Assembly: GCF_036250695.1 (NCBI RefSeq) | Contig: NZ_CP109427.1 | Location: forward strand, 8,122,001-8,186,000 | Source of the DNA: Streptomyces sp. NBC_01497 | GTDB lineage: Bacteria; Actinomycetota; Actinomycetes; Streptomycetales; Streptomycetaceae | DNA length: 64,000 nt | Reading direction: 5' to 3' | Shown here: in pieces, positions 1 through 64,000 of the stretch | Layout of the letters: every line of letters begins with the position of its first letter | Numbering within the stretch: the first letter of the stretch is position 1 | The notes under the pieces: model-generated | What the model was told of the DNA's origin: nothing | Seen by the model: only the letters and a program-made list of their open reading frames with translations | Database searches by the model: none | Made by a program: the position numbers and the translations under genes

Positions 1-2
1 TC

Positions 3-38
3 GTCCGGGAGTCCGCCGCGTCCAGGGCGGCCCGTTGA
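3..38 (+). CDS. C-terminal tail of an upstream gene (partial)
   Basis: An open frame entering from the left edge reads VRESAASRAAR and stops at TGA 36-38. The stop overlaps the TTG start of the next gene (TTGA), an arrangement usual for translationally coupled operon genes. In other bacteria a KDG kinase is often preceded by a KDPG aldolase gene, which would suit the context, but eleven residues are far too few to identify the product. Confidence 0.3.
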   Translation, partial: VRESAASRAAR

Positions 39-1018
39 CCGCGCCGGTGCCACCGCTCCCGCCGGACGGTGACGGACCGGTGGTGTGCCTCGGAGAGACC
101 ATGGCGGCCATGGCGCCCGAACCCGTCGGCGCCCTCGACACGGCGGACCTGCTGCGGGTCGACGTCGCCGGGGCCGAGTCCAACGTCGCGCTCTACCTCG
201 CCGACCACGGCATACCGGCGCGCTGGGTGTCGGCGGTCGGTGACGACCCGTTCGGCCGGCTGATCGTGCGCCGGGTCGGGACCGCGGGTGTGGACGTGTC
301 GGGCGTGCGGACCGACTCCATGCGCCCGACCGGACTGCTGTTCAAGGACCCCGGCCCGCTCGCCACCCGTGTCCACTACTACCGGGGCGCTTCGGCCGCC
401 GCCGCCCTCGGTCCCGAGATCCTCTCCGACGCGTGCCTGCGCGGCGCCCGGCTGCTGCACCTGACCGGCATCACGCCCGCCCTGTCCGCGTCCTGCCGCG
501 ACCTGGTGGAGAAGGCGCTGTCCGCCGACCGGCCCTGGCCCGTCAGTTTCGACGTCAACCACCGCCCCGCCCTGTGGGCCGGCGCGGCCGAACCCGCCGC
601 CGACGTCCTGCGCGCCCTCGCCGACCGCGCCGACATCGTCTTCGTCGGCCTGGACGAGGCCCGTGACCTGTGGGGCGCGCAGCTCACCGAGGCCGGTGTG
701 CGCGCCCTGCTGCCGCGTCCCCGCACGCTCGTCGTCAAGGACGGCGCCCACACGGCCACCGCCTTCACCGGCGAGGCCCGCCACACCGTCCCCGCGCCCC
801 GCGTCGACGTCGTGGAACCCGTCGGAGCGGGCGACGCGTTCGCCGCCGGATACCTGGCGGGGCTGCTGCGCGGCGACGACCCCGTACGCGCGCTGCGCCG
901 CGGTCACCTCACCGCGTCCTCCGCGCTGCGCGTCACCGGGGACCACGGCGCACTGCCGCCGCCGGAGACCGTGGACCGGCTGCTGGCCGCCGACCCGGCG
1001 ACCTGGTCCGCCCACTGA
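35..1018 (+). CDS. kdgK: PfkB-family sugar kinase, probable 2-keto-3-deoxygluconate kinase
   Basis: A 327-residue cytoplasmic ribokinase/PfkB-family kinase that would phosphorylate a small sugar acid with ATP. The N-terminal signature appears as AGAESNVALYLADHG (about residues 45-59) and the C-terminal signature as VEPVGAGDAFAAGYLAG (about 260-276), where the Asp of GAGD is the catalytic base. SFDVNHRPALW in the middle matches the DxNxR pattern seen in KdgK-type members and favours 2-keto-3-deoxygluconate over fructose or ribose. Length is normal for the family. The TTG start overlaps the preceding stop codon, so it is probably the distal gene of an operon whose start is outside the window. 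Substrate is inferred from motif resemblance only; another ketose or sugar acid is possible. Confidence 0.75.
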   Translation: MTAPVPPLPPDGDGPVVCLGETMAAMAPEPVGALDTADLLRVDVAGAESNVALYLADHGIPARWVSAVGDDPFGRLIVRRVGTAGVDVSGVRTDSMRPTGLLFKDPGPLATRVHYYRGASAAAALGPEILSDACLRGARLLHLTGITPALSASCRDLVEKALSADRPWPVSFDVNHRPALWAGAAEPAADVLRALADRADIVFVGLDEARDLWGAQLTEAGVRALLPRPRTLVVKDGAHTATAFTGEARHTVPAPRVDVVEPVGAGDAFAAGYLAGLLRGDDPVRALRRGHLTASSALRVTGDHGALPPPETVDRLLAADPATWSAH

Positions 1019-1230
1019 CCGGTCGCATCCGGCCCGCCGCGGTCCCTTCCCTGACGGCACTCCCCGAACCGAGCCCCGGAGCAGCCGAGCCGGCCCGCGG
1101 CCCTCCGGAGGCATCGTCCCGACGCCTTCCGGTGATCCCCGAGGAGAGGGTTCCCGAAGCGACCTGCAGGGCCACGGACCACCGCACGACGCCATCCGCA
1201 CGTCATATCCGCCGAGGAGGAACATCCCCC

Positions 1231-3726
1231 ATGACCTCTCACGATCCCCTGACGCCGGAACACCGCCCGCACCAGCCGCAGCGTCCCAGCCGTCGAGGCT
1301 TCCTCGCCGCCGCGGGCCTCGGTGCCCTCGCGGGGGCGGGCCTTCCCGTCTTCACCGCGTCCGCCGCCGAACCGCACCGCCCGGCGGCCGACCCCCGCGT
1401 GCCCGAGGACCGGACCCTGGAGCTGTGGTACCCGGGGCCCGCCGACTCCGCCAACATGATCCAGACGGCTCTCCCCGTCGGCAACGGCCGTCTCGGCGCC
1501 CTCGTCGGCGGCGACCCGGCGGCGGACCTCCTCTGCATCACCGACGGCACGATGTGGACGGGCGGCCTCAATGACACGCTCGACGCTGACGGGCAATTCC
1601 CGTACGAGAGAGTCCAGTTCGGGTCGCTGACGCAGCTCGCCCATGTCACGGTCGCGGTTCCCGCCCACAGCGCCGACCGGATCAGCGGATACCGGCGCGC
1701 CCTGGACCTCAGCAACGGCGTCGCCACCGCCTCGTACACGCTCGACAATGTGACGTACCGCCGTGAGACGTTCGCGAGCCACCCGGACAACGTGGTCGTC
1801 CTGGCCCTGACCCAGAGCGGCGGCGGCACGTACACCGGCACCGTCGACCTCGCGGGCACGCACGGCGAGAGCGTCACCGCGACCGCGGCGGCAGCGAGTT
1901 CCGCGAACGGTGCGCGCGTGACCGGCACACAAGCGGCCGGGGCGGGCCCGTTGCTGGCCTTCGCGGCATCCTTCGACAACGCTCTCTCCTACGCCGGCGC
2001 CGTCACCGCTACCGCCACGCACGGCACTGTCGAGATCACCGGCACCCGCGTGACCTTCACCGACTGCGCCGACCTCACCGTCGTGTTCGGCGGCGGCACC
2101 GACTACGCCCCCGACCCGGACCACGGCTACCGTGACCCGTCGGCGCACCCCGCCGACCTCGCCGCGCATACGGCCCACGCGGCCGCGCGCCACCCGGCTT
2201 CCGTTCTGCGTGCCACCCATGTGGCAGACCACCGGCGGCTGTTCGAGAGCCTGTCGCTCTCGCTCGGGACATCGGACGCACATCAGCGGGCCCTCGACAC
2301 CCCGAGTCGTCTCGCCGCCCGCGCGGCGGCCGGCGCCGCACCCGACCCGGAACTGGAGTCCTCCTACTTCCACTTCGGCCGCTACCTGCTGGTCGCCGGG
2401 TCGCGCGACAGTGTTCCGCTCGGCCTCCAGGGCCTCTGGCTCGACGGCAACGACCCGGACTGGATGGGCGACTACCACACCGACATCAACGTCGAGATGA
2501 ACTACTGGCTGCCCGACCGGGCCGGCCTGCCCGCGTCCTTCGACGCCTTCACCGACTACTGCCTGAGCCAGCTGCCGTCCTGGACCGACGTGACGGGCAG
2601 GACCTTCAACGACTCCCGCAACCGGTTCCGCAACTCGACCGGAAAGGTCGCGGGCTGGGCCGTCGCCTTCTCGACGAACATCCACGGCGGCTCCGGCTGG
2701 TGGTGGCATCCCGCGGCCAACGCCTGGCTGGCCAACACCCTCTTCGACCACTACGCGTACACCCAGGACACCCGCACCCTCGCCAGGATCTACCCCCTGC
2801 TGAAGGGCGCCTGCGAGTTCTGGGAGTCCCGGCTCATCACCACCACGGTCGACGACCCAGCGAGCCCCGGCGGCACGCGCGAGGTCCTCGTCGACGACAA
2901 GGACTGGTCGCCCGAGCAGGGGCCGCAGGACGCCGTCGGCAACACGTACGCGCAGGAACTCGTGTGGGCACTGTTCGGCAACTACGCCACCGCGACCCGG
3001 GTCCTGGGCCGGGACCGCGCCTACGCCCGTACCGTCGCGGGCCTCCGCGACCGCCTCTACCTCCCGGTCGTCAGCCCGACGACGGGCTGGCTGGAGGAGT
3101 GGATGTCCCCGGACAACCTCGGCGAGGACCAGCACCGCCACCTCTCGCCCCTGATCGGCCTGTTCCCGGGCGACCGTATACGTCCCGGTGAGACGTCCGA
3201 GGCCGTCCTCACCGGCGTACGCAACCTGCTCACCGCCCGGGGCATGGACAGCTACGGGTGGGCCAACGCCTGGCGCGCCCTGTGCTGGGCACGGCTGGGG
3301 GAGGCCGAGACGGCGTACCAGCTCATCGCCACCAACCTCCGTCCCTCCGAGGGCAACAGCAACGGCACCGCACCCAACCTGTTCGACATCTACCAGGTCG
3401 ACGCGGGCCGCAGCATCTTCCAGATCGACGCGAACTTCGGTACACCCGCGGCGATCACCGAGATGCTCGTCCGGTCGAGGCCCGGGCAGGTCGACCTGCT
3501 GCCTGCCCTGCCCGGGGCGTGGGCGGCGTCCGGGCACATCAACGGCGTGGGTGTACGAGGCGGTTTCGTACTCGACCTCAGTTGGCGGGACGGCCGTGTC
3601 GTCACAGCGGTACTCCGCAGCGTCGGCGGGCGTACGACGACGGTGAGCGCGCACGGACGGTCCCGGACGGTACGGCTCGCCCCCGGCGCCTCGGTGCCCC
3701 TGCACGGGCTCGGCGACCGCTCCTGA
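1231..3726 (+). CDS. Secreted GH95 alpha-L-fucosidase (or alpha-L-galactosidase)
   Basis: An exported glycoside hydrolase of 831 residues. The start is ATG 1231, preceded by GAGGAGG at 1214-1220; a longer open frame upstream lacks a ribosome site. A Tat signal with the twin arginine at residues 21-22 (SRRGFLAAAG) ends near ASAAE. The N-terminal domain (about 60-300) carries LWYPGPADSANMIQTALPVG and a GNGRLGALVGG block typical of GH95. The (alpha/alpha)6 barrel holds NVEMNYWLP (about residue 420), SPEQGP with the likely acid Glu near 561, and QIDANFG with Asp near 733, the expected GH95 active-site positions. GH95 enzymes remove terminal alpha-1,2-fucose from glycans by inversion; some act on alpha-L-galactose. 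Transcription probably stops at the hairpin at 3755-3791. Confidence 0.88.
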   Translation: MTSHDPLTPEHRPHQPQRPSRRGFLAAAGLGALAGAGLPVFTASAAEPHRPAADPRVPEDRTLELWYPGPADSANMIQTALPVGNGRLGALVGGDPAADLLCITDGTMWTGGLNDTLDADGQFPYERVQFGSLTQLAHVTVAVPAHSADRISGYRRALDLSNGVATASYTLDNVTYRRETFASHPDNVVVLALTQSGGGTYTGTVDLAGTHGESVTATAAAASSANGARVTGTQAAGAGPLLAFAASFDNALSYAGAVTATATHGTVEITGTRVTFTDCADLTVVFGGGTDYAPDPDHGYRDPSAHPADLAAHTAHAAARHPASVLRATHVADHRRLFESLSLSLGTSDAHQRALDTPSRLAARAAAGAAPDPELESSYFHFGRYLLVAGSRDSVPLGLQGLWLDGNDPDWMGDYHTDINVEMNYWLPDRAGLPASFDAFTDYCLSQLPSWTDVTGRTFNDSRNRFRNSTGKVAGWAVAFSTNIHGGSGWWWHPAANAWLANTLFDHYAYTQDTRTLARIYPLLKGACEFWESRLITTTVDDPASPGGTREVLVDDKDWSPEQGPQDAVGNTYAQELVWALFGNYATATRVLGRDRAYARTVAGLRDRLYLPVVSPTTGWLEEWMSPDNLGEDQHRHLSPLIGLFPGDRIRPGETSEAVLTGVRNLLTARGMDSYGWANAWRALCWARLGEAETAYQLIATNLRPSEGNSNGTAPNLFDIYQVDAGRSIFQIDANFGTPAAITEMLVRSRPGQVDLLPALPGAWAASGHINGVGVRGGFVLDLSWRDGRVVTAVLRSVGGRTTTVSAHGRSRTVRLAPGASVPLHGLGDRS

Positions 3727-3754
3727 CGCGCCGCTCCTGACGCGCCGCCGTCGT

Positions 3755-3791
3755 AGCCCCGCCGCCGCGGCACAAGCCCGGCGGCGGGGCT
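3755..3791. terminator. Bidirectional terminator hairpin between convergent genes
   Basis: A perfect 13-bp stem (AGCCCCGCCGCCG pairing with CGGCGGCGGGGCT) with an 11-nt loop sits between the convergent GH95 and methyltransferase genes. There is no U tract, as is usual in Streptomyces. Confidence 0.65.
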
Positions 3792-3801
3792 GCCGGTACG
3801 G

Positions 3802-4611
3802 TCAGGGCTTGACACCCACCCCCACCAGACCGTGCAGCTCCGCCCGGTCGAAAGGCTCGTCCGGCGAGTCGGGGCGCCAGTGCGGCAGGGACACGATCCC
3901 CGGCTCCACGAGGTCGAACCCCGCGAAGAACGGCCTCAGTTCGGCCCTGCCGCGCATGACGAGGGGGGTCGGTGTCCGATCGTAGACGTCCTGCACCGCG
4001 CGTTGCCCGTCCGGGGCGGGACCGTGGTCCAGGGTCGCGTGGGTGATGACGAGGACACTGCCCGGAGCGAGCGCGTCCCGCAACGCGGCGATGATCCCCG
4101 CGGGCCGGTCGGCGTCCGACAGGAAGTGCACGACGGCGACCAGCAGCAGCGCGATCGGCCGGTCGAAGTCCAAAGAGCGAGTCACCGGATGGCCGAGCAG
4201 CGCCGCCGGGTCGCGGAGATCGGCGGCGGCGATCGCCGCGTCCGGGTTCCCCGCCAGGACCGCCCGGCTGTGTGCCACGGCCACCGGATCGTTGTCGACG
4301 TAGACCACCCGGGAGTCAGGTCGCTGGGCCCGGACCACCTCGTGGACGCTGCCGAACGTCGGAATGCCGGAACCCACGTCGAGGAACTGTGTGACACCCC
4401 GGCCGGTGGCGAACCGCAGCGCCCGCTGCATGGCGGCCCGGTTGGCGCGGGCGATCGCCGGTATGCCCGGCATGGAGCGGAGCGCCGCCTTCGCCGCCTC
4501 CCGGTCCACCGCGAAGTTGTGCGAACCGCCCAGGAAGTAGTCGTATATACGGGACACGTTGGCCTGGGTGATGTCGACGTCGCGGGGCGCCCAGGAGGGT
4601 CGGTCGTTCAC
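3802..4611 (-). CDS. SAM-dependent methyltransferase, DUF574 (Methyltransf_19) type
   Basis: A 269-residue soluble protein of a family greatly expanded in Streptomyces. The family signature RIYDYFLGGSHNFAVDR lies near residues 21-37. The SAM-binding glycine motif reads FLDVGSGIPT (about 75-84), followed by VVYVDNDPVAV, whose acidic residue would bind the ribose of SAM. Members resemble class I methyltransferases and are annotated as such, but substrates are mostly unknown. The gene stands alone, convergent with the fucosidase gene, and the neighbours give no hint of a substrate. Confidence 0.85.
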   Translation of the reverse strand: MNDRPSWAPRDVDITQANVSRIYDYFLGGSHNFAVDREAAKAALRSMPGIPAIARANRAAMQRALRFATGRGVTQFLDVGSGIPTFGSVHEVVRAQRPDSRVVYVDNDPVAVAHSRAVLAGNPDAAIAAADLRDPAALLGHPVTRSLDFDRPIALLLVAVVHFLSDADRPAGIIAALRDALAPGSVLVITHATLDHGPAPDGQRAVQDVYDRTPTPLVMRGRAELRPFFAGFDLVEPGIVSLPHWRPDSPDEPFDRAELHGLVGVGVKP

Positions 4612-4751
4612 AGCGGGGGTTCCTCCGTGTCATCGGGTCGTACGCGCTGCCCACGACCCTACTGACCACCGCGTCCGTGCACCACGGGCCGATGTGACGG
4701 CCCATCGGGCAGGGCGCGCGGCCCGCGCGCCCGCGACGTCCGCGCCGCGAA

Positions 4752-4791
4752 CCGGGGAGGGCGGATGCGCTCCCGCTCCCGCCCTCCCCGG
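4752..4791 (-). terminator. Terminator hairpin after the GH2 gene
   Basis: A perfect 13-bp stem (CCGGGGAGGGCGG with CCGCCCTCCCCGG) and a 14-nt loop lie just past the GH2 stop codon at 4811. Confidence 0.6.
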
Positions 4792-4810
4792 TCCGGCCCG
4801 CGCCGATACC

Positions 4811-7800
4811 TCAGCCGCGCGTCACCGCCCGCGGCGCGTTGTACCCCTCGGTCCGCAGGGCCGGCCGGCCCGACGGCAGCGCCGCCGCGGGCCACGACAG
4901 GGTCACCGTGCGCGACTCACCGGGCAGCAGCCACAGGTAGTTGTCGCCGTACAGCGTCGGCAGCACCCGGTCGCCACTGCGCGCGTCCAGCAGCGAGAGC
5001 CGCACCATGGAGGCGACACCCGCACCCCGGTTGTGCACCGTGGCGGTCACCTCCCTGCGGTTCCCGTCCACGCTCTTCACCGTGCCGAGCGTGGCCGAAA
5101 CGGTGGCCTTGCGGGCACTGTTGAGGGCCTTCATGTCGGCCGGGTCGCGGTAGCGCCAGTACGTGTTCCGCGACAGGACCGTGCCCCGTGCGTCCTCAAG
5201 GGTCAGCCGCAGCAGGTGCAGCGCGGGAAGGGAGCCGCTCCAGGCGGTGGTGAACGCAGCGGTCGTGGCCGCCGCGGCGACATCCACCTTCTGGCTCCTG
5301 GCCGGGCCCAGCGTGCGGCCGCTGAGGTCGTACAACTGCGCCGTGACCCGTGCACCCTTGAGCGCGGTCGGGGTGTGGTTGACCGCGAGCACCCGCCAGT
5401 CCTGCGGGTCGGCCTGCACATGGTGCGGTTCGCATCCCGAACGCGCCCCGTAGTAAACGCCGTTGACGTCGAAGTCGTAGTCGTACGTCTGCCACACCGT
5501 GCTGTGCCACGCGGGGTGGGACATCCAGAGCATCAGGCCGCTGGCGTCCTTCCACAGGTTCGCGTTCCAGGCCTCGAACATGGCGCGTGTGTTTTCGAAG
5601 TTGACGAACTGCGCCTTGCGCGTGAAGTCGTCGACGCCGGTCGCCGCGCCGAGGCGGGCCTCGATCGCCGCCTGGTAGTTCTGCGGGGCCTGGTTCCCCT
5701 TCGTGCTCCAGTCGTGGTAGTACCAGGCGCCCCCGATGGGCCACTCCGGCTCGTCGCCGACCATGGCCCGGGTGGACTCGGCCGTCGACACCACGGGCAT
5801 GCCGATCTCGGTGTGGAAGCCGAAGCTGCCGCTCCCGTAGGTCGACGGCTTGAAGTAGTTCGCCGGCTCCGTCCAGCCGTAGGGGCCGCCGCCCGTGATG
5901 ATGCCGCCCGCCGAGTTGTTCTGGTACAGGATGCCCGGCGCCTGCGTCTGGACCGCGGTGCGCATCCCCGTGTCGATCGCGGCGGGCGGGTTGCCCTCAT
6001 TCGCGCCGCACCACACGACGACGCTCGGGTGGATGCGGTAGCGCTTCACGGTGTCCAGGGCGACGTCGTTGTACCCCTGGTGGTCCGGCGGGTCCATCGC
6101 CCAGGCGTTCGGGAAGTCGTTCCACACCAGCAGTCCGTGCTCGTCGCAACTGGCGAAGAACTCCTCGCGGTTGCTGCTGGCGACCCAGTTGCGGATCATC
6201 GTGAAGTTCATGTCGCGGTGCATGCGCACCGCGGCGTCCATGCGCGACGCCGGCATGCGGCGCAGCAACTCGTCCCAGCCCCAGTTGCCGCCGCGGCAGA
6301 AGACGCGCACCCCGTTCACGCTGATCTTCAGCGGATCGGTGGTGTTGTCGACCGTCTGCGCGTCGGTCCAGGTGCTGCCGTCGTCGGACGTCTGCACCGT
6401 GTACGTCTTCGCGTACGCCTGCTCCCACACGATCGCGACCCGGTCGAACGGGACGGACGCCCCGAGGTCGACCTGGATCCACTGGTCGTCCTCGTAGGCG
6501 GAGGACCAGCGGCTGCCCGCGTCGCCGTCCGTGGCGTTGGACGCCGGGTTCGAGGAGTCGTCGCTCGACGCGGTCGCCTTCCTGTGCAGGGCCAGGTCGG
6601 TGCCGGGCGTGGCGGAGTCCACCACGGACAGCGACCACAGGGAGAATCCCCAGCTGGTGGCCCTCGCGGCACACGCGAGCCGCACGTAGCGGGCGGTCCG
6701 CGCCGTGAAGTCCACCGTCTGCAGGCTCGCGTCACCGTTGTTGAACGGCAGCGGCACCGCGGAGTTGTCCACGGACTGCGCGTCCGTCCACGTTGAACCG
6801 TCCGGCGAGACCTGCACCACGTAGGTCTTCGCGTACGCCTGCTCCCACGCCAGGTCGACCCGGTCGAAGGCCACGGACGTTCCGAGGTCGACCTGGACCC
6901 ACTGGTCGTCGTCGAAGGACGACGACCAGCGGGTGGCGGCGTCCCCGTCGGTCGCGTTGGACGCCGCGTGGTCGGACTCGTCCACGGACAACGCCGTGGC
7001 CGTCTTGTGCAGGGCGAGGTCGACGGACGGCGCCGAGCTGTCGAAGACGGACAGGCTCCACAGCGAGGAGCCCCAGCCGGTGGCCCGCGTCAGGCATCTG
7101 ATCCGTACGTAGCGGGCGGTACGCGCGCCCACATCGACGCTCTGGGTGTACGAGTCGCCCGTCGCCACGAACTGGAGCGGCACCTCGTACGCGTAACCGA
7201 ACTGCCGGATGCCGAACCGGGTCGTGCGCCGGTCGCTCTCCTGCCCGCCGACCTCGGCCGTCAGCGTCAGGTCGTGCAGGGCCGGTTCACCGTACCCGTT
7301 GGGCCACCACAGCTCCGGGTCGCGCAGCCGCAGCTGCTTGTAGGCGTCCGGGGCGAACGTCACGTCCGTGGAGCCGCCGGCGGGGACCGTGACGGTCCGC
7401 GAGACCCGTATCCGGTCGAACGAGGCGGTCACCGTCACCGCGTGGTCGGCCGTGTCGGCGTTGGTCACCGGCACCACGACGGTCACCTCGGCGGTGCCGG
7501 TGTCCGGCAGGTCCGGCAGGGACGTGTCGACGCGGGGGTCGCCGATCACCGCGTGCCCGGTGGAGCGCAGCCGCACGTGGTTCCAGATGCCGGAGACCCG
7601 GTCGCGCACGGCGGGCATCCAGTCCCAGCCCGAAGCGGCCAGGTAGGTGGGGGAGTCGAGGTTCATGATGTTCGCGCCCGCGTCCACGAACGACAGCCCC
7701 TCAGGGCCCTTGTCGCCCGGGCTGCCGGGGTGCGGCATCGGTGTCACCTGCACCGCGAGGGCCTGCTCGCCGCTCGCCAGCAGCGCGGTCACGTCGTGCG

Positions 7801-8926
7801 AGGAGCGCGCGAACGGGTAGGTGACATCGCCGACCTGATGGCCGTTGAGCCAGATGTCCGCCTTGTGGTTGACCCCGTCGAACTCCAGCCACACATGGCG
7901 CCCGGACCCCGTGCGCAGCCCGCGCGGCAGCTTGAACTCCCGGCGGTACCACCAGGCGTGCCGCGACAGCGCCTCGGGCACGTGCATGTTGTTCATGCCG
8001 ATCACCGGGTCCGGCAGGTGCCCCTGGTCGACCAGCGAGGTGAGCACCGTGCCCGGCACGGTCGCGGGCAGCCAGGCACTCGTGTCGAGCGAGGGGAGCG
8101 AGAGCTGCGCGCCGGTGCCCTTCGCCCAGTCGTCCATCGTCAGCGTCCAGCCGGACTCCAGCGCGACCGTGCCGTCCTCGGCCACCTTCAGGTCCGGGGC
8201 CGCGTGGGAGTGGGTGCCCCAGTCCGTCCAGCCGGTCGCCGCGGGCCGGTGGCCCTGCGCCGTGCCGTACACCTCGAAGCCGTTGAGGCCGAGGGGGTTG
8301 GCGTTGGACCGCTTGGTCACCGTCAGCCGGACCCAGCGGGCCGTCACGGGCTTGTCCAGCGGGATGTCCACCACGCCGCCCTTGCCGGACGTCGTCGTGT
8401 ACACGCTGGTCCAGGTCTTCTCGTCGCGGGACGTCTCCAGGACGAAGTCCACGGCGCAGCTCGACAGGATCTCCGTGCCGGTCGTGCTGTCCCGGGGGTT
8501 GCCGCTCGTGGACGGCGTGAAGACCGGGTCGTCGCTCGTGGCCTCGAAGGTGAGGCGCACGGACTGGACGCCGCACAGGGCCTGGAGGTCGACGCTGATC
8601 CACTGCGGGTCACCGGCGGCGGCCCGCCACCCCGTGCCCTTCACACCGGTCGTGCTGACGCCGTCCACGGCGAACTCGGCCGGGGTGGGGGCGTAATCGG
8701 TGGAGGAGACGGTGACCGGTCGGTAGGCGGCCAGCTCACCCGGGCGCCCGGCGGCGGGCGAGGAGCCGCCCGCCGCGGTGGGCTCGGCCGCGAATCCGGT
8801 GCCGGGAAGGGCGACTCCGAGTCCGAATCCGGCGAGCAGGACCGTTCCGGAGGCCACGATCGACCGGCGGGAGGGAGAGGAGTGGGAAGACAGCGACGGC
8901 GACGGCGACGGCAACTGCTCTGACAT
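4811..8926 (-). CDS. Giant secreted GH2 glycosidase (beta-mannosidase / exo-beta-glucosaminidase type) with F5/8C modules
   Basis: An exported enzyme of 1371 residues, about 500 longer than usual GH2 relatives. After a signal (SRRSIVASGTVLLAGFGLG) comes an N-terminal discoidin/F5/8C-like domain (about 60-240), the GH2 sugar-binding sandwich (about 260-430), an Ig-like domain, then a TIM barrel starting near GGNWGWDELLRRM (about 875). CGANEG (Glu near 975) and FHTEIGMPVVS (Glu near 1039) fit the acid/base and nucleophile. The NE motif leans to mannosidase, since CsxA-type glucosaminidases usually have Asp there. Two tandem discoidin-like repeats (about 592-864) interrupt the protein between the Ig-like domain and the barrel. 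The ATG at 8926 is preferred to an in-frame start at 8980, which would lie only 6 nt from the operator at 8986-8999. Likely removes beta-linked mannose or glucosamine from glycans. Confidence 0.82.
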   Translation of the reverse strand: MSEQLPSPSPSLSSHSSPSRRSIVASGTVLLAGFGLGVALPGTGFAAEPTAAGGSSPAAGRPGELAAYRPVTVSSTDYAPTPAEFAVDGVSTTGVKGTGWRAAAGDPQWISVDLQALCGVQSVRLTFEATSDDPVFTPSTSGNPRDSTTGTEILSSCAVDFVLETSRDEKTWTSVYTTTSGKGGVVDIPLDKPVTARWVRLTVTKRSNANPLGLNGFEVYGTAQGHRPAATGWTDWGTHSHAAPDLKVAEDGTVALESGWTLTMDDWAKGTGAQLSLPSLDTSAWLPATVPGTVLTSLVDQGHLPDPVIGMNNMHVPEALSRHAWWYRREFKLPRGLRTGSGRHVWLEFDGVNHKADIWLNGHQVGDVTYPFARSSHDVTALLASGEQALAVQVTPMPHPGSPGDKGPEGLSFVDAGANIMNLDSPTYLAASGWDWMPAVRDRVSGIWNHVRLRSTGHAVIGDPRVDTSLPDLPDTGTAEVTVVVPVTNADTADHAVTVTASFDRIRVSRTVTVPAGGSTDVTFAPDAYKQLRLRDPELWWPNGYGEPALHDLTLTAEVGGQESDRRTTRFGIRQFGYAYEVPLQFVATGDSYTQSVDVGARTARYVRIRCLTRATGWGSSLWSLSVFDSSAPSVDLALHKTATALSVDESDHAASNATDGDAATRWSSSFDDDQWVQVDLGTSVAFDRVDLAWEQAYAKTYVVQVSPDGSTWTDAQSVDNSAVPLPFNNGDASLQTVDFTARTARYVRLACAARATSWGFSLWSLSVVDSATPGTDLALHRKATASSDDSSNPASNATDGDAGSRWSSAYEDDQWIQVDLGASVPFDRVAIVWEQAYAKTYTVQTSDDGSTWTDAQTVDNTTDPLKISVNGVRVFCRGGNWGWDELLRRMPASRMDAAVRMHRDMNFTMIRNWVASSNREEFFASCDEHGLLVWNDFPNAWAMDPPDHQGYNDVALDTVKRYRIHPSVVVWCGANEGNPPAAIDTGMRTAVQTQAPGILYQNNSAGGIITGGGPYGWTEPANYFKPSTYGSGSFGFHTEIGMPVVSTAESTRAMVGDEPEWPIGGAWYYHDWSTKGNQAPQNYQAAIEARLGAATGVDDFTRKAQFVNFENTRAMFEAWNANLWKDASGLMLWMSHPAWHSTVWQTYDYDFDVNGVYYGARSGCEPHHVQADPQDWRVLAVNHTPTALKGARVTAQLYDLSGRTLGPARSQKVDVAAAATTAAFTTAWSGSLPALHLLRLTLEDARGTVLSRNTYWRYRDPADMKALNSARKATVSATLGTVKSVDGNRREVTATVHNRGAGVASMVRLSLLDARSGDRVLPTLYGDNYLWLLPGESRTVTLSWPAAALPSGRPALRTEGYNAPRAVTRG

Positions 8927-8985
8927 GTGCGGCCCGTTCGATCGGAGGAGCCCGGGGGACCGTCCGGCCCTCGGGATCATCTCTT

Positions 8986-8999
8986 TGACAACGTTGCCA
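8986..8999. promoter_or_regulatory. LacI-type operator TGACAACGTTGCCA in front of the GH2 gene
   Basis: The core GACAACGTTGCC differs by one base from the perfect palindrome GACAACGTTGTC found twice before the GH92 gene at 25.7 kb. The central CG step and 12-bp size are typical of LacI/GalR-family operators. It lies 60 nt upstream of the preferred ATG, a position where it could cover the promoter. Confidence 0.7.
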
Positions 9000-9175
9000 T
9001 AGGCTCTATTTCCTTCCGCTTTCTGTCAAGACCCGCCGCGAAAAGGGTAGACAGTGAACTCTTTCCACATAGGGGTGGGTATCGGTCCCTCAGCCGGCGC
9101 ATACGCGCGTGCCGGAGGGCCTGACCTGAGGCGACACCCGTGGGCGGGTGGCCGGAGATCTGCGGGACGTCTCGG

Positions 9176-9219
9176 TCCCGCACCGCCGGGCGGCCGGTTC
9201 CGCACCGCCGGGCGGCCGG
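9176..9219. repeat. 22-bp tandem duplication
   Basis: Two consecutive copies of a 22-bp unit containing CACCGCCGGGCGGCCGG (9176-9197 and 9198-9219, one mismatch), followed by the first bases of a third. Confidence 0.8.
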
Positions 9220-9497
9220 TTCCGCCGCGCTGCCGGCCGCGGACCTGGAGGGCGGCCGGGTCGCCGGTCGCCTCGCGCGGCGCGTTCCGCTCTCATGCCC
9301 GGCGGCCCGGACCCGGACGTCCCCGTCCGGTCGGTGGGCGGGACGACGCTGTCCCGCCCACCGGCCGCACGGGGACGGTGTGTTCCTGTTCCCTGGCCGG
9401 CTCCGCGTGATCCCGCTCGGTGTGTTCCGCCTGGGAGCGGGGTCCGCTCTTCCCGCTTCTGGCGGGTCGGGACGTCAGCCGGGTACGCGACGGATCG

Positions 9498-9539
9498 GTG
9501 CTGTGTGCTGTGTGCTGCGTGCTGCGTGCTGCGTGCTGT
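9498..9539. repeat. Heptanucleotide repeat (GTGCTGY)x6
   Basis: Six perfect head-to-tail copies of GTGCTGT or GTGCTGC, followed by GGTTGGTGGTTGGTGGG. It lies in non-coding DNA, downstream of the membrane-protein gene ending at 9616. Slipped-strand length variation is plausible. Confidence 0.85.
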
Positions 9540-9615
9540 GGTTGGTGGTTGGTGGGTGTGGACGCGGGCGTGCGGGGCGGGAGATGTCACCCCGGTGCGC
9601 GTCGGCGATGTGCGC

Positions 9616-10815
9616 TCACGGTGTACGGGCCAGGAGCCGTACGGACCACACGTCACGGACGTACAGCACTCCCGTGCACACCAGAGTCCACAGGCCCAGC
9701 ACGATCAGGCCCGTTGCCAGGCCGTCGGAGCGGAAGTACGACACGCCCTGGATGGCCCGCACACCGGCACCCACCGGCAGGATGGCATGCAGCGGATGCA
9801 GCCAGTCGGGCAGATAGGGCGCGGGCAGGACACCACCGCAGGTCGCGTTGCCGAAGATCAGCAGCATGATCGTGGAGAGCATCACACCCGCGGGGCCGAA
9901 CAGTCGCATCAGTGCCATCGTGGCCCCGCCCGCCGCCGTGGCCATCAACGCCACCACGACCGCGACCTCCAGGAACGGTCCCGGGACGGCGCCGAAGGCG
10001 TGCCCGCCGATGAGTGACACCACCAGCCCGCCCAGTGCCCCGAACAGGCCGAGGCTCAGCATGCGCAGGCGGTATTCGAGCCGCGGCGCCAACTGGTAGG
10101 TCATGGTCCCGTACAGGAATCCGGCGAGCACCACACCGAACGCCGCGTAGAACACGGACAGACCCCGTGAGTCACCGGTGCTCGCGGGCACCACGTCGTG
10201 CGCGGTCAGTTGCTGTCCCTGGGCTGTGGCGACGGCACCGAACGCACCGGTCACGGTGGCCGTCACCCCGGAGCCGTTGGCGCCCGCGTACAGCAGTTCC
10301 GGTGCTGTCCCGGGCCCGCCCGTCGCGGAACGGCCCGCGGACGGTGCGGGGTTGGCGACGGCTGCCACCGTGGTGGTCGCGGACGTATTAGCCGACGTGC
10401 CGGCCTTCGCGCCGGACGGACCACTTCCCGCGGCGGACGAGGCGCTGCCCGCGCCCGGTGCGATGTAGGCCGCGTACACCTGCCGGTCGTGCAGGGCGGT
10501 GCGGGCCTCGCTCTCGCTCGCGTACCCGCGCACGGTGAAGCCGCCGGGCTGCCCGTGCTCCAGGCCGCGCTCCACACCGGCGAGCGTCCGCTCGTCGCCG
10601 ACCACTGCCACCGGCAGGTGGTGCGGTGCCGGTGCGTGGAAGGCGGCGAGGTAGACACTGACGAAGATCGAGCCGATGCCGAGGACGATCAGCACCGGCA
10701 GCAGCACGCCCTTCATTCCCGCGGCACCGCGGACGGTCGTCGCGGAGTCCATCGCGTGAGCGCGGTGGCGGTGTGCGGACTGCGTCTCCGGTTCCTCGCT
10801 GGTGGCGGTCGACAT
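9616..10815 (-). CDS. Six-helix membrane protein, ABC-2/YhgE-like, paired with MarR
   Basis: A 399-residue integral membrane protein. One helix near residues 37-60 (VLLPVLIVLGIGSIFVSVYLA) is followed by an extracytoplasmic region of about 150 residues containing a low-complexity Ala/Ser/Gly stretch, then five helices (about 215-395) ending close to the C-terminus. This one-plus-five layout is that of ABC-2-type permeases and the YhgE/Pip and SNG1/DUF3533 groups. No ATPase is encoded next to it. It is transcribed divergently from a MarR-family gene across a shared palindrome at 10830-10849, an arrangement common for efflux or stress transporters controlled by their own repressor. The substrate cannot be told. 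Confidence 0.7.
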   Translation of the reverse strand: MSTATSEEPETQSAHRHRAHAMDSATTVRGAAGMKGVLLPVLIVLGIGSIFVSVYLAAFHAPAPHHLPVAVVGDERTLAGVERGLEHGQPGGFTVRGYASESEARTALHDRQVYAAYIAPGAGSASSAAGSGPSGAKAGTSANTSATTTVAAVANPAPSAGRSATGGPGTAPELLYAGANGSGVTATVTGAFGAVATAQGQQLTAHDVVPASTGDSRGLSVFYAAFGVVLAGFLYGTMTYQLAPRLEYRLRMLSLGLFGALGGLVVSLIGGHAFGAVPGPFLEVAVVVALMATAAGGATMALMRLFGPAGVMLSTIMLLIFGNATCGGVLPAPYLPDWLHPLHAILPVGAGVRAIQGVSYFRSDGLATGLIVLGLWTLVCTGVLYVRDVWSVRLLARTP

Positions 10816-10829
10816 CGTGGCCTCTCCAT

Positions 10830-10849
10830 AATGTAAGGTGCCTTATATT
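10830..10849. promoter_or_regulatory. MarR operator in the divergent promoter
   Basis: AATGTAAGGTGCCTTATATT has 9-bp arms with one mismatch (AATGTAAGG / CCTTATATT) around TG. It lies 14 nt from the membrane-protein start and about 44 nt from the MarR start, so one bound dimer could shut both genes. Confidence 0.7.
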
Positions 10850-10892
10850 CTCCGGCCTAGCTTACATGCCACCGAACCCACACGGAGCAGTA

Positions 10893-11357
10893 GTGATCCA
10901 CGACCCGTCCCACCACACCGGCTACCTGACCTGGCAACTCGGTCAGGCGACGGCACAACGTCTGGAGAAGGCACTGCGGCCCATCGGGATCAGCCTCGCC
11001 CAGGTGCGCGCGGTGGTACTGGCCTCGCTGGACCCCGGGATCTCCAGCGCTGAACTCGCCCGCAGGTCCGGGCTGACCGCCCAGTCCATGGGCGCCGCCG
11101 TCCAGGGGCTCGTGGACCGGGGCGCGCTGGAGCGCTCGCCGCACCCGGAGAACCGGCGGGTGCAGCGGCTGCACGTCACGGACGAGGGCCTGGCCCTGGC
11201 CGAGCGGGCCCAGTCCGCGCTGGAGCGTGTGCAGGACGAGATGTTCGGTGTGCTGCCCGAACGCGAGCGGGCAGCCCTCCATCGCGCGCTCCACCGCGTC
11301 GTCGAACACAACATTCCCGAGGCGCTGCGGACCGTCGTCCCTCCGGAGGGTGACTGA
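10893..11357 (+). CDS. MarR-family transcriptional regulator
   Basis: A winged-helix DNA-binding protein of 154 residues, normal for MarR. The recognition region reads ISSAELARRSGLTAQSMGAA and the wing follows in PHPENRRVQRLHVTDEG; amphipathic helices at both ends would form the dimer interface. I chose GTG 10893 because GGAG lies five bases upstream; an in-frame ATG at 10866 has no ribosome site and falls close to the operator. It probably represses itself and the divergent membrane protein, released by a small ligand. Confidence 0.85.
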   Translation: MIHDPSHHTGYLTWQLGQATAQRLEKALRPIGISLAQVRAVVLASLDPGISSAELARRSGLTAQSMGAAVQGLVDRGALERSPHPENRRVQRLHVTDEGLALAERAQSALERVQDEMFGVLPERERAALHRALHRVVEHNIPEALRTVVPPEGD

Positions 11358-11503
11358 CCGCACCCACCGTGCGGTGGTGCCCGCCGGTGGCGGGGCTGTG
11401 CGGGTCGGCCCGCGGCCCGGCGCCGTCACCCCGAGGCCCGGCAACCCGCGCCGCCGGCCGCGCGGGGACGGCGGAGCGGGCGGCCGGGGTCTCGCCGCCC
11501 GGG

Positions 11504-12238
11504 TCAGCCGGCCGCGACCCATTCGTCGAAGGTGCAGGTCCCACGCGCGCTGTCACCGAGGGGCAGCAGGCCGCCCCCCGCCATGGCCTTGCCCACCGCT
11601 CCCGGCAGGCTGACCGGCAGCACGGGACGGCGGCCGCCGCGTGCCCGCTGCAGTTGCCTCACCATGGCGACCATCTCCCGTACCTCAGGTCCGGCCAGTT
11701 CGGGCGCGTGACCCGCCGGCTCGGCGAGGACGAGCCGCACGAGCGTGTCGGCCACCTCCCGTGCCGCGACCGGACGGCAGCGCATCCGGGGCACGACGGC
11801 GAGCGGGCCGCCGCGCGCCAGCATCTGGGCCGCGAACTCGTGGAACTGTGTCGTCCGCAGCACGGTGTACGGCACGCGGCTCTCCCGCACCCGTTCCTCC
11901 TGGCGGAGCTTGCCCTGGTAGTAGCCGAAGCCGACCCGGTCGATCCCCACGATGGACAGCACCACATGGTGTTCCACGCCCGCGCTCTCCAGCGCGGGCA
12001 GCAGGTGGCCGGCCGCCGCCTCGAAGAACGCGACGGACTTCGCCCTGCTCGTGGTCGTCACGTTGCTGGCGTCGATCACCCGCGATACGCCGTCCAGCGC
12101 CGCCTCCAGCCCTCGGCCGGTCGTCAGGTCCACCCCGCGGGACCGGGCGAGCACCCGAGGTTCGTGCCCGGCCGCCACTACGGCGTCGACCACGAGCCTG
12201 CCTGCCCAGCCGGTTCCACCGGCGACTGCGATACGCAT
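11504..12238 (-). CDS. NmrA-like atypical SDR / NAD(P)-binding protein
   Basis: A 244-residue single-domain Rossmann protein. The N-terminal AVAGGTGWAGRLVVDAVVAAG is the GxxGxxG dinucleotide-binding loop of atypical SDRs, and VIDASN follows at the usual strand-4 position. No YxxxK catalytic pair is visible, as in NmrA/HSCARG-type redox sensors and quinone-reductase-like members. Length is slightly below that of typical NmrA proteins. It could be a weak oxidoreductase or an NAD(P)H sensor. The gene is convergent with the MarR gene and appears monocistronic. Confidence 0.75.
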   Translation of the reverse strand: MRIAVAGGTGWAGRLVVDAVVAAGHEPRVLARSRGVDLTTGRGLEAALDGVSRVIDASNVTTTSRAKSVAFFEAAAGHLLPALESAGVEHHVVLSIVGIDRVGFGYYQGKLRQEERVRESRVPYTVLRTTQFHEFAAQMLARGGPLAVVPRMRCRPVAAREVADTLVRLVLAEPAGHAPELAGPEVREMVAMVRQLQRARGGRRPVLPVSLPGAVGKAMAGGGLLPLGDSARGTCTFDEWVAAG

Positions 12239-12399
12239 GACATGTGCCTCTCGGATACGTCGATGACGTCGGTCACGTCACTCACTGTTCCCCCCGGCAG
12301 GAGACGACGTACCGGCCCCGAATGTGACATGACACGGCCAAACGGGTTGTCGCGCGGGCCCCGGTGTCACGTTTCACCGCCCCGCGTCGTCTCCCGGGC

Positions 12400-12843
12400 A
12401 TGAGTGTCACCGCACGACGCGTGCTTCTTCTCCTGCTGGCCGCCCTCGGGGCGTATGTCGGAATCTGGGCGTACTTCCTGACCGGCTCCTGGTACCGGTC
12501 GTTCCCGGGGTTCGGGCTGCGCTGGCTGCCCGTCCTCGGCCCGTACAACGAGCATCTGTCCAAGGACGTCGGCGCCCTCTACCTGGCGCTCGCGGTGCTG
12601 AGCGCCTGTGCCGCGTATGCCGCGCGCGACCGGCGGCTGAGTGCGGTGACGGGCCTCACCTGGCTCGTCTTCAGCGTTCCGCACCTCATCTTCCACGTGC
12701 GGCACCTCGACATGTACGGCACGAGGGACCAGATCCTGAATGTCGTGGCCCTCGGGCTCTTCGTCGTCGCGGGCGCGGTACTGACCGTCCCCGTGGGAGA
12801 TCGGCGCCCGGCGGCCCGCGACCGCGACGACGCCCGCCGGTGA
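12400..12843 (+). CDS. Small conserved integral membrane protein (four helices)
   Basis: A 147-residue protein with four predicted helices (about 6-28, 52-75, 83-105, 112-135). Between helix 1 and 2 is an aromatic loop containing SWYRSFPGFG and GPYNEHLSKDVGALYL, and a later HLIFHVRHL block, a pattern I have seen in unnamed actinobacterial membrane proteins. An in-frame GTG at 12364 would add twelve polar residues; ATG 12400 was chosen because the hydrophobic helix then starts close to the N-terminus. Function unknown. Confidence 0.7.
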   Translation: MSVTARRVLLLLLAALGAYVGIWAYFLTGSWYRSFPGFGLRWLPVLGPYNEHLSKDVGALYLALAVLSACAAYAARDRRLSAVTGLTWLVFSVPHLIFHVRHLDMYGTRDQILNVVALGLFVVAGAVLTVPVGDRRPAARDRDDARR

Positions 12844-13071
12844 CGACGACCGCCCGGCCGGAACCCCCGCATCACGATGCCCCGGGACTGCGCGCCATGA
12901 CGCCCCCGGGACTGCGCACCACGGGTCCGCGCCGCGGACCGCACACGGCCGCGCCCCCCGCCGGAACCGCGCGCGCAGGGGCAGGGCGCGGGGGTCGGGT
13001 GGCGAGGGGCGCGGGAGGCAGTGCGCAGGGGTCCCGGGGGACGCCGTCGCGTACGAGCCGTGGGCGGGGCG

Positions 13072-14016
13072 TCAGCGCATGGCCGCCGACATGTTCGCCG
13101 CCCACTGCCAGGGTGCCGCCGTACCGCCCGGGTCGGAGTTGAAGTACTCCCAGCCGGCCACTCCGCCGAAGGTCGGGTACTTCGCCACGAGGGATTTGAC
13201 CGTGGCGGTGAGGGTGTTCATCGGTACGTAACCGCTGCCGCAGTTCGCGGCGTTGGTCAGCGTGCCGGCCACCACCTTGGACGCGGGCACGACGCCGTGG
13301 GCGATGATCCCGTCGTAGCCGCTGGTGGAGGAGAGGCTGCCCCAGCCGCAGTAGAACTGCGTGTTGAACCAGCTGATGGACGACGCGCGGTCGCGGTAGA
13401 GGCTGTCGTAGCTGAAGCCGGACAGGTTGCCGCCGCCGTTGAGGGCGGTGGCGACCGGGGCGAGCGTCACGGTGAAGCCCGAGCCGAAGTCGGTGTGCAG
13501 CTGGTCGATGAGGTGTTCGATCCCGCCGAGGGACATCGACTCCTCGACGTCGAGGTCGACGCCGTCGAGGTGGTGGGTCGTGATGACGTTCTTCAACTTC
13601 GGGTAGTACGTGGCGAAGTCGCTGTCCAGGCGCTGGAAGCTGCCCTGCGCGGCGCCGCCGACCATCCCCTCGACGTGGACGCCCTTGGCCTGCATGGCCC
13701 CGAGGTCGCTCCACATCTGGTCGAACTTCGCGTTGTCGGGCGAGTCGTCGTTCAGTGCCACACTGCCGTCGCCGTTGAGGTGGATGGCGCCGACGACGAC
13801 ATCGGTGACACCCGTGTTGTTGTCGGTCATCGCGCGCGGCGAGACGTAGGTGCCGTTGTTGAACTGCGTCTGGTAGTAGACGACCACGCGCTTGCTCGTG
13901 GCCGCCGGTGCGGCCGACTGCGCGGCGCCGGCGGGCGCCGCCGCGACGAGCGGCGCGCCGAGACCGACGGCGGCGGCCAGCGCGAACGTACGGAAGAGAC
14001 TTCTGATGCGCATCAA
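13072..14016 (-). CDS. Secreted GH18 glycosidase, endo-beta-N-acetylglucosaminidase-like
   Basis: A 314-residue protein with a Sec signal (ending near APAGAAQ) and a single TIM-barrel domain. The GH18 catalytic motif DxxDxDxE is intact as DGVDLDVEES (about residue 165), whose Glu donates the proton while the N-acetyl group of the substrate acts as nucleophile. Overall pattern (VVVYYQTQFNNGTYVSP, GVAGWEYFNSDPGG) resembles bacterial and fungal endo-N-acetylglucosaminidases more than processive chitinases, and there is no carbohydrate-binding module. It could cut the chitobiose core of N-glycans, or chitin oligomers. A LacI-like palindrome lies 58 nt upstream of the ATG. Confidence 0.8.
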   Translation of the reverse strand: MMRIRSLFRTFALAAAVGLGAPLVAAAPAGAAQSAAPAATSKRVVVYYQTQFNNGTYVSPRAMTDNNTGVTDVVVGAIHLNGDGSVALNDDSPDNAKFDQMWSDLGAMQAKGVHVEGMVGGAAQGSFQRLDSDFATYYPKLKNVITTHHLDGVDLDVEESMSLGGIEHLIDQLHTDFGSGFTVTLAPVATALNGGGNLSGFSYDSLYRDRASSISWFNTQFYCGWGSLSSTSGYDGIIAHGVVPASKVVAGTLTNAANCGSGYVPMNTLTATVKSLVAKYPTFGGVAGWEYFNSDPGGTAAPWQWAANMSAAMR

Positions 14017-14073
14017 CCGCTCCTTGGTGGAGCCGCGGTGTCGGGGACCGCGGTTGGGGGGCTCCGGGTGTAT

Positions 14074-14085
14074 GAAAGCGCTGTC
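14074..14085. promoter_or_regulatory. Possible LacI-like operator before the GH18 gene
   Basis: GAAAGCGCTGTC is a 12-bp palindrome with one mismatched pair and a central GC step. Distance to the start (58 nt) is close to that of the operator before the GH2 gene. The sequence differs from the GACAACGTTGTC class, so a different repressor would be involved. Confidence 0.4.
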
Positions 14086-14235
14086 CCCGCGTGCCCCACA
14101 AGGCCCCCTCGCCCCCCGGCCCGGTCAGGTCCGCCGCGCATCGGATGCCGAAGGCCGTCATGTCGGGTGATGTCCCCTCGCCGCGCCGCACCGGCCTTTC
14201 TTCGCGTGTCCGGCACCGGAAGACCCCGGCACGCA

Positions 14236-14265
14236 CGCGGGGGCCGGTACGCACCGGCCCCCGCG
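14236..14265 (-). terminator. Terminator hairpin after the modular GH18 gene
   Basis: A perfect 13-bp stem (CGCGGGGGCCGGT / ACCGGCCCCCGCG) with a 4-nt loop, about 50 nt beyond the stop at 14318. Confidence 0.65.
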
Positions 14266-14317
14266 AGCGGACGAACGAGTGGAGCGCGCCGCGCAGTTCA
14301 GTGCCGCGGCGCCGGGA

Positions 14318-15865
14318 TCAGCAGGCCCCGAGGTCCTGCCAGACGCCCCACTCGCCAGTGGTGCCGGGCTGCTCGCCCTGCGTCCACCACTTGGCCTTCC
14401 AGGTGTGCCCGCCGTACGACACGGAGTCGCCGCCGACGTACACCGACGAGGCGTTCCAGCCGGTCGCGGAGCACGAACCGCCGCCGGTCACGGTCAGCTT
14501 GTAGGTGGCGGAGCCGGTCGTCGAACCGGCCGCGCCGTTCACCGTGAGGGTGTACGTGCCCGGTGCGGCGGCCGACGTCGTCTTCACGGACAGGGTGGCG
14601 CTGCCGCCCGCGGTCACGGAGCCGGGGCTGACACTCGCTGTGACGCCGGCGGGCGCCCCGCTGACGCTGAGTTTCACCGACGGGGCCGTACCGCTGCCGG
14701 AGAAGGCCGTGGCGACCGACGAGGTGGTGGACCCGCCGGGCGCGAGAGAGCCCGAGGCCGGGGAGAGCGACACCGAGATGCCGTTCGCCGGCGGGGTGGT
14801 GGTGCCGCCGTTGAACGGCTCGAAGGTGTGGCTGAACTGCCAGGTGCTCTGCGTTGTGCCGGAGCACGAGTCGGAGCCGCCCTGACCGGCACAGCCGCCG
14901 TTGTCCCGCTGCAGCGCCCAGATGGACAGCGTGTTGATGCCCTTCGTCACCGCCCAGTTGTAGACGGAGGTGGCGTTGGCGGTGGTGAACGTCTCCGGCG
15001 CGCCGAAGTCGTCGATGCCCGGCATCTCGGTGACGCCGACCATGTTCCACAGCTGTGCGTCGCTCTTGGACGGGTAGAGCGCGGCGAGTTGGTCGTGCAG
15101 GCCCTGGGCGGCGGTCTGCGTGTCCGTGGCCATGTTGTGGGTGGCGTTGTCGTAGTAGTCGAACGTCATGAGGTTCACGACGTCGAGCTTCACCCCGTTC
15201 GACACGGCGTTCTTCAGGACGGAGAGCCCGCTGCCGTCGCCGGCGGTGCCGTCGGTGAGGCCGTGTGTCGTGGTGGGAAGTGTGTAGGAGAACTGGATGG
15301 GGCGGTTGTTGGCGGCCGCCCAGTCCTGGACCATCTTCACGGCCTTGTTGCGCCGGTCGATGCCCGCCGCGTTCCGCAGCGAGTTGTCCTCGATGTCGAG
15401 GTCGATGCGACTGACGTCGTAGGTCGTGATGACCTTCTCGTAAGCCGCAGCGATGGAGGCGACGTTGGTGCAGCTGTCGGCGATCTCGGTGCCGCCGTCG
15501 TCGGCCGCGTATCCACCGAAGGACGGGATGACGTCGCCGCCGCCCGCCTGGATCGTGTCGATGTCGCTGCCGAAGGTGGACTGGGCGACGGGCATGCTGC
15601 TGTCGCCGTTCCAGTACGGCGTGCAGGAGCCTACGGACGAGGTCTGCAGGAAGGCCATGGTCAGGTACTTGTTGCCGGACTGCGAGGCGAGTTGGGCCGG
15701 GCTGTCGCCGTTGTACGCCTCGAAGTACGGGGCGTACAGGTGGGAGGGCAGCGCGGTGGCGGCCTGGGCTGTGGCCGCACCTGTCACCGCCATCCCGAGG
15801 GCGGCGGCGCCGGTGGCGAGGACGGCGAGAAGAGTGCGGGCGGGTCTGCGAACGGGTCCGGGCAT
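14318..15865 (-). CDS. Modular GH18 chitinase with C-terminal chitin-binding domain
   Basis: A secreted enzyme of 515 residues. It has a signal peptide ([19 protein letters not shown], cleaved near AQA), a GH18 barrel (about 37-335), an Ala/Gly/Ser-rich beta-sandwich linker domain (about 350-450) and a Cys-flanked CBM5/12-like module containing [17 protein letters not shown] that should bind chitin. The catalytic strand reads SRIDLDIED; the DxDxE core is present but the first Asp of DxxDxDxE is Ser. Start ATG 15865 has AGGGAG nine bases upstream. A DasR-type site lies 36 nt before the start, so expression should be induced by chitin-derived GlcNAc. One of three GH18 enzymes here, and the only one with a binding module. 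Confidence 0.88.
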
Positions 15866-15901
15866 GGACCGTTCTCCCTTCGTAGGGGGACCGGAAGGGT
15901 C

Positions 15902-15917
15902 AATGGTCTGGACCATT
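15902..15917. promoter_or_regulatory. DasR-responsive element (dre)
   Basis: AATGGTCTGGACCATT is nearly perfectly palindromic and matches the published DasR pattern around ACTGGTCTAGACCACT closely. DasR is the GntR-family GlcNAc regulator that controls chitinase genes in Streptomyces, and the site sits directly upstream of a chitinase gene. Confidence 0.85.
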
Positions 15918-16037
15918 AATCGCCCTCGGCAGGCGCCTGTCAAGAGTTGGGGACACACCAGCCTTCGACAGGGCGCACGTGCACGGGTGGTTGGGGGCGA
16001 TCGCAGCCCAACTTCGACCACCCCCGGCGGCCGCTGT

Positions 16038-17057
16038 TCATACGGTCGAGGGCCTGCCGAGCGCGGGCCCCAGCCTGGTCGCGATGTCCGTGAGGATCTG
16101 GACGTAGTCCTCGTGGTCGAAGGCGAACGGCAACGCGAAGGCGACCTCGTCGATCTCCCGGAACGCGGGCAGGGCGTAGAGCTGTTCGGCGATCCGGTCC
16201 GACGTGCCCACCAGGTCCCGCGCGAACAGCATCCGCCCGGGGCCCTGCGGGGCGGCGGTCCGCGGCAGCCGCTTCCTCGCGTACTCCTCGTACTTGGCGC
16301 GCTGCCCCGGCGTGGCGGAGTCGGTGGGCACGACGACGAGTCCCTGCGAGACCCGCCCCCGGTCGCCGTCGGGGTGGTGGGCGCGGAACTCCCGCACATG
16401 CGAGAGCTGGATCGCGGCGAAGTCCTCGGACTCCTCGGCCCGCACGACGCTGCTGGTCAGGAAGTTCATCCCTTGCTCACCCGCCCAGCGGGCGGAGCGC
16501 AGACTCGCACCGCCGTACCACATGCGCCGCCCCAGCCCGGGGGAATGCGGCTGCACACGCTCGGAGTACGTCTCGAAGCCCTCCGTGCCGCTGAAGTCCG
16601 TGACGGGCTCGCCGCGCACGAAGTCCAGCAGACGCCGCACCCGTCCGTAGCCGAAGTCCTCCTCGTCGGCGGTGCCCGGGTACAGCGCGTCCTTGACCCG
16701 GTCGTAGTGCGTCGGCGGGCCGACGCTGACGCCGGGATTGAGCCGGCCGCCCGAGAGGATGTCGACTGTCGACAGGTCCTCCGCGAGTCGCAGCGGGTTC
16801 TCCCAGCCCAGCGGGATGACGGCCGTGCCCAGCTCGATACGGCTCGTACGCTGCGTGGCGGCCGCGAGCACGGCCGTCGGTGACGAGATGCCGTACTGCA
16901 GGTGCCGGTGGCGGACCCAGGCGCTGTCGAAACCGAGGCGCTCGCCGAGTTCGATGACGGCGAGGGTCGATTCGTGACCCGCCCGGGGGTTGTCGCCGTC
17001 GAACAGCCCGATGGTCAGGAACCCGAGCTTTCTGAGCGGTTGCGAGGTCTGCGGCAC
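16038..17057 (-). CDS. LLM-class flavin-dependent oxidoreductase
   Basis: A 339-residue protein with the bacterial luciferase-like TIM-barrel fold; these use FMN or F420. Recognisable parts are [12 protein letters not shown] at the first strand, [16 protein letters not shown] (about 40-55), [19 protein letters not shown] and [13 protein letters not shown] (about 115). No partner reductase gene is adjacent. GTG 17057 is chosen because TTGGAGG lies just upstream; the longer frame to 17156 starts with an Arg-rich stretch lacking a ribosome site. Substrate unknown; relatives include alkane sulfonate, nitrilotriacetate and F420-dependent enzymes. Confidence 0.82.
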
Positions 17058-17205
17058 GGGGGTCCTCCAAGGTCCGCGGCGTGGTCGCCGTCTCTGCGCT
17101 GCCACGATTCTGGCAGGCCCCCGTGCCGCGCGGCGCGCCGGCTCCGCGTTCCTCACCCGGCCTTTGCCCGGCGGCCGTTGCGCCTCGTGGCGGGGCGCGG
17201 GAGTG

Positions 17206-17592
17206 TCAGCAGGGCACCGGGATGCCGTTGCCGATCTCGGTGGGCAGCGGATCGGTCTCGCTGGAGATGTCGGTGTCCTTCATGTAGCCCCACTCGCCGT
17301 TGTCGGCCTCGGTCCACAGCCAGCGGTAGGGGTGCGGGCCGCCGACGTAGGCACCGTTGTCGGTCCTGCACTCGAACCAGCTCGGGTTGGTGTTCATGGT
17401 GCCCACCGGCCGGCTGGTGTCGGGCGCGGCGTACACGGTCGCCCCCACGACGTTGTGGCAGTACCACGACGTACGTCCGTCGTACGTGCAGGGTGTGGCC
17501 GCCTCCGCCGTGCCGGTGAGGACCGTGGCGAGGGCCGCCACCGAGACGCCGGCCGTCACCAGTGCCGAGATCCTCCGTATCTGCTTCGTCAT
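17206..17592 (-). CDS. Small secreted protein, SH3-like
   Basis: A 128-residue exported protein with a clear signal (MTKQIRRISALVTAGVSVAA, cleaved near AEAA) and AGGGGGAG in front of the ATG. The mature part is about 95 residues with four cysteines (CTYDGRTSWYC, the C of SWFEC, and the terminal C), likely two disulfides. YAAPDTSRPVGTMN, SWFEC and EWGYMKDTDI resemble bacterial SH3-type peptidoglycan-binding or inhibitor-like domains. Many Streptomyces secrete similar small proteins; the function is not established. Confidence 0.7.
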   Translation of the reverse strand: MTKQIRRISALVTAGVSVAALATVLTGTAEAATPCTYDGRTSWYCHNVVGATVYAAPDTSRPVGTMNTNPSWFECRTDNGAYVGGPHPYRWLWTEADNGEWGYMKDTDISSETDPLPTEIGNGIPVPC

Positions 17593-17869
17593 GCTGTCTC
17601 CCCCTTGCGTGATTGACGGGAACACGTCATCCCGTCGATGGTGCTCGCACCCTAGGACACGTCCGCGCGTCTGCCGGAACGGGACAGCGCCGGTGTTCCG
17701 GCCGATCTCCGGCGACGACGGATCGCGCCTGACCTGCGAAGCTCGTCGGCGCACCGCACTGGACGCCACGTCGTCCGTGGCCGGAAGCCGCCGCACCTCG
17801 CGCCGTCCGGAGCCTGCCGGACCCCCGCTCGGACCGTGGCGCCGACGGCCGCCCGGTGCCCGGGCCGGC

Positions 17870-19075
17870 TCAGGGGCGAGCGCCTCGCGCCGCGGCCGAC
17901 GGCGCGCACGCCTGCCCCCCGGCCCCGCACAGCGAGGCCGCGCCGTGCACGGCGGCCGGCGACCCGATCGGCACGCCGTTCGCGCGCAGCACCCCGCGGA
18001 CGTCCTGGATCAGCGGGAAGACCTCCCGGTTCCAGTCCTCCCCCTGCTCGTCCCAGGCCCGCTGCTCCGCCTCGACCGCCATCCGGTCCTGCGCGAAGAC
18101 CCGTTCGGTGAACCGCCGGATCAGCGGCCAGGCGGCGTGCAGCGCCCCGGGGACCGGCGGCTTCTCGATCATGAGCAGCCCGTAGGCGTGGTTCGTGCGC
18201 TGCTCCGCGTCCTCGGGCACATACGCGACCCAGAGTGAGAACGCGGGCAGATCCGCCTTCTCCGGCACCGCCTGCAGCGTCTGGTACGGGTACTGCGTCC
18301 GGATCGTGACGACGTCCGGCGAGGCGGAACCGCCGACCCCCTCGGCGGAGAGGAGTCCCGCGCCGCGGTCCTTGCGCCCGCCGGCGGGCGTGAACAGGTA
18401 CCGCGCCTCGACGAACTCCGGGCCCTTCTCGTACCCGAGCAGTTCGGGCTGGATCCGGCCGAGCACACTGCGGTGCAGGAACTGGTGGTTCATGTCGAGC
18501 AGGTTCTCGTGCATGAACGAGTAGTGGCACCGCACGGTACGGGAGAACGTCATCGTCCTGTGCCGCGGCGAGTCGAACTGCGGCAGGTCCGGCAGCGGTG
18601 TGGTCGCGGCCTTCTCCGGGTCGCCGGGGAAGACGAACACCAGGCCGTACCGCTCCCGCGCCGGGTAGGCCCGCACACCGCGCGGGACCCCCTCGACCCC
18701 CTTGGGCAGGTACGGGATCTGCGAGACGCGCCCGTTCCCGCGGTAGGCCCAGGCGTGGTAGCAGCAGCGGAGTGCCTCGCCCTCCACCACACCCATGCTC
18801 AGCGGGACCTGACGGTGCGCACACCGGTCCTCCAGCGCGTACACCGTGCCGCTGCGGCCGCGGTACAGCGCGATCCGCTCACCCGCGAAGGAGGCGGCGT
18901 ACGTCTTGTTCCTCGCCACCTTCCGCGAGGTCGCCACCGGATACCAGAAGTCCGGGGCGATCCCGACCCGCCGGAGGTCGGTGACGCCCCCCGACGCCTC
19001 CCGCGCATGCCGGGCACGGCCCGTGGTCCCGGGGTCCGCGGCTTCCTCGTCGGCGGCCGGCTGTGTCTGGGTCAT
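17870..19075 (-). CDS. Rieske-type aromatic ring / terminal oxygenase
   Basis: A 401-residue mononuclear non-heme iron oxygenase. The N-terminal Rieske [2Fe-2S] domain has CAHRQVPLSMG and CCYHAWAY (the CxH...CxxH ligands, about residues 90-115). The catalytic domain has ENLLDMNHQFLHRS, supplying the histidine pair for the active-site iron (about 200). Such proteins hydroxylate or demethylate aromatics or lipophilic substrates using an external reductase, which is not encoded nearby. ATG 19075 has GGAG six bases upstream; a start at 19087 does not. Domain order and length match VanA and ketosteroid-hydroxylase relatives. Confidence 0.83.
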   Translation of the reverse strand: MTQTQPAADEEAADPGTTGRARHAREASGGVTDLRRVGIAPDFWYPVATSRKVARNKTYAASFAGERIALYRGRSGTVYALEDRCAHRQVPLSMGVVEGEALRCCYHAWAYRGNGRVSQIPYLPKGVEGVPRGVRAYPARERYGLVFVFPGDPEKAATTPLPDLPQFDSPRHRTMTFSRTVRCHYSFMHENLLDMNHQFLHRSVLGRIQPELLGYEKGPEFVEARYLFTPAGGRKDRGAGLLSAEGVGGSASPDVVTIRTQYPYQTLQAVPEKADLPAFSLWVAYVPEDAEQRTNHAYGLLMIEKPPVPGALHAAWPLIRRFTERVFAQDRMAVEAEQRAWDEQGEDWNREVFPLIQDVRGVLRANGVPIGSPAAVHGAASLCGAGGQACAPSAAARGARP

Positions 19076-19350
19076 GCGCTTCTCCATTGCGTGCGACTCG
19101 TCGGTGCGCGGAGCGGGGGAGCACGGCGCCGTTCCTCCCTCTCCGCCGTGTCCGTCGCGCGTCACCGCGGCGGCACGAGGCCCGGCCCCTGTCCACGGAC
19201 GACCCTTCCACCACTGCGCGAACCGCACGATCCGGGAGGGTCCCGGCGAGTGACGCCGGACCGCGCGGGCGGGCCGGCGTCCTTTACCTGTACCTGGCAC
19301 AACAGTCTTGACATGAGCGCGCCGCCCGGCGGAGCATCCTGGGCCAAGCG

Positions 19351-19369
19351 GTTAGGAAACCTTCCTAAC
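19351..19369. promoter_or_regulatory. Perfect inverted repeat before a GH18 gene, ROK/CsnR-like operator
   Basis: GTTAGGAA-ACC-TTCCTAAC has perfect 8-bp arms, 26 nt upstream of the ATG. It resembles, from memory, the palindromes described before actinomycete chitosanase genes that bind the ROK repressor CsnR. A TTGACA hexamer at 19308-19313 may be part of the promoter. Confidence 0.6.
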
Positions 19370-19395
19370 ATCCCCCCACATCGCGGAAGGCCGTC

Positions 19396-20331
19396 ATGCC
19401 CAGAACCCTTCGCCGCCCCCTCGTCGCCCTCACCGCCGCGCTCTGCCCCGCCATGGCGCTGCTCGTCGCCGGCCCCTCGGCCCACGCCGCCACGGCCTCC
19501 TTCCCCGCCCAGTACGCCGCTCCCTACCTCCAGATCGACAACAGCACCGCCAAGGACATGGCCGCGGACCAGAAGGCGTCCGGCGTGAACCACTACACGC
19601 TCGCCTTCCTCACCTCGCAGTCCGGCTGCACCCTGAACTGGGAGGACGGTGGCGACGCGGTCGGCGCCCACAGCACCGAGATCAACGCGCTCAAGTCCTC
19701 CGGCGGCGACGTCGCCATCTCCTTCGGCGGCGCGGGGAGCAAGGAACTCGCCCAGACCTGTACCTCGGTCTCCAGCCTGACCGCCGCGTACAAGAAGGTC
19801 GTTGACACCTACGGCGTCAACCGCCTCGACTTCGACATCGAGGGCGGCACCCTCGGCGACACCAGCGCCAACACGCGGCGCGCCCAGGCCCTCGCCGCGC
19901 TCCAGAAGGCCGAACCCGCCGTGCAGATCGACTGGACCGTCGCCGTCGACCCCGACGGGATGGAGTCCGACGTCACCGGACTGCTGACCGGCGCCCAGTC
20001 GGCCGGTGTCAAGACCACCGTCGTCAACCTCATGACCATGGACTTCGGCGACGGCGAGAACGCCCTCCAGGACTCGGAGTCCGGCGCCAACGCCGCCGTG
20101 AAGCAGTTCGTCTCGATCTACGGCGGCTCCACCGCCGCCAACTGGGCCCGCATGGGACTGACGCCCATCGCGGGCCAGAACGACGACGACGAGAACTTCA
20201 GCCAGTCCGACGCCTCCGCCCTGGAGAGCTTCGCGGCCGGCAAGGGCGTGCAGGAACTGTCCTTCTGGGAGGTCGACGAGTACGACAAGGCCGTCGGATA
20301 CGCCTACTCCAAGATCTTCAACAAGATCTGA
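19396..20331 (+). CDS. Secreted single-domain GH18 chitinase
   Basis: A 311-residue exported enzyme. The signal ends near SAHAATA, and the mature part is one GH18 barrel (about 35-305). The catalytic strand reads NRLDFDIEGG (about residue 150), so DxDxE is intact while the first Asp is Asn, as in some actinobacterial chitinases. Other GH18 strands are visible as VNLMTMDFGDGE and LSFWEVDEYD. Starting YAAPYLQID, it is a clear paralogue of the modular GH18 gene at 14.3-15.9 kb (LYAPYFEAY) but has lost or never had the binding domain. It carries a different upstream palindrome, so the two may respond to different inducers (chitosan-like versus GlcNAc). Confidence 0.85.
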   Translation: MPRTLRRPLVALTAALCPAMALLVAGPSAHAATASFPAQYAAPYLQIDNSTAKDMAADQKASGVNHYTLAFLTSQSGCTLNWEDGGDAVGAHSTEINALKSSGGDVAISFGGAGSKELAQTCTSVSSLTAAYKKVVDTYGVNRLDFDIEGGTLGDTSANTRRAQALAALQKAEPAVQIDWTVAVDPDGMESDVTGLLTGAQSAGVKTTVVNLMTMDFGDGENALQDSESGANAAVKQFVSIYGGSTAANWARMGLTPIAGQNDDDENFSQSDASALESFAAGKGVQELSFWEVDEYDKAVGYAYSKIFNKI

Positions 20332-20363
20332 CAGCAGGGCACTTCGATGAGGGCTGCGGCGCG

Positions 20364-21782
20364 TCAGACGCGAACGGCGCGCCGCAGCCTGAACGGGACG
20401 TACACGACGAGAGCCGCCACGAACGCCACGTAGTACGCGAGATCCGCCCCGTGCAGCGCGTGGGCGACGGAGCCCTCGTACACGGAGGTGTTCATGAAGG
20501 GCACCGCGGCGCCGAAACCGACGACGAACGCGAGCAGCGCGGGCCACCACGGGCGGCGCTCCGCCTGCTCCGCCGCCAGGTCCACCGGCGCCCCGCCCCG
20601 GGCCCGCGAGCGCGCGTACCAGTCAACCGACACCACGGCGACGAAGCCGGGAATCCAGTACCCGACGAACAGCAGCACGTTCTGGAAGCGCGCCACCGTG
20701 TCGGCGGCGTGCATCCACAGCACCAGCGGGAAGCCCAGGGCCGCGGCGAGCACCGCGGCGAGAGGCCGCGGCAGCCGCACCCCGACCGTCTGGAGGGCCA
20801 GCGAGCCGCTGTAGTCGTTCATCGCGTTGCTGCACAGCGCCGCACACGCCACCGCGAGCAGCCCGAACGCGCCCAGCGCGCCGCCACCGAGCAGGCGGTC
20901 CACCCCCGCCGCACTCTGGTCGGTGAACACCGAGGCGCCCCAGAGGCCGAGCGCCTGCACCGCGACGAACGAGACACTCACACCGAGGAGTGTGTACCAG
21001 AACATGCGGGTACGGGACGTCTCCCTGGGCAGATAGCGGCTGAAGTCGCTGGCGTACGGCGCCCAGGACAGCGACAGGCTCAACGCCACCGTGCTGGTCA
21101 GCATGAAGGCGCCGAACCGGTCGGCCCCGTGCACCTGCGAGACGGCGGCGGGATGCACCCCGCCGAGCATCTTCACGGCGAGGAGCGCGAAAGCCACCGC
21201 GAGCCCCAGCGTCATGACCTTCTGGAGCCGGTGGATCGCCTCGTAGCCCAGCACCCCGACCAGTCCCTGCCCGGCCATCATCACCAGCACCCCGAGCCAG
21301 AAGGGCCAGCCGAACAGCCGGGCCAGCGCGTCCCCGCCGAACAGGCCGATCAGCGCGTCCCAGGCCACCGACGACATCCACTGGAGCAGCCCCGGCACGA
21401 CCACCGAGCGGCCGAAGGCCAGGCGGGCCAGCGGCAGTTGCCCGGCTCCGGTGCTGCTGCCCCACGTTCCCAGCCCCGCCACCGGCACGGCGCCCAGCAC
21501 CGTGCCGACAACCACCGCCACCAGGGCCGTCGTGAAGTCCAGCCCCAGCACCACGCCCAGCGTCCCGGTGAACACCCCCGTCATCGTGAGGTTCGGCGCG
21601 AACCACACGGTGAACAGCCGTCCTGCCCGGCCGTAACGGTGGTCCCCGGGAACGGGCGCGATGCCCTGGGTCTCGATCCGCAGATCCCCCGCGGCGGCGG
21701 GCATCCGGCCCTCGAAGGCGGACGCACGCGCCCCGTCCGCGACATCGTCGCGGTCCTGCAGAGAAGTACGCGGCTGCGCCAT
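20364..21782 (-). CDS. cytX: NCS1-family hydroxymethylpyrimidine transporter CytX
   Basis: A 472-residue membrane transporter of the nucleobase-cation symporter-1 family with about twelve helices. DHRYGRAGRLFTVWFAPNLT near the N-terminus is the typical NCS1 entry motif, followed by hydrophobic segments such as TGTLGVVLGLDFTTALVAVV. A TPP riboswitch immediately upstream ties it to thiamin supply, which fits CytX, the predicted importer of the thiamin pyrimidine HMP, rather than a purine or allantoin permease. Of two close in-frame ATGs, 21782 lies nine bases from the GGCGGAGGG ribosome site, while 21791 abuts it. No other thiamin gene is in the window. Confidence 0.82.
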   Translation of the reverse strand: MAQPRTSLQDRDDVADGARASAFEGRMPAAAGDLRIETQGIAPVPGDHRYGRAGRLFTVWFAPNLTMTGVFTGTLGVVLGLDFTTALVAVVVGTVLGAVPVAGLGTWGSSTGAGQLPLARLAFGRSVVVPGLLQWMSSVAWDALIGLFGGDALARLFGWPFWLGVLVMMAGQGLVGVLGYEAIHRLQKVMTLGLAVAFALLAVKMLGGVHPAAVSQVHGADRFGAFMLTSTVALSLSLSWAPYASDFSRYLPRETSRTRMFWYTLLGVSVSFVAVQALGLWGASVFTDQSAAGVDRLLGGGALGAFGLLAVACAALCSNAMNDYSGSLALQTVGVRLPRPLAAVLAAALGFPLVLWMHAADTVARFQNVLLFVGYWIPGFVAVVSVDWYARSRARGGAPVDLAAEQAERRPWWPALLAFVVGFGAAVPFMNTSVYEGSVAHALHGADLAYYVAFVAALVVYVPFRLRRAVRV

Positions 21783-21789
21783 GAGAGAC

Positions 21790-21866
21790 ATCCCTCCGCC
21801 AGTACGAGCTGGTTCAGGTTCGACGGGTGTGATCTCAGCCCCGCGCGGGGCACCCCGTGTCCGGTC
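21790..21866 (-). promoter_or_regulatory. TPP riboswitch (THI box)
   Basis: Read on the minus strand, the conserved aptamer elements appear in order: GGGGTGCCCC, GGGCTGAGAT, ACACCCG, GAACCTGA, then CTGG and the 3' strand GGCGGAGGG. This is the standard TPP aptamer. The last element is also the ribosome-binding site for cytX, and I see no terminator hairpin between it and the gene, so control is probably by masking translation start when TPP binds. Confidence 0.92.
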
Positions 21867-22047
21867 CCACCAGCCTAACGCGCCCATCCCGCGCCGCGCG
21901 GTCCGGGGGTGGGCCGCTCCCGGAGGGCCGCCGTGCGGCCCGTGCGCGTGGTGGAACGCGGACGGCGCCGCAGGACGGGCCCGCGGACGTGTCCGCTGCC
22001 CGCGCTTCTATGCTGGCGAAGTTGCCTGGGAACAGATGGAGAGTGCC

Positions 22048-22806
22048 GTGCCGCGCCGGATCGACGTCATCACCGCGGTGCACGCGCCCTCCGCCCGCTA
22101 CCTGGCGGACGCCTACCGCTCCCTGCGCGGGCAGCGCATGCCCGAGGGCTGGGAGTGGCACTGGCTGATACAGCAGGACGGCGACAGCGACACCGTCGCC
22201 CCCTACGTGCCGGCCGATCCACGCGTCTCCTTCCACCAGGGACGTCCCGGCGGTCCCGGCACCGCGAGGACGCTGGCCCTCGCGCACGCGCACGGCCCTT
22301 ACGTCCGCGTCCTGGACGCCGACGACCAGCTCCCGCCCGGCGCCCTCGCCCGCGACATCCTCGCGCTGGAGGGCCATGCGGACATCGGCTGGACGACATC
22401 TCGCGCACTGGACCTGCTGCCTGACGGTTCCACCGTCTCGTTCGAGACGGACCCCGCTCACGGGCGGCTGGAACCGGGCGGCATCCTCGCCCACTGGGCC
22501 GGTCACGACCACCGGCTGCTCGTCCACCCGGCGACGCTGTGCGTCCGCCGCGAACTGCTGCTCGCCCTGGGCGGCTGGATGGCGCTGCCGGCCTCCGAGG
22601 ACACCGGTCTGCTCCTGGCCCTGGAGGCCACCGGGCCGGGCTGGTTCACCCGTGAGCCGGGCCTGCTCTACCGCAAGTGGCCCGGCCAGGTCACCGGGCA
22701 GCGGGCGCACGCTGACAAGGCGGAGTGGCAGGCCCGCACGGCCGTCGTGGAAGCCAGGGCCCGGGCGCTCGCGCGCCTGTACCCGCGAGGGCCCGTGCCC
22801 CGGTAG
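22048..22806 (+). CDS. GT2-family glycosyltransferase
   Basis: A 252-residue soluble GT-A fold glycosyltransferase. IDVITAVHAPSARYLADAY and WLIQQDGD form the nucleotide-binding start, and RVLDADDQLPPGAL contains the DxD-type metal/nucleotide motif (about residue 92). Later LALGGWMALPASEDTGLLL provides the acceptor-side ED motif. No transmembrane segment is seen. GTG 22048 has GGAGAG upstream; ATG 22036 would add four residues. Isolated from other cell-wall or polysaccharide genes, so donor and acceptor are unknown. Confidence 0.8.
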   Translation: MPRRIDVITAVHAPSARYLADAYRSLRGQRMPEGWEWHWLIQQDGDSDTVAPYVPADPRVSFHQGRPGGPGTARTLALAHAHGPYVRVLDADDQLPPGALARDILALEGHADIGWTTSRALDLLPDGSTVSFETDPAHGRLEPGGILAHWAGHDHRLLVHPATLCVRRELLLALGGWMALPASEDTGLLLALEATGPGWFTREPGLLYRKWPGQVTGQRAHADKAEWQARTAVVEARARALARLYPRGPVPR

Positions 22807-22878
22807 CAGGTCTTGCCGCACCCGCCACCGGTATCCGCGCCGCAGCGCGGTCCCGGGCTCGCGGCGGAGCAGGCCGTC

Positions 22879-22907
22879 GTGGCGCCGCCCGGTGTGGGCG
22901 GCGCCAC
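22879..22907. terminator. Bidirectional terminator between glycosyltransferase and GH92 genes
   Basis: A perfect 12-bp stem (GTGGCGCCGCCC / GGGCGGCGCCAC) with a 5-nt loop between the two convergent genes. Confidence 0.65.
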
Positions 22908-22921
22908 CACGGCGCGACGGT

Positions 22922-25711
22922 TCAGGAAGGCAGCCCCCACTTCTGTGCCGCGCTGCTGTTGCAGGTGTAGAGCGCCAGTTGTGTGCCCTGCGTCGTGGAC
23001 GAGGACGGGTCGTCCAGGCAGAGCCCCGACCCGGGGTTGACCAGGGACCCGTTGGAGCCGGCGGTCCACTTCTGCGCGCCCGTGCCGTTGCAGTTCCACA
23101 GCTGGACGGGCGTTCCGTTGGTCGTGCCGCTGTTCGACACGTCCAGGCACTTGCCGAGGGTGCGCAGGGTGCCGTCGGCCGCGATCGTCCAGTCCTGCGC
23201 CGCCGTGCTGTCACAGCCCCAGAGCTGGACGTGGCTGCCGTCCGTGGTCGAGGAGCCCTGGTCGTCCACGCACAGGCTCGCGGACACGCCCGCGGTGACG
23301 GGCCCGACCCGCGGCTTGGCGGGAGCGGCCAGGCTGCCGCCGTACGACGGGGGAGCCGCCGAAGTCCCCGCGGCCCACGAGGTGTTCGCTGCGGTACCGA
23401 GGGTGTACGAGAGGGTTCCACCGCCGGTGATCGCCGCGGTGGGTGCGTAGGCGTTGTTCCAGGACGCCCCGTTCCAGGAGGCGGACTGCACGTACGGGGC
23501 GTTGTCCGCCGCGCCGTTCCCGTTGATCGTCAGGGTCTTGCCCGACGGCAGGGTGACCACGGCCTGGGTGAACAGCGGGGAGCCGAGCGCCAGGTCCGAG
23601 GTGCCGGGTGTCATGGGATACATCCCGAGTGCGGACCACACGTACCAGGCGCTCATCGCGCCGAGGTCGTCGTTGCCGTCGGCCAGGCCGCCCGGTGTGT
23701 TCGTCCAGATCTGGTCCTGGACGCTGCGGACCGTCGACTGCGTCCGGTACGGCTCACCGGTGTAGTCGTACTCCCAGGGGAGTTCGATGCTGGGCTCGTT
23801 GCCGACCCAGGCGTAGCCGTTCGCGCCGGTGTAGCTGCGCAGCGTGGTGTCCAGGTAGTGGTTCATCGCCGCGTTGCCGCCCTTGGCGGTGGCCAGACCC
23901 GCGACGTCGAACGGCACCATGCCGGTGTAGATCCACGAGTCGGCCTCGACCATGTCGTTGCCGCTGGTGGGATCGAAGCCGCCGACCCAGGTGCCGTCGG
24001 CGTCGCGCGGCTGGACGAAGCCCGAGGCCGGGTTCAGGACGTTGCGCCAGTCCTGGGCGCGGTCCGCGTACGTCTTCTGGTCGGCGCTGTCGCCGAGTGC
24101 CCCGGCGTACGCCGACAGGGCGAAGTCCGCGGTGTTGTACTCCAGCGTCGTCGAGACGGGACCGTAGAAGTTGCAGCAGCCGTAGCTGCCGTCGTGCGGC
24201 ATGTATCCGGGGCTGCTCAGGTAGTTCAGGCCCGGGCGGTTGTTGTTCGTCCTGCTCGCCTCGGAGACCATGTCCGTCAGCGCGGTGGACGTGTCGAAGT
24301 TCGTCGCCCCGAACGCGTGGAAGTCGGCGAGGATCGCGGCGGCCGGGTCGCCGACCATCACGTAGCTCTCGCCGTTGTTCTCCGACCACTTGGGGAACGT
24401 GCCGGTCTGGGCGTAGTCGTCGACCATCGACTGCGCCGTGTCCGACGCGGTCTGCGGATCGACCAGTGCCTCCAGCTGCGCCTGGGAGCGGTACGTGTCC
24501 CAGCCGGAGTAGTTGGCGTACGCGGCGCGGTGGCCGGAGTCGACGGTGTGGGTCTTGCCGTCGAAGCCCGAGTACTGGCCGTTGGTGTCGCTGATGACGT
24601 TGGGGTGCAGGAGTGAGTGGTAGAGCGCGGTGTAGAAGACCGTCTGCTGGTCGGCGGTGCCGCCCGCAGTCTGGATCTTCCCGAGCTCGGCGTTCCACGC
24701 GTCACGTGCGGCGTCCCGTGTGGAGTCGAAGTTCCAGCCCGTGTTCTCCGCGGTGCGGTTGGCGACCGCGTTGGCGGTGGAGACGTAGGAGATGCCCACC
24801 TTGGCCTGCACCACCTGCTGGGAGGTGGTGTTGAAGGTGAGGTGCGCGCTCGACGCCGCCGCGTCGGGTGCGGCCGTGGACGCCGACGTCGCGGCCTTCG
24901 GCATCGAGCCGTGCAGCTGGGGCTTGTTCGGCTTCTCCGGGGCGTTCTTGGACGCACGCTTCGCGGACGGCGCGGGTGCGGCCTGTGCCTTCGTCGCGGC
25001 GCTCGTGCCCGACCCGGTGAACGGCTGGTCGAAGACCATGTCGAAGTGCACGGTGTACGTGTTGCCCGCGCCGCAGAACTTGCCGCTGGTCACCTGGCCG
25101 CTGATCTCCGTGCTGGAGACGACGGTGAACTGGGGCGCGGTGTCCCCGTTCTGGCTGCCCGCCAGCTTGAAGATCAGGTTGGCCTGGGTCGTGGCGGGGA
25201 AGGTGAAGCGCGCCATGCCACTGCGGGTGGTGGTGGTCAGCTCGGTGGTCACGTGGTTGTCGAGGGCGACCTTGTACGAGCCGGGCGACGCGGACTCGTT
25301 GCCGTGCGCGTACGAGTCCGTCGCCGTGGTGCTGACCGCCCCCACCGTCGGCAGGACGGGCACGTCGCCCGCGGCGCCGCAGCCCGGTCCCGCGATGTGC
25401 GTGAGGCTGAAGCCGGTGATCGAGGAGTCGTTGTACTCGTAACCGCCGCCGGAGGGGCGGGAGGGTGTGTCGGGGCTCCACTGCACCATGCCGAAGGGGA
25501 CGTCGGCCCCGGGGAAGTCGTCGGCCTGGTTGGAGGTGCCGATCAGCGGGTTGACCAGGGCGGCGGGGGAGGCCACCAGAGCGGGGCCGCTCGCGGCCAG
25601 GGCGGGCGTTCCGAGGCCGGCCGCGGCCAGCGCCGCGACGGTCAGTACGCCTCCGGCGGCACGGCCGAACGTCCTGCGCGGCCGTGCGGTCGCGGAGCGT
25701 CGCCCGGGCAC
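22922..25711 (-). CDS. Secreted GH92 alpha-mannosidase with C-terminal ricin-type lectin
   Basis: An exported calcium-dependent exo-mannosidase of about 929 residues. After the signal (TFGRAAGGVLTVAALAAAGL) come the N-terminal sandwich with VNPLIGTSNQADDFPGADVP, the (alpha/alpha)6 barrel, and a CBM13/ricin-B lectin with QDW, QKW, QKW repeats (last 125 residues). VGNEPS supplies the expected catalytic Glu and GNDDLGAMSAWYVWSALGMY the Asp pair. A stretch of about 50 Ala/Lys/Pro-rich residues (APSAKRASKNAPEKPNKPQ) is inserted in the sandwich domain. GTG 25711 is preferred: an ATG at 25834 has a good ribosome site, but the 41 codons between have only about 70% G/C at third positions and contain two operators. 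The pocket reads SIELPWEY rather than the usual HHxxYLYN pattern of alpha-1,2 enzymes, so linkage is uncertain. Confidence 0.85.
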   Translation of the reverse strand: MPGRRSATARPRRTFGRAAGGVLTVAALAAAGLGTPALAASGPALVASPAALVNPLIGTSNQADDFPGADVPFGMVQWSPDTPSRPSGGGYEYNDSSITGFSLTHIAGPGCGAAGDVPVLPTVGAVSTTATDSYAHGNESASPGSYKVALDNHVTTELTTTTRSGMARFTFPATTQANLIFKLAGSQNGDTAPQFTVVSSTEISGQVTSGKFCGAGNTYTVHFDMVFDQPFTGSGTSAATKAQAAPAPSAKRASKNAPEKPNKPQLHGSMPKAATSASTAAPDAAASSAHLTFNTTSQQVVQAKVGISYVSTANAVANRTAENTGWNFDSTRDAARDAWNAELGKIQTAGGTADQQTVFYTALYHSLLHPNVISDTNGQYSGFDGKTHTVDSGHRAAYANYSGWDTYRSQAQLEALVDPQTASDTAQSMVDDYAQTGTFPKWSENNGESYVMVGDPAAAILADFHAFGATNFDTSTALTDMVSEASRTNNNRPGLNYLSSPGYMPHDGSYGCCNFYGPVSTTLEYNTADFALSAYAGALGDSADQKTYADRAQDWRNVLNPASGFVQPRDADGTWVGGFDPTSGNDMVEADSWIYTGMVPFDVAGLATAKGGNAAMNHYLDTTLRSYTGANGYAWVGNEPSIELPWEYDYTGEPYRTQSTVRSVQDQIWTNTPGGLADGNDDLGAMSAWYVWSALGMYPMTPGTSDLALGSPLFTQAVVTLPSGKTLTINGNGAADNAPYVQSASWNGASWNNAYAPTAAITGGGTLSYTLGTAANTSWAAGTSAAPPSYGGSLAAPAKPRVGPVTAGVSASLCVDDQGSSTTDGSHVQLWGCDSTAAQDWTIAADGTLRTLGKCLDVSNSGTTNGTPVQLWNCNGTGAQKWTAGSNGSLVNPGSGLCLDDPSSSTTQGTQLALYTCNSSAAQKWGLPS

Positions 25712-25734
25712 GCCGAGCCCTGGCCGTGCAGGTT

Positions 25735-25748
25735 GGACAACGTTGTCA
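25735..25748. promoter_or_regulatory. LacI-type operator, GH92 proximal copy
   Basis: GACAACGTTGTC at 25736-25747 is a perfect 12-bp palindrome. Its centre is 46 bp from the second copy. It lies about 25 nt before the GTG start, where it would block the promoter or early elongation. Confidence 0.78.
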
Positions 25749-25780
25749 GATCCGCCGGGCGAGGAGCTCGGGAGAGGGTC

Positions 25781-25794
25781 GGACAACGTTGTCT
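25781..25794. promoter_or_regulatory. LacI-type operator, GH92 distal copy
   Basis: GACAACGTTGTC at 25782-25793 repeats the proximal operator exactly. Two identical sites in tandem suggest cooperative repression of the GH92 gene. Confidence 0.78.
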
Positions 25795-26212
25795 GCTGGG
25801 GGTGGCGCGATGCCGGTGGCGGCAGCGATCTCATGAGCAACTCCCTTACCTTCTGGGCGCGTTGGGGCGCCGCTACGCATGGAGAGTGCTCGCCGAATGT
25901 AGCCAGTCTGCATGTGCGCGTCAACGAGTCGGACGGTGAACGGGACGACCGGCCCGCGCTGACGCCGCCGACCTGGCCGCCGCCTCGCTGTCCTGTGGCA
26001 CGCTGTCCTCCGCCCTCGCTGTCGCCGGCCGGTTGCGTCGCGCCGATGCCCCGGCGCACGGGAGGACCGGGCGTTCGGCGCGAGAGCCGTGCCCGGCCCT
26101 GCGGCTCCGGCCGCGCCCTGCGCGGTGCCGGCCTCCGAGGGGAACGGGGCCCTTCGGGCCAGCAGGCCCGGGCGGGCGGGCACGCGGACATCTGCGGGCG
26201 GGCGAAGAGGTC

Positions 26213-26242
26213 AGTGGGGGGCCGGCGAGCCGGCCCCCCACT
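26213..26242 (-). terminator. Terminator hairpin after the GH78 gene
   Basis: A perfect 14-bp stem (AGTGGGGGGCCGGC / GCCGGCCCCCCACT) with a 2-nt loop, about 30 nt beyond the stop codon. Confidence 0.65.
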
Positions 26243-26268
26243 GCGGTCGTTGCCGCGCTGCGGTGCTG

Positions 26269-29200
26269 TCAGCTCGCGAAGTGCCAGGTCCCCGAGCCGA
26301 CGGTGTAGAGCGTCTCCTGACCGTCCTTCCGCAGTGTCCTCGCGCCTGCGGTGGCGGCGCTCGGGGCGCTCCCGCTCGTCCGGGGTACGTGGACGGTGGC
26401 CGTCACCCCCACCGGGACGGACACGGTCAGGGCGAAGCGGCTGCCGGTCCTGGTCCACGACGTGGCGACGGTGCCGTGCACGGTGTCGACGGAGGCGGAC
26501 GCGTGCCGCAGGCCGTCCGGCACCTGCGGGTCGATCATGACGGTGCGGTAGCCGGGAGCGCTGGGACTGATGCCGCCCAGCAGGCTGGAGAAGGAGGCGT
26601 TGATCCCGGCGAACATGGCGTGGTCGTGCGTTTCCATGCTGGAGCGGTAGGTCCACTCCTCCCAGGAGCTCGTCGCGCCCTGCGCGATCTCGAAGCCGAA
26701 GCCGGGATAGCTCTTCGCGTCGAGGACCGTCATCGCGATGTCGGTCCTGCCGATCGCCGACAGGGCGTCCATCAGATACCGGGTCCCGAAGATCCCGGTG
26801 TCGAGGTGGCCCGCGTCCTTGTGCAGGACGGTGTCGGCGAACTGTGCGCCCACGGCGTGCAGGTCCTCGGCGGGCACCATGCCGAAGGCCAGCGGGAGCA
26901 CACTCGTCACCTGGCGGCCGTCCCCGTACGTGTCACCCGCCGCGTTGAGGAAGTGTGCGTTGAAGGCCGCTTTGATGCTGTCGGCCAGTTGCCGGTAGCG
27001 AGCTGCGTCGTCGGGGTGGCCGAGTGCCCCGGCCGCCTTGGCCACGTCCGTGGCCTGGAGATAGGAAAGGGCGGTGTTGACCACGGACACCTCGCTCGTG
27101 CAACTGCCCGCGCTCGCGTCGCCCATCCCGCCGTTCGCGTGGGGGCCGAGGTCGGGCGGGCACCAGTCACCGAAACCGCGGTTCTCGGGCCAGATGTGGC
27201 CGGGTACGTCGGAGGCGTTGGTGTCGACGAACGCCTTCATGGCCCGATAGGCGGCTTCGAGGGTGGCCCGGTCGCCGTACTGCTCGTAGAGGGTCCAGGC
27301 CAGGCTGATCTGGTCGCCGCCCATGTCGGGCTGCTGGGCGTTGGACGCGTCGTTGGGCAGCGCCGTGCCCGGCGGCATGTCCTTCAGGTAGCTCGCGTAG
27401 AAGCGGTCCATGCCGAACTCGGTGGTGGACGCGTCGTGGTAGGCCTGCACGTCCATGCCAGGCGGTGTGCGCTCGTCGCGGACCGGGTTGTCGGTGGGAA
27501 GGCTCATCGAGTTGTTCAGGATGCTCCACCGGTTGTTCTGCCAGATGCGGTTCAGCAGCGGGTCTGACGAGTCGAAGGTGGCGGTCGAGGCGACGTCGGC
27601 GTGCACCACGCGTGCGTCGAGGCTGCTCGCGCTCGGGGTGCCCGGGTATCCGGTGACCTCGACGTAGCGGAAACCGTGGTAAGTGAAGCGAGGTTCGTAG
27701 GTCTCGGATCCGCGGGCGCCCGCAAGGGTGTAGCTGTCGGTGGAGGCGGCGGCCCTGTTCGTGACGGTGTCGAGCATCCCGTCCTCACCGACCTCCTCGG
27801 CCGTGCGCATCCGGACGGTGGTTCCCGCCGGGCCGTGGACCCGCAGGCGGGGCCAGCCGGCGACGTTCTGGCCGAAGTCGTACACGTAGACGCCGGGCCG
27901 GGGTTCGTCGAGCGTGACGGGACGGAGCGTTCCGGTGACCCTCACCGGCGGCGCGGTGTCCGCCGTGAGGCGTCCGGCCGGGGCGGGCACGGTCCGTACC
28001 CCCTGCCAGGAGATGTCGGTGAAGCCGGGCGCGTCCCAGCCGGGCTGATCCTGCTGGGCGTCGTAACTCTCGCCCGCGTACAGGTCGTTGCTGGTGATCG
28101 CGCCGGACGACCACTTCCACGTCGGGTCCGTGGTGATGTTCTGGCGCGTCCCGTCGGTGTAGGTGACCGTGAGCAGCATGAGAGCCTGCTTCGGCCCCGT
28201 CCACCGAAAGCCGTACGGGCTGAACTGATCGCCGTAGCCGTTGCCGAGCCACATCCCGACCGCGTTGGCGCCCTTGTGCAGCTGGTCCGTGACGTCGTAG
28301 GTGGAGTACAGGTCACGCTGGTCGTACGGGGTGCTCCCGGGCGCCAGCACATGGTCGCCCACCTTGTGCCCGTTCAGGTGCATCTCGTAGAAGCCCAGGC
28401 CGTACACGTAGGCCCGGGCGCGCGCGACCTTCTTGGGCAGGCTGAACGACTTGCGCAGCATGGGCGCGTCGGGATCCGGGTCGAGCAGGACGGGGTCGCC
28501 CTTCGGTTCGAGCTGTCCGTCCGTGACGGTGGAGCCGGGGAAGCGGGGGTCCGCCGCGGTGGAGAAGTCATCAGCGAACAGCCGCGTGCCGTCGGGTCCG
28601 GTCACCGCGAGGTTGTCGTAGAGGGCGTCCTCGGCCACGTTCGCGCTGGTGGAGGTGCGGAAGCCGAGCGTGCCCCGCGTCAGGGTGGCGTCGGTGCGGG
28701 TGTCGACCCGCGTCCCGTCGATCCAGGTCGTGATCGTGGCGCCGTCCGCCGTGATCTTCATGTGGTGCCGGGCCGACGCGTTCGCGTCGGTGATCACGGG
28801 AGTGAGATCGACCTCGCCGAGCGTGCTGAAGTGTCCGTCGCTCTGCAGCTGCGGACGCAGCATCACCTTGCCCGGCGTGGTCACCGTGTTGACCTGCCAC
28901 ATGTAGTAGTTCCGTGCGTCCTTCGCACGGAACAGGACGCTCGCCGCGCCGGCCTTGATGGTGAAGTCGGTGTCGAGTGTGAAGTCCGACCAGGTCATGG
29001 AGGAACCGGTGTCGGGGCTGATCCACTGGGCGCCGCCCCAGTCCGCGGTGTTCAGCAGGCCCATCTCCCACCAGGCCGTTTCGCTCCACGCCGAGGTCCG
29101 GCCCCGCGCGTCCCAGACCTGCACCTTCCAGTAGTAGCGGTGCCCGGACGCAGGCTGGGGGCCGCCGTACGCGATTCCGGTCGATTGCGCTGTGGCGACT

Positions 29201-29517
29201 TTGCCGCTGTCCCAGACGTCCGCGTCGCCCCGGTCCAGTCGCGCCTTGCTGCTCGCCACGAGGAGCCGGTAGGCGCTCTGCCGCTGGTTGTTGACGGGGG
29301 AGCGCAGCGTCCAGCCGAGCGCGGGGTGCACGTCGTCGATCCCGAGCGGATCCGTGGCGGAGTCCGTCGTGAGCCGCGCCACCGAGAGAGGCGCGGAGGC
29401 GGCCTCTGCCTCGGGGAGGGAGGAGAAGGGAAGTCCGCCGCACGCCAGGGCGATGACGATCGCCACGACCCCGATCCAGTAAGTCGACCTCGTCCTGCGG
29501 TGATCGAACAACATCAC
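26269..29517 (-). CDS. Secreted GH78 alpha-L-rhamnosidase with inserted lectin-like domain
   Basis: An exported enzyme of 1082 residues. A signal peptide (WIGVVAIVIALACGG) precedes the Bac_rhamnosid N-terminal domain (LSVARLTTDSATDPLGIDD, about 40-155). Residues about 170-330 are an inserted beta-sandwich with SVLFRAKDARNYYMWQVN and TTWIDGTRVDTRTDATL, comparable to the rhamnose-binding CBM67-type insert of the S. avermitilis enzyme. The (alpha/alpha)6 barrel follows, with the likely general acid Glu in NPVRDERTPPGMD (near 680). It removes terminal alpha-L-rhamnose from plant glycosides or polysaccharides by inversion. The GTG at 29517 and an ATG one codon later are both possible starts. A palindrome at 29578-29594 is a likely sugar-responsive operator. 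Confidence 0.88.
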   Translation of the reverse strand: MMLFDHRRTRSTYWIGVVAIVIALACGGLPFSSLPEAEAASAPLSVARLTTDSATDPLGIDDVHPALGWTLRSPVNNQRQSAYRLLVASSKARLDRGDADVWDSGKVATAQSTGIAYGGPQPASGHRYYWKVQVWDARGRTSAWSETAWWEMGLLNTADWGGAQWISPDTGSSMTWSDFTLDTDFTIKAGAASVLFRAKDARNYYMWQVNTVTTPGKVMLRPQLQSDGHFSTLGEVDLTPVITDANASARHHMKITADGATITTWIDGTRVDTRTDATLTRGTLGFRTSTSANVAEDALYDNLAVTGPDGTRLFADDFSTAADPRFPGSTVTDGQLEPKGDPVLLDPDPDAPMLRKSFSLPKKVARARAYVYGLGFYEMHLNGHKVGDHVLAPGSTPYDQRDLYSTYDVTDQLHKGANAVGMWLGNGYGDQFSPYGFRWTGPKQALMLLTVTYTDGTRQNITTDPTWKWSSGAITSNDLYAGESYDAQQDQPGWDAPGFTDISWQGVRTVPAPAGRLTADTAPPVRVTGTLRPVTLDEPRPGVYVYDFGQNVAGWPRLRVHGPAGTTVRMRTAEEVGEDGMLDTVTNRAAASTDSYTLAGARGSETYEPRFTYHGFRYVEVTGYPGTPSASSLDARVVHADVASTATFDSSDPLLNRIWQNNRWSILNNSMSLPTDNPVRDERTPPGMDVQAYHDASTTEFGMDRFYASYLKDMPPGTALPNDASNAQQPDMGGDQISLAWTLYEQYGDRATLEAAYRAMKAFVDTNASDVPGHIWPENRGFGDWCPPDLGPHANGGMGDASAGSCTSEVSVVNTALSYLQATDVAKAAGALGHPDDAARYRQLADSIKAAFNAHFLNAAGDTYGDGRQVTSVLPLAFGMVPAEDLHAVGAQFADTVLHKDAGHLDTGIFGTRYLMDALSAIGRTDIAMTVLDAKSYPGFGFEIAQGATSSWEEWTYRSSMETHDHAMFAGINASFSSLLGGISPSAPGYRTVMIDPQVPDGLRHASASVDTVHGTVATSWTRTGSRFALTVSVPVGVTATVHVPRTSGSAPSAATAGARTLRKDGQETLYTVGSGTWHFAS

Positions 29518-29577
29518 GTCCCCATCAGCTCGCGACGTCGGCGGCCCCGCGAACGGGGGAAGGGGCCGCCTCCGACA

Positions 29578-29594
29578 TGAAACGATTCAATCGT
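29578..29594. promoter_or_regulatory. Operator-like palindrome before the rhamnosidase gene
   Basis: ACGATTCAATCGT (29582-29594) is a perfect 6+1+6 inverted repeat, overlapping TGAAACGATTCA, a near-palindrome of the LacI-operator type. It lies about 60 nt upstream of the start. Confidence 0.55.
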
Positions 29595-29732
29595 GGCGCG
29601 TCAGCTTAAGCGAGCGCTGCTGAGGGGCGCTACCCCTGTGCCGGGCATTTCCGCTCGGGCCCGCGCCCCCGTCCCTCACGGAACCGGCCGCGCCGGCGGA
29701 CCTCCGGGGACGTGACCGGCCCGTTCCGTGCG

Positions 29733-30569
29733 TCAAGGTGAAGGAGGTGGGGACGCACGGCTGTTGGGCGCCGGGGGCCCGTCATCCGGCCGACTGCCGT
29801 CGACCGTCAGATGGTGGGAGACGAATCGGTGCCAGCGGGTGATCGCACGGGGATCCGTCGTGGTGTGCGGGCCGTCGAAGCAGATCAGTCGCTTGTCCTG
29901 CGAGCCCAGCGCGTCGAAGAGGGCGAGTTGGCCCTCCCTGGGAAAGATCTCGTCGTCCCGTTGGACGTGGAACAGGACCGGGGCGGTGATCCGGCGGGCG
30001 TCCGCCGCGGCGCGCTCCGGCGCTGCCATGCCCCCGTCCAGCGCCGGCCCCTGCCGGAGGCCGAACTTCCCGAGGACCGCGCACCGCAGACGGGTGCCCA
30101 GGGCGGCCGCCAGGGGGAGTCCGAACCGTGTTCCCATCGACAGTCCCACGTAGGCGAGACGGTCGGCGCTCACGATGCCCGGGGCCGCGAGGGCGCCGAG
30201 CACGCTCTGCCAGTCGTCCGCCATCCGGTCGAGGACGGCCTCGATCCCCTCTTGGGCGATACGAGCCTGATACGCGCGGGGCGTGAGCGGGCCGGGCACC
30301 CGATCTCCGTGGTAAGGCCCGTCGATCGCGAGTACGGCGAGGCCGGCCCGGGACGCGAACCAGCCCGCCAACGCGCGGTTTCGCGCGCTCCGCTTGTGTC
30401 CGCTTCCCCCGTGCCCGAGGAGAACCACCGCAGGCGGCGACGCGACGGGCGCGGGCGGCAGCCACAGCACGCCCGGAACGGCTCCGGCTTCGCGGGTGAG
30501 TCGAAATCCCCGCTCCACGACACCGCCGGGCACGACGGAACGCACGGTCCACTCGACCGCGTCATCCAC
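29733..30569 (-). CDS. Alpha/beta hydrolase, dienelactone-hydrolase-like
   Basis: A 278-residue cytoplasmic serine hydrolase. The nucleophile elbow is GLSMG (about residue 160), the oxyanion region VVLLGHGGSGHKRS (about 52) and the His comes in FDGPHTTTDP near the C-terminus; RDDEIFP supplies the likely Asp. GTG 30569 has GGGGAG five bases upstream, whereas the longer frame has none. A dienelactone-hydrolase/acyl-peptidase-like esterase is the best guess; the substrate is unknown. Confidence 0.78.
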   Translation of the reverse strand: MDDAVEWTVRSVVPGGVVERGFRLTREAGAVPGVLWLPPAPVASPPAVVLLGHGGSGHKRSARNRALAGWFASRAGLAVLAIDGPYHGDRVPGPLTPRAYQARIAQEGIEAVLDRMADDWQSVLGALAAPGIVSADRLAYVGLSMGTRFGLPLAAALGTRLRCAVLGKFGLRQGPALDGGMAAPERAAADARRITAPVLFHVQRDDEIFPREGQLALFDALGSQDKRLICFDGPHTTTDPRAITRWHRFVSHHLTVDGSRPDDGPPAPNSRASPPPSP

Positions 30570-30689
30570 GCCGTCTCCCCACTGACGCCTCAAGCGCCGT
30601 ACGTGGCCGCACCGTCGGCTGGCCCACGGGTGAACCCACGTGAACGGCGGGCGCGTTGAGCGCGGCACCTCCGGGGTGCCCGCCCGTGC

Positions 30690-31247
30690 TCATCTCGTGG
30701 GGGACGGCCGCCGGAACGCACCGTTGCGGTCACCGTCCGCGCTCGGCAGCGGCCGGGACCAGGCGACCTCGCGCTCCAACTGGCCCGACTCCACGAACAA
30801 CCGCACCTGTCGGGTGCCGGCGAGCGCCCGTGCCAGCTCGGCCCGGTCCGCCGGCAGGAAACCGAGCCGCTGCCAGAAGCCGCCCGACCGGCGGCTGAAC
30901 AACCAGGCGTGTCGCGCGCCCTCCGCCGCCGCCCGGCCGAGAGCGAATCGACCCAGCCGGAGCCCGAGGTTGTGTCCGCGCCACGCGTCGTCCACGGCGA
31001 CGCTCCGCACCAGGGCGTGCTCACCGCTCGCGTCGACCTCGTATCCGGTGCTGCCCCGTACGACTCCCTCGCCGTCGCGCAGCAGCCACAGGCGCAGAGC
31101 CGGCGAATCCAGTCCGCTCAGTGTCAGGTCGGATCGTCGCAGGAAGTCCGTCACCTCGGGAACCTCCGACCGCAAGAGGCGGGTCGGCGCGGACAGCCCC
31201 GTCCTTTCCGGTGAGAGGACGTCGATCGTCGGTTCGGTGGTCGGCAC
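30690..31247 (-). CDS. GNAT-family N-acetyltransferase
   Basis: A 185-residue acetyl-CoA-dependent acetyltransferase. The core strand ALVRSVAVDDAWRGHNLG holds the acetyl-CoA pyrophosphate-binding loop (RGHNLG in place of R/QxxGxG/A), and FWQRLGFLPADRAELARAL is the usual end of the fold. Order and loop GTRQVRLFVES remind me of ArsN2-type arsenic-linked acetyltransferases, but no arsenic genes are near. GTG start with GGAG eight bases upstream. The acceptor is unknown. Confidence 0.78.
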   Translation of the reverse strand: MPTTEPTIDVLSPERTGLSAPTRLLRSEVPEVTDFLRRSDLTLSGLDSPALRLWLLRDGEGVVRGSTGYEVDASGEHALVRSVAVDDAWRGHNLGLRLGRFALGRAAAEGARHAWLFSRRSGGFWQRLGFLPADRAELARALAGTRQVRLFVESGQLEREVAWSRPLPSADGDRNGAFRRPSPTR

Positions 31248-31540
31248 GGCACTGACTCCGTCTCGTTCGTCCGTGCCCGCACATCGGACTCCGGGGCTCC
31301 GTCAAGGGATCGCGAACGATCGACATTCTGCATCGCCGAACCTCCGTACGCGTATCGATGACCGGCGCCGGCTCGGGCGGTGGGGGATCCGGTGGCAGGC
31401 AGCGCCGTCCGCCCGGCCGGGACTCGACGTGATGGACGGAGCGGCCGTGCCGGCCGGCGCGGGCAGAGCGCTCACTCGCGCCGATCCGCGCCCCGAACAC
31501 GTGGGACGCGGCGTGTGCCACGGCTCGCTATCGTGCCGTC

Positions 31541-32074
31541 GTGACTGGATCTTCACCGCGCCCGCTGCTCTTCCTCGATGTCGACGGACCACTTCTTCCC
31601 TTCGGGTCGGCGCACGGCACTCCGACGTACCCGGCCGGTTCCGGGCGGGACGGTGCCGCTGCGAATCCACTGCTGGCGAGGATCAACCCGGCGCACGGCC
31701 CTCGCCTGGCGGCGCTGCCGTGCGACCTGGTCTGGGCCACGGCCTGGATGGCCGACGCCAACGAGGGTGTCGCCCCGCGCCTCGGCCTGCCCCGGTTGGC
31801 CGTGGTGGTCTGGCCGGAGCCGTCGGGCACCGACGACGAGGACGAGCGCAGCGGGCTGCACTGGAAGACCCGCACCCTCGTCGAGTGGGCCGCGGGTCGC
31901 CCGTTCGCCTGGGTCGACGACGAGATCACCGGCATCGATCGGACGTGGGTCTCCACGCACCACGAAGGACCCGCCCTGCTCCACTGGGTCGATCCCCGTC
32001 GGGGCCTCGCCGAGGACGACTACCGCACCCTGGACGCGTGGCTGCGGCAGGCGTCGGTGCTGCCGGGCGCCTGA
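31541..32074 (+). CDS. HAD-superfamily phosphatase-like protein
   Basis: A 177-residue protein with the haloacid dehalogenase signature. Motif I is LLFLDVDGPLL (nucleophile Asp near residue 13 and the second Asp two residues on), motif II WATAWM, and a late FAWVDDEI gives the metal-binding acidic pair. A cap domain is minimal, so it may act on a phosphorylated macromolecule or small metabolite. It starts at GTG 31541; an ATG is not available nearby. Short HAD proteins of this sort are common single genes in Streptomyces and lack defined substrates. Confidence 0.75.
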   Translation: MTGSSPRPLLFLDVDGPLLPFGSAHGTPTYPAGSGRDGAAANPLLARINPAHGPRLAALPCDLVWATAWMADANEGVAPRLGLPRLAVVVWPEPSGTDDEDERSGLHWKTRTLVEWAAGRPFAWVDDEITGIDRTWVSTHHEGPALLHWVDPRRGLAEDDYRTLDAWLRQASVLPGA

Positions 32075-32225
32075 CCTCCGGGCCTATCGGCCTCCGGACC
32101 TATCAGCCTCCGGACTTCCCGGCCTCCGGACCTGCTGCCCGGCGGCCGGTGGCCGACGGCCGAGGTGCGTCGCGGCCGAGCGGGCGCCGGCGGACGCTGA
32201 CAACACGATGCAACGGCTCTATTGA

Positions 32226-32248
32226 CTGACCATAAGGCCAATGGTCAG
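32226..32248. promoter_or_regulatory. Perfect inverted repeat, likely repressor site
   Basis: CTGACCAT and ATGGTCAG form perfect 8-bp arms around AAGGCCA, 91 nt upstream of the secreted hydrolase gene. The symmetry and spacing are those of a TetR- or similar dimer-binding site; no regulator is adjacent. Confidence 0.55.
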
Positions 32249-32338
32249 ACTCATCACGCCGGGCCTGCCCCGCGGCCGGGGGCGGATCCTCGTCCGGCTG
32301 ATCCCTGAACACCTCCGTCAACGCAGGAAGGTGCACTC

Positions 32339-33769
32339 ATGGCTGCCGTCACGGAACATTCCGGAAGACGCAGAACCCGTCGGCTGACTCGTCGGCTGTA
32401 TCTCGCGCTCATCAGCGCGTGCGTCCTGCTCGTGGCACCGCTGCTCGTCTCGTCGGCGCAGGCCGACACCGCACGCTCCTCCGCGGCGCCGACGCCCGGC
32501 GCACCCGTCGCGTACAGCACCTCGACCGTGCTGCTCGGCCAGGACCAGGTGATCGGTGCCCTGTACCGGCCGAGCTCCCCGAGCCCGAACCGGTCCACGG
32601 CCCTCTTCCTCACCCACGAGAACAACGACTTCATCGGCAGTATCCCGTGCGTGCAGTTGGCGCAGCGCGGGTTCACGGTGCTGTGCGTGAAATCGCAGTA
32701 CGCCGACCAGGCGGCGGCGAACTGGGACAAGCTGGCGCTCGACGTATCGGCGAGCGTCACCTATCTGCGCGGGTTGCCCACCGTCAAGAAGGTGGTGCTC
32801 GTCGGCTGGTCCGGCGGCGGCGCGATCATGTCGTACTACCAGAACGTCGCGCAGAACGGCCTCGCCACCTGCCAGGCCAAGGCCCGTATCGACCCGTGCG
32901 GCGACGATCTCGCGCATCTGCCGCCCGCCGACGGCGTGGTCCTGCTCGACGCGATCCCCGGTATCGCGTTCTCGGATCTGACGGCCCTCGACGCCTCGGT
33001 GACGAACGAACGGAACCTCACGGTCCGCGACGAATCACTGGACATGTTCGCCGCTCGCAACGGCTACAGCGCCTCGGGGTCCTCCGACTACAGCCAGGCG
33101 TTCATCAATCGCTACCTCGCGGGTCAGGCCGACCGGGAGACCGGCCTGACGGCCCAGGCGCAAAAGCTCCGTCGGCAGGTGGCGAACGGGAAGGGGCAGT
33201 ACTCCGACGACACGCCCATGCCGGTGGGCCGGGACACCGCGCGCATCTGGGAGGCCGACCTCTCACTCCTGTCGCACACGAAGGGTGCGTATCCGCTGAT
33301 CTCGCCGCAGCACCCGGACGGGAGTGCGCCACAGGTGATCCACTCGGTGCGTGTCACCTCGGCGGACGCCTCGGCCAACGACGTATGGGATTCCAGCAAG
33401 GGTGGTTTCACCGCCGACTCGTTCCTCTCGGTGGGGGCCATCCGCGCCACGGCCCCGAAGATCACGTCCGACTCGGTCAGCGGCATCGACTGGTCGTCCA
33501 GTAACACGGCCACGGTGAACAACGTCAAGGGCATCAGTTCCCCGTTGCTGATCATGTCGATGACCGGGCACTACTGGCTGGTGCCCTCCGAGATGTACTA
33601 CGACAACGCGACCCACGCGAAGAACAAGACGCTGGTCTTCGTCAAGGGCGCGGAGCACGGCTTCACCCCGTGTACGGCGTGTGCCACGACGCCGGGCGAG
33701 TTCGGTGACACGGTCGGGGAGACGTTCGACTACGTCGCCAAGTGGCTGACCACGAACTACGGTTGGTAG
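32339..33769 (+). CDS. Secreted alpha/beta hydrolase
   Basis: A 476-residue exported serine hydrolase. After a Tat/Sec-like leader (RRTRRLTRRLYLALISACVL, cleaved near AQADT) come an alpha/beta core with the nucleophile in LVGWSGGG (about residue 160), an active-site His near AEHGFTPC, and an Asp/Glu-bearing C-terminal part. A long lid region separates nucleophile and acid. GGAAGG lies six bases before ATG 32339. Family resemblance is weak; esterase or lipase activity on an external substrate is plausible. Confidence 0.72.
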   Translation: MAAVTEHSGRRRTRRLTRRLYLALISACVLLVAPLLVSSAQADTARSSAAPTPGAPVAYSTSTVLLGQDQVIGALYRPSSPSPNRSTALFLTHENNDFIGSIPCVQLAQRGFTVLCVKSQYADQAAANWDKLALDVSASVTYLRGLPTVKKVVLVGWSGGGAIMSYYQNVAQNGLATCQAKARIDPCGDDLAHLPPADGVVLLDAIPGIAFSDLTALDASVTNERNLTVRDESLDMFAARNGYSASGSSDYSQAFINRYLAGQADRETGLTAQAQKLRRQVANGKGQYSDDTPMPVGRDTARIWEADLSLLSHTKGAYPLISPQHPDGSAPQVIHSVRVTSADASANDVWDSSKGGFTADSFLSVGAIRATAPKITSDSVSGIDWSSSNTATVNNVKGISSPLLIMSMTGHYWLVPSEMYYDNATHAKNKTLVFVKGAEHGFTPCTACATTPGEFGDTVGETFDYVAKWLTTNYGW

Positions 33770-34132
33770 CCGCCCGGCCCCCGCCGTCCGTGCCGGGGGC
33801 GGGGCCTGGGCGCCCGAGGGTCCGCCTCCGCCGGCGGAGGCGGACCCTCCGAGCGTGTACGGAAGGAAGCGCGGAGTACTGGACCGAGCGGGAGAGAGTC
33901 GATGGACGGACGAGCGTACGGATGGAGGGGCGGAGGGCCGGACGGGCGGACAGACGGACGAGCGGACGGCCCGACGGATGGACAGCAGCTGCCGGTTCCT
34001 GGCTCGGTCGCCGAGCGTGCGTCCCCGGACACCGCGAGTGGGGCGTCCCGGCAATCGGGCCGCAGAGTTGGCGATCGTCCAGCGGGCCTGTTTCGCTGGA
34101 AGGAAGAGATCAGCACGGATCGAGGCTCGATC
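33770..34132. other. Intergenic region with strong hairpins and a GACG-rich repeat
   Basis: No credible gene. It holds a 34-bp perfect palindrome (33816-33849), a stem GCCCCCG/CGGGGGC before it, and at about 33895-33985 a degenerate repeat of GGACGGAC-like units. Confidence 0.5.
33816..33849. terminator. 34-bp perfect palindrome, probable terminator
   Basis: Each half is 17 bp (GAGGGTCCGCCTCCGCC and its exact complement), with no loop. It follows the secreted hydrolase gene by about 50 nt. Confidence 0.6.
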
Positions 34133-34324
34133 ATGGACGAGATAGGCGAATCACACCGCCATGTCCGAGAGATGCGGGAGAAGGCCCTCGCGCTGAAGGC
34201 GGACGCCGAGCAGACGGATGACGCCGAAAAGCGTCGGCAACTCCAGCGGGAGGCAGGCACGTTGGAGTTCAACTGTGAACAGGAGAGCATGATGGCGGCC
34301 GGAGACATCTACCCCGTCGAATGA
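34133..34324 (+). CDS. Small helical protein, DUF6381-like
   Basis: A 63-residue protein, rich in charged residues and predicted to be alpha-helical: HVREMREKALALKADAEQ followed by EKRRQLQREAGTLEFN. From memory this matches short Streptomyces proteins labelled DUF6381. GAGG lies seven bases before ATG 34133. The function of the family is unknown; a regulatory or coiled-coil role is possible. The codon usage at third positions is clearly G/C-biased, supporting translation. Confidence 0.65.
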   Translation: MDEIGESHRHVREMREKALALKADAEQTDDAEKRRQLQREAGTLEFNCEQESMMAAGDIYPVE

Positions 34325-34596
34325 CACGGTGCCGGCGGATGCCGCCGACGGTCATCCCGTGGGCGCTCCTGGGCGAGGCCCGTGTGCGGAGTCCAGGCCC
34401 CGTCCTCGCAATGTCTGGCGTGCCGCCGCGTCACCAGGTGTCGCGGCGGCACGGTCCTTCGTACGGGTGGCGTGCCGATGGCCATGGTGGCGAAGCGCAG
34501 CTGCCCGGTCGTGGGCGGCCGGGAACTTCGACGTGCGTGCGGGATTGCGGCAGCGGACCGCGAGGCTCGTCCGCGTTCGCTACCGTGACGGCCGTG

Positions 34597-35130
34597 ATGG
34601 TGGGCAGCGAAGAGACACGGCTCGTGACCCTGCGTGGCAACAGCGCGTCGGGGAAGTCGTCGGTGGCGGCCGGTCTCCGCGAGAGGTTCGGCCGGGGCCT
34701 CGCCCTGGTCGGCCAGGACAACCTGCGCCGTATCGTCCTGCGCGAACTCGACCGGCCCGGTGGGGCGAACATCGGCCTGATCGACCTGACGGCCCGTTAC
34801 GCCTTGGACGCGGGGTACCACGTCGTGGTCGAGGGCATCCTGAACGCCGACCACTACGGCGCCATGCTCAGCCGGCTGCGCGCCGACCACCGGGGCCCGA
34901 CGCACGCCTACTACCTCCACGTGCCGCTGGCGGGGACGCTCGCCCGCCACGCCACCAAGCCGATCGCCGACGAGGTCGGCGAGGCGCAGTTACGGGCCTG
35001 GTACCGGCCGATGGATCTCCTGCCGGGCGGCGTCGAAACCGTCATCGGCGCCGACAGCAGTCTCGCGGTGACCGTCGACCGCATCATGCTCGACAGCGGT
35101 CTGGTCGACCTGCTGGCCCGGGAGCACTGA
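34597..35130 (+). CDS. P-loop kinase (zeta-toxin / shikimate-kinase-like AAA kinase)
   Basis: A 177-residue ATP-binding protein. Walker A is RGNSASGKSSVA (about residues 12-23) and GYHVVVEGILNADHYGAML has the acidic residue at the usual position for kinases of this group. No antitoxin partner is present beside it, so the zeta-toxin comparison is structural only. Starts at GTG 34585, GTG 34594 and ATG 34597 are in frame and none has a ribosome site; a -10-like TACCGT overlaps them, suggesting a leaderless mRNA. Confidence 0.72.
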   Translation: MVGSEETRLVTLRGNSASGKSSVAAGLRERFGRGLALVGQDNLRRIVLRELDRPGGANIGLIDLTARYALDAGYHVVVEGILNADHYGAMLSRLRADHRGPTHAYYLHVPLAGTLARHATKPIADEVGEAQLRAWYRPMDLLPGGVETVIGADSSLAVTVDRIMLDSGLVDLLAREH

Positions 35131-35246
35131 CCCCCGCGATCGGTTGGCGAGCCCACCCGACGGTCGGTCTCATTCCGCGTCCTCCTTCTCCGTCGCCGCG
35201 TCGCAAACGGGTGCCCGACGGTCCCGTCCATGCCAGGCTGCCCCGC

Positions 35247-35804
35247 ATGGACGTTCGCCTCGAACCCTGGTCGCCCGCCTCACTCGACCTGCTTCGGCGC
35301 ATCAACACCCCTCAGATGCGGCACCACGTCGGCGGGCCCGAACCGGAGGAGGCGCTGCTCGCGCGGCACCGCCGCTACCTCGCGATGCCCGAGACCGGCC
35401 GGGGCCGCATGTTCGCCGTCCTGCTCGGGGACGAGGCGGTCGGCAGTATCGCGTACCACCGACGCGAGTGGCGGGGCGAGCAGATCTACGAGACCGGCTG
35501 GAACGTCCTGCCGCCCCACCAGGGGCGCGGTGTCGCCACCGCAGCCGGTGCGGCCCTGATCGCCGTCGTACGTGAGGCCGCTCGTCGCCCCTGCGCCCCC
35601 AGCGACCTGCACGCCTTCCCCTCGGTCCGCAACGCCGCCTCGAACGCCCTGTGCGGGCGCCTCGGTTTCATTCTCCGCGGCGCGTGCGACTTCGTTTATC
35701 CCGGGGGCAGCGAGACCGTGATGCGCAGTAATGACTGGTGCCTGGACCTGGTCGGACCCCTCCTGGAGGGGCCGGGCGAGGATCACGGCACGCTCCGTCG
35801 ATGA
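35247..35804 (+). CDS. GNAT-family N-acetyltransferase (RimJ/RimL-like)
   Basis: A 185-residue acetyltransferase. AGWNVLPPHQGRGVATAAGAAL-type loop is seen as LPPHQGRGVATAAG (about residues 90-103), the acetyl-CoA-binding motif, followed by NAASNALCGRLGFILRG, the standard end of the fold. MDVRLEPWSPASLDLLRRIN is a typical start for members acting on small molecules or proteins. ATG 35247 lacks a Shine-Dalgarno, so translation may be leaderless. Confidence 0.78.
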   Translation: MDVRLEPWSPASLDLLRRINTPQMRHHVGGPEPEEALLARHRRYLAMPETGRGRMFAVLLGDEAVGSIAYHRREWRGEQIYETGWNVLPPHQGRGVATAAGAALIAVVREAARRPCAPSDLHAFPSVRNAASNALCGRLGFILRGACDFVYPGGSETVMRSNDWCLDLVGPLLEGPGEDHGTLRR

Positions 35805-35909
35805 CGCGGAGACGCCGACGCCCCGTCATGAGACGGTCGGCCGCGCCCTCGTGGTGACTCCGGCCGGCCGGATCTGTTACCCGGTCATCGGCGTCGGCCG
35901 AAACCCCTG

Positions 35910-36113
35910 TTACCCCTGGGCTTGCCCGGCTCCGGGGCCCTGTGCCTGCCCTCGGCCGAACGGCTGCCAGTGACTTGCCTGCTTGAACGCCATGGCCCGC
36001 TCCACTTCGCGCCACACGTTCTCGGCGGTCCGCCGGACGTCATCGGGCACGTCGCCCCGCTCCTGCACCAGGCGGCCGTAGATCGGGGCGTCCGCATGTT
36101 CGGTGTAGGCCAT
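35910..36113 (-). CDS. Small conserved hypothetical protein
   Basis: A 67-residue soluble protein starting MAYTEHADAPIYGRLVQERG, with RRTAENVWREVERAMAF after it, and a Gly/Gln/Pro-rich tail. GGAAGG is upstream of the start, though about ten bases off. Proteins starting this way are scattered in Streptomyces, without known function. Two short amphipathic helices are likely. Confidence 0.6.
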   Translation of the reverse strand: MAYTEHADAPIYGRLVQERGDVPDDVRRTAENVWREVERAMAFKQASHWQPFGRGQAQGPGAGQAQG

Positions 36114-36432
36114 GAGGCGTAAGTCCTTCCCAAGCTGGCTGTGAGACGGAGATCAAGTCTACGGACCGGAGTCACCGCCCCGTCACCGGCCTTCCGGTTC
36201 CGACGCACGGGAGGGCGGGGGCCCGCTGCCGACAAGCCCGCACGGTCGCCCGGGAGCCGTGTGGGCGCGCCCCTGTTCCTCGGTCGTGGAGGGGTGCCCG
36301 TCCTCCGAGCTGTCCGACTGAGCCCGGCGCGTCGCGCGGCGGGACCGGACCGTGTCCGGGTCGGGGAATGGCCGTGCCGGTTGACTGCGCGTACTCATGC
36401 GCGGGCCGCGAGCGTCACGGCACGGTGTGGAG
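36114..36432. other. Intergenic region without visible genes
   Basis: No frame with sustained codon bias and no clear hairpin or palindrome. Confidence 0.4.
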
Positions 36433-36859
36433 ATGACATATCCGCCCCCGAATCCGGCGTCGAGACGCGGCTTGCCGTGGTCGAGCAGGACGTCCGTCGG
36501 CGTGGACGTGGGTGGCGGGGTCGCGCTCCTCGTCGCCGAGGCCGTCGTCTGTGTATGGATGATTTTCGGCTACGGCCTGCGGATATGGGCGGCGCAGGGG
36601 ATGCGGGCGGAGATCGACGCGACCCAACGGGCGAGCATCGGCGGGACGGAGCACTTCCTGTTCGCCACACTCGTCCTCGCGGTACTCGCGGGACTGGCCC
36701 GCGCGCCCTGGACCGTGCTGTCGCAACTCCTCGCCGCCGGGGTGCCGGCCGGTGCTCCTGCTCTCCCAGCACGAATACAGCCGCGTCCACCCGTACCCCG
36801 CGCCTGCCCCGAGCGCCGGGTACTCGCCCTGCTGCGGCGGGAGCTGGACCTGCCGCTGA
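36433..36859 (+). pseudogene. Frameshifted small membrane protein gene
   Basis: The frame starting at ATG 36433 encodes MTYPPPNPASRRGL, then two hydrophobic helices (VGGGVALLVAEAVVCVWM and FLFATLVLAVLAGLA), ending in LSQLLAAG. From about 36740 the coding signal shifts to the +1 frame: VLLLSQHEYSRVHPYPAPAP then SAGYSPCCGGSWTCR and a stop at 36857-36859. Deleting one G near 36740-36752 would restore a 141-residue protein of a Streptomyces membrane family (DUF6234-like, recalled not checked). A real frameshift or a sequencing error in a GC-rich run are both possible. Confidence 0.7.
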
Positions 36860-37176
36860 ATGTGCGCCGCTCGCCCCGCCGAACGCCCTCCGCCGACCGG
36901 GGCGCCCCGGCACCGTGCGGGCGGCGGCCACTCTCCGTTCTTGATGAGGTGGACGCGTGCGCGGAGGACGGACGCAGTACCGCGAGTACCGTGATCGTCC
37001 GCTCCGGCGGCCCGGACCTCGCTCGGCCCGGACTGCCGGCCGCCCAGGGCCGCACCTTCCGCTCGCGCGGTTGCGGTCCTGGGCCGACGCCGGCCGCGCG
37101 TCCTGTCGTGCCGGCTCGGGATGCCGCGCGCGGTCCTCGCGGGCTCGGCGCAGAGGCGATCTGTGACGTGGCGGTC
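36860..37176. other. Intergenic region without visible genes
   Basis: Overlapping open frames here lack third-position bias on both strands and encode Arg/Pro-rich low-complexity peptides. Confidence 0.4.
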
Positions 37177-37779
37177 CTACGCCTCAAGCCGCTCGGAGAT
37201 GTCGGCGAGGTGGCGGCCCTGGTAGTGGGCCGCGGCGAGAACGGCCTCGTCGGGCCCCTCGCCACCGCCACTGGGCCAGGACGTGCCATAGGGGTTTCCA
37301 CCGGCCGCGAAGAGCAGCGGGTCGGTGTACCCGACGGGCACGATAAGGCAACCCCAGTGGTAGAAGACGTTGTTGAGGGACAGGATCGTCGACTCCTGGC
37401 CGCCGTGCCGGTTGATCGACGACGTGAAACTGGTGGCCGGCTTGTTGTGGAACACCCCGGCCTGCCACAGGCCGCCGGTGAGGTCGATGAACTGCTTGAG
37501 CTGGGAGGCGACGTTGCCGAACCGGGTGGGGGACCCCCACGCGTAGGCGGTCGCCCATTCGAGGTCCTCAAGCGTGGCCTCGGGCACCGTGTTCTTGGTC
37601 GAGTCGAAGTGGGCGCGCCAGGCGGGGTTCGCGTCGATCGCGGAGTCGGGCGCGAGCTCGGGAACCCGCCGCAGTCTGACCTCGGCATTGCGGCTGCGGG
37701 CCCCCTCGGCCGCCGACTGGGCGAGCGCGTGCACATTGCCCGTAGCGCTGTAGTAGATCACCGCAACACGTACACCCAT
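37177..37779 (-). CDS. wrbA: WrbA-family NAD(P)H:quinone oxidoreductase
   Basis: A 200-residue flavodoxin-like protein. IYYSATGNVHALAQSAAEG is the FMN phosphate loop; WATAYAWGSPTRFGNVASQL (about 80-100) and GGNPYGTSWPSG are hallmarks of WrbA. It reduces quinones by two electrons with NAD(P)H, protecting against one-electron redox cycling. The length is normal. The gene appears monocistronic with ATG start at 37779. Confidence 0.9.
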   Translation of the reverse strand: MGVRVAVIYYSATGNVHALAQSAAEGARSRNAEVRLRRVPELAPDSAIDANPAWRAHFDSTKNTVPEATLEDLEWATAYAWGSPTRFGNVASQLKQFIDLTGGLWQAGVFHNKPATSFTSSINRHGGQESTILSLNNVFYHWGCLIVPVGYTDPLLFAAGGNPYGTSWPSGGGEGPDEAVLAAAHYQGRHLADISERLEA

Positions 37780-38180
37780 GTGCTGCTCCTTCTCTGTGGG
37801 CGAAGCCGACCGGCAGCCGAGCCTGCTGTGCGTGCGCTGACGACGTCGGCGCCCACGGAGCAGGGACAGCGCTCACCATTAGATGTCGGGTCGGCGTGAT
37901 CCGCGCGCTGAGATCCCTCCTTCGGGCGGGACGGGGCCTGCCGCCCCGGGGAGCCCCCGGCCGTGGCGAGCGGGGAGCGAGGAGCGACGGTGCGTGGGAG
38001 AGCCGGTGCGTGGGAGAGCCGCGTGGCGCGCCCGGACCATGCGTGCCGTCGTGCGGCGGACTTCGGGCGGCGGGCTTCGGGCGGCGGGCTTCGCGTGGCG
38101 GCGAGGGGCCGACGGCCCGTCGCGCCGTCGGTTCACCCGCGCGCCCCGAGGGTGCCGTGCGGGTCCGTGACGCCCGGTGT
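37780..38180. other. Repeat-bearing intergenic DNA
   Basis: No credible gene. Short tandem duplications occur at about 37990-38025 (GTGCGTGGGAGAGCCG twice) and 38066-38098 (CTTCGGGCGGCGGG, two full copies and part of a third). Confidence 0.55.
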
Positions 38181-38345
38181 TCAGAGACCGGCCCGCAGGT
38201 GAAGTCGCTGGATCTGATGGGCGAGGGTCCGGCGCGCCGGGGCCGGCGCGGTGGCGGCGTCGGTGATCTTCGGCGGGACGTCGGGGCTGCGGCTGATCAT
38301 GTCGTACGAGTCCCGGTAGCTGCGATCGTCGCGGTTACGGGCAGC
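38181..38345 (-). pseudogene. C-terminal remnant of an unknown gene
   Basis: The minus frame ending at 38181 shows strong third-position G/C bias over about 55 codons: VAARNRDDRSYRDSYDMISR then PDVPPKITDAATAPAPARRT and LAHQIQRLHLRAGL. The bias fades around 38345, where an alpha/beta hydrolase fragment starts on the other strand. I do not recognise the family. It looks like the surviving end of a gene cut by rearrangement. Confidence 0.35.
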
Positions 38346-38354
38346 GACTGGGAG

Positions 38355-38690
38355 GCCGGGGCCCCCTTTCTCCACGGCCGGTGGGACGCCGCTAAGCGAG
38401 AGCACCATGCGGCCGCCTGTCCGCGCCATCAGGAGGCTGTGGCCCGCTTCGGGGCCGAGGGGGCGTTTCAGGGGGCGTTTCACTCCCGGGAGATCCGTGG
38501 GGCACTCGCCGCGTGCGGGCCCGCGTCCTGCTGCTCGCCGGGGAGTACGACGTGAACAGCCTCCCGCGGTCGGTAGGGGAGTTCGCCGGCCTGTTCCCGG
38601 ATGCCGCATGCGAGGTGCTGCCGGGCGCGGGGCGACGCCGACCGCTTCCTGCTGTCCACGGCGCCCCTTTCGGCTGACCGGCTTGATATG
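38355..38690 (+). pseudogene. Decayed alpha/beta hydrolase gene, C-terminal part
   Basis: Three pieces in shifting frames read like the C-terminal half of a proline-iminopeptidase-like alpha/beta hydrolase. Piece one: APFLHGRWDAAKREHHAA through RFGAEGAFQGAFHSREIR (to about 38513). Piece two, frame +2: VLLLAGEYDVNSLPRSVG and GLFPDAACEVLPGAG, the strand with the catalytic Asp (to about 38630). Piece three, back in the first frame: DADRFLLSTAPLSA. The GHxxWLD segment bearing the catalytic His is missing between pieces two and three, and the N-terminal half is absent. At least two frameshifts and one deletion make this a clear pseudogene. Confidence 0.7.
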
Positions 38691-38910
38691 CCCGCCTGCC
38701 CGGCCGGGAGGGGAGGAGGTCGTCAGGGCGCCGGTGCGCACGCGGACGCGACGGGCTTCACGTGCGGCGCGAACGGCTGCTGAGTCGGCGCGAGGAGTGG
38801 CGGACCGGCATCCCCGGCGGCCGGCCTGAACCGGCTGGGTCCCTCCGACGAGAGGTCCTGGCTTATAGTCCGAGGCTCGCGTGATGGTTCGAGGGCAAGG
38901 GGGACGAGGT

Positions 38911-39291
38911 ATGCATCCGGCCGTGGTGGAGCGGGACTTCAGGGACCGGACGGGGCGGCTCCAGGCCTGGGGAGCGGGGCTGCTCGTCGCCGCCGCGCTG
39001 TGCTGGGCGTACGCGGCATGGGAGGTGTTCGTTCCGTTCACCTCCACGTACGGCCACGTGCACTGTTCCGCACCGGCGTTCGCCGATCACGAGGACCTCT
39101 ACAGCGGCCGCGACGACGACGCGCACGATCGCGCGGAGATCTGCGCGCAGGGCCGCGACTGGCCCGGTCCCGTGACCGCGTTGGTGCTCGCGGCCCCGCT
39201 CTCCGCCGTGGGCGGGCTGCAGTTGGCGACGGTGTGGGCCGGCAACCGCCTCCGTGAGCACGAGGAAGCACTGCTCAGGGCGGAGCACTGA
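38911..39291 (+). CDS. Small membrane protein with two helices
   Basis: A 126-residue protein with helices near residues 20-40 (LLVAAALCWAYAAWEVF) and 85-105 (ALVLAAPLSAVGGLQLA), separated by an acidic, Cys-containing external loop (HCSAPAF...EICAQG, probably one disulfide). ATG 38911 has GAGG four bases upstream. Unknown function. It is convergent with the protease gene across a shared hairpin. Confidence 0.68.
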   Translation: MHPAVVERDFRDRTGRLQAWGAGLLVAAALCWAYAAWEVFVPFTSTYGHVHCSAPAFADHEDLYSGRDDDAHDRAEICAQGRDWPGPVTALVLAAPLSAVGGLQLATVWAGNRLREHEEALLRAEH

Positions 39292-39358
39292 CTGACCCCG
39301 GCCCGCGACAGCGCGACGGCACCGGGTCTGTCCGCGCCGGCAGGTGCACCGGAGACGA

Positions 39359-39394
39359 AGGGTGGGCCGCACCCCGGAAGGAGCGGCCCACCCT
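39359..39394. terminator. Bidirectional terminator hairpin
   Basis: A perfect 12-bp stem (AGGGTGGGCCGC / GCGGCCCACCCT) with a 12-nt loop, between two convergent genes. Confidence 0.68.
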
Positions 39395-39414
39395 CGTACG
39401 GTGTGACGGGAGCG

Positions 39415-42400
39415 CTACTGCTTCTTGAGCGTGAAGTTACTGGTCACGGTGGCCCCCTTGGTGAGCTTCACCGTGGTCACGGTCGGCTGGTAGCCGTCCT
39501 TGGCCACGATGACGGTGAGGGGGTTGTTGCGGGTGTCGAGCCACAGCGCGTAGGTGCCGTCCGCGGCGGTCTTCAGGGTGTAGGTGGTCGCCCAGCTGTC
39601 GATCTGCACGGTCGCGCCGGCGAGCGGAGCGGTTCCGGTGGCTGTCGTGCCGAGGACCGTCCCCGTGATCTTCCCCCAGGTCTTCGGGGGATTGACGTGC
39701 AGCGTCACGGGGATCTTGGGCGTGGAGTACGGAGTGTCGCTGCCGAGGGTGAGCCCGGCCTGGTATGCGCCAGGCTGGGTGACCTCGGGGACCGACGCGT
39801 CGAGCGAGACGGTGAGGGTCGCGCTCGCGCCCGGCTGGATCGTGAGCTGCGTGGCGCTCTCGCTCAGCCAGGTGACGTCTCCGCCACCGCCCTGGTCGTA
39901 ACCGGGCAGGAACTCCGCGGCCGCGGACGGTGTGTTGGGAGCGTTGCCGCCGCCGATCTTGTAGAAGCCGATGCTGCCGCCGCCACGGTAGGTCGCGACG
40001 TTGGAGTTCGGCAGGTCGGCCCAGGTGCCGGCCGCCGGGTCGAAGGCGTAGCTCTGGTTGGTGAGGGCGTTCGCGCTGACACCGCCGGAGATCACCAGCT
40101 GACCGTTGGCCGACGCGTACGCCGAACCCCACACCGGTGCGGGCAGGTCGGCGACCGGGGACCAGCTGTTGCTGGCCGGGTCGTAGGAGTAGGCGTGCTT
40201 GATGTCGCTCGTGCCTCCGGTGCCGCCGGCGCAGTAGAGCTCGCCGCCGATGCCGCCGCACGACTCCCACGCGACGGGCTCCGGGTAGGCCGCTATCGCC
40301 GACCAGTTGTCGGACGACGGGTCGTACACGGCCGCGGTGGTGGTGCCACAGCTGGCGGTGCAGCCGCCGATCACGTACAGCTTCCCGTCCAGGACGGCGT
40401 TGCCGCTGCCCGCGAGGGGCTGCGGTGCGGACGCTCCGGTGCTCCAGCTGTCCGTGCCGGGGTCGTAGACCTCCAGCTTCGGGTCGGTGCTGCCCGACGT
40501 CGCCCAGCCGCCGACGACATAGAGCTTGCCGTCGATGAACCCACCGGAGGGCGCCTCGCGCTTGTCGGCGGCGGAGGCCTTCTTCGTCCAGGAGCCGGCT
40601 GCCGGGTCCAGGGCGAAGATGCTGTTCGAATCGTCACTTCCGGTGAAGCCGAAGCCGGAGTACACCGTGCCGTCGTTGACGGCGACGACATTGCCCATCG
40701 TCGTCTCGGGTGAGTCGGCGACGCTCTGCCAGGGGCTGTCGGCCGGCTTGGCGGACGGGCTCCCCGCCGCATGTGACGTGCCGGACGGACCCGCCTGTGC
40801 CCTGCTGGCCTCCGGCGAGTAGCTGCCCTTGATCTTCTGCAGCGGCGCTCCCGGCAGCGCGTTCTGGGCCTGGAACGTACCCGGCGCCTCGCTCACCTTC
40901 AGCGTCGCGGACGTACCGCCCGTGTTCTTCACGGTCAGCTTCTGGGTGGCCTGCCCGCCCCAGGCGACTGTCTTGTCGACAGTGCCCGGCGTCACGGTCA
41001 ACTGCCCGGCGGCGAGCTTGAAGTTCACGGACACCGCACTGTCGGCCGCTGTCTTCGCGGACTTCGACAGACTCGTGTAGCGGCCCTTCGCCGCGGTGAG
41101 GGAGTGCTTGCCCAGGTCCGGCGAGAACACCGAGTAGAAGCCGTCCTTCACGGCCGGGTCGTCGGGGGTGGCGACCGTCGACGTGGTGACGGCCGGGTCG
41201 TCGTCGCTGCTGACGATGGCGTCGGAGAGACCGTCACCGGTGTTGGCGTCCGTCACGTTGCCGATGAACAGGCCGCCGGGCGTCGGTGTCACGGTGCGCT
41301 GGCCGACGAGTACGTTGTCGACCTGCCACCACCAGCCGAAGGAACCGGTGAAGTGGAAGCGCAGTGTGACGCCCTTGGTGTTCGCGTAGTCGTCCAGCGG
41401 GACCGTGATCTTCGTGGGACCGCTGACCGAGGCGACGGTGGACCACGCGCTCTTCCAGGTGGCTCCGCCGTCCGTGGACGCGTCGACGGAGGCCGTCTGG
41501 CTCCCGACCGCCCGGTAATCGGTGGCGAAGGACAGCAGCGGATTGGACTGATCGCTGAAGTCATAGGCCGGGCTGATCAGTTGGGTGTCCTGCGTCTCGC
41601 CGTTGCCGAGATTGTCGCTGTCGACGATGGCGAAGGCGCCCGAGCCGCCCGTGGTGTTGCCGCGGTTGCCCGGGTCGTTGAAGACCCAGCCCCCGCCGTC
41701 TCCGGCGCTGACGACCTTCCAGCCGTCCGGGGCCGACGTGGTGGAGTCGAACGGCTCCGTGGTGCCGGAGTCCTTGGAGGTGTAGCCGGGCGTGGTGCCG
41801 CCGAACGGGTCCGCCTTCAGGCTGAGCCCGGCGCTCACCGGCGCGTCGCCCACCGAGATCGTCTTGACCGCTTCGTGGTAGCCGGGCGTGGTGGCGGCGA
41901 CGTGCAGGGTGTAGTCGTGGCCCTGCGGCAACGACAGGTCGTAGGCACCGGTGGCCGGGTCCGTCCACACGGGGGCGCCCGGTGCGCCGTCGACGGTGAT
42001 CTTCGCGTAGAGGGGCCAGCCGTGGCCCGAACCGTCGGTGACCTTCCCCGAGACGGTCTGGCTGGGTACGGGGGTGAGGGAGAAGTCCTTGGTCAGCGTG
42101 GCACCGTCCGCGACGTCCAGGGACGAGGCGCTGCCTGAGGTGTATCCGAAGGCGTCGACGGTGATGTCGTAGGTCCCGGCCGGAACAGTGAGCTTGTAGC
42201 TTCCGTCGGTTCCCGTCGTCGCGACGTTGCCGCCGGCCGTGACCGTCGCCGCGGCCACCGCCTTGCCGGTTCCCGCGTCGGTCACCTTGCCGGACAGCTC
42301 ACCGTGCGGACCGCTGCGGAACGCGTCCAGCCCGTTCGGACTGCCGAGTCCGGTCGGACCGTCGTAGCCCGCGCCGCCGTTGCACAGGTAGCTCGGGCTG

Positions 42401-43626
42401 CAGGAGCCGTTGCTGCCGCCCGACACGTCGTTGAGCCCGGAGCCGCCGCCCGCGTAGGGGTAGGCGTTGGGGTACGTGCCCGCGACGGGGGTGCCCGCCG
42501 CGGCGTAGGTGGCGGCGATCAGCGGCGATGCAGCGCTCGTTCCGCCGTAGACGGCCCAGCCGCCGTTGCCGAAGGTCTGGTAGACGGAGACACCGGTGGC
42601 CGGGTCGGAGTCGGACGAGACGTCGGCGAGGGCGCGGTTCGCGCATCCCGTGTCCTTCTGGAACGCGGGCTTGGGCTCGTAGGCGGAGCAGCCGGAGCCG
42701 GCCCCGTTCCACGCGCTCTCGGACCAGCCGCGCGAGGAGCCCGTGTCGCGGGTCAGCGAGGTGCCGCCGGCCGCCGTGACGTACTGCGACGCGGCAGGGT
42801 AGCCGACCCCGTACCCGTAGTCACCGGTGGACGCGACCACCGCGACACCCGGGTGGTTGTAGTAGGCGTCCAGTTCGGTCGTCTCCGATGGGTCCTCGCC
42901 GCCACCACCGCGGTAGTCGGTGCCGTACGAGTTGGACACGAACTTGGCACCGAGAGCGACGGCTTCGTCGACTGCGGCGCCCAGGTTCTCGAAGCTGGGG
43001 TCGTCCGCCTCGACGAGCAGGATGTGGGCGTTGGGAGCGGCGGCCGAGACCATGTCGAGGTCGAGGGATATCTCGCCCGCCCAGCCGGCGTCGGACTGCG
43101 GGTAGTCGGTACCGCCCCGCTGGCTGACCTTGGTGAGGCAGCCGTTCGCTGAGGTGCACGCCGGGAGCCCGTACTGCTGGCGGTAGACGGCCAGGTCGCT
43201 CTCGGCGGTGGGGTCGTCGTACGCGTCGACGATGGCGACCGTCTGCCCCGCACCGCCGTCGGCGGGCAGGTTGTAGGCGCTTTGCAGATCGCTCGCGCCG
43301 ACTCCGGCCGGTGTGTCGGTGGCGGCGCGGACACCCTTGGTGGCCTTCACATCGGTGCGGCGTAGGGAGTAACAGGCCGCGTCACCCGGCTTCGGGGTGG
43401 CGCAGGACGCCTCGTAGGACACGCGGGCCTTGACGGAGGATGCGGAGGGGGCGGTGGCCGCGGCGTTGGCCGGCGCGGCAAGGGCGGGGGCCTGGAATCC
43501 CAGGACGGCCATGGCGGCCGCGCTCAGGACGGCGAGTCCCGCTCCGATTCTTCGGCGGGCGCGGGGCGCTCTCGTCGGTCTGCCGGATCTATCGGATCTG
43601 TCGGATCTGCTCGATCTCTCGGACAT
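39415..43626 (-). CDS. Large secreted sedolisin (S53) protease with Kelch and CarboxypepD-like domains
   Basis: An exported serine-carboxyl protease of 1403 residues. After a signal (AGLAVLSAAAMAVLGFQAP) and a short pro-region, the S53 domain (about 90-430) has all active residues: Glu and Asp in GWAGEISLDLDM (about 184), the oxyanion Asp in STGDYGYG (about 267) and the nucleophile in GGTSAASP (about 363). It is followed by two carboxypeptidase-regulatory-like domains (about 445-600), a MAM-like sandwich (about 620-770), a third regulatory-like domain, a Kelch beta-propeller (about 940-1245; repeats such as GGWATSGST, YVIGGCTASC) and a final sandwich with another regulatory-like domain. A TTG six bases upstream has a better-placed GGGAG, so the start could be 43632. 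Probably scavenges proteins at the cell surface; the propeller may bind substrate. Confidence 0.88.
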   Translation of the reverse strand: MSERSSRSDRSDRSGRPTRAPRARRRIGAGLAVLSAAAMAVLGFQAPALAAPANAAATAPSASSVKARVSYEASCATPKPGDAACYSLRRTDVKATKGVRAATDTPAGVGASDLQSAYNLPADGGAGQTVAIVDAYDDPTAESDLAVYRQQYGLPACTSANGCLTKVSQRGGTDYPQSDAGWAGEISLDLDMVSAAAPNAHILLVEADDPSFENLGAAVDEAVALGAKFVSNSYGTDYRGGGGEDPSETTELDAYYNHPGVAVVASTGDYGYGVGYPAASQYVTAAGGTSLTRDTGSSRGWSESAWNGAGSGCSAYEPKPAFQKDTGCANRALADVSSDSDPATGVSVYQTFGNGGWAVYGGTSAASPLIAATYAAAGTPVAGTYPNAYPYAGGGSGLNDVSGGSNGSCSPSYLCNGGAGYDGPTGLGSPNGLDAFRSGPHGELSGKVTDAGTGKAVAAATVTAGGNVATTGTDGSYKLTVPAGTYDITVDAFGYTSGSASSLDVADGATLTKDFSLTPVPSQTVSGKVTDGSGHGWPLYAKITVDGAPGAPVWTDPATGAYDLSLPQGHDYTLHVAATTPGYHEAVKTISVGDAPVSAGLSLKADPFGGTTPGYTSKDSGTTEPFDSTTSAPDGWKVVSAGDGGGWVFNDPGNRGNTTGGSGAFAIVDSDNLGNGETQDTQLISPAYDFSDQSNPLLSFATDYRAVGSQTASVDASTDGGATWKSAWSTVASVSGPTKITVPLDDYANTKGVTLRFHFTGSFGWWWQVDNVLVGQRTVTPTPGGLFIGNVTDANTGDGLSDAIVSSDDDPAVTTSTVATPDDPAVKDGFYSVFSPDLGKHSLTAAKGRYTSLSKSAKTAADSAVSVNFKLAAGQLTVTPGTVDKTVAWGGQATQKLTVKNTGGTSATLKVSEAPGTFQAQNALPGAPLQKIKGSYSPEASRAQAGPSGTSHAAGSPSAKPADSPWQSVADSPETTMGNVVAVNDGTVYSGFGFTGSDDSNSIFALDPAAGSWTKKASAADKREAPSGGFIDGKLYVVGGWATSGSTDPKLEVYDPGTDSWSTGASAPQPLAGSGNAVLDGKLYVIGGCTASCGTTTAAVYDPSSDNWSAIAAYPEPVAWESCGGIGGELYCAGGTGGTSDIKHAYSYDPASNSWSPVADLPAPVWGSAYASANGQLVISGGVSANALTNQSYAFDPAAGTWADLPNSNVATYRGGGSIGFYKIGGGNAPNTPSAAAEFLPGYDQGGGGDVTWLSESATQLTIQPGASATLTVSLDASVPEVTQPGAYQAGLTLGSDTPYSTPKIPVTLHVNPPKTWGKITGTVLGTTATGTAPLAGATVQIDSWATTYTLKTAADGTYALWLDTRNNPLTVIVAKDGYQPTVTTVKLTKGATVTSNFTLKKQ

Positions 43627-43689
43627 GCGCAACGTGTGACTCCCATGCTGCGAGCAGGGGTCGACCCGTAACGGTGCAGGGGCGACGGC

Positions 43690-43704
43690 GAATGAAAGCA
43701 TTCA
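43690..43704. promoter_or_regulatory. Weak palindrome upstream of the sedolisin gene
   Basis: GAATG-AAAG-CATTC has 5-bp arms, and TGAAAGCATTCA has LacI-operator-like symmetry. It lies about 65 nt before the start. Listed because other secreted enzymes here carry similar sites. Confidence 0.3.
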
Positions 43705-43779
43705 CCGGGAGTCCATTAGTGAGCGCCTCGGCCCCGCCGGTCAATACGTCGCGTGTTACCGGTACATGAAATGCGATCA

Positions 43780-44744
43780 CTTCCTGGGAGAAGGCCCCGG
43801 AAAACCTACGAGAAGGGAAGGAAGCAGGTCAGAGGATTCTTTGAGGACGCTAGTCATCACTTGTCCGCCGCATGAATCAGGCCTGTTCCAGGCGGAGTCG
43901 GGGTGTGGCTGGACGCGGGTGAAAGGCGGAGATGTCCGGGTTGGGCGGGAGGCGGAGACACGTCGGGGACGCCGCCGGGATGCAGCGGACCGCCGCTGCT
44001 CGATGGGGCTTCCCAGCTGCGGGAAGCGCCCTTTGCCGCGGCCCGGTCACCGATTCCTGGGGCGCGAAAAGCGTGACATGTGCGAGGTGCCCATTTCGGA
44101 CACGTGCGTCACCGGGTATGGCCGACTCTCTTTCCTCTGCTGGGGAAACAGGATTCGGGCGGGAAGGCGAATGACCCGCGGCCTCGTGACCTCGGGGGGC
44201 GAGCCGCGATGTCCGCTCGTCAGCACGACGGGACGTGCGAACACCCGCTTCCTGACGGGGCCGACCGGTGCCGGCGGCCGTCGCGGTGGCACCTGCGGTG
44301 CCGCGAACGGTGAACGCCGGGCCCCGTCCCTGACGTGCGATCGTGGCACCGAGCACAGAACCGGGCCGGGCGAGGGGGAGCCGATCCTCGCCGGGCGGGA
44401 CCGGGCCGAGCGGGACCGTGCCCTCCGCCTCCCGAGCGGGCCCTCCGTGCCGCCCGCCGTGGCGGCCGCGCCGCTCGGTTGCGTCGACGCTCCGGCCGAC
44501 CTGCTCCGCGGCGCTCTTCTCCCCGCACGCCCTCGCCGCTAGTGTCTCCTTCTGCGTGAACGGCTTTGCGATCCCGATCGCTCGATCTCAGTACTCGACG
44601 TTTCTGCCGGCGCTGGAGCCGACGCCGACGTGGACTCCACTTCCGCGCGTCCGCGTCACCTGGACGACTCCTGGCGGCGGGGGGCGGTGCCCACGACGGG
44701 TGTCCTCCTCCCGGGCCGTCCCACCGCGCAGCGGAAGGTTCACC
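43780..44744. other. Long gene-poor stretch
   Basis: About 960 bp with no frame that looks translated. Open frames here are short, overlap on several strands and have weak codon bias. A 34-codon Cys-containing frame at about 44209-44313 (MSARQHDGTCEHPLP) is too slight to call. Much of it may be 5' DNA of the MFS gene. Confidence 0.45.
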
Positions 44745-46085
44745 GTGGCCCCGCGGCAGTGGTTTCGTCGTACCGCGCCCGATGTCCCCCGTACCACCCG
44801 CGGGTCTCGCACGTCACCGCCCACCCGTACGGGGACCGCCTCCTACCGCTCGGCCCTGCGCACGCCCGGCGCGACGGCGTTCTTCCTGGCCGCGGCTCCG
44901 GGCCGGGTCGGGGTGGCGATGGCCGGCCTCGGCATCGTCTGGCTGGTCCATGGCGAGACCGGGTCCTTCGGGGTGGCCGGGCTGGTCACCGGTTCGTTCG
45001 CCGTGGCGGAGACCCTGGTGGGCCCGCAGACGGCCCGCCTCATGGACCGTTACGGACAGCCGCGTGTCCTCGTCCCCCTCCTGTGCGCCCACGCCGTGGC
45101 GATCGCCGTCCTGGTCGCGCTGAGCCTGACGGGGCCGCACGCGGTACCGCTGATGGCTGCCGGCGCCGTCACCGGGGCGACCATCCCGCCATTCGGCGCT
45201 CTCTGTGCGGCCCGCTGGTCGGCCCTGCTGCACGGCAGGACCGAACTCACCGCGGCGTTCGCGCTGGAAACGACGAGCAACGATGTCGCCTTCCTCCTGG
45301 GCCCCGCCCTCGCGGTGGTGACGGCGGCGCGGGTGCACCCGGCCGCGGGTACGGTCCTGGCGGGAGTGCTCGTCGTCGGCGCCGGACTGGTCTTCGCCTC
45401 GCTGGGCACGACGAGCACGGCGCCTGCCGCGGCGACGCCTGCCCGGGACCGTACGGCCACCCAGGGGAGCGGAACCCTGCTGACCCGGAACTTCGCGACC
45501 TTGCTGGCCGTCAATCTGGCCCTCGGTGTCTTCTTCGGCTCGACGCAGGTCTCGGTGAGCGCCTTCGCCGGCGTTCATCACGCCGCCGCGGCGGGCGGGT
45601 TCCTGTACGCACTGATGAGCGCGGCGAGCCTGCTGGGCGGTCTCGCCTACGGGCGGCATCGCGGGTCTGCCCCGCCCGCCGCACAACTGCCGCTGATCCT
45701 GACCTTTCTGGCCTGCGCGTCCCTGCTGCCGCTCGTGGCCGACGCCCCCTGGCAACTCGGCCTTGCCCTCCTGCTCCCCGGTGCGGGCGTCGCCCCCTGC
45801 ATCATCGTGTCCTCGACGCTGGTCGAGTCGGTCATGGGCCGGTCGGTCCTGACGCAGGCCTTCACCTGGACGAACTCCGCGAGCGCGGCGGGCATCGCCG
45901 TCTCCGCCGCCGTGGTCGGCGGGCTCGTCGACGGTCCGGGCGGCACACGGGCCGGCTTCACCGTCCCTCTCCTCGCCCTGACCGCGACAGCGGTGCTCGC
46001 CTGGTCCGGCCGTCACGCGCTGGCCACCGCCGCCACGACATCCAGGCAGCCGCCGGAGGAGACTGGTTCCGCCCACACCGGATAG
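44745..46085 (+). CDS. MFS transporter, probable exporter
   Basis: A 446-residue major facilitator protein with twelve predicted helices in two bundles; the inter-bundle loop is at about 205-230 (PAAATPARDRTATQGSG). ARLMDRYGQPRVLVP between helices 2 and 3 corresponds to the conserved DRxGRR loop of drug-type MFS proteins. GTG 44745 is chosen because GGAAGG lies six bases upstream, giving a 50-residue Arg/Thr-rich lead before helix 1. Efflux of a small molecule is likely; no adjacent regulator. Confidence 0.78.
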   Translation: MAPRQWFRRTAPDVPRTTRGSRTSPPTRTGTASYRSALRTPGATAFFLAAAPGRVGVAMAGLGIVWLVHGETGSFGVAGLVTGSFAVAETLVGPQTARLMDRYGQPRVLVPLLCAHAVAIAVLVALSLTGPHAVPLMAAGAVTGATIPPFGALCAARWSALLHGRTELTAAFALETTSNDVAFLLGPALAVVTAARVHPAAGTVLAGVLVVGAGLVFASLGTTSTAPAAATPARDRTATQGSGTLLTRNFATLLAVNLALGVFFGSTQVSVSAFAGVHHAAAAGGFLYALMSAASLLGGLAYGRHRGSAPPAAQLPLILTFLACASLLPLVADAPWQLGLALLLPGAGVAPCIIVSSTLVESVMGRSVLTQAFTWTNSASAAGIAVSAAVVGGLVDGPGGTRAGFTVPLLALTATAVLAWSGRHALATAATTSRQPPEETGSAHTG

Positions 46086-46812
46086 CCGTCGGCCGTCGCG
46101 CCTTCCACCGCCCCCGGTGCCGTCCTCGCCGCATGACGTCCACCGCCGCCGCCATCCGATCTTGGATCGACATCGCGCCTGCGATGCCGGCATGGACGAC
46201 GCGTCATTTCAGCCGTACATACCCCGCGCCGTCCGCGCTCGCCGGCGTGTGGACCGGCACGGCTCATCCACGGCCATGACAGGCGGCGCGGTTGCCGCCG
46301 CGGCTTGTTCTGATGTCCCTTGACGTCCCGGGATTTCTCCGTTTCTTCGGTCCTTCGCCCCCTTGACCTGATGCGACATTGCGTCGGTGATGGATCTGGC
46401 GAAGCGAGCGGCGCACAACAGTGACGCCGCGTGCCGTCGTGCCGGTGGGGCTCCTCGACCGGAGAGTCCCCACATCCCGAGGGGACGGATGAGTGAGTAC
46501 GGGGTGGACTCCTGGAACGGTTGACGACGCTCCGCCCGTCGGCCGGAGCGCATCGCGCCTCGACGTGATCGCTCGTGCCGTTCCGGCGGCGGGGCTCTGG
46601 TGCTTCTCGGCGATGAGGCCGAGTGGGTTCGTACGTCCCCCGTACGCGGGGGAAATCGATGATCTTGCTGATTCCGGACGGCAGTTCTGCCGACAGGCGA
46701 TCTTCCGGCCCAAGCGCGACGATGGGGCGAGAGTGCGGCTGCCTGAGCGGATGGATGACGGGTAGCGCACCGCCCACCACGTGTACGCGACCGCAGGCCG
46801 GGGAGGCACAAC
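46086..46812. other. Gene-poor stretch with two hairpins
   Basis: No convincing gene on either strand. Hairpins: GTCCCC/GGGGAC around 46465-46486 with a 9-nt loop, and TCCCCCG-TACG-CGGGGGA at 46636-46653. They may end transcription of the MFS gene or be small-RNA structures. Confidence 0.4.
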
Positions 46813-47574
46813 ATGACCGCTGATCGACATGCTCAGGGGACGCCCGGCGAGTCCGTCATCGCCGGCCAGACCGTCGTGGTGATCGGCGCCAGCGCGGGCA
46901 TCGGACGGGAGACGGCACGGCAGGTACGGGCCGGGGGCGGGCGAGTCGTGCTGGTCGGCCGTAATCCGGAGCGGCTTCAGGAGGCGGCACGCGAACTGGA
47001 ACCGGTCAGTACGGCCGCGTTCGACGCGAGTGACACGGACCGGCTGACGCGTTTCTTCCAGGATCTGCCCGGCCCGGTCGACCACGTTCTGCTCACCGCG
47101 GGGAGCCCGGCGTACATGCCACTGGACGGCATGAACATAGCCGACGCGAGCAACGCGATGGCCGAGCGCATGGCGATGACGCTCGGGGTGGCCCTCGGCA
47201 GTCGCGACAAGGTGAGGGCCGGAGGCACCCTGCTCTTCCTCGGCGGCACCGGAGGCCGCCGGCCCGGTGTCGGCATGTCCGTCATGACCGCCATGACCGC
47301 GGCCCTGCCCGCGCTGACCGCCAACTTGGCCTTGGAACTCGCGCCGATCCGGGCGAACCTCATCGCCGCCGGATTCGTTGACACCCCGCTGTCCGCCTCG
47401 CTGCTCGGTGACCAGTTGGAAGCGCGGCGGGAGGAGCTGCGCAGGACGCTTCCCATTCGCCGGGTCGTCGGCCCGGAGGACGTCGCCTCACTGGCCGTGC
47501 ACATCATGGGTAACGAGGCGCTCACCGGCGCGACCTTCGACGTCGACGGCGGACAGCAGCTTATCGCCCGCTGA
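46813..47574 (+). CDS. SDR-family protein lacking the catalytic Tyr-Lys pair
   Basis: A 253-residue short-chain dehydrogenase/reductase fold. The NAD(P)-binding loop is VVVIGASAGIGRETA (about 22-36). ANLIAAGFVDTPL is the substrate-loop end common to FabG-like SDRs. At the position of the YxxxK motif the sequence reads GVGMSVMTAMTAALPA, so both Tyr and Lys are absent while the following helix (LTANLALELAP) aligns well. It is therefore probably not a classical reductase and may bind NAD(P)H as a sensor or use a different chemistry. ATG 46813; monocistronic. Confidence 0.78.
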   Translation: MTADRHAQGTPGESVIAGQTVVVIGASAGIGRETARQVRAGGGRVVLVGRNPERLQEAARELEPVSTAAFDASDTDRLTRFFQDLPGPVDHVLLTAGSPAYMPLDGMNIADASNAMAERMAMTLGVALGSRDKVRAGGTLLFLGGTGGRRPGVGMSVMTAMTAALPALTANLALELAPIRANLIAAGFVDTPLSASLLGDQLEARREELRRTLPIRRVVGPEDVASLAVHIMGNEALTGATFDVDGGQQLIAR

Positions 47575-47908
47575 GCACGTCCGGGGGTGACGCGGCGGGG
47601 CCCCACCGCCCGTCCTGCGGCACCTTTGCCCGACCGGGCGCCAGAGCGTGGAGCGCGCTCGGCACGGTGTCCCCGCGAGCGCGAGGCTGGACCCGGGACC
47701 TCCGCCCGGGATCAGGGGCCGTCGGCATGTCCGGACCCGTGTGATCCGGGGATCGAGTCGGATGCGCGCACTTCGCACAAGTGAGACGCTGTGTGAATTG
47801 GCCGGCCATGGGCCCGGCCCGCCACGGCGACCACTGTGTGGAGCCGGAGTTCCTCGCACGGTGACACGGTGGTCCGACAACAGAGTCAGCCGACGTGGAA
47901 GAACCCCC
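47575..47908. other. Intergenic region without visible genes
   Basis: Nothing with coding character, and no notable repeat. Confidence 0.4.
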
Positions 47909-48445
47909 ATGACGAAGGTTCGCTCCGACCTCCTTCTCGCACCATCCGCCATCACGTCGCGGATCAACGCGCCTGCGGAGAAGGTCGATATCGCGAAATG
48001 GCTGCTGGCGATGCCCGATGCGGAATACCAGCGCGCTCCGGGAGACCACATTTAAGCGGGCCACACCACGACGGACGACGGTCGGCCCATGTCCGTCAAC
48101 GTGGACCAGATCGGAGAAGCGCTCCTCGTCGAACACTATGTCGGTGACGTCACGGACACGCTCCACCGCACGATGGTGTCGACCTCCGACCTGTTCACCG
48201 GCGACGGCCGCAGCAAGATCCAGGTGATCCGGGAGCTGACGGCGGAGCCGATGGTGACGGTCTCGAGTTCACCAACGAGGTGACCGTGCACCCGACCGAT
48301 GAGTTCCTGGAATTCATTGACAAGTCCGGTGTCACGTTCGAGCAGGCGTCAGAGGAGCACAAGACCGCCTCGACGGCGCACAATAAACTCGGAAACTCCG
48401 AATTTCGCGAAGAGCATCGAGCGTGAAGCTCTGGCGAACGCGTAG
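47909..48445 (+). pseudogene. Conserved hypothetical gene broken by a stop and two frameshifts
   Basis: From ATG 47909 the frame reads MTKVRSDLLLAPSAITSRIN and AMPDAEYQRAPGDHI, then an in-frame TAA at 48053-48055. The same frame continues as AGHTTTDDGRPMSVNVDQIG up to LTAEP. One missing base near 48248 shifts to DGDGLEFTNEVTVHPTDEFL and on to HNKL. One extra G near 48396 shifts again to ETPNFAKSIEREALANA and a TAG at 48443-48445. Joined, these give a smooth protein of about 178 residues with no internal break in character, so three separate lesions are the best explanation. I do not recognise the family; the DEFLEFIDKSGVTFEQ region suggests a small soluble helical protein. Confidence 0.75.
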
Positions 48446-48678
48446 GACCATCGAACACCGGGGGCGTGCGTACGGCGGGAGCACCTGGGATGGACGAGCG
48501 TGCGCGGATCGATCTCAGGCGCCTGCCCTCACGCCCAGGAGGCACTGGCGCGTACGACGCCGACCGGCCGGGCCGTGATGGGTTCCGACGCAGCCGCTGT
48601 CGCGGAGGTGGCAAGTCCTTTCTCGCGGCGCCCGGGCCGAGGCCCCGGCGCGGACGTCCCGTTTCGGTGGCGGCGGGT

Positions 48679-50982
48679 TCACGGTGCCTCCGTCGCGGCT
48701 TCCGTCGGCAACTCGGCCCATACGGTCTTACCCTGCGGGTGATAGCGGGTGCCCCACTGGTCGGCGAGGGTCGCCATGATGAACAGCCCGCGACCGGTCT
48801 CATCGATGGTACGGGCGTGCTGCACATGCGGAGCGCTGGCAGCGGCGTCACTGACCTCGCAGGTCAGCATCTTCCCGAGGATCAGGCGCAGCCGCAGGGG
48901 CGGAGCGCCGTGGCGGACGGCGTTGCCGACGAGCTCACTGACGATGAGTTCGCCGGTGAACGCCGTCTCCTCGTCCACCCCCCACAGCTCCAGTTGCCGG
49001 CGTGCCGCCTCCCGGGCGATCGGTGCGGCCTCGGGATCCGCGGGCAGGCCGCGTGTCAGAACACGTTCGCCGGACAGCGCTCGCGTCCGCGCGAGGAGCA
49101 TCAGCGGCTCGCCGCTGCCGTCGCCGACGCTGAGCTCGGTGGCGATCCTGTTCCGCAGATCCTGCAACGACCCCGTGCCGACGGCGTCGAGGAGCGGGCG
49201 CAACGGGGCGGACGGCGCCAGCACCTCGCGGGCGACGACCGCGGTGCCCATCGCGAGGACGGTTCCTTCCGGCAGCTCGACGGTTGTCGCGGGGAACGGG
49301 GCGTTGCCCGGTTCGGCCAGCATGGGCCCCAGGGGGACGGGCAGGTTGACGGAGGTGCCGTCGGGAAAGACCGCCACCGGCCCGGCGCCGCCGGCGCAGG
49401 CGACGGTACAGGTGAGATCGACCGGGTCGTAGATCGCGATGGCGCAACTGGCGGTCAGCGGCTGGTGGTCGGGGAGATCCGACGGCGCATACCCGGCGGC
49501 GAGGCGGTTCGCGGTGTCGTTGAGGCGGGCCAGCAACTCGTCGGGCTGCAGTTCCATGGCGGCGAGGGTGTGGATGGCCGTGCGCAGGAGCCCCATGGTG
49601 ATGGCCGTGGTGATGCCCTTCCCCGTCACGTCGCCGAGGACAAGCGCGGTGCGCGCGCCGGGCAGGGGGATCGCGTCGAACCAGCCGCCGCCGCCCTCGG
49701 GGTTCGGAAGGCGGAGCCGGGAGATCTCCAGGCTGGGCTGCGTGGCAGGTTCCTGGGGGAGCAGCCGGTGCTGCACGGTCTGCGCCACGACCCACTCGCG
49801 CATGTACCGGGTCACACTGTCGATGCAGAGCGCGGCGTGCGCGCACACGCCGGCCGCCACCGTGAGGTCGTCCTTCTCGAAGGCATCCATGCGCTGGTCG
49901 CGGTAGAAGCTCACCACACCGAGTGCCAGTCCGTGCACGACCAGCGGAGCGACGATCAGGGAGTGCGCACCGCATCTCCTGATGATCTCGGCTCGGCTCG
50001 GATCGGCCTCCAGCCACGGGGTGTCGTCCTCGATGGTGAGCAGGCGCGGCTGGAGATCGGCCAGGACGTGCGAGAAGGGGGTACCGGCCGGCATGGGGCG
50101 CACCTCGCCGACCGGGTAGGCGGGTTCGGGCCCCTCGAAGGCGGCCCTGCGCAGGCGGACGTCCTCCGCGACGGGCACAGGAGGCGGCCCCTCCCCGCGC
50201 ACGACATTCTCGATCACCTCGACCACGGCCGTACACGCGAAGGCGGGAACCACCGTTGCCACCACCTCCCGGCACACGGCACCCAGGTTCGCCCCCTGGC
50301 CCACCCGCGCGCGGACGGCGTCCAGGAGGGCCAGCCGGTCCTGTGCCTTCTCCCGCTCGGTGACGTCGACCTCGGAGGCCACCAGCCCGAGCACGTCGCC
50401 GTCGGGGCCCTCCAGACGGAAGTAGGAGACGGAGTGGGTCCGGCGTCCGGGTTTGCCCGGTACCCGCACGCCCCGGACGAGCCGGTTCAGCACGGGCTCC
50501 CCGTTCTCCAGCACCCCGCGTGCGACGGTGGTCTCCTCCTCGGAGCCCGCGCGCTCGAACGCCTCGGTGAAACGCCTGCCCATCAGGTGCTCCACCGACC
50601 CGTCGGGCTGCCCCCGGCGGCCCGTACCCGGACCGACGACGCACAGCCGGCCGTCGAGGACGTGCAGCCCCACCGGGGACGGCGCGAACAGGGCCCTCAG
50701 GATCGCCACGTCCCGCCCGGGAACGGTGTCCCCCGCCGCACGCACCTGCCACACCACGGAAGTGCCCCGCAGCATCGGCTTGACCAGCACCGGTGTGGCT
50801 CCCGGAAGCTCTTCCCGCTGCAGTTCGTCGTCAGCGGCGACCTCCGGCAGGAGCGCGGTCACCTCCATGCCGACGGCCTCCTCGGCGGACCAGCCGAGCA
50901 GTTCCTCGGCCGGACGCCCCCATTCGAGCACCCGGCCGGCCTCGTCAACGAGTACCAGGACGTCACCGCTGGGCATGCGCAT
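48679..50982 (-). CDS. Multi-sensor SpoIIE-type regulator with degraded phosphatase domain and HATPase kinase domain
   Basis: A 767-residue cytoplasmic regulator. It has an N-terminal PAS (about 1-60), a second PAS (about 90-205; GLHVLDGRLCVVGPG), a GAF domain (about 215-385), a PP2C/SpoIIE domain (about 395-630) and an RsbW-like HATPase_c anti-sigma domain (about 640-765; ELVGNAVRHG, DETGRGLFIM). In the PP2C domain the usual GGDWYD is GGGWFD (near 430), the AGHPP block is AGGAGP, and the final DDxALL is GEPLMLL, so key metal ligands are lost. It probably senses a signal and controls an anti-sigma/anti-anti-sigma switch through its kinase part rather than dephosphorylation. GGAGG precedes the start. 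Confidence 0.85.
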   Translation of the reverse strand: MRMPSGDVLVLVDEAGRVLEWGRPAEELLGWSAEEAVGMEVTALLPEVAADDELQREELPGATPVLVKPMLRGTSVVWQVRAAGDTVPGRDVAILRALFAPSPVGLHVLDGRLCVVGPGTGRRGQPDGSVEHLMGRRFTEAFERAGSEEETTVARGVLENGEPVLNRLVRGVRVPGKPGRRTHSVSYFRLEGPDGDVLGLVASEVDVTEREKAQDRLALLDAVRARVGQGANLGAVCREVVATVVPAFACTAVVEVIENVVRGEGPPPVPVAEDVRLRRAAFEGPEPAYPVGEVRPMPAGTPFSHVLADLQPRLLTIEDDTPWLEADPSRAEIIRRCGAHSLIVAPLVVHGLALGVVSFYRDQRMDAFEKDDLTVAAGVCAHAALCIDSVTRYMREWVVAQTVQHRLLPQEPATQPSLEISRLRLPNPEGGGGWFDAIPLPGARTALVLGDVTGKGITTAITMGLLRTAIHTLAAMELQPDELLARLNDTANRLAAGYAPSDLPDHQPLTASCAIAIYDPVDLTCTVACAGGAGPVAVFPDGTSVNLPVPLGPMLAEPGNAPFPATTVELPEGTVLAMGTAVVAREVLAPSAPLRPLLDAVGTGSLQDLRNRIATELSVGDGSGEPLMLLARTRALSGERVLTRGLPADPEAAPIAREAARRQLELWGVDEETAFTGELIVSELVGNAVRHGAPPLRLRLILGKMLTCEVSDAAASAPHVQHARTIDETGRGLFIMATLADQWGTRYHPQGKTVWAELPTEAATEAP

Positions 50983-51217
50983 GCACCTCCGCCTCCATCC
51001 CTGCCCGCACCCCGCCGACGGCAGGCCCGCGCACCGGACACCTGCACCGATCGGCTCAGCCCGGCGCCTCCGGGGAGGAGGCCTTGGTGGCCCTGGCCGA
51101 CGCTCTCAGCGGTGTGGGCGTTCGCCGGTCGTCGCCCCCACGCCGCGCGAGCATCGCCCGTCGCGGGTTTTGTCCCGGAAGGGGCGCCCAGGCGCGGCCG
51201 CGCGGGGTGGTGGGCGG

Positions 51218-51817
51218 TCAGGCGGACAGCCAGTTCCGCCAGTGGGGTTCGATCAGGGCGGCGATCTCGTCGTAGCCGCCCGCGGCCGGATGTGCGCCGT
51301 CGCCGGTACGTACCTCGCGCGTCCAGACCGCGCTGTCGCGCAGGGGCTGGTGTACCGGCACGTACGGGACGGACGCGTCGAGGCAGATGCGGGCGAACCG
51401 TTCGTCGAGCAGCGCCGTGCGGGAGTTCTGCTCGCCGTCGTCGACGGGCGGCGGGGCCACCACCAGGACGGGCCAGTCCCGGTCGGCCGCCCGAGCGAGC
51501 ATCCGGGACAGGTTGGCCGACGACACATCGGGTGCCACGCGCGGGCGGCCCCCCTCGTGGGTGGTGTCGTTGACGCCGAAGGACAGGACGACCCTCAGGT
51601 CGGTGCCGCCCAGCAGCCGCGGACCGCACTCGTTCTCCCAGCGGGCGACGATGTCGCGGGAGGTCTCGTGCCGCACACCGAGGTTGTACCCGGTGAGGGG
51701 CCGACCGTCGGCGAGGGCACGCACGGCCAGGCGTCCTGCCCAGCCGAGGAACCGGGGGTCGCCGACGCCGGCGACGAAGGAGTCCCCGACGAAGCAGACG
51801 CGCAGGTCACGGATCAT
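51218..51817 (-). CDS. SGNH/GDSL-family esterase
   Basis: A 199-residue hydrolase. Block I is RVCFVGDSFVAGVGDP (Ser in GDS near residue 12), block III FGVNDTT, and block V DGAHPAAGGYDEIA holds the Asp-His pair of the SGNH fold. No signal peptide is seen, so it should act in the cytoplasm on an acyl ester such as an acylated sugar or thioester. Start ATG 51817 gives the first strand immediately, as in relatives. It lies upstream of, and not overlapping, the SpoIIE-like gene on the same strand. Confidence 0.82.
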   Translation of the reverse strand: MIRDLRVCFVGDSFVAGVGDPRFLGWAGRLAVRALADGRPLTGYNLGVRHETSRDIVARWENECGPRLLGGTDLRVVLSFGVNDTTHEGGRPRVAPDVSSANLSRMLARAADRDWPVLVVAPPPVDDGEQNSRTALLDERFARICLDASVPYVPVHQPLRDSAVWTREVRTGDGAHPAAGGYDEIAALIEPHWRNWLSA

Positions 51818-51972
51818 GGCTTGATCTTCGCACTGTTTTCGGGGCGGGCGCGGCCGGCCGCACCTCGGGGGATCGCGCGAGGCCACCACGGGGCCGCCCC
51901 GCGCGAAGGGAGCGTGACACGTGGATACGAGGACGTGCCGGGGGGATCGCCTGGGCCGCCGTCACCGGGACG

Positions 51973-52623
51973 TCACCGGCGGCGGCCGTCCGGGATGGCG
52001 TCTTCGAGGTCGTCGATGCTTCCCGACATGATGGTCCGCACATGTGCGGTGATGTGCTCCGCCGGCCAGTCCCACCAGGCCACGGCGAGGAGGCGGGCGA
52101 TGTCCTCGTCGCTGTGGCGGGTGCGGATGAGGCGGGCCGGGTTCCCGCCGACGATCGCGTAGTCGGGCACGTCCGAGGTCACCACCGCACCGGCGCCGAC
52201 GATCGCGCCGTGTCCGATGCGTACTCCGGGCATCACGGTCGTCCCGTACCCCAGCCAGACATCGTTTCCGACGACGGTGTCACCGCGGTTCGGCAGGCCC
52301 GTGAGCAGGTCGACATGCTCGGCCCAGGAGCCGCCCATCGTCGGGAAGGGGAACGTCGACGGGCCGTCCATGCGGTGGTTGGCACCGTTCATGAGGAAGC
52401 GCACCCCTGTGCCGAGGGCGCAGAACGCGCCGATGACCAGTTTTTCCGGCCCGTAGTGATAGAGCACGTTGCGCGTCTCGAACGCGGTCGGGTCGTCCGG
52501 GTCGTCGTAGTAGGAGTACGCCCCGACCTCGATCAACGGGGACGTGACCAGCGGCCTGAGCAGCACCACCCGGGTCTGTTCCGGCATCGGATGAACCACG
52601 GTCGGGTCGGCGGGAAGTGGCAT
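51973..52623 (-). CDS. Hexapeptide-repeat xenobiotic acetyltransferase, Vat/CatB-like
   Basis: A 216-residue left-handed beta-helix O-acetyltransferase of the xenobiotic acetyltransferase group. FLMNGANHRMDGPSTFPF carries the catalytic His conserved in Vat and CatB enzymes; VWLGYGTTVMPGVRIGHGAI is the hexapeptide repeat region, with GAGAVVTSDVPDYAIVGGNP forming the acetyl-CoA-binding coil. Such enzymes acetylate streptogramin A or chloramphenicol hydroxyls; environmental members may modify other natural products. No self-resistance cluster is nearby, so its antibiotic role is unproven. GAGGAA is nine bases upstream of ATG. Confidence 0.83.
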   Translation of the reverse strand: MPLPADPTVVHPMPEQTRVVLLRPLVTSPLIEVGAYSYYDDPDDPTAFETRNVLYHYGPEKLVIGAFCALGTGVRFLMNGANHRMDGPSTFPFPTMGGSWAEHVDLLTGLPNRGDTVVGNDVWLGYGTTVMPGVRIGHGAIVGAGAVVTSDVPDYAIVGGNPARLIRTRHSDEDIARLLAVAWWDWPAEHITAHVRTIMSGSIDDLEDAIPDGRRR

Positions 52624-52845
52624 GGCGAGCGATTCCTCGGGGTTGCGTGTCAGTGACGGGTCCTATGATCCCGGCACCGCACCCGGGGGAACGCCGGTTT
52701 ATCCGGGCGTGGTCGATCGTGTGGGCCTCGTTGTCCGCCGGCGCCCGTCGTTGTCCGGGAAGCCGGATGCCGGCCCGTGTGTGCCGGCCGCTGGGATCCG
52801 TCGGTTGCGAAGTCGGGTCAGGCCGGGCCACGTTACGGCACGGAT

Positions 52846-53577
52846 CTATCCCTGGGCGGTCGGGCGAACGACGATGTCACCGACGTCGACACCGTCCGGC
52901 TGCTCGATGGCGAAGGCGATGGCGCGGGCCACGGCGTCCGGCGCAAGCGCGGTTTCCATCATCTTGTCGATCTGGCCCTTCACCGCCGGGTCCATGCGCT
53001 CTGCGAAGTCGGTGCGGACCGCGCCGGGGGAGACGACGGTCACACGCAGGCTGTCGCCGGCCTCCTGGCGCAGGCCCTCGGAGATGGTGCGTACGGCGTT
53101 CTTCGTGCCGGCGTACACCGACTGGAGGGGCACGATGCGCAGTCCGGCGGTGGACACGGTGTTCACGAAGTGCCCGAAACCCTGCTCCCGGAAGACGGGG
53201 AGGGCTGCGGCGATCCCGTACAGGACCCCTTTGAGGTTGACGTCGATCATCTCCTCCCAGTCCTCCACACGCAGGTCGTCCAGACGGGAGATCAGACCGA
53301 CCCCGGCATTGCTGACGAGGACGTCGAGCTTGCCGTAGTGATCGCGTGCCAGCTCGACCAGGCCGGAAAGGTCCTCGCGTCGCGTCACGTCCGTGCGGGA
53401 CCAGACAGCATCACCCCCGGCCTTTTCGATCCGGGCGGCCAGGGCCGCAAGACGCTCAGGACGGCGTGCCCCGAGGACGGTCTTCGCGCCGCGCGCGGCG
53501 AGCAGCAGCGCGGTCGCCTCGCCGATGCCGCTGCTCGCACCCGTGATCGCCACGACTTTGCCTTCGATTCCCGACAT
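52846..53577 (-). CDS. Classical SDR oxidoreductase
   Basis: A 243-residue NAD(P)-dependent reductase. GASSGIGEA binds the cofactor, NAGVG follows at the structural motif, and YAGTKNA provides the catalytic Tyr and Lys (about 150). Divergent from a TetR gene across two tandem operators, so it is almost certainly that regulator's target. It probably detoxifies or reduces a carbonyl compound that is also the TetR ligand. Length and motifs are those of clavulanate-dehydrogenase-like/YdfG-type SDRs. Confidence 0.88.
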   Translation of the reverse strand: MSGIEGKVVAITGASSGIGEATALLLAARGAKTVLGARRPERLAALAARIEKAGGDAVWSRTDVTRREDLSGLVELARDHYGKLDVLVSNAGVGLISRLDDLRVEDWEEMIDVNLKGVLYGIAAALPVFREQGFGHFVNTVSTAGLRIVPLQSVYAGTKNAVRTISEGLRQEAGDSLRVTVVSPGAVRTDFAERMDPAVKGQIDKMMETALAPDAVARAIAFAIEQPDGVDVGDIVVRPTAQG

Positions 53578-53641
53578 GAGGGACCGGTCCTTCCAGGAGG
53601 TGAGTGGGGCGGGCCATGCCCCGGGCCGTGCCGTACAGTGA

Positions 53642-53661
53642 AAGCGGAGGCGCCGCCACTT
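53642..53661. promoter_or_regulatory. TetR operator 1
   Basis: AAGCGGAGGCGCCGCCACTT is a near-palindrome of the same sequence as operator 2. It sits 64 nt from the SDR start. The centre is 31 bp (three helix turns) from operator 2, so two dimers would bind the same face. Confidence 0.7.
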
Positions 53662-53670
53662 CGTCCCACA

Positions 53671-53694
53671 CTAAGTGGCGGCACCTCCACTTAG
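53671..53694. promoter_or_regulatory. TetR operator 2
   Basis: Core AAGTGGCGGCACCTCCACTT (53673-53692) with the symmetric extension CT...AG on both sides. It lies about 27 nt upstream of the TetR ATG, where binding would give autorepression. Confidence 0.75.
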
Positions 53695-53720
53695 CAAATG
53701 GACCCAGGGGAGAACCGCCG

Positions 53721-54311
53721 ATGGCCCGAGACGCAGGACGCCCGCTGAGGGCTGACGCACAGCGGAACCGGGACAAGATCCTGGCCGCGGCGGTGCGCGT
53801 GTTCACCGAGGAGGGGCTCGACGCGCACTTCGAGCGCATCGCCAGGGAAGCGGGCGTGGGAACCGGCACCCTGTATCGCAACTTCCCGACCCGGGAGGCG
53901 CTGATCGAGGCGGCGTACCGCAACGAAGTGGCCCGGCTGTGCGACGCCGTCCCCGGTCTTCTCGCGGCGATGCCGCCGTCCGAGGCCCTGCGGGCGTGGA
54001 CCCGCCGCTTCATCGACTACGCCACCGCCAAGTTCGGCATGGCCGACGCCCTGCGAGCCGTCGTCAGTTCGGGAACGAACCCCTACGCCGACAGTCACGA
54101 GATGATTCAGGCCGCCCTCTCCTCCCTCATGGAAGCCAATACCGCAGCCGGGACCATCCGGTCCGACATCAGCCCGACCGACATGTTCGCCGCCCTCGCC
54201 GGTATCGCCCTCACCTCCGCAAGGCCCGAACAGCGGGAGCGGGCCGAACGCCTCCTCGACCTCACCCTGGACGGGCTGAAGCCCGCGTCGCAGCGGCTCC
54301 CCGGAAACTGA
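53721..54311 (+). CDS. TetR/AcrR-family repressor
   Basis: A 196-residue regulator. The HTH is RIAREAGVGTGTLYRNFPTR (about 33-52), with the ligand-binding helical domain behind it. AGGGGAG precedes ATG 53721. Two matching 20-bp operators in the divergent promoter strongly suggest it controls itself and the SDR gene. The C-terminal domain resembles the SCO1712-like/TetR_C group; ligand unknown. Confidence 0.86.
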   Translation: MARDAGRPLRADAQRNRDKILAAAVRVFTEEGLDAHFERIAREAGVGTGTLYRNFPTREALIEAAYRNEVARLCDAVPGLLAAMPPSEALRAWTRRFIDYATAKFGMADALRAVVSSGTNPYADSHEMIQAALSSLMEANTAAGTIRSDISPTDMFAALAGIALTSARPEQRERAERLLDLTLDGLKPASQRLPGN

Positions 54312-54868
54312 CGGCGGACGCCCGGACATCATCGAAGCGCCGTTCAGGGCGTGTTCGGCGTCTCTTCGAGCCGACGCCCGTCGCGGAGCCGCTCCGGTGC
54401 CGGGTCCTGTCCGTGCACCGCCAGCGGCGTTCCAGGAGCTGCGGGCGTGGCCGGTCCGCGTGACAGCCTGACTGCTGACCGGCAGTCAGAGGGCGCTTGC
54501 CGGCTGCCGCTGGGACCGGCGACCAGCCTTCGGCGATGTCGCCCGCACCACGACCGGTTCGGGGCCCGAGGCCGCGTCACGGGGCCGGAACGTGTCCGTT
54601 CTCCCCGGGCGGCCTGGACTCGCCCGCCCGCCAACTGGCCCGCGAATCAACCGACATATCCCCTCCTGAGGGCGACGTGATCATCGCCGGGATCAGGCGG
54701 GGGCCTTCGTCGCACGGCGGTTCAGCCGAAACGGCGCCCAACGTTCGCCCTGATGTCGGTCCCTCGTGTCCATCCGGTCGCTCTCCGCGATTGTCATCAG
54801 TCATGCTCGCAGAGCCCGGCGGGATCCGTCCCCGGTGTGCTCGTCTCCCTACGTCCCTGTGAGGAATC
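54312..54868. other. Intergenic stretch with one perfect inverted repeat
   Basis: No gene seen. CTGACTGC-TGACCG-GCAGTCAG (54468-54489) is a perfect 8-bp inverted repeat that could be a regulator site or the terminator of the TetR gene. The last 100 bp before 54869 should hold the promoter of the glycosidase gene. Confidence 0.45.
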
Positions 54869-56560
54869 ATGCAGCATGCACGCTCGGCAGCCGCAATGGA
54901 CGCTGCCGCGTCCCGTCGTTCCGTGCGCCCGCGCACCGCGCTGACCACGGGCGCGGTCCTGCTCGCGGCCACGTCGCTGTGTGCCCTCAGCAGCGCGCAG
55001 GCGTCGACCCCCTCCACCGCCCGGCCCTTGGCGACCCACACCCCGCCCGCCGTCCGGCCCGTCGTCACGCGCACGGCGTCCACCGCCCACTGGACGACCC
55101 AGCAGGTGGCCCGGGGCCTGGAGGTGCGCACCGGCACGGTGACCGATTCCAAGGCGGCACCCGCGTGGACCATCACCGTGCAGGCGGCCACGACGGGACG
55201 GCTCTCCGGCGCCGCCGCGTGGGCCGAGGTAGGTCCGGGCGCCTGGGCCGACAGCACGGCGGGGAAACTGCGCGCTGACGGCTTCACGCCGCGCGTCGAC
55301 CGGGTCGACTGGCCGACCTACACCGACACTCCCCGCGGCCTGATGGGCGTGCGGGTCCGCGTCGGTTCGTACGGTACGCAGGCGGAGGCGACCACCGCGG
55401 CCAAGGCCGTCACGGCCGCCGGGTTCCACACCGCGGTCGAGTGGACGGGCTACGACGCCGACCAGGCGGCCGACGTGGAGAACCTGCACGTAGCGGTCAT
55501 CGATCCCCGCACCTTCGCGGGCACCGTCTCCGGCACGCACGACGGGAACGTCGCGCGGCGCGAGACCACGTCGTCCGTCGCCGCGAAACTGCACTCCCTG
55601 GTCGGGGTCAACGCGGGCTTCTTCGTGACCTCGGACAGCGACGGCGTGCAGGGCATCCAGTCGGGCCTCGGCGCGTACGACGGCCGCCTGGAGTCGATGT
55701 CCGCCGGCTCCCGCGCCGCGCTCGTCCTCGACGACGGCGGTCACCATGCCCGCGTGGCCGACCTGACCAGCACCGCCGTCGCCCAGGTGGGCGGGGCGCG
55801 GTACGCGGTCCAGGGCATCAACCGGGTGCCCGGTACCGTCCGCGACTGCGGCCGTCCGGGCGGCACGCCGAGCACGCGACCCTGGCAGGACGTCACCTGC
55901 CACGAGACGGACGACCTGGTGCTGTTCACGCCGGAGTTCGGGGCCGCCCTGCCGAAGGGGGCGGGCAGCCAAGCCGTGCTGGACAGCTCCGGCCGGGTCG
56001 TGTCGGCGGGCGCTCGCGGTGGCTCGGTGCCGGCCGGCGGCTCGGTGCTGCAGGGCATCGGGGGCGCCGCGGACTGGCTGAGCGCGCACGCGACGCCCGG
56101 GCGCCGCGTGGCCGTCGACGAGAGCGTGAAGGACGCGAGCGGGCACCGGGTCGTCCTCGGCAAGGGCGACAGCATCGTGAGCGCCGCCCCGACCCTGGTC
56201 AGGAACGGGCGGGTCAGTATCGACGCCGCGACCGAGGGCACGGTGGACCCGCAGGACCTCTCCTTCGGCTACGCGTGGGCCAACACCCGCCAGCCGCGGA
56301 CCATGGCCGGCATCGACGCGCGCGGCCGGCTGATTCTGGCCACCGTCGACGGCCGGCGGGCAGGCGGCAGTGAGGGCTTCACCCTGCAGGAGGCGGCCGC
56401 GTTCATGCGCTCGCTCGGCGCGGTACAGGCCCTCAACCTCGACGGTGGTGGTTCCACCGCCATGGCGGTGGATGGCGCGCTCGTCAACCACACGTCGGAC
56501 GCGACCGGCGAGCGCGCCGTCGGTGACACGGTCCAGGTGCTGCCCCGCACCGCCCACTGA
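54869..56560 (+). CDS. Secreted phosphodiester glycosidase (NAGPA/DUF2233) with SPOR-like domain
   Basis: An exported protein of 563 residues. After the signal (ALTTGAVLLAATSLCALSS) an SPOR-like segment (about 130-190; MGVRVRVGSYGTQAEATTAA) may bind peptidoglycan, followed by the NAGPA domain (about 200-560). NAGPA domains remove sugar-1-phosphate caps, such as GlcNAc-1-P from mannose-6-P in lysosomal targeting, or act on bacterial phosphoglycans. The conserved end LNLDGGGSTAMAVDGA is intact. GAGGAATC precedes the ATG. Lies directly before the operator-bearing glycosidase gene, suggesting joint action on phosphorylated mannans. Confidence 0.84.
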   Translation: MQHARSAAAMDAAASRRSVRPRTALTTGAVLLAATSLCALSSAQASTPSTARPLATHTPPAVRPVVTRTASTAHWTTQQVARGLEVRTGTVTDSKAAPAWTITVQAATTGRLSGAAAWAEVGPGAWADSTAGKLRADGFTPRVDRVDWPTYTDTPRGLMGVRVRVGSYGTQAEATTAAKAVTAAGFHTAVEWTGYDADQAADVENLHVAVIDPRTFAGTVSGTHDGNVARRETTSSVAAKLHSLVGVNAGFFVTSDSDGVQGIQSGLGAYDGRLESMSAGSRAALVLDDGGHHARVADLTSTAVAQVGGARYAVQGINRVPGTVRDCGRPGGTPSTRPWQDVTCHETDDLVLFTPEFGAALPKGAGSQAVLDSSGRVVSAGARGGSVPAGGSVLQGIGGAADWLSAHATPGRRVAVDESVKDASGHRVVLGKGDSIVSAAPTLVRNGRVSIDAATEGTVDPQDLSFGYAWANTRQPRTMAGIDARGRLILATVDGRRAGGSEGFTLQEAAAFMRSLGAVQALNLDGGGSTAMAVDGALVNHTSDATGERAVGDTVQVLPRTAH

Positions 56561-56714
56561 ACCGCACGGCCCGCCGGACCCGGCGGCGCCCACTGAAACC
56601 GCCCGGCCCGCCGGACCCGGCAGCGCCCACTGAAACCGCCCGGCCCGCACCGCCCGCACCGCCCGCTGAAACCGCCCGGCCCGGTCAGCCCGCACCGCCC
56701 GCTGAACCGCACCC
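56555..56714 (+). repeat. 36-bp tandem repeat starting at the stop codon
   Basis: Four units of 36 or 37 bp (56555-56590, 56591-56627, 56628-56663, 56664-56699) plus a partial fifth. Each starts CACTGA or CGCTGA followed by AACCGC or AAACCGCCCGG. The first unit contains the stop codon of the phosphodiester glycosidase, so the gene end itself has been duplicated into the 3' region. Confidence 0.85.
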
Positions 56715-56885
56715 CAAGAACCGGTATCGCGTGAACCCGCACCCCATGGCGCTGTCGTCCCGCACCCGCGCGGGGCGACGGTGCCCGCGCAGGACCGGGC
56801 CGCCCCGGGCGCTGCCACCCGCCGGGCCGGCCGTAGGCCCTCTTGACAGTCCAGCACGCTCTGCCTAGGTTCCGAGCGCTCGTAA

Positions 56886-56897
56886 GACATCGTTGTC
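56886..56897. promoter_or_regulatory. LacI-type operator before the (alpha/alpha)6 glycosidase gene
   Basis: GACATCGTTGTC differs by one base from GACAACGTTGTC of the GH2 and GH92 genes. It lies 18 nt before ATG 56916, in a range that would block initiation or overlap the promoter. Confidence 0.65.
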
Positions 56898-56915
56898 GAG
56901 GCGTGGGAGTCGGCT

Positions 56916-58526
56916 ATGACGGCACGGCAGGGCACTACCTCCCGGCGGGGTTTCCTGGTCGCGGGGGCGGCGGCGGCCGGAGCCGCCGGCCTTACGGCGA
57001 CGGGGGCCGAGGCGACGGGAGCGGAGGCGGCGGCACCCACGGTGCGCCGGGTCGTGTACGACCTTCCGACACTCTCCTTCGACGCGTCGCCGGTGCAGCG
57101 AAAGCTCGGAACCCTCTACGAGTCGGCGCTCACCGACGTGGTCGGCATCAACACCACCTACGCCGATCCGGCCACGTACGACAAGGCCGGACTCGTCAGT
57201 TATCCCCCGGGGACTCTGGTACGGGCCGGCGGCGGGTACCCCGAACCGCAGCGGTGGACGCGGGACGCCGCCATCAATGCGTGGAGCGCGGTCAGCCTGC
57301 TCGGCCCGTCCGTCGGCGAGAACACCCTGTGGTCGGTGATCGACCCGGGGAAAACGGACGGCACGCCGGTCGTGCAGCAGGACAACCAGTGGTGGGACCA
57401 GGTCGTCTGGATCGTCGGGGCCTGGAACCACTACCTCGTCACCGGCGAGCGCGGCTTCCTCACGACCGCCTACGGTGTAGCCGCCCGCACACTGGACCTG
57501 CGCACCGCACAGAACTTCAACGCCGCCGCCGGCCTCTTCCAGGGCCCCGGATACATGAACGACGGCATCGCCGGCTATCCGGCGCCGCCCTGGGCGGCGG
57601 GGATCGACTCCAGCTTCGTGCTCGACTACCCGCACACCGACGAGTTGATGGTGCTGTCGACCAACTGCCTCTACTACGGCGCCTATCAGGCCATCGAGGG
57701 CATGGCCGCGACGCTCGGCCACACCTCGGCCGCCGCCGGGTACCGGAAGGCCGCCGCGTCCCTGCGGTCCGCGATCGACCAGCACCTGTGGCGCGAGGAC
57801 GCCGGGACGTACGGCTACCTGGTGCACGGCGGGGACGCGCGGGCCGGACGGCTCGACACCTCGCAGGAGGGTGCCGGGCTCGCGCTCGCGGTCCTGTTCG
57901 GCGTGGCTGACGGACGCAGGACCCGGCTGCTGCTCGACGGCGCGCACTGGCAGCCACGCGGCATCGTCAACGTCTGGCCGCACTTCCCGCGTTTCAGCGA
58001 CGAGCACCCGGGCCGCCACAACGTGATGGTGTGGCCGATGGTCCACTCGCTGTTCGGGCACGCGGCAGCGCAGGGCGGCAGGACCGACCTGTTCGCCCGC
58101 GCCGTCACTGATCTCGCCGGGCTCGTCCAGGGCACGGGCAACAGCTTCTACGAGCTGTACGACTCCGTGACGGGCGAGGCCGACGGCGGCTGGCAGACCG
58201 GCGGCAGCGGCGAGGACACACATTTCGACTCGCAGCCCGACCAGGCCTGGTCCGCCACCGGCTACCTGCGGCTCATCCATCACGGCCTGTTCGGCCTCCG
58301 CCTGGCGGCAGACGGGCTGCGGTTCGCACCGGCGCTCCCCGAGGGCTGGGGGAACGTGTCCCTGCGCGGGCTGGCGTACCGGGACATGACGCTCGACATC
58401 GAGCTGACCGGTGCGGGCGACCGGATCCACGACTGTGTGATCGACGGTCGGCGCCCCCGCACGCCGACGCTGTCCGCGCACGGCACCGGTCACCACACAA
58501 TCCGTATCGCACTCGCCGGCGCGTGA
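56916..58526 (+). CDS. Tat-exported (alpha/alpha)6-barrel glycosidase, GH63/trehalase-like
   Basis: An exported protein of 536 residues. The Tat signal has the twin arginine at residues 10-11 (TSRRGFLVAGAAAAG). The remainder is helical with features of (alpha/alpha)6 glycosidases: PEPQRWTRDAAINAWSAVSL (about 105-125), QDNQWWDQVVWIVGAWNHYL, and NSFYELYDSVTGEADGGWQT near 405. It resembles unnamed Streptomyces Tat-exported glycosidases and the GH63/GH37 fold group. Exact substrate unknown. The upstream operator shared with GH2 and GH92 genes suggests a mannan- or N-glycan-related step, for example alpha-glucose or alpha-mannose removal. It follows the phosphodiester glycosidase by 355 bp. Confidence 0.75.
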   Translation: MTARQGTTSRRGFLVAGAAAAGAAGLTATGAEATGAEAAAPTVRRVVYDLPTLSFDASPVQRKLGTLYESALTDVVGINTTYADPATYDKAGLVSYPPGTLVRAGGGYPEPQRWTRDAAINAWSAVSLLGPSVGENTLWSVIDPGKTDGTPVVQQDNQWWDQVVWIVGAWNHYLVTGERGFLTTAYGVAARTLDLRTAQNFNAAAGLFQGPGYMNDGIAGYPAPPWAAGIDSSFVLDYPHTDELMVLSTNCLYYGAYQAIEGMAATLGHTSAAAGYRKAAASLRSAIDQHLWREDAGTYGYLVHGGDARAGRLDTSQEGAGLALAVLFGVADGRRTRLLLDGAHWQPRGIVNVWPHFPRFSDEHPGRHNVMVWPMVHSLFGHAAAQGGRTDLFARAVTDLAGLVQGTGNSFYELYDSVTGEADGGWQTGGSGEDTHFDSQPDQAWSATGYLRLIHHGLFGLRLAADGLRFAPALPEGWGNVSLRGLAYRDMTLDIELTGAGDRIHDCVIDGRRPRTPTLSAHGTGHHTIRIALAGA

Positions 58527-58986
58527 TAACCGGGCCTTCTTCGACCACCGGTTTCTTTGCACGCCCGGCCGCTCCCGGGGAGCCCTGGACATCGGGCCTC
58601 TGCTCGGAACACCCGGGCCGGCCGACGCGGCGCGGACCGGGCCGGCCGGCGGGGGGAGGCTCGGCGCCTGGTGAGGCAATGGCCGTTGTCGGGGTCGGTG
58701 GTCAGGCCCGGACGGGCCAGAGCCCTGGCGGGCACCGGTGGGAAGGCCATCGCCCGCTGCCCGGTGCCGCGCCCTTCCCGCTCATCGCACACCGCACACC
58801 GCACACCGTCCCCGCCCCGGCCTTCCGCCCATCGCACACTGCGGACCGCCCGGGCCGTCGGTGGCACATCAGCATGGCCATGAAAATATGATCATTTTGG
58901 CTGGCATTCACACCACCGTCGCCGACACGCCCGGGCAGGGTCCATAGGTTCGCCATACCCCCCACCCCTTCCGGAGGTGTTGATCC
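58527..58986. other. Intergenic stretch before the phospholipase gene
   Basis: No gene. It contains a heptamer repeat CGCACAC three times (58786-58806) and an AT-rich palindrome at 58883-58898, AAAATATGATCATTTT, striking in this GC-rich setting and probably part of the phospholipase promoter. Confidence 0.5.
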
Positions 58987-61176
58987 ATGTCTGACCTGTC
59001 CCGCAGAGGCTTCATCGGCGCAGCCACCGCGATCACCGGCGCCGCCGCTGTCGGCGGTGTCACCGCGCCCGCCGCCGAGGCCGCAGCGGCCCCCAAGCGG
59101 AAGCCGCACGGTGACATCCGCGACATCAAGCGCGTCGTGGTCCTGATGCAGGAGAACCGCAGCTTCGACCACTACTTCGGTTCCCTGCGCGGTGTCCGCG
59201 GCTTCGGTGACCGTTCCACGACCCAGCTGCCGGGTGGCCTTTCGGTCTTCGAGCAGCCGTTGTCGACACCCGGCCAGCCGCTCACCGGGACGCAGTACCC
59301 GTGGCGCCTCGCGGACGCGCCCGTTTCCGCCTACCCGGCGGGCCACCAGCCGCCCAGCTCCGAGGTCGGTGCCCAGAACTACGGCGGGACGGACCACAGC
59401 TGGGAGTCCCAGCACACCGCCTGGTACGGCGGCCTGATGAACGCCTGGTACGTGAGCAAGGGCGGCCCGACCACCCTCGGCTACCTGGACCGCAGGGACC
59501 TGCCGTTCCACTACGCCCTGGCGGACGAGTACACGGTCGGCGACGCCTACCACTGCTCGGTGCTCAGCGCGACGGGCCCGAACCGCACCTACCACTGGGG
59601 CGGCACCATCGACGCCGCCAACAAGTACAGCAGCTACACCGCCTACAGCGGTGGCGACGAGCTCGGCCGCAACCTCCTCTGGGAGTCGTACGCCGAGACC
59701 CTGCAGAAGGCCGGGATGACCTGGAAGGTCTACCAGGGCAGCGACAACTACGGCGACAACGGCCTGGAGTACTTCAAGACGTTCGCCCAGCACGACCCGG
59801 GGCAGGGCGGCACCGCGGCGCCCGGCAACGTCTACTACGACAACGGTGTCGCGATCGTCCCGGAGCCGCACGACCCGGAGACCGGCAACGCGGACAACCT
59901 GGCCCTCGCGATCAAGAAGGACGTGCTGGCCGGCACGCTGCCGCAGGTGTCGTGGGTGGTGACGAACCAGCGCTACTCGGAGCACCCCGACGGCGCGCCC
60001 ACCGACGGCGCGTACTACGTGCACGAGGTGCTCAAGGCACTCAACGCCGACCCCGACGTCTTCAACTCGACGCTGGTCATCATCAACTTCGACGAGAACG
60101 ACGGCCAGTTCGACCACGTACCGCCGCCGGTCCCCGCCCCCGGGGAGGCCGACGAGTTCGTCGCGGGCACCGACCTGTCCCAGTATGGCCTCTCGGCGCC
60201 CGCTCCGGTGGGCCTCGGCTTCCGGGTGCCGTTGCTGCTGGTCTCGCCCTGGACGCGCGGTGGCTGGGTGACCTCGGAGGTCTCCGACCACACCTCGGTG
60301 ATCCAGTTCATGGAGAAGTGGTCCGGCGCGCTCGGCAAGCCGGCCATCAGCCCGAACATCAGCGCCTGGCGCCGCAAGGTCTGTGGTGACCTGACCGGGG
60401 CCTTCGACTTCACGTCTCCGGTGTACGGGCTGCCGCGGCTGCCCAGTCTCGAACCCATCGGTGAGCCGGTCGGCTACGCCCCGCCCGTGACCACGAACAA
60501 GATGCCGAAGCAGGAGTCCGGTACGAAGAAGGCCCGGCCGCTGCCGTACCAGCCCAACGCGAACCTCGTCGGGTTCACGCGGCACGCCGGCGGACCCGCG
60601 ACAGCGAAGCTTGAGTTCAGCAACAACGGCTCGCACGTGACCAAGGCCAGCCACTTCTCCGTCTACAACAACCGCGCGGACTCCCCGTCGCTGGCGGACT
60701 ACCCGGCGAAGTTCCCGGGGCAGTACACGGTCGACGGCTCCAGGAGCGGTTCGCGGACCGTGGCCGGGACCGCGCCGGTGGGCAAGGACGCGAACGACTC
60801 CGCCTACGACATCACGGTCGTCGGACCGAACCGGTTCCTGCGCCGTTTCACGGGCGACGTCGACGCCGCGGGCAGCACCGCGCAGGTGGAGGCCGAGTAC
60901 CAGCAGGAGGGTCACGGTTCGCGGCCCGGGCTCGCGCTGCGGCTGACCAACGACGGGCACAAGGCCGTGACGTTCACGGTCCGCTCGGACCACTACCTCA
61001 AGGACCGCACGGTGACCTACCACGTCCCCGCGCGCGGTCACGCGACCCACACGGTCGACCCGTTGAACAAGAGCGACGGCTGGTACGACCTGACGGTGAA
61101 GCTCAGTGGCGACTCGTCGTGGTCGCGCCAGTACATCGGCCACATGGAGGACGGCTCGCGCAGCGTCACCGGCTGA
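58987..61176 (+). CDS. plc: Secreted phosphocholine-type phospholipase C
   Basis: A Tat-exported enzyme of 729 residues. The Tat signal has SRRGFIGAATAITGAA at residues 5-20, and ENRSFDHYFG (about 54-63) is the hallmark of the acid-phosphatase-like PLC family, with later DENDGQFDHVPPP and DHTSVIQFMEKW. The catalytic part ends near residue 500; two C-terminal DUF756-like beta domains (about 510-620 and 630-725) follow. It hydrolyses phosphatidylcholine or sphingomyelin, freeing phosphocholine. GGAGG eight bases before ATG 58987. Possibly used to get phosphate or to damage fungal membranes. Confidence 0.9.
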   Translation: MSDLSRRGFIGAATAITGAAAVGGVTAPAAEAAAAPKRKPHGDIRDIKRVVVLMQENRSFDHYFGSLRGVRGFGDRSTTQLPGGLSVFEQPLSTPGQPLTGTQYPWRLADAPVSAYPAGHQPPSSEVGAQNYGGTDHSWESQHTAWYGGLMNAWYVSKGGPTTLGYLDRRDLPFHYALADEYTVGDAYHCSVLSATGPNRTYHWGGTIDAANKYSSYTAYSGGDELGRNLLWESYAETLQKAGMTWKVYQGSDNYGDNGLEYFKTFAQHDPGQGGTAAPGNVYYDNGVAIVPEPHDPETGNADNLALAIKKDVLAGTLPQVSWVVTNQRYSEHPDGAPTDGAYYVHEVLKALNADPDVFNSTLVIINFDENDGQFDHVPPPVPAPGEADEFVAGTDLSQYGLSAPAPVGLGFRVPLLLVSPWTRGGWVTSEVSDHTSVIQFMEKWSGALGKPAISPNISAWRRKVCGDLTGAFDFTSPVYGLPRLPSLEPIGEPVGYAPPVTTNKMPKQESGTKKARPLPYQPNANLVGFTRHAGGPATAKLEFSNNGSHVTKASHFSVYNNRADSPSLADYPAKFPGQYTVDGSRSGSRTVAGTAPVGKDANDSAYDITVVGPNRFLRRFTGDVDAAGSTAQVEAEYQQEGHGSRPGLALRLTNDGHKAVTFTVRSDHYLKDRTVTYHVPARGHATHTVDPLNKSDGWYDLTVKLSGDSSWSRQYIGHMEDGSRSVTG

Positions 61177-61269
61177 TCCCGGCGACACTCCGGGCGGGCC
61201 CGGCGGTTCCACCCCCGAGGGGGCGAGCTGCCGGGCCCCGCTCGTACCCGGGGGGCGCGCCCTCGCCAC

Positions 61270-62133
61270 GGAGGGCTCGCCTCGGCCCGGGCCGAGCAGG
61301 GCCGCGTGCGGGAGGCCCGCGAACTGGCCGAGCGCGCCCTGGCCCTGCATCCCCGTTCGGGCGTCGCCGATCATGCCCTCGCCCACGCCCGGCACGAGAG
61401 GGGTTGGGGCCGGGCCGGCGTCGACTTCCTCGACGCATGGCTCGCAGAGGATCCGCAGGCGGTGCAGTCCCGCCACCTCCACTGGCATGCCGCGCTGCAG
61501 TCGCTCGTCTGCGGTGACTTCACCGACGCGCGGCGGCGGGCCGACACGGCGCTCGCCCGCACGGATGTCGGCATGCGCGCGGCCACCAACTGGCGGCTGC
61601 TGCTGGCGGGACAGACACCGGCAGGCCGCACGGACCCCGAGAAGGTCAGGGAACTGCTTGCCGCGCCGGGCGGGATGACGGAGGTCTTCCACACGTTCAA
61701 CCTGGCGCCGGCCCTCGCGGTGGAGGCCGCCACCGATGACCTCCACGCGCTGGCACGGCGGGCCGCGGCGGACGAGCGCCCCGACTACCGTGAGGTGCTG
61801 GCCCCCGTGGTCCTGGCGCCGGCCGAGGTCACCGCGGGTCGGCCGCGCGCGGCGGTGAACCTGCTGGGCGGTCTCGGCGGCACGGCGGCGCGGATCGGCG
61901 GAGTGCGGGTGGAACGGGAGATCGTCCAGGACACCCTGGCCCGCGCACTCGTGGACGCGGGCGAGCCCGCACGGGCGGCGGGACTGCTGCACCACCGCAT
62001 CTCCACCCGCCGCCATCACACCTACGAGGACCTGCTCCTGGCCATGCGAACACCGACGGGGGCGGAGGTGCCCGGCGGAGTGGACGGCGGCGACGTCTCG
62101 GGAACGGCGCGCTCGGCGAGGGCGAGGGGGTGA
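61270..62133 (+). pseudogene. N-terminally truncated TPR-like protein
   Basis: The frame reads RHGGLASARAEQGRVREARE, then LAERALALHPRSGVADHALA and SRHLHWHAALQSLVCGDFTDAR, the C-terminal 280 residues or so of a tetratricopeptide-repeat protein that is normally some 430-450 residues long. Upstream, coding bias stops near 61270 without a proper start or ribosome site; GTG 61306 is available but would begin in mid-helix. The N-terminal third is missing, so this is a truncated gene or a fragment left by deletion next to the phospholipase gene. Confidence 0.65.
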
Positions 62134-62685
62134 TCGTCGCTGGCGCGCCGTGCTTCCGCCTCCCGACGTGCACGGGGGAAGTGGGCAAGGCAGACCTGGT
62201 CACGTTCCGCGGTACCGGTGGTGGAGGGGGCCCGGTGGTCGAGTCTTGGCCGGGAGGCGCGCCGGCCGCGAAGCTGAGGTACGGGTCTCCCTCGCGGGAG
62301 GGGGCGCTGGGTATCCGCCGCGCGACTGTACGGGCGGATACGTGCCGCGGCCGGCGGGCCGGCCCGGGATGCCTGCGCGACGGACGTGGCCTCCATGCAT
62401 GCGGGGGGCGGGTCGCACTCGTGGCGGCCCTGGCCGTTCCGACATGTCGCGTGACGGTACGCCGGGGCACCGGACGTTACGGGGAGTCACCGCAGGACGG
62501 TGCACACCGCCCGGCCCGCGCCGGGTCGGGGTGCTGATCAGCGAACACAGGCGCCTGCCCGGCGGAAAGGCCGGAACCGACGGTTGGACGGCCCGATGCG
62601 GGTACCCCTTAGCTGTGCGGCCCGTTGTTCCGACGCCACCCGTGGGCGCCGGACGCGGGCGGCTGTCGATCCGAGGGGCCACGCC
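62134..62685. other. Intergenic region without visible genes
   Basis: Open frames on both strands lack codon bias. The last 40 bases hold the ribosome site of the next gene. Confidence 0.4.
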
Positions 62686-63909
62686 ATGACGTCTTCGCAC
62701 GACATCGCGTCCATGCTCGCCGGCCTGCTGCGCGAGAGCCACAGCACGAACTTCGACGACCTGCCCGCGCTCGTGGAGCGTCACGCCGCTGCCGCGGGCC
62801 TCGGACGTGTGCGCATCCTGCTGGCCGACCTGCAGGAGGACATCCTGAGGCAAGTGACGGGTCGCGGGCGTGACGCCGGCGAGGGCGGTCAGGAGATGCG
62901 CATCGAGGGGACGCTGGCAGGGCGGGCCTACCAGACCATCCAGGAGGTCACCTCGCCCGACCTGCGCCAGCGCTGGCTCCCCGTCCTGGACGGCACCGCA
63001 CGACTCGGTGTACTGGGCATCGAGAGCGGGCCCGGCCCAGTGGCGCAGGGGACGCAGGGGACGCAGAGCGTCGAGGCGGCGCGGGCCCTCGCCTCGGCAG
63101 TGGGCCTTCTGGTGGTCTCCAAACGGGCCAACAGCGACTCGTACGACAGACTCACGCGCGTCCGGACGATGAACGTCGTGGCCGAGATGCAGTGGACGCT
63201 GATGCCGCCGCGGTTCTTCGCGAACGACCGCGTCAGGATCAGCGCGGCGATGGAGCCCGCGTACCACATCGCGGGGGACGCCTTCGACTACGCGCTCGCG
63301 GGTGACGTCGTGCACCTGGCCCTCTTCGACGCCATGGGCCACGACATCGCCGCAGGTCTCAGCGCGAGCCTGGCCATGGCCGCCTGCCGCAACAAACGAC
63401 GGCAGGACGCCACGGTCAAGGAGGTCAGCGTCGCCGTCGACGAGGTACTCGGCGACCAGTTCGGGCAGGAGCACTACGCGACCGGCCTCCTGGCCGACGT
63501 CGACCTGCGCACCGGCGCGGTGACCTGGGTCAACCGGGGCCATCACCCGCCTGTGGTGGTTCGCGGGGAGCGGTGGGCCGCTTCCCTGGAGTGCCCGCCC
63601 TCCCATCCCATGGGAACCGGCCTCGGCCTTCCCGTCACCGTCTGCCACGGGCAACTGGAGCCCGGGGACCGGATCATCTTCTACACCGACGGGATCATCG
63701 AGGCCCGGGACAGCGCGGGAAACGAGTTCGGCCTGGAGCGGTTCCTCGACTTCATCGTCCGGCAGCACGCCGACCAGCTGCCGGTCGCGGAGACGTTGCG
63801 CCGCCTCATCCACGCCGTCCTGCGCCACCACGAGGGAAGGCTCGACGACGACGCCACCGTCATGGTCTGCGAGTGGCTGGGGCCCGGGGACCCCGTACCG
63901 CCTCCGTGA
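62686..63909 (+). CDS. GAF-PP2C (SpoIIE-type) phosphatase, intact
   Basis: A 407-residue cytoplasmic serine phosphatase. An N-terminal GAF-like sensor (about 20-150) precedes the PP2C domain (about 175-400). Metal ligands are present: GDAFDYAL (about 199), FDAMGHDIAAG, NRGHHPPVVV, FYTDGIIEARD and LDDDATVMV. It most likely dephosphorylates an anti-anti-sigma factor in a stress or development pathway. ATG 62686 has GAGGGG eight bases upstream. Contrast with the paralogue at 48.7-51 kb, whose PP2C site is degraded. Confidence 0.88.
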   Translation: MTSSHDIASMLAGLLRESHSTNFDDLPALVERHAAAAGLGRVRILLADLQEDILRQVTGRGRDAGEGGQEMRIEGTLAGRAYQTIQEVTSPDLRQRWLPVLDGTARLGVLGIESGPGPVAQGTQGTQSVEAARALASAVGLLVVSKRANSDSYDRLTRVRTMNVVAEMQWTLMPPRFFANDRVRISAAMEPAYHIAGDAFDYALAGDVVHLALFDAMGHDIAAGLSASLAMAACRNKRRQDATVKEVSVAVDEVLGDQFGQEHYATGLLADVDLRTGAVTWVNRGHHPPVVVRGERWAASLECPPSHPMGTGLGLPVTVCHGQLEPGDRIIFYTDGIIEARDSAGNEFGLERFLDFIVRQHADQLPVAETLRRLIHAVLRHHEGRLDDDATVMVCEWLGPGDPVPPP

Positions 63910-64000
63910 GCCGAGGGAACTCCGCGCGGTGCGCGGTGACCTGGGCGCTGGGCGCCCGCCTCCCGTTCGACGCCCCTGCCGACGCGGTACGCGGTGACCT

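Follow-up and report, generated by a model that had tools for sequence, protein, structure and literature searches.

Palindromic sites and their genes in the window

The window, i.e. the whole 64-kb stretch of DNA analysed here, contains three glycosidase genes preceded by the 12-bp palindrome GACAACGTTGTC or a one-mismatch form of it, and a motif search of the window letters recovered all four sites reported in the first-pass annotation (site positions carry no strand). The first gene (4811..8857, minus strand) encodes, according to domain and homology searches, a secreted glycosidase of family GH2, into which F5/8 type C (CBM32-like) domains are inserted and which resembles exo-β-glucosaminidase and β-mannosidase. 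Its putative operator has one mismatch, reads GGCAACGTTGTC in gene orientation and occupies 8987-8998, so that the site had been placed correctly but drawn one base too wide on each side (8986-8999). It begins 31 bp past the start of a conserved TTGACA (9024..9029, minus strand), a putative -35 element. TTGAC(A/G) is found 31–32 bp ahead of the site in 15 of 16 GH2 promoters, and 43 bp ahead in the remaining one. An earlier in-frame ATG of the GH2 gene is possible at 8926 or 8980.

The second gene (22922..25711, minus strand) encodes a GH92 α-mannosidase family protein with a C-terminal ricin-type lectin domain (PF07971, E=1.3e-146; PF00652; NF035929). Two exact copies of GACAACGTTGTC precede it, operator 1 at 25782-25793 and operator 2 at 25736-25747, 46 bp apart. 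Both are found in the presumed 5' leader, more than 100 bp downstream of a putative promoter, TTGACG-N17-TACATT (25896..25924, minus strand), a similar form of which (TTGACR-N17-TA..TT) is present in the close relatives L180 and L122. A start at ATG 25833, which would place the operators inside the gene, was rejected because in the close relatives the coding sequence appears to begin only after the operators. Exact sites are also located 5' of three close relatives of this gene, two each at L122 and L186 and one at L180, the spacing of the double operators varying between 46, 22 and 68 bp.

The third gene (56916..58526, plus strand) encodes a secreted (α/α)6-type, MGH1-like glycosidase (PF22422, E=1.3e-14), for which no PDB relative was found at E 0.001. 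Its probable operator, with one mismatch, is at 56886-56897, 18 bp 5' of the start codon, and a putative promoter, TTGACA-N17-TAGGTT, can be recognised at 56843..56871 (plus strand).

The palindrome is slightly less exclusive than the first-pass annotation had it, since one-mismatch matches also occur at 1786-1797 and 59839-59850; both are within coding sequence by our own gene calls and were set aside as probably due to chance. With up to two mismatches, the window contains 12 matches against 2.21 expected, a number reached in none of 100 shuffles.

Distribution of the site in the home chromosome

The 9.08-Mb genome contains 14 exact GACAACGTTGTC sites, against one in the reversed control, and 61 sites with at most one mismatch, against 10; the form GRCAACGTTGYC occurs 21 times, against once in the control. 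The frequency of the exact site is thus not random. Placement relative to genes was obtained for 58 of the 61 sites, comprising the 14 exact and 44 one-mismatch ones. Our own gene caller places 13 of the 14 exact sites in intergenic DNA ahead of genes and one (4487909) within a gene, while 35 of the 44 located one-mismatch sites fall inside genes, which indicates that the one-mismatch class holds much coding noise and is only in part regulatory. A one-mismatch site at 1129777, 39 bp 5' of a small ATPase-domain gene, was excluded as a probable chance match.

About 17 intergenic regions spread over the chromosome carry sites, with GH92 as the dominant enzyme family. Besides GH92, the targets are genes for two GH2 enzymes, one GH3 enzyme, a trypsin-like protein and an uncharacterised CBM32 protein, the last two secreted, and a pair of LacI and ROK genes. 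The proposal of a dispersed glycan regulon therefore holds, as exact sites cluster before scattered glycosidase genes, and its extent is much larger than the three genes of the window, the member at 56.9 kb being the weakest. Clustering was found before glycosidase and LacI genes as anticipated, but no ABC transporter gene is directly behind any site in the home genome.

Ten GH92 genes were found genome-wide from 11 Pfam matches, one gene being split in two frames, and a site is present upstream of all ten, exact in seven and with one mismatch in three. The site-bearing proteins score above cut-off for both PF17678 (GH92 N-terminal) and PF07971 (catalytic). They are 22–50% identical to one another (the frame-split gene being compared by its N-terminal piece only), and the conservation of the flanks of their sites ends about two bases on each side. 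A recent duplication was therefore rejected as the source of the common site. As characterised GH92 members are all α-mannosidases in the portion of the source consulted (PMC9522356), the home-genome proteins are candidate α-mannosidases by family, with specificities predicted from sequence.

The CBM32 protein (L025:4496-7663) comprises ~1,050 residues, is secreted and is conserved with relatives elsewhere. Sequence and profile searches of Pfam, NCBIfam and PDB gave no catalytic domain match for its first ~600 residues, and a catalytic identity could not be assigned, with no credible match outside the F5/8 type C domains. The protein could therefore found a new glycoside hydrolase family.

The LacI/ROK locus

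A LacI-family gene outside the window, as had been postulated, was located at ~7.395 Mb, divergent from a ROK-kinase gene. An exact GACAACGTTGTC lies in the gap between them, 64 bp before the called LacI start and 91 bp from the ROK start. Among the 34 LacI-domain matches of the genome, this is the only one that directly adjoins an exact site. The protein contains the N-terminal helix-turn-helix (PF00356, 54.6 bits, cut-off 27) and the C-terminal periplasmic-binding-like sensor domain (PF13377, 100.5 bits, cut-off 26.5); 18 NCBIfam models for named functional groups (RbsR, PurR, CytR, GalR, CcpA and others) all scored below cut-off. Similarly, the kinase is a clear ROK member (PF00480, 202.3 bits, cut-off 22.9) to which none of 12 NCBIfam models (glucose, ManNAc, GlcNAc and others) assigned a substrate, all being below cut-off. 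The SCO1077/SCO1078 genes of S. coelicolor were considered as a candidate for the orthologous ROK/LacI pair and set aside. One paper names SCO1077 as a probable glucokinase.

Conservation in other genomes

In related Streptomyces, the site is conserved before GH2 and GH92 genes. It occurs, with at most one mismatch, upstream of 15 of 15 GH2 orthologues, and in 42 of 57 GH92 upstream regions of a hand-picked sample, where permuted palindromes gave a mean of 0.017 and a maximum of 1/57; for 13 of the 57, widening the region searched still gave no site with at most one mismatch. The MGH1-like gene departs from this pattern, with a site in none of three orthologues (700 bp upstream searched), and is therefore less certain, though still probable, as a regulon member. 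Over 101 genomes there are 334 exact sites against 17 in the control; among 100 relatives the exact-site count follows the GH92 count (Spearman 0.70), and none of the 78 GH92-bearing relatives is without an exact site. As the relatives share ancestry, these counts do not represent independent events. Exact sites in other genomes are also found before GH43, GH26, GH127 and ThuA-domain genes, and some near genes without an evident link to sugars, which means either that the regulon extends beyond mannosides or that part of these sites arose by chance.

Ten genomes have neither GH92, nor an exact site, nor the neighbouring ROK gene; the LacI protein is retained at 79–83% identity in ten genomes that have lost its site. 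Each of the ten genomes without exact sites contains 13–18 one-mismatch sites (reversed controls 1–7). These exceed the control, but the variants listed resemble the coding matches of the home chromosome, and a reduced regulon was provisionally rejected. Such matches, together with the intragenic one-mismatch sites of the home chromosome, are what would be expected if the palindrome matches were random, or noise from coding sequence, in a genome of high GC content. That explanation is nevertheless contradicted by the exact-site counts, at home and over the 101 genomes, by the GH92 upstream counts, complete at home and far above the permuted palindromes elsewhere, and by the LacI-orthologue counts given below, and its probability is negligible.

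In two sets of best-scoring Streptomyces orthologues, which may overlap, an exact site precedes every LacI gene (29 of 29 in one set, 80 of 80 in the other); two further Streptomyces orthologues (L286 and L287) lack a site with at most one mismatch. Outside the genus, three of 15 LacI matches were examined (61–65% identity), and carry one exact, one one-mismatch and one two-mismatch site; the orthologue L291, from outside Streptomyces, has none with at most one mismatch. Alternatively, a different regulator (a LacI paralogue or a repressor of the ROK type) might use the palindrome as its operator, the adjoining LacI gene being no more than a target. The number of LacI-domain proteins in the genome leaves room for this, and a 46% LacI paralogue adjoins a GH38/ABC-transporter cluster; in addition, genome G081 carries an exact site at a GH92 gene but lacks a close orthologue of this LacI, genome G089 lacks LacI and keeps the site before ROK, and LacI is kept where the site is lost. 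We regard this reading as unlikely, because none of the 14 exact sites adjoins any other LacI match, the site accompanies the best-scoring orthologues without exception, and exact and one-mismatch sites precede two of the three matches examined outside the genus. The 46% paralogue, moreover, has no site with up to two mismatches before it, and the paralogue at 525898 was discarded as a user of the operator on this ground.

Proposed mechanism

In all likelihood, GACAACGTTGTC is the operator of the LacI-type protein encoded at 7.395 Mb, which would repress the dispersed mannosidase genes until released by a mannose-containing sugar. The presence of the site before all ten GH92 genes and the LacI/kinase pair indicates that one switch probably controls the scattered set, turning on enzymes that let the organism feed on mannose-rich glycans of fungi or plants. 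A LacI dimer would bind the palindrome where it overlaps or closely follows the promoters of the ten GH92, two GH2, GH3, trypsin-like and CBM32 genes, of the LacI/ROK pair and probably of the MGH1-like gene, holding them down when no substrate is available. Mannose-rich material, such as fungal mannan or high-mannose N-glycan, would be the source of a free sugar, probably mannose itself or a small mannoside, which on entering the cell would bind the sensor domain of LacI and free the operators, and the ROK kinase would phosphorylate the imported sugar, its presumed substrate.

The position of the sites, over or after presumed transcription starts in the promoters inspected, is as expected for a repressor, and activation from there would be unusual. 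Steric repression is not proven by this arrangement, given the distance of the window GH92 operators from their presumed promoter and the variable spacing of double operators, features that would also suit an activator or a dual regulator; we consider such a role very improbable.

Relation to known systems

A search of papers, which did not extend to the RegPrecise tables, found no published report of the GACAACGTTGTC motif or its regulon, and a literature search found no named regulator of Streptomyces GH92 α-mannosidases. In Streptomyces, CebR (cellobiose) and MalR (maltose) are LacI-type repressors of glycosidase and sugar-uptake genes, with an operator and targets different from those of the GACAACGTTGTC regulon. 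LacI-family sugar regulons, as described in the consulted sections of a comparative study (PMC4052901), share with the present one the LacI-type DNA-binding and periplasmic-binding-like domains, an even palindromic operator with a central CG, and a site before the regulator gene together with carbohydrate gene targets, whereas the present regulon differs in its ~17 scattered, GH92-dominated intergenic regions. Five groups of the family, ManR for example, are assigned there to mannose and mannosides.

The GH92 α-mannosidases of a major soil genus thus gain a probable repressor, operator and kinase. In Streptomyces lavendulae grown with yeast, according to the portion of the report consulted, secreted GH92 genes rose 16.1-fold on average at 12 h; a point against the proposal is that in co-culture the secreted mannosidases showed low activity towards mannan, and that a purified mannosidase was inactive on it (PMC13170338). 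The joint response of these genes is what the present regulon predicts, and the regulon offers a testable cause for it; the term LacI does not occur in the main text of that report. ShAM1 of Streptomyces hygroscopicus is likewise a secreted GH92 α-mannosidase (PMC10269736), in a paper whose subject is plant immunity and whose main text contains none of the words LacI, operator or promoter.

The 12-bp tag finds further members from sequence alone, the secreted protease and the CBM32 protein having come out in this way. One may tentatively go further and see in the regulon a switch by which Streptomyces would turn to the surfaces of eukaryotic cells as food, with a secreted protease, GH92, GH2 and an unrecognised enzyme family (the CBM32 protein) all released by a single sugar signal, the repressor having outlived its targets and taken another role in some genomes. 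The genomes compared include a natural case in which the kinase gene, the target genes and the sites are missing together, with the regulator sometimes kept.

Genomic distribution and targets of the palindrome

The 12-bp palindrome, a putative operator, gave 12 matches with up to two mismatches in the window against 2.21 expected, a number attained in none of 100 shuffles, and the four positions proposed in the first-pass annotation were recovered to within one base. The window covers positions 8,122,001-8,186,000 of the larger of the contigs, and across the genome (9.08 Mb) there are 14 exact sites versus one for the reversed palindrome used as a control, 61 versus 10 sites with at most one mismatch, and 21 versus one of the form GRCAACGTTGYC. 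The exact sites are mostly upstream of glycosidases and also precede a LacI/ROK pair, the kind of clustering for which the annotation had proposed a genome scan.

Genes were called around the sites with our own codon-usage script, so the called starts are approximate; 58 of the 61 sites fell in the stretches examined and three outside. Thirteen of the 14 exact sites are intergenic, 12 of them 16–121 bp upstream of the closest called start and one (1667775) at 334 bp, and the site at 4487909 lies within a gene whose product matches GH39 weakly. The 44 one-mismatch sites placed comprise 35 within genes and nine between them. Five of these nine are less than 200 bp from a glycosidase start (494161, 1607275, 7548925, and window positions 8987 and 56886), one (1129777) is 39 bp upstream of a small ATPase-domain gene, and three (1706802, 5768611 and, on the second contig, 265935) have no called start nearby.

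The products of the target genes, assigned by Pfam scan, are dominated by GH92. Site-bearing GH92 genes are found on the chromosome at 224862, 494161, 1008123, 1362439, 1607275, 1715409, 7548925, 7695852 and 7736482, and in the window at 25.7 kb. A whole-genome search returned 11 GH92 matches, corresponding to these same ten genes with one split across two frames, and all ten carry the site (seven exact, three with one mismatch). The split gene (L040:5093-7463) occupies two overlapping frames, reflecting a frameshift, a pseudogene or a sequencing error. The other targets are two GH2 genes (1667775 and window 9.0 kb), a GH3 gene (518132), an MGH1-like glycosidase (window 56.9 kb), a secreted protein containing F5/8 type C domains only (845690), a trypsin-like secreted protein (1313619; 26.8 bits, slightly below the 27.6 cut-off) and the divergent LacI/ROK pair (7395487). 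Another GH2 gene, downstream of the GH92 gene at 494 kb and on the same strand, may be co-transcribed with it. Other carbohydrate and lipid genes of the window encode GH95, two GH18-like proteins, an α-L-rhamnosidase-like protein, a NAGPA phosphodiester glycosidase and a phospholipase C (collectively 1231-3726, 13072-15865, 26269-29466, 54869-56560 and 58987-61176), with no operator assigned.

A LacI-family regulator adjoining an exact site

The first-pass annotation had suggested a LacI-family repressor encoded outside the window, and a candidate gene is found at ~7.395 Mb: among 34 LacI-domain matches in the genome, only that at 7395231-7395368 adjoins one of the 14 exact sites, which occupies the gap between it and the ROK-family kinase gene. 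Matches to this LacI of at least 75% identity are listed in 96 of 101 Streptomyces genomes (this one and 100 relatives), and none for G037, G050, G079, G081 and G089. An exact site lies upstream of LacI in all 29 best-scoring orthologues after the home one and in the 80 best named orthologues of 503 relatives found, all 80 of them from Streptomyces, both sets being the closest orthologues rather than random samples and possibly overlapping. No exact occurrence of any of 59 permuted palindromes was found in the 80 named upstream regions. A class-wide search provided 25 further LacI loci, 21 with an exact site, one with a one-mismatch site and three with neither; the 22 from Streptomyces, including G013 and G088, whose genomes were also examined elsewhere, contain 20 exact sites and two loci without one. 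Outside the genus, three of 15 such matches were inspected, having an exact site (L292), one mismatch (L293) and two mismatches (L291).

A LacI paralogue, 46% identical, adjoins a GH38 α-mannosidase gene and, as judged by a look at the sequence, putative ABC-transporter genes (L024:8825-16876). This cluster appears to have a different operator, as suggested by the inverted CGGTAACGT-like repeats upstream of it.

Conservation upstream of target genes

Excluding this genome, there were 193 GH92 matches, from which 57 upstream regions in 45 other Streptomyces genomes were hand-picked, one each from forty genomes and three or four each from G024, G052, G059, G070 and G079. Counting sites that match exactly or with one mismatch, 42 of the 57 have one between -500 and +100 relative to the chosen start (exact in 32; downstream of that start in two); permuted palindromes (59) gave a mean of 0.017 and a maximum of 1/57 in the same regions. 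Extending the region to -720 raised the count to 44, leaving 13 with no site of at most one mismatch. A T directly precedes the core in 73% of 49 GH92 sites from other genomes; the near-invariance of the core is partly by construction, the sites having been chosen at up to one mismatch. Among the closest relatives of the window GH92 gene, exact sites number two in L122, two in L186 and one in L180, and zero in L175, a fourth and short match.

The window GH2 gene has the site in 15 of 15 orthologues among the matches, in the GGCAACGTTGTC form in 14. Two matches (L336 and L338) are outside this count, and four other partial or paralogous matches are without a site, three of them having little or no upstream sequence. 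The conservation in relatives expected from the first-pass annotation thus holds for GH2 (15/15) and GH92 (42/57) and fails for the (α/α)6 (MGH1-like) glycosidase, none of whose three orthologues has a site in the 700 bp upstream, even when two mismatches are allowed; this gene is therefore a probable member of the regulon at best.

Co-occurrence of site, GH92, ROK and LacI

Over 100 relatives, exact-site and GH92 counts are correlated (Spearman 0.70): all 78 GH92-bearing genomes have at least one exact site, and half (11) of the 22 GH92-free genomes have zero. The LacI region was examined in 19 of these 22 (one, G062, is also among the 29 orthologues; a twentieth region came from G088, a GH92-bearing genome) and contains an exact site in eight, a one-mismatch site in one and none in ten. 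The divergent ROK gene is present in all nine with a site and absent from the ~8 kb stretch in all ten without. These ten (L151, L155-L157, L159, L160, L162, L163, L165 and L166) keep LacI at 79–83% identity with a nearly unchanged DNA-binding domain; in these genomes, lacking GH92, exact sites and the neighbouring ROK gene, LacI may have either outlived its targets or gained new ones. In G089, LacI is missing and the ROK gene retains its site, next to a resolvase-domain gene (L173:5656-6772). G081 has a GH92 gene with a site, yet no close LacI orthologue. G079 (78% complete) also lacks such an orthologue, and one of its three inspected GH92 genes is preceded by the site.

Promoter geometry and proposed mechanism

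Fifteen of 16 GH2 promoters have TTGAC(A/G) 31–32 bp upstream of the site, and the remaining one has it 43 bp upstream, so the GH2 operator should lie over the transcription start. In the MGH1-like gene the operator is 15–26 bp downstream of the presumed -10, and in the window GH92 gene both operators fall in the presumed leader. These positions fit a repressor that, bound at the operator, would block initiation or elongation. Double operators are spaced by 22, 46 or 68 bp, a variation that does not indicate fixed looping. We infer the identity of the inducer from the target genes.

A co-culture experiment of S. lavendulae with yeast agrees in part with this model: secreted GH92 genes rose 16.1-fold on average at 12 h and intracellular GH38 genes followed later, at 24 h; the co-culture secretome had low mannosidase activity, and the purified mannosidase assayed on mannan showed none (PMC13170338). 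The main text of that study does not mention LacI.

The proposed regulon is unusual in its chromosomal spread and its focus on one enzyme family. The motif matched two open-licence papers, concerned by their titles with E. coli and Streptococcus, and none of the top-ranked open-licence papers described this GH92-LacI-ROK regulon; a prior computational listing, in RegPrecise tables or in supplements, is possible.

Further site-bearing genes

Other exact-site contexts were surveyed in 20 stretches from nine relatives, with ten proteins scanned, plus two more. The site recurs before a trypsin-like protein (70% identical) in another genome, before the F5/8 type C domain protein (64% identical; two cases) and before a second ROK kinase (L309, 65%, and L306), and is also found near GH43, GH26, GH127, GH2, GH92 and ThuA-domain genes. 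Several exact sites lie within genes or near genes without an evident sugar link, and these may be due to chance.

The F5/8 type C domain (CBM32) protein itself (L025:4496-7663; genome 845,690) is secreted and ~1,055 residues long. Outside these domains it has no credible match in Pfam, NCBIfam or the PDB, and it is possibly a new enzyme family. It has 728 database matches; among the best 120 of these, the named ones are mostly from Streptomyces and Actinacidiphila.
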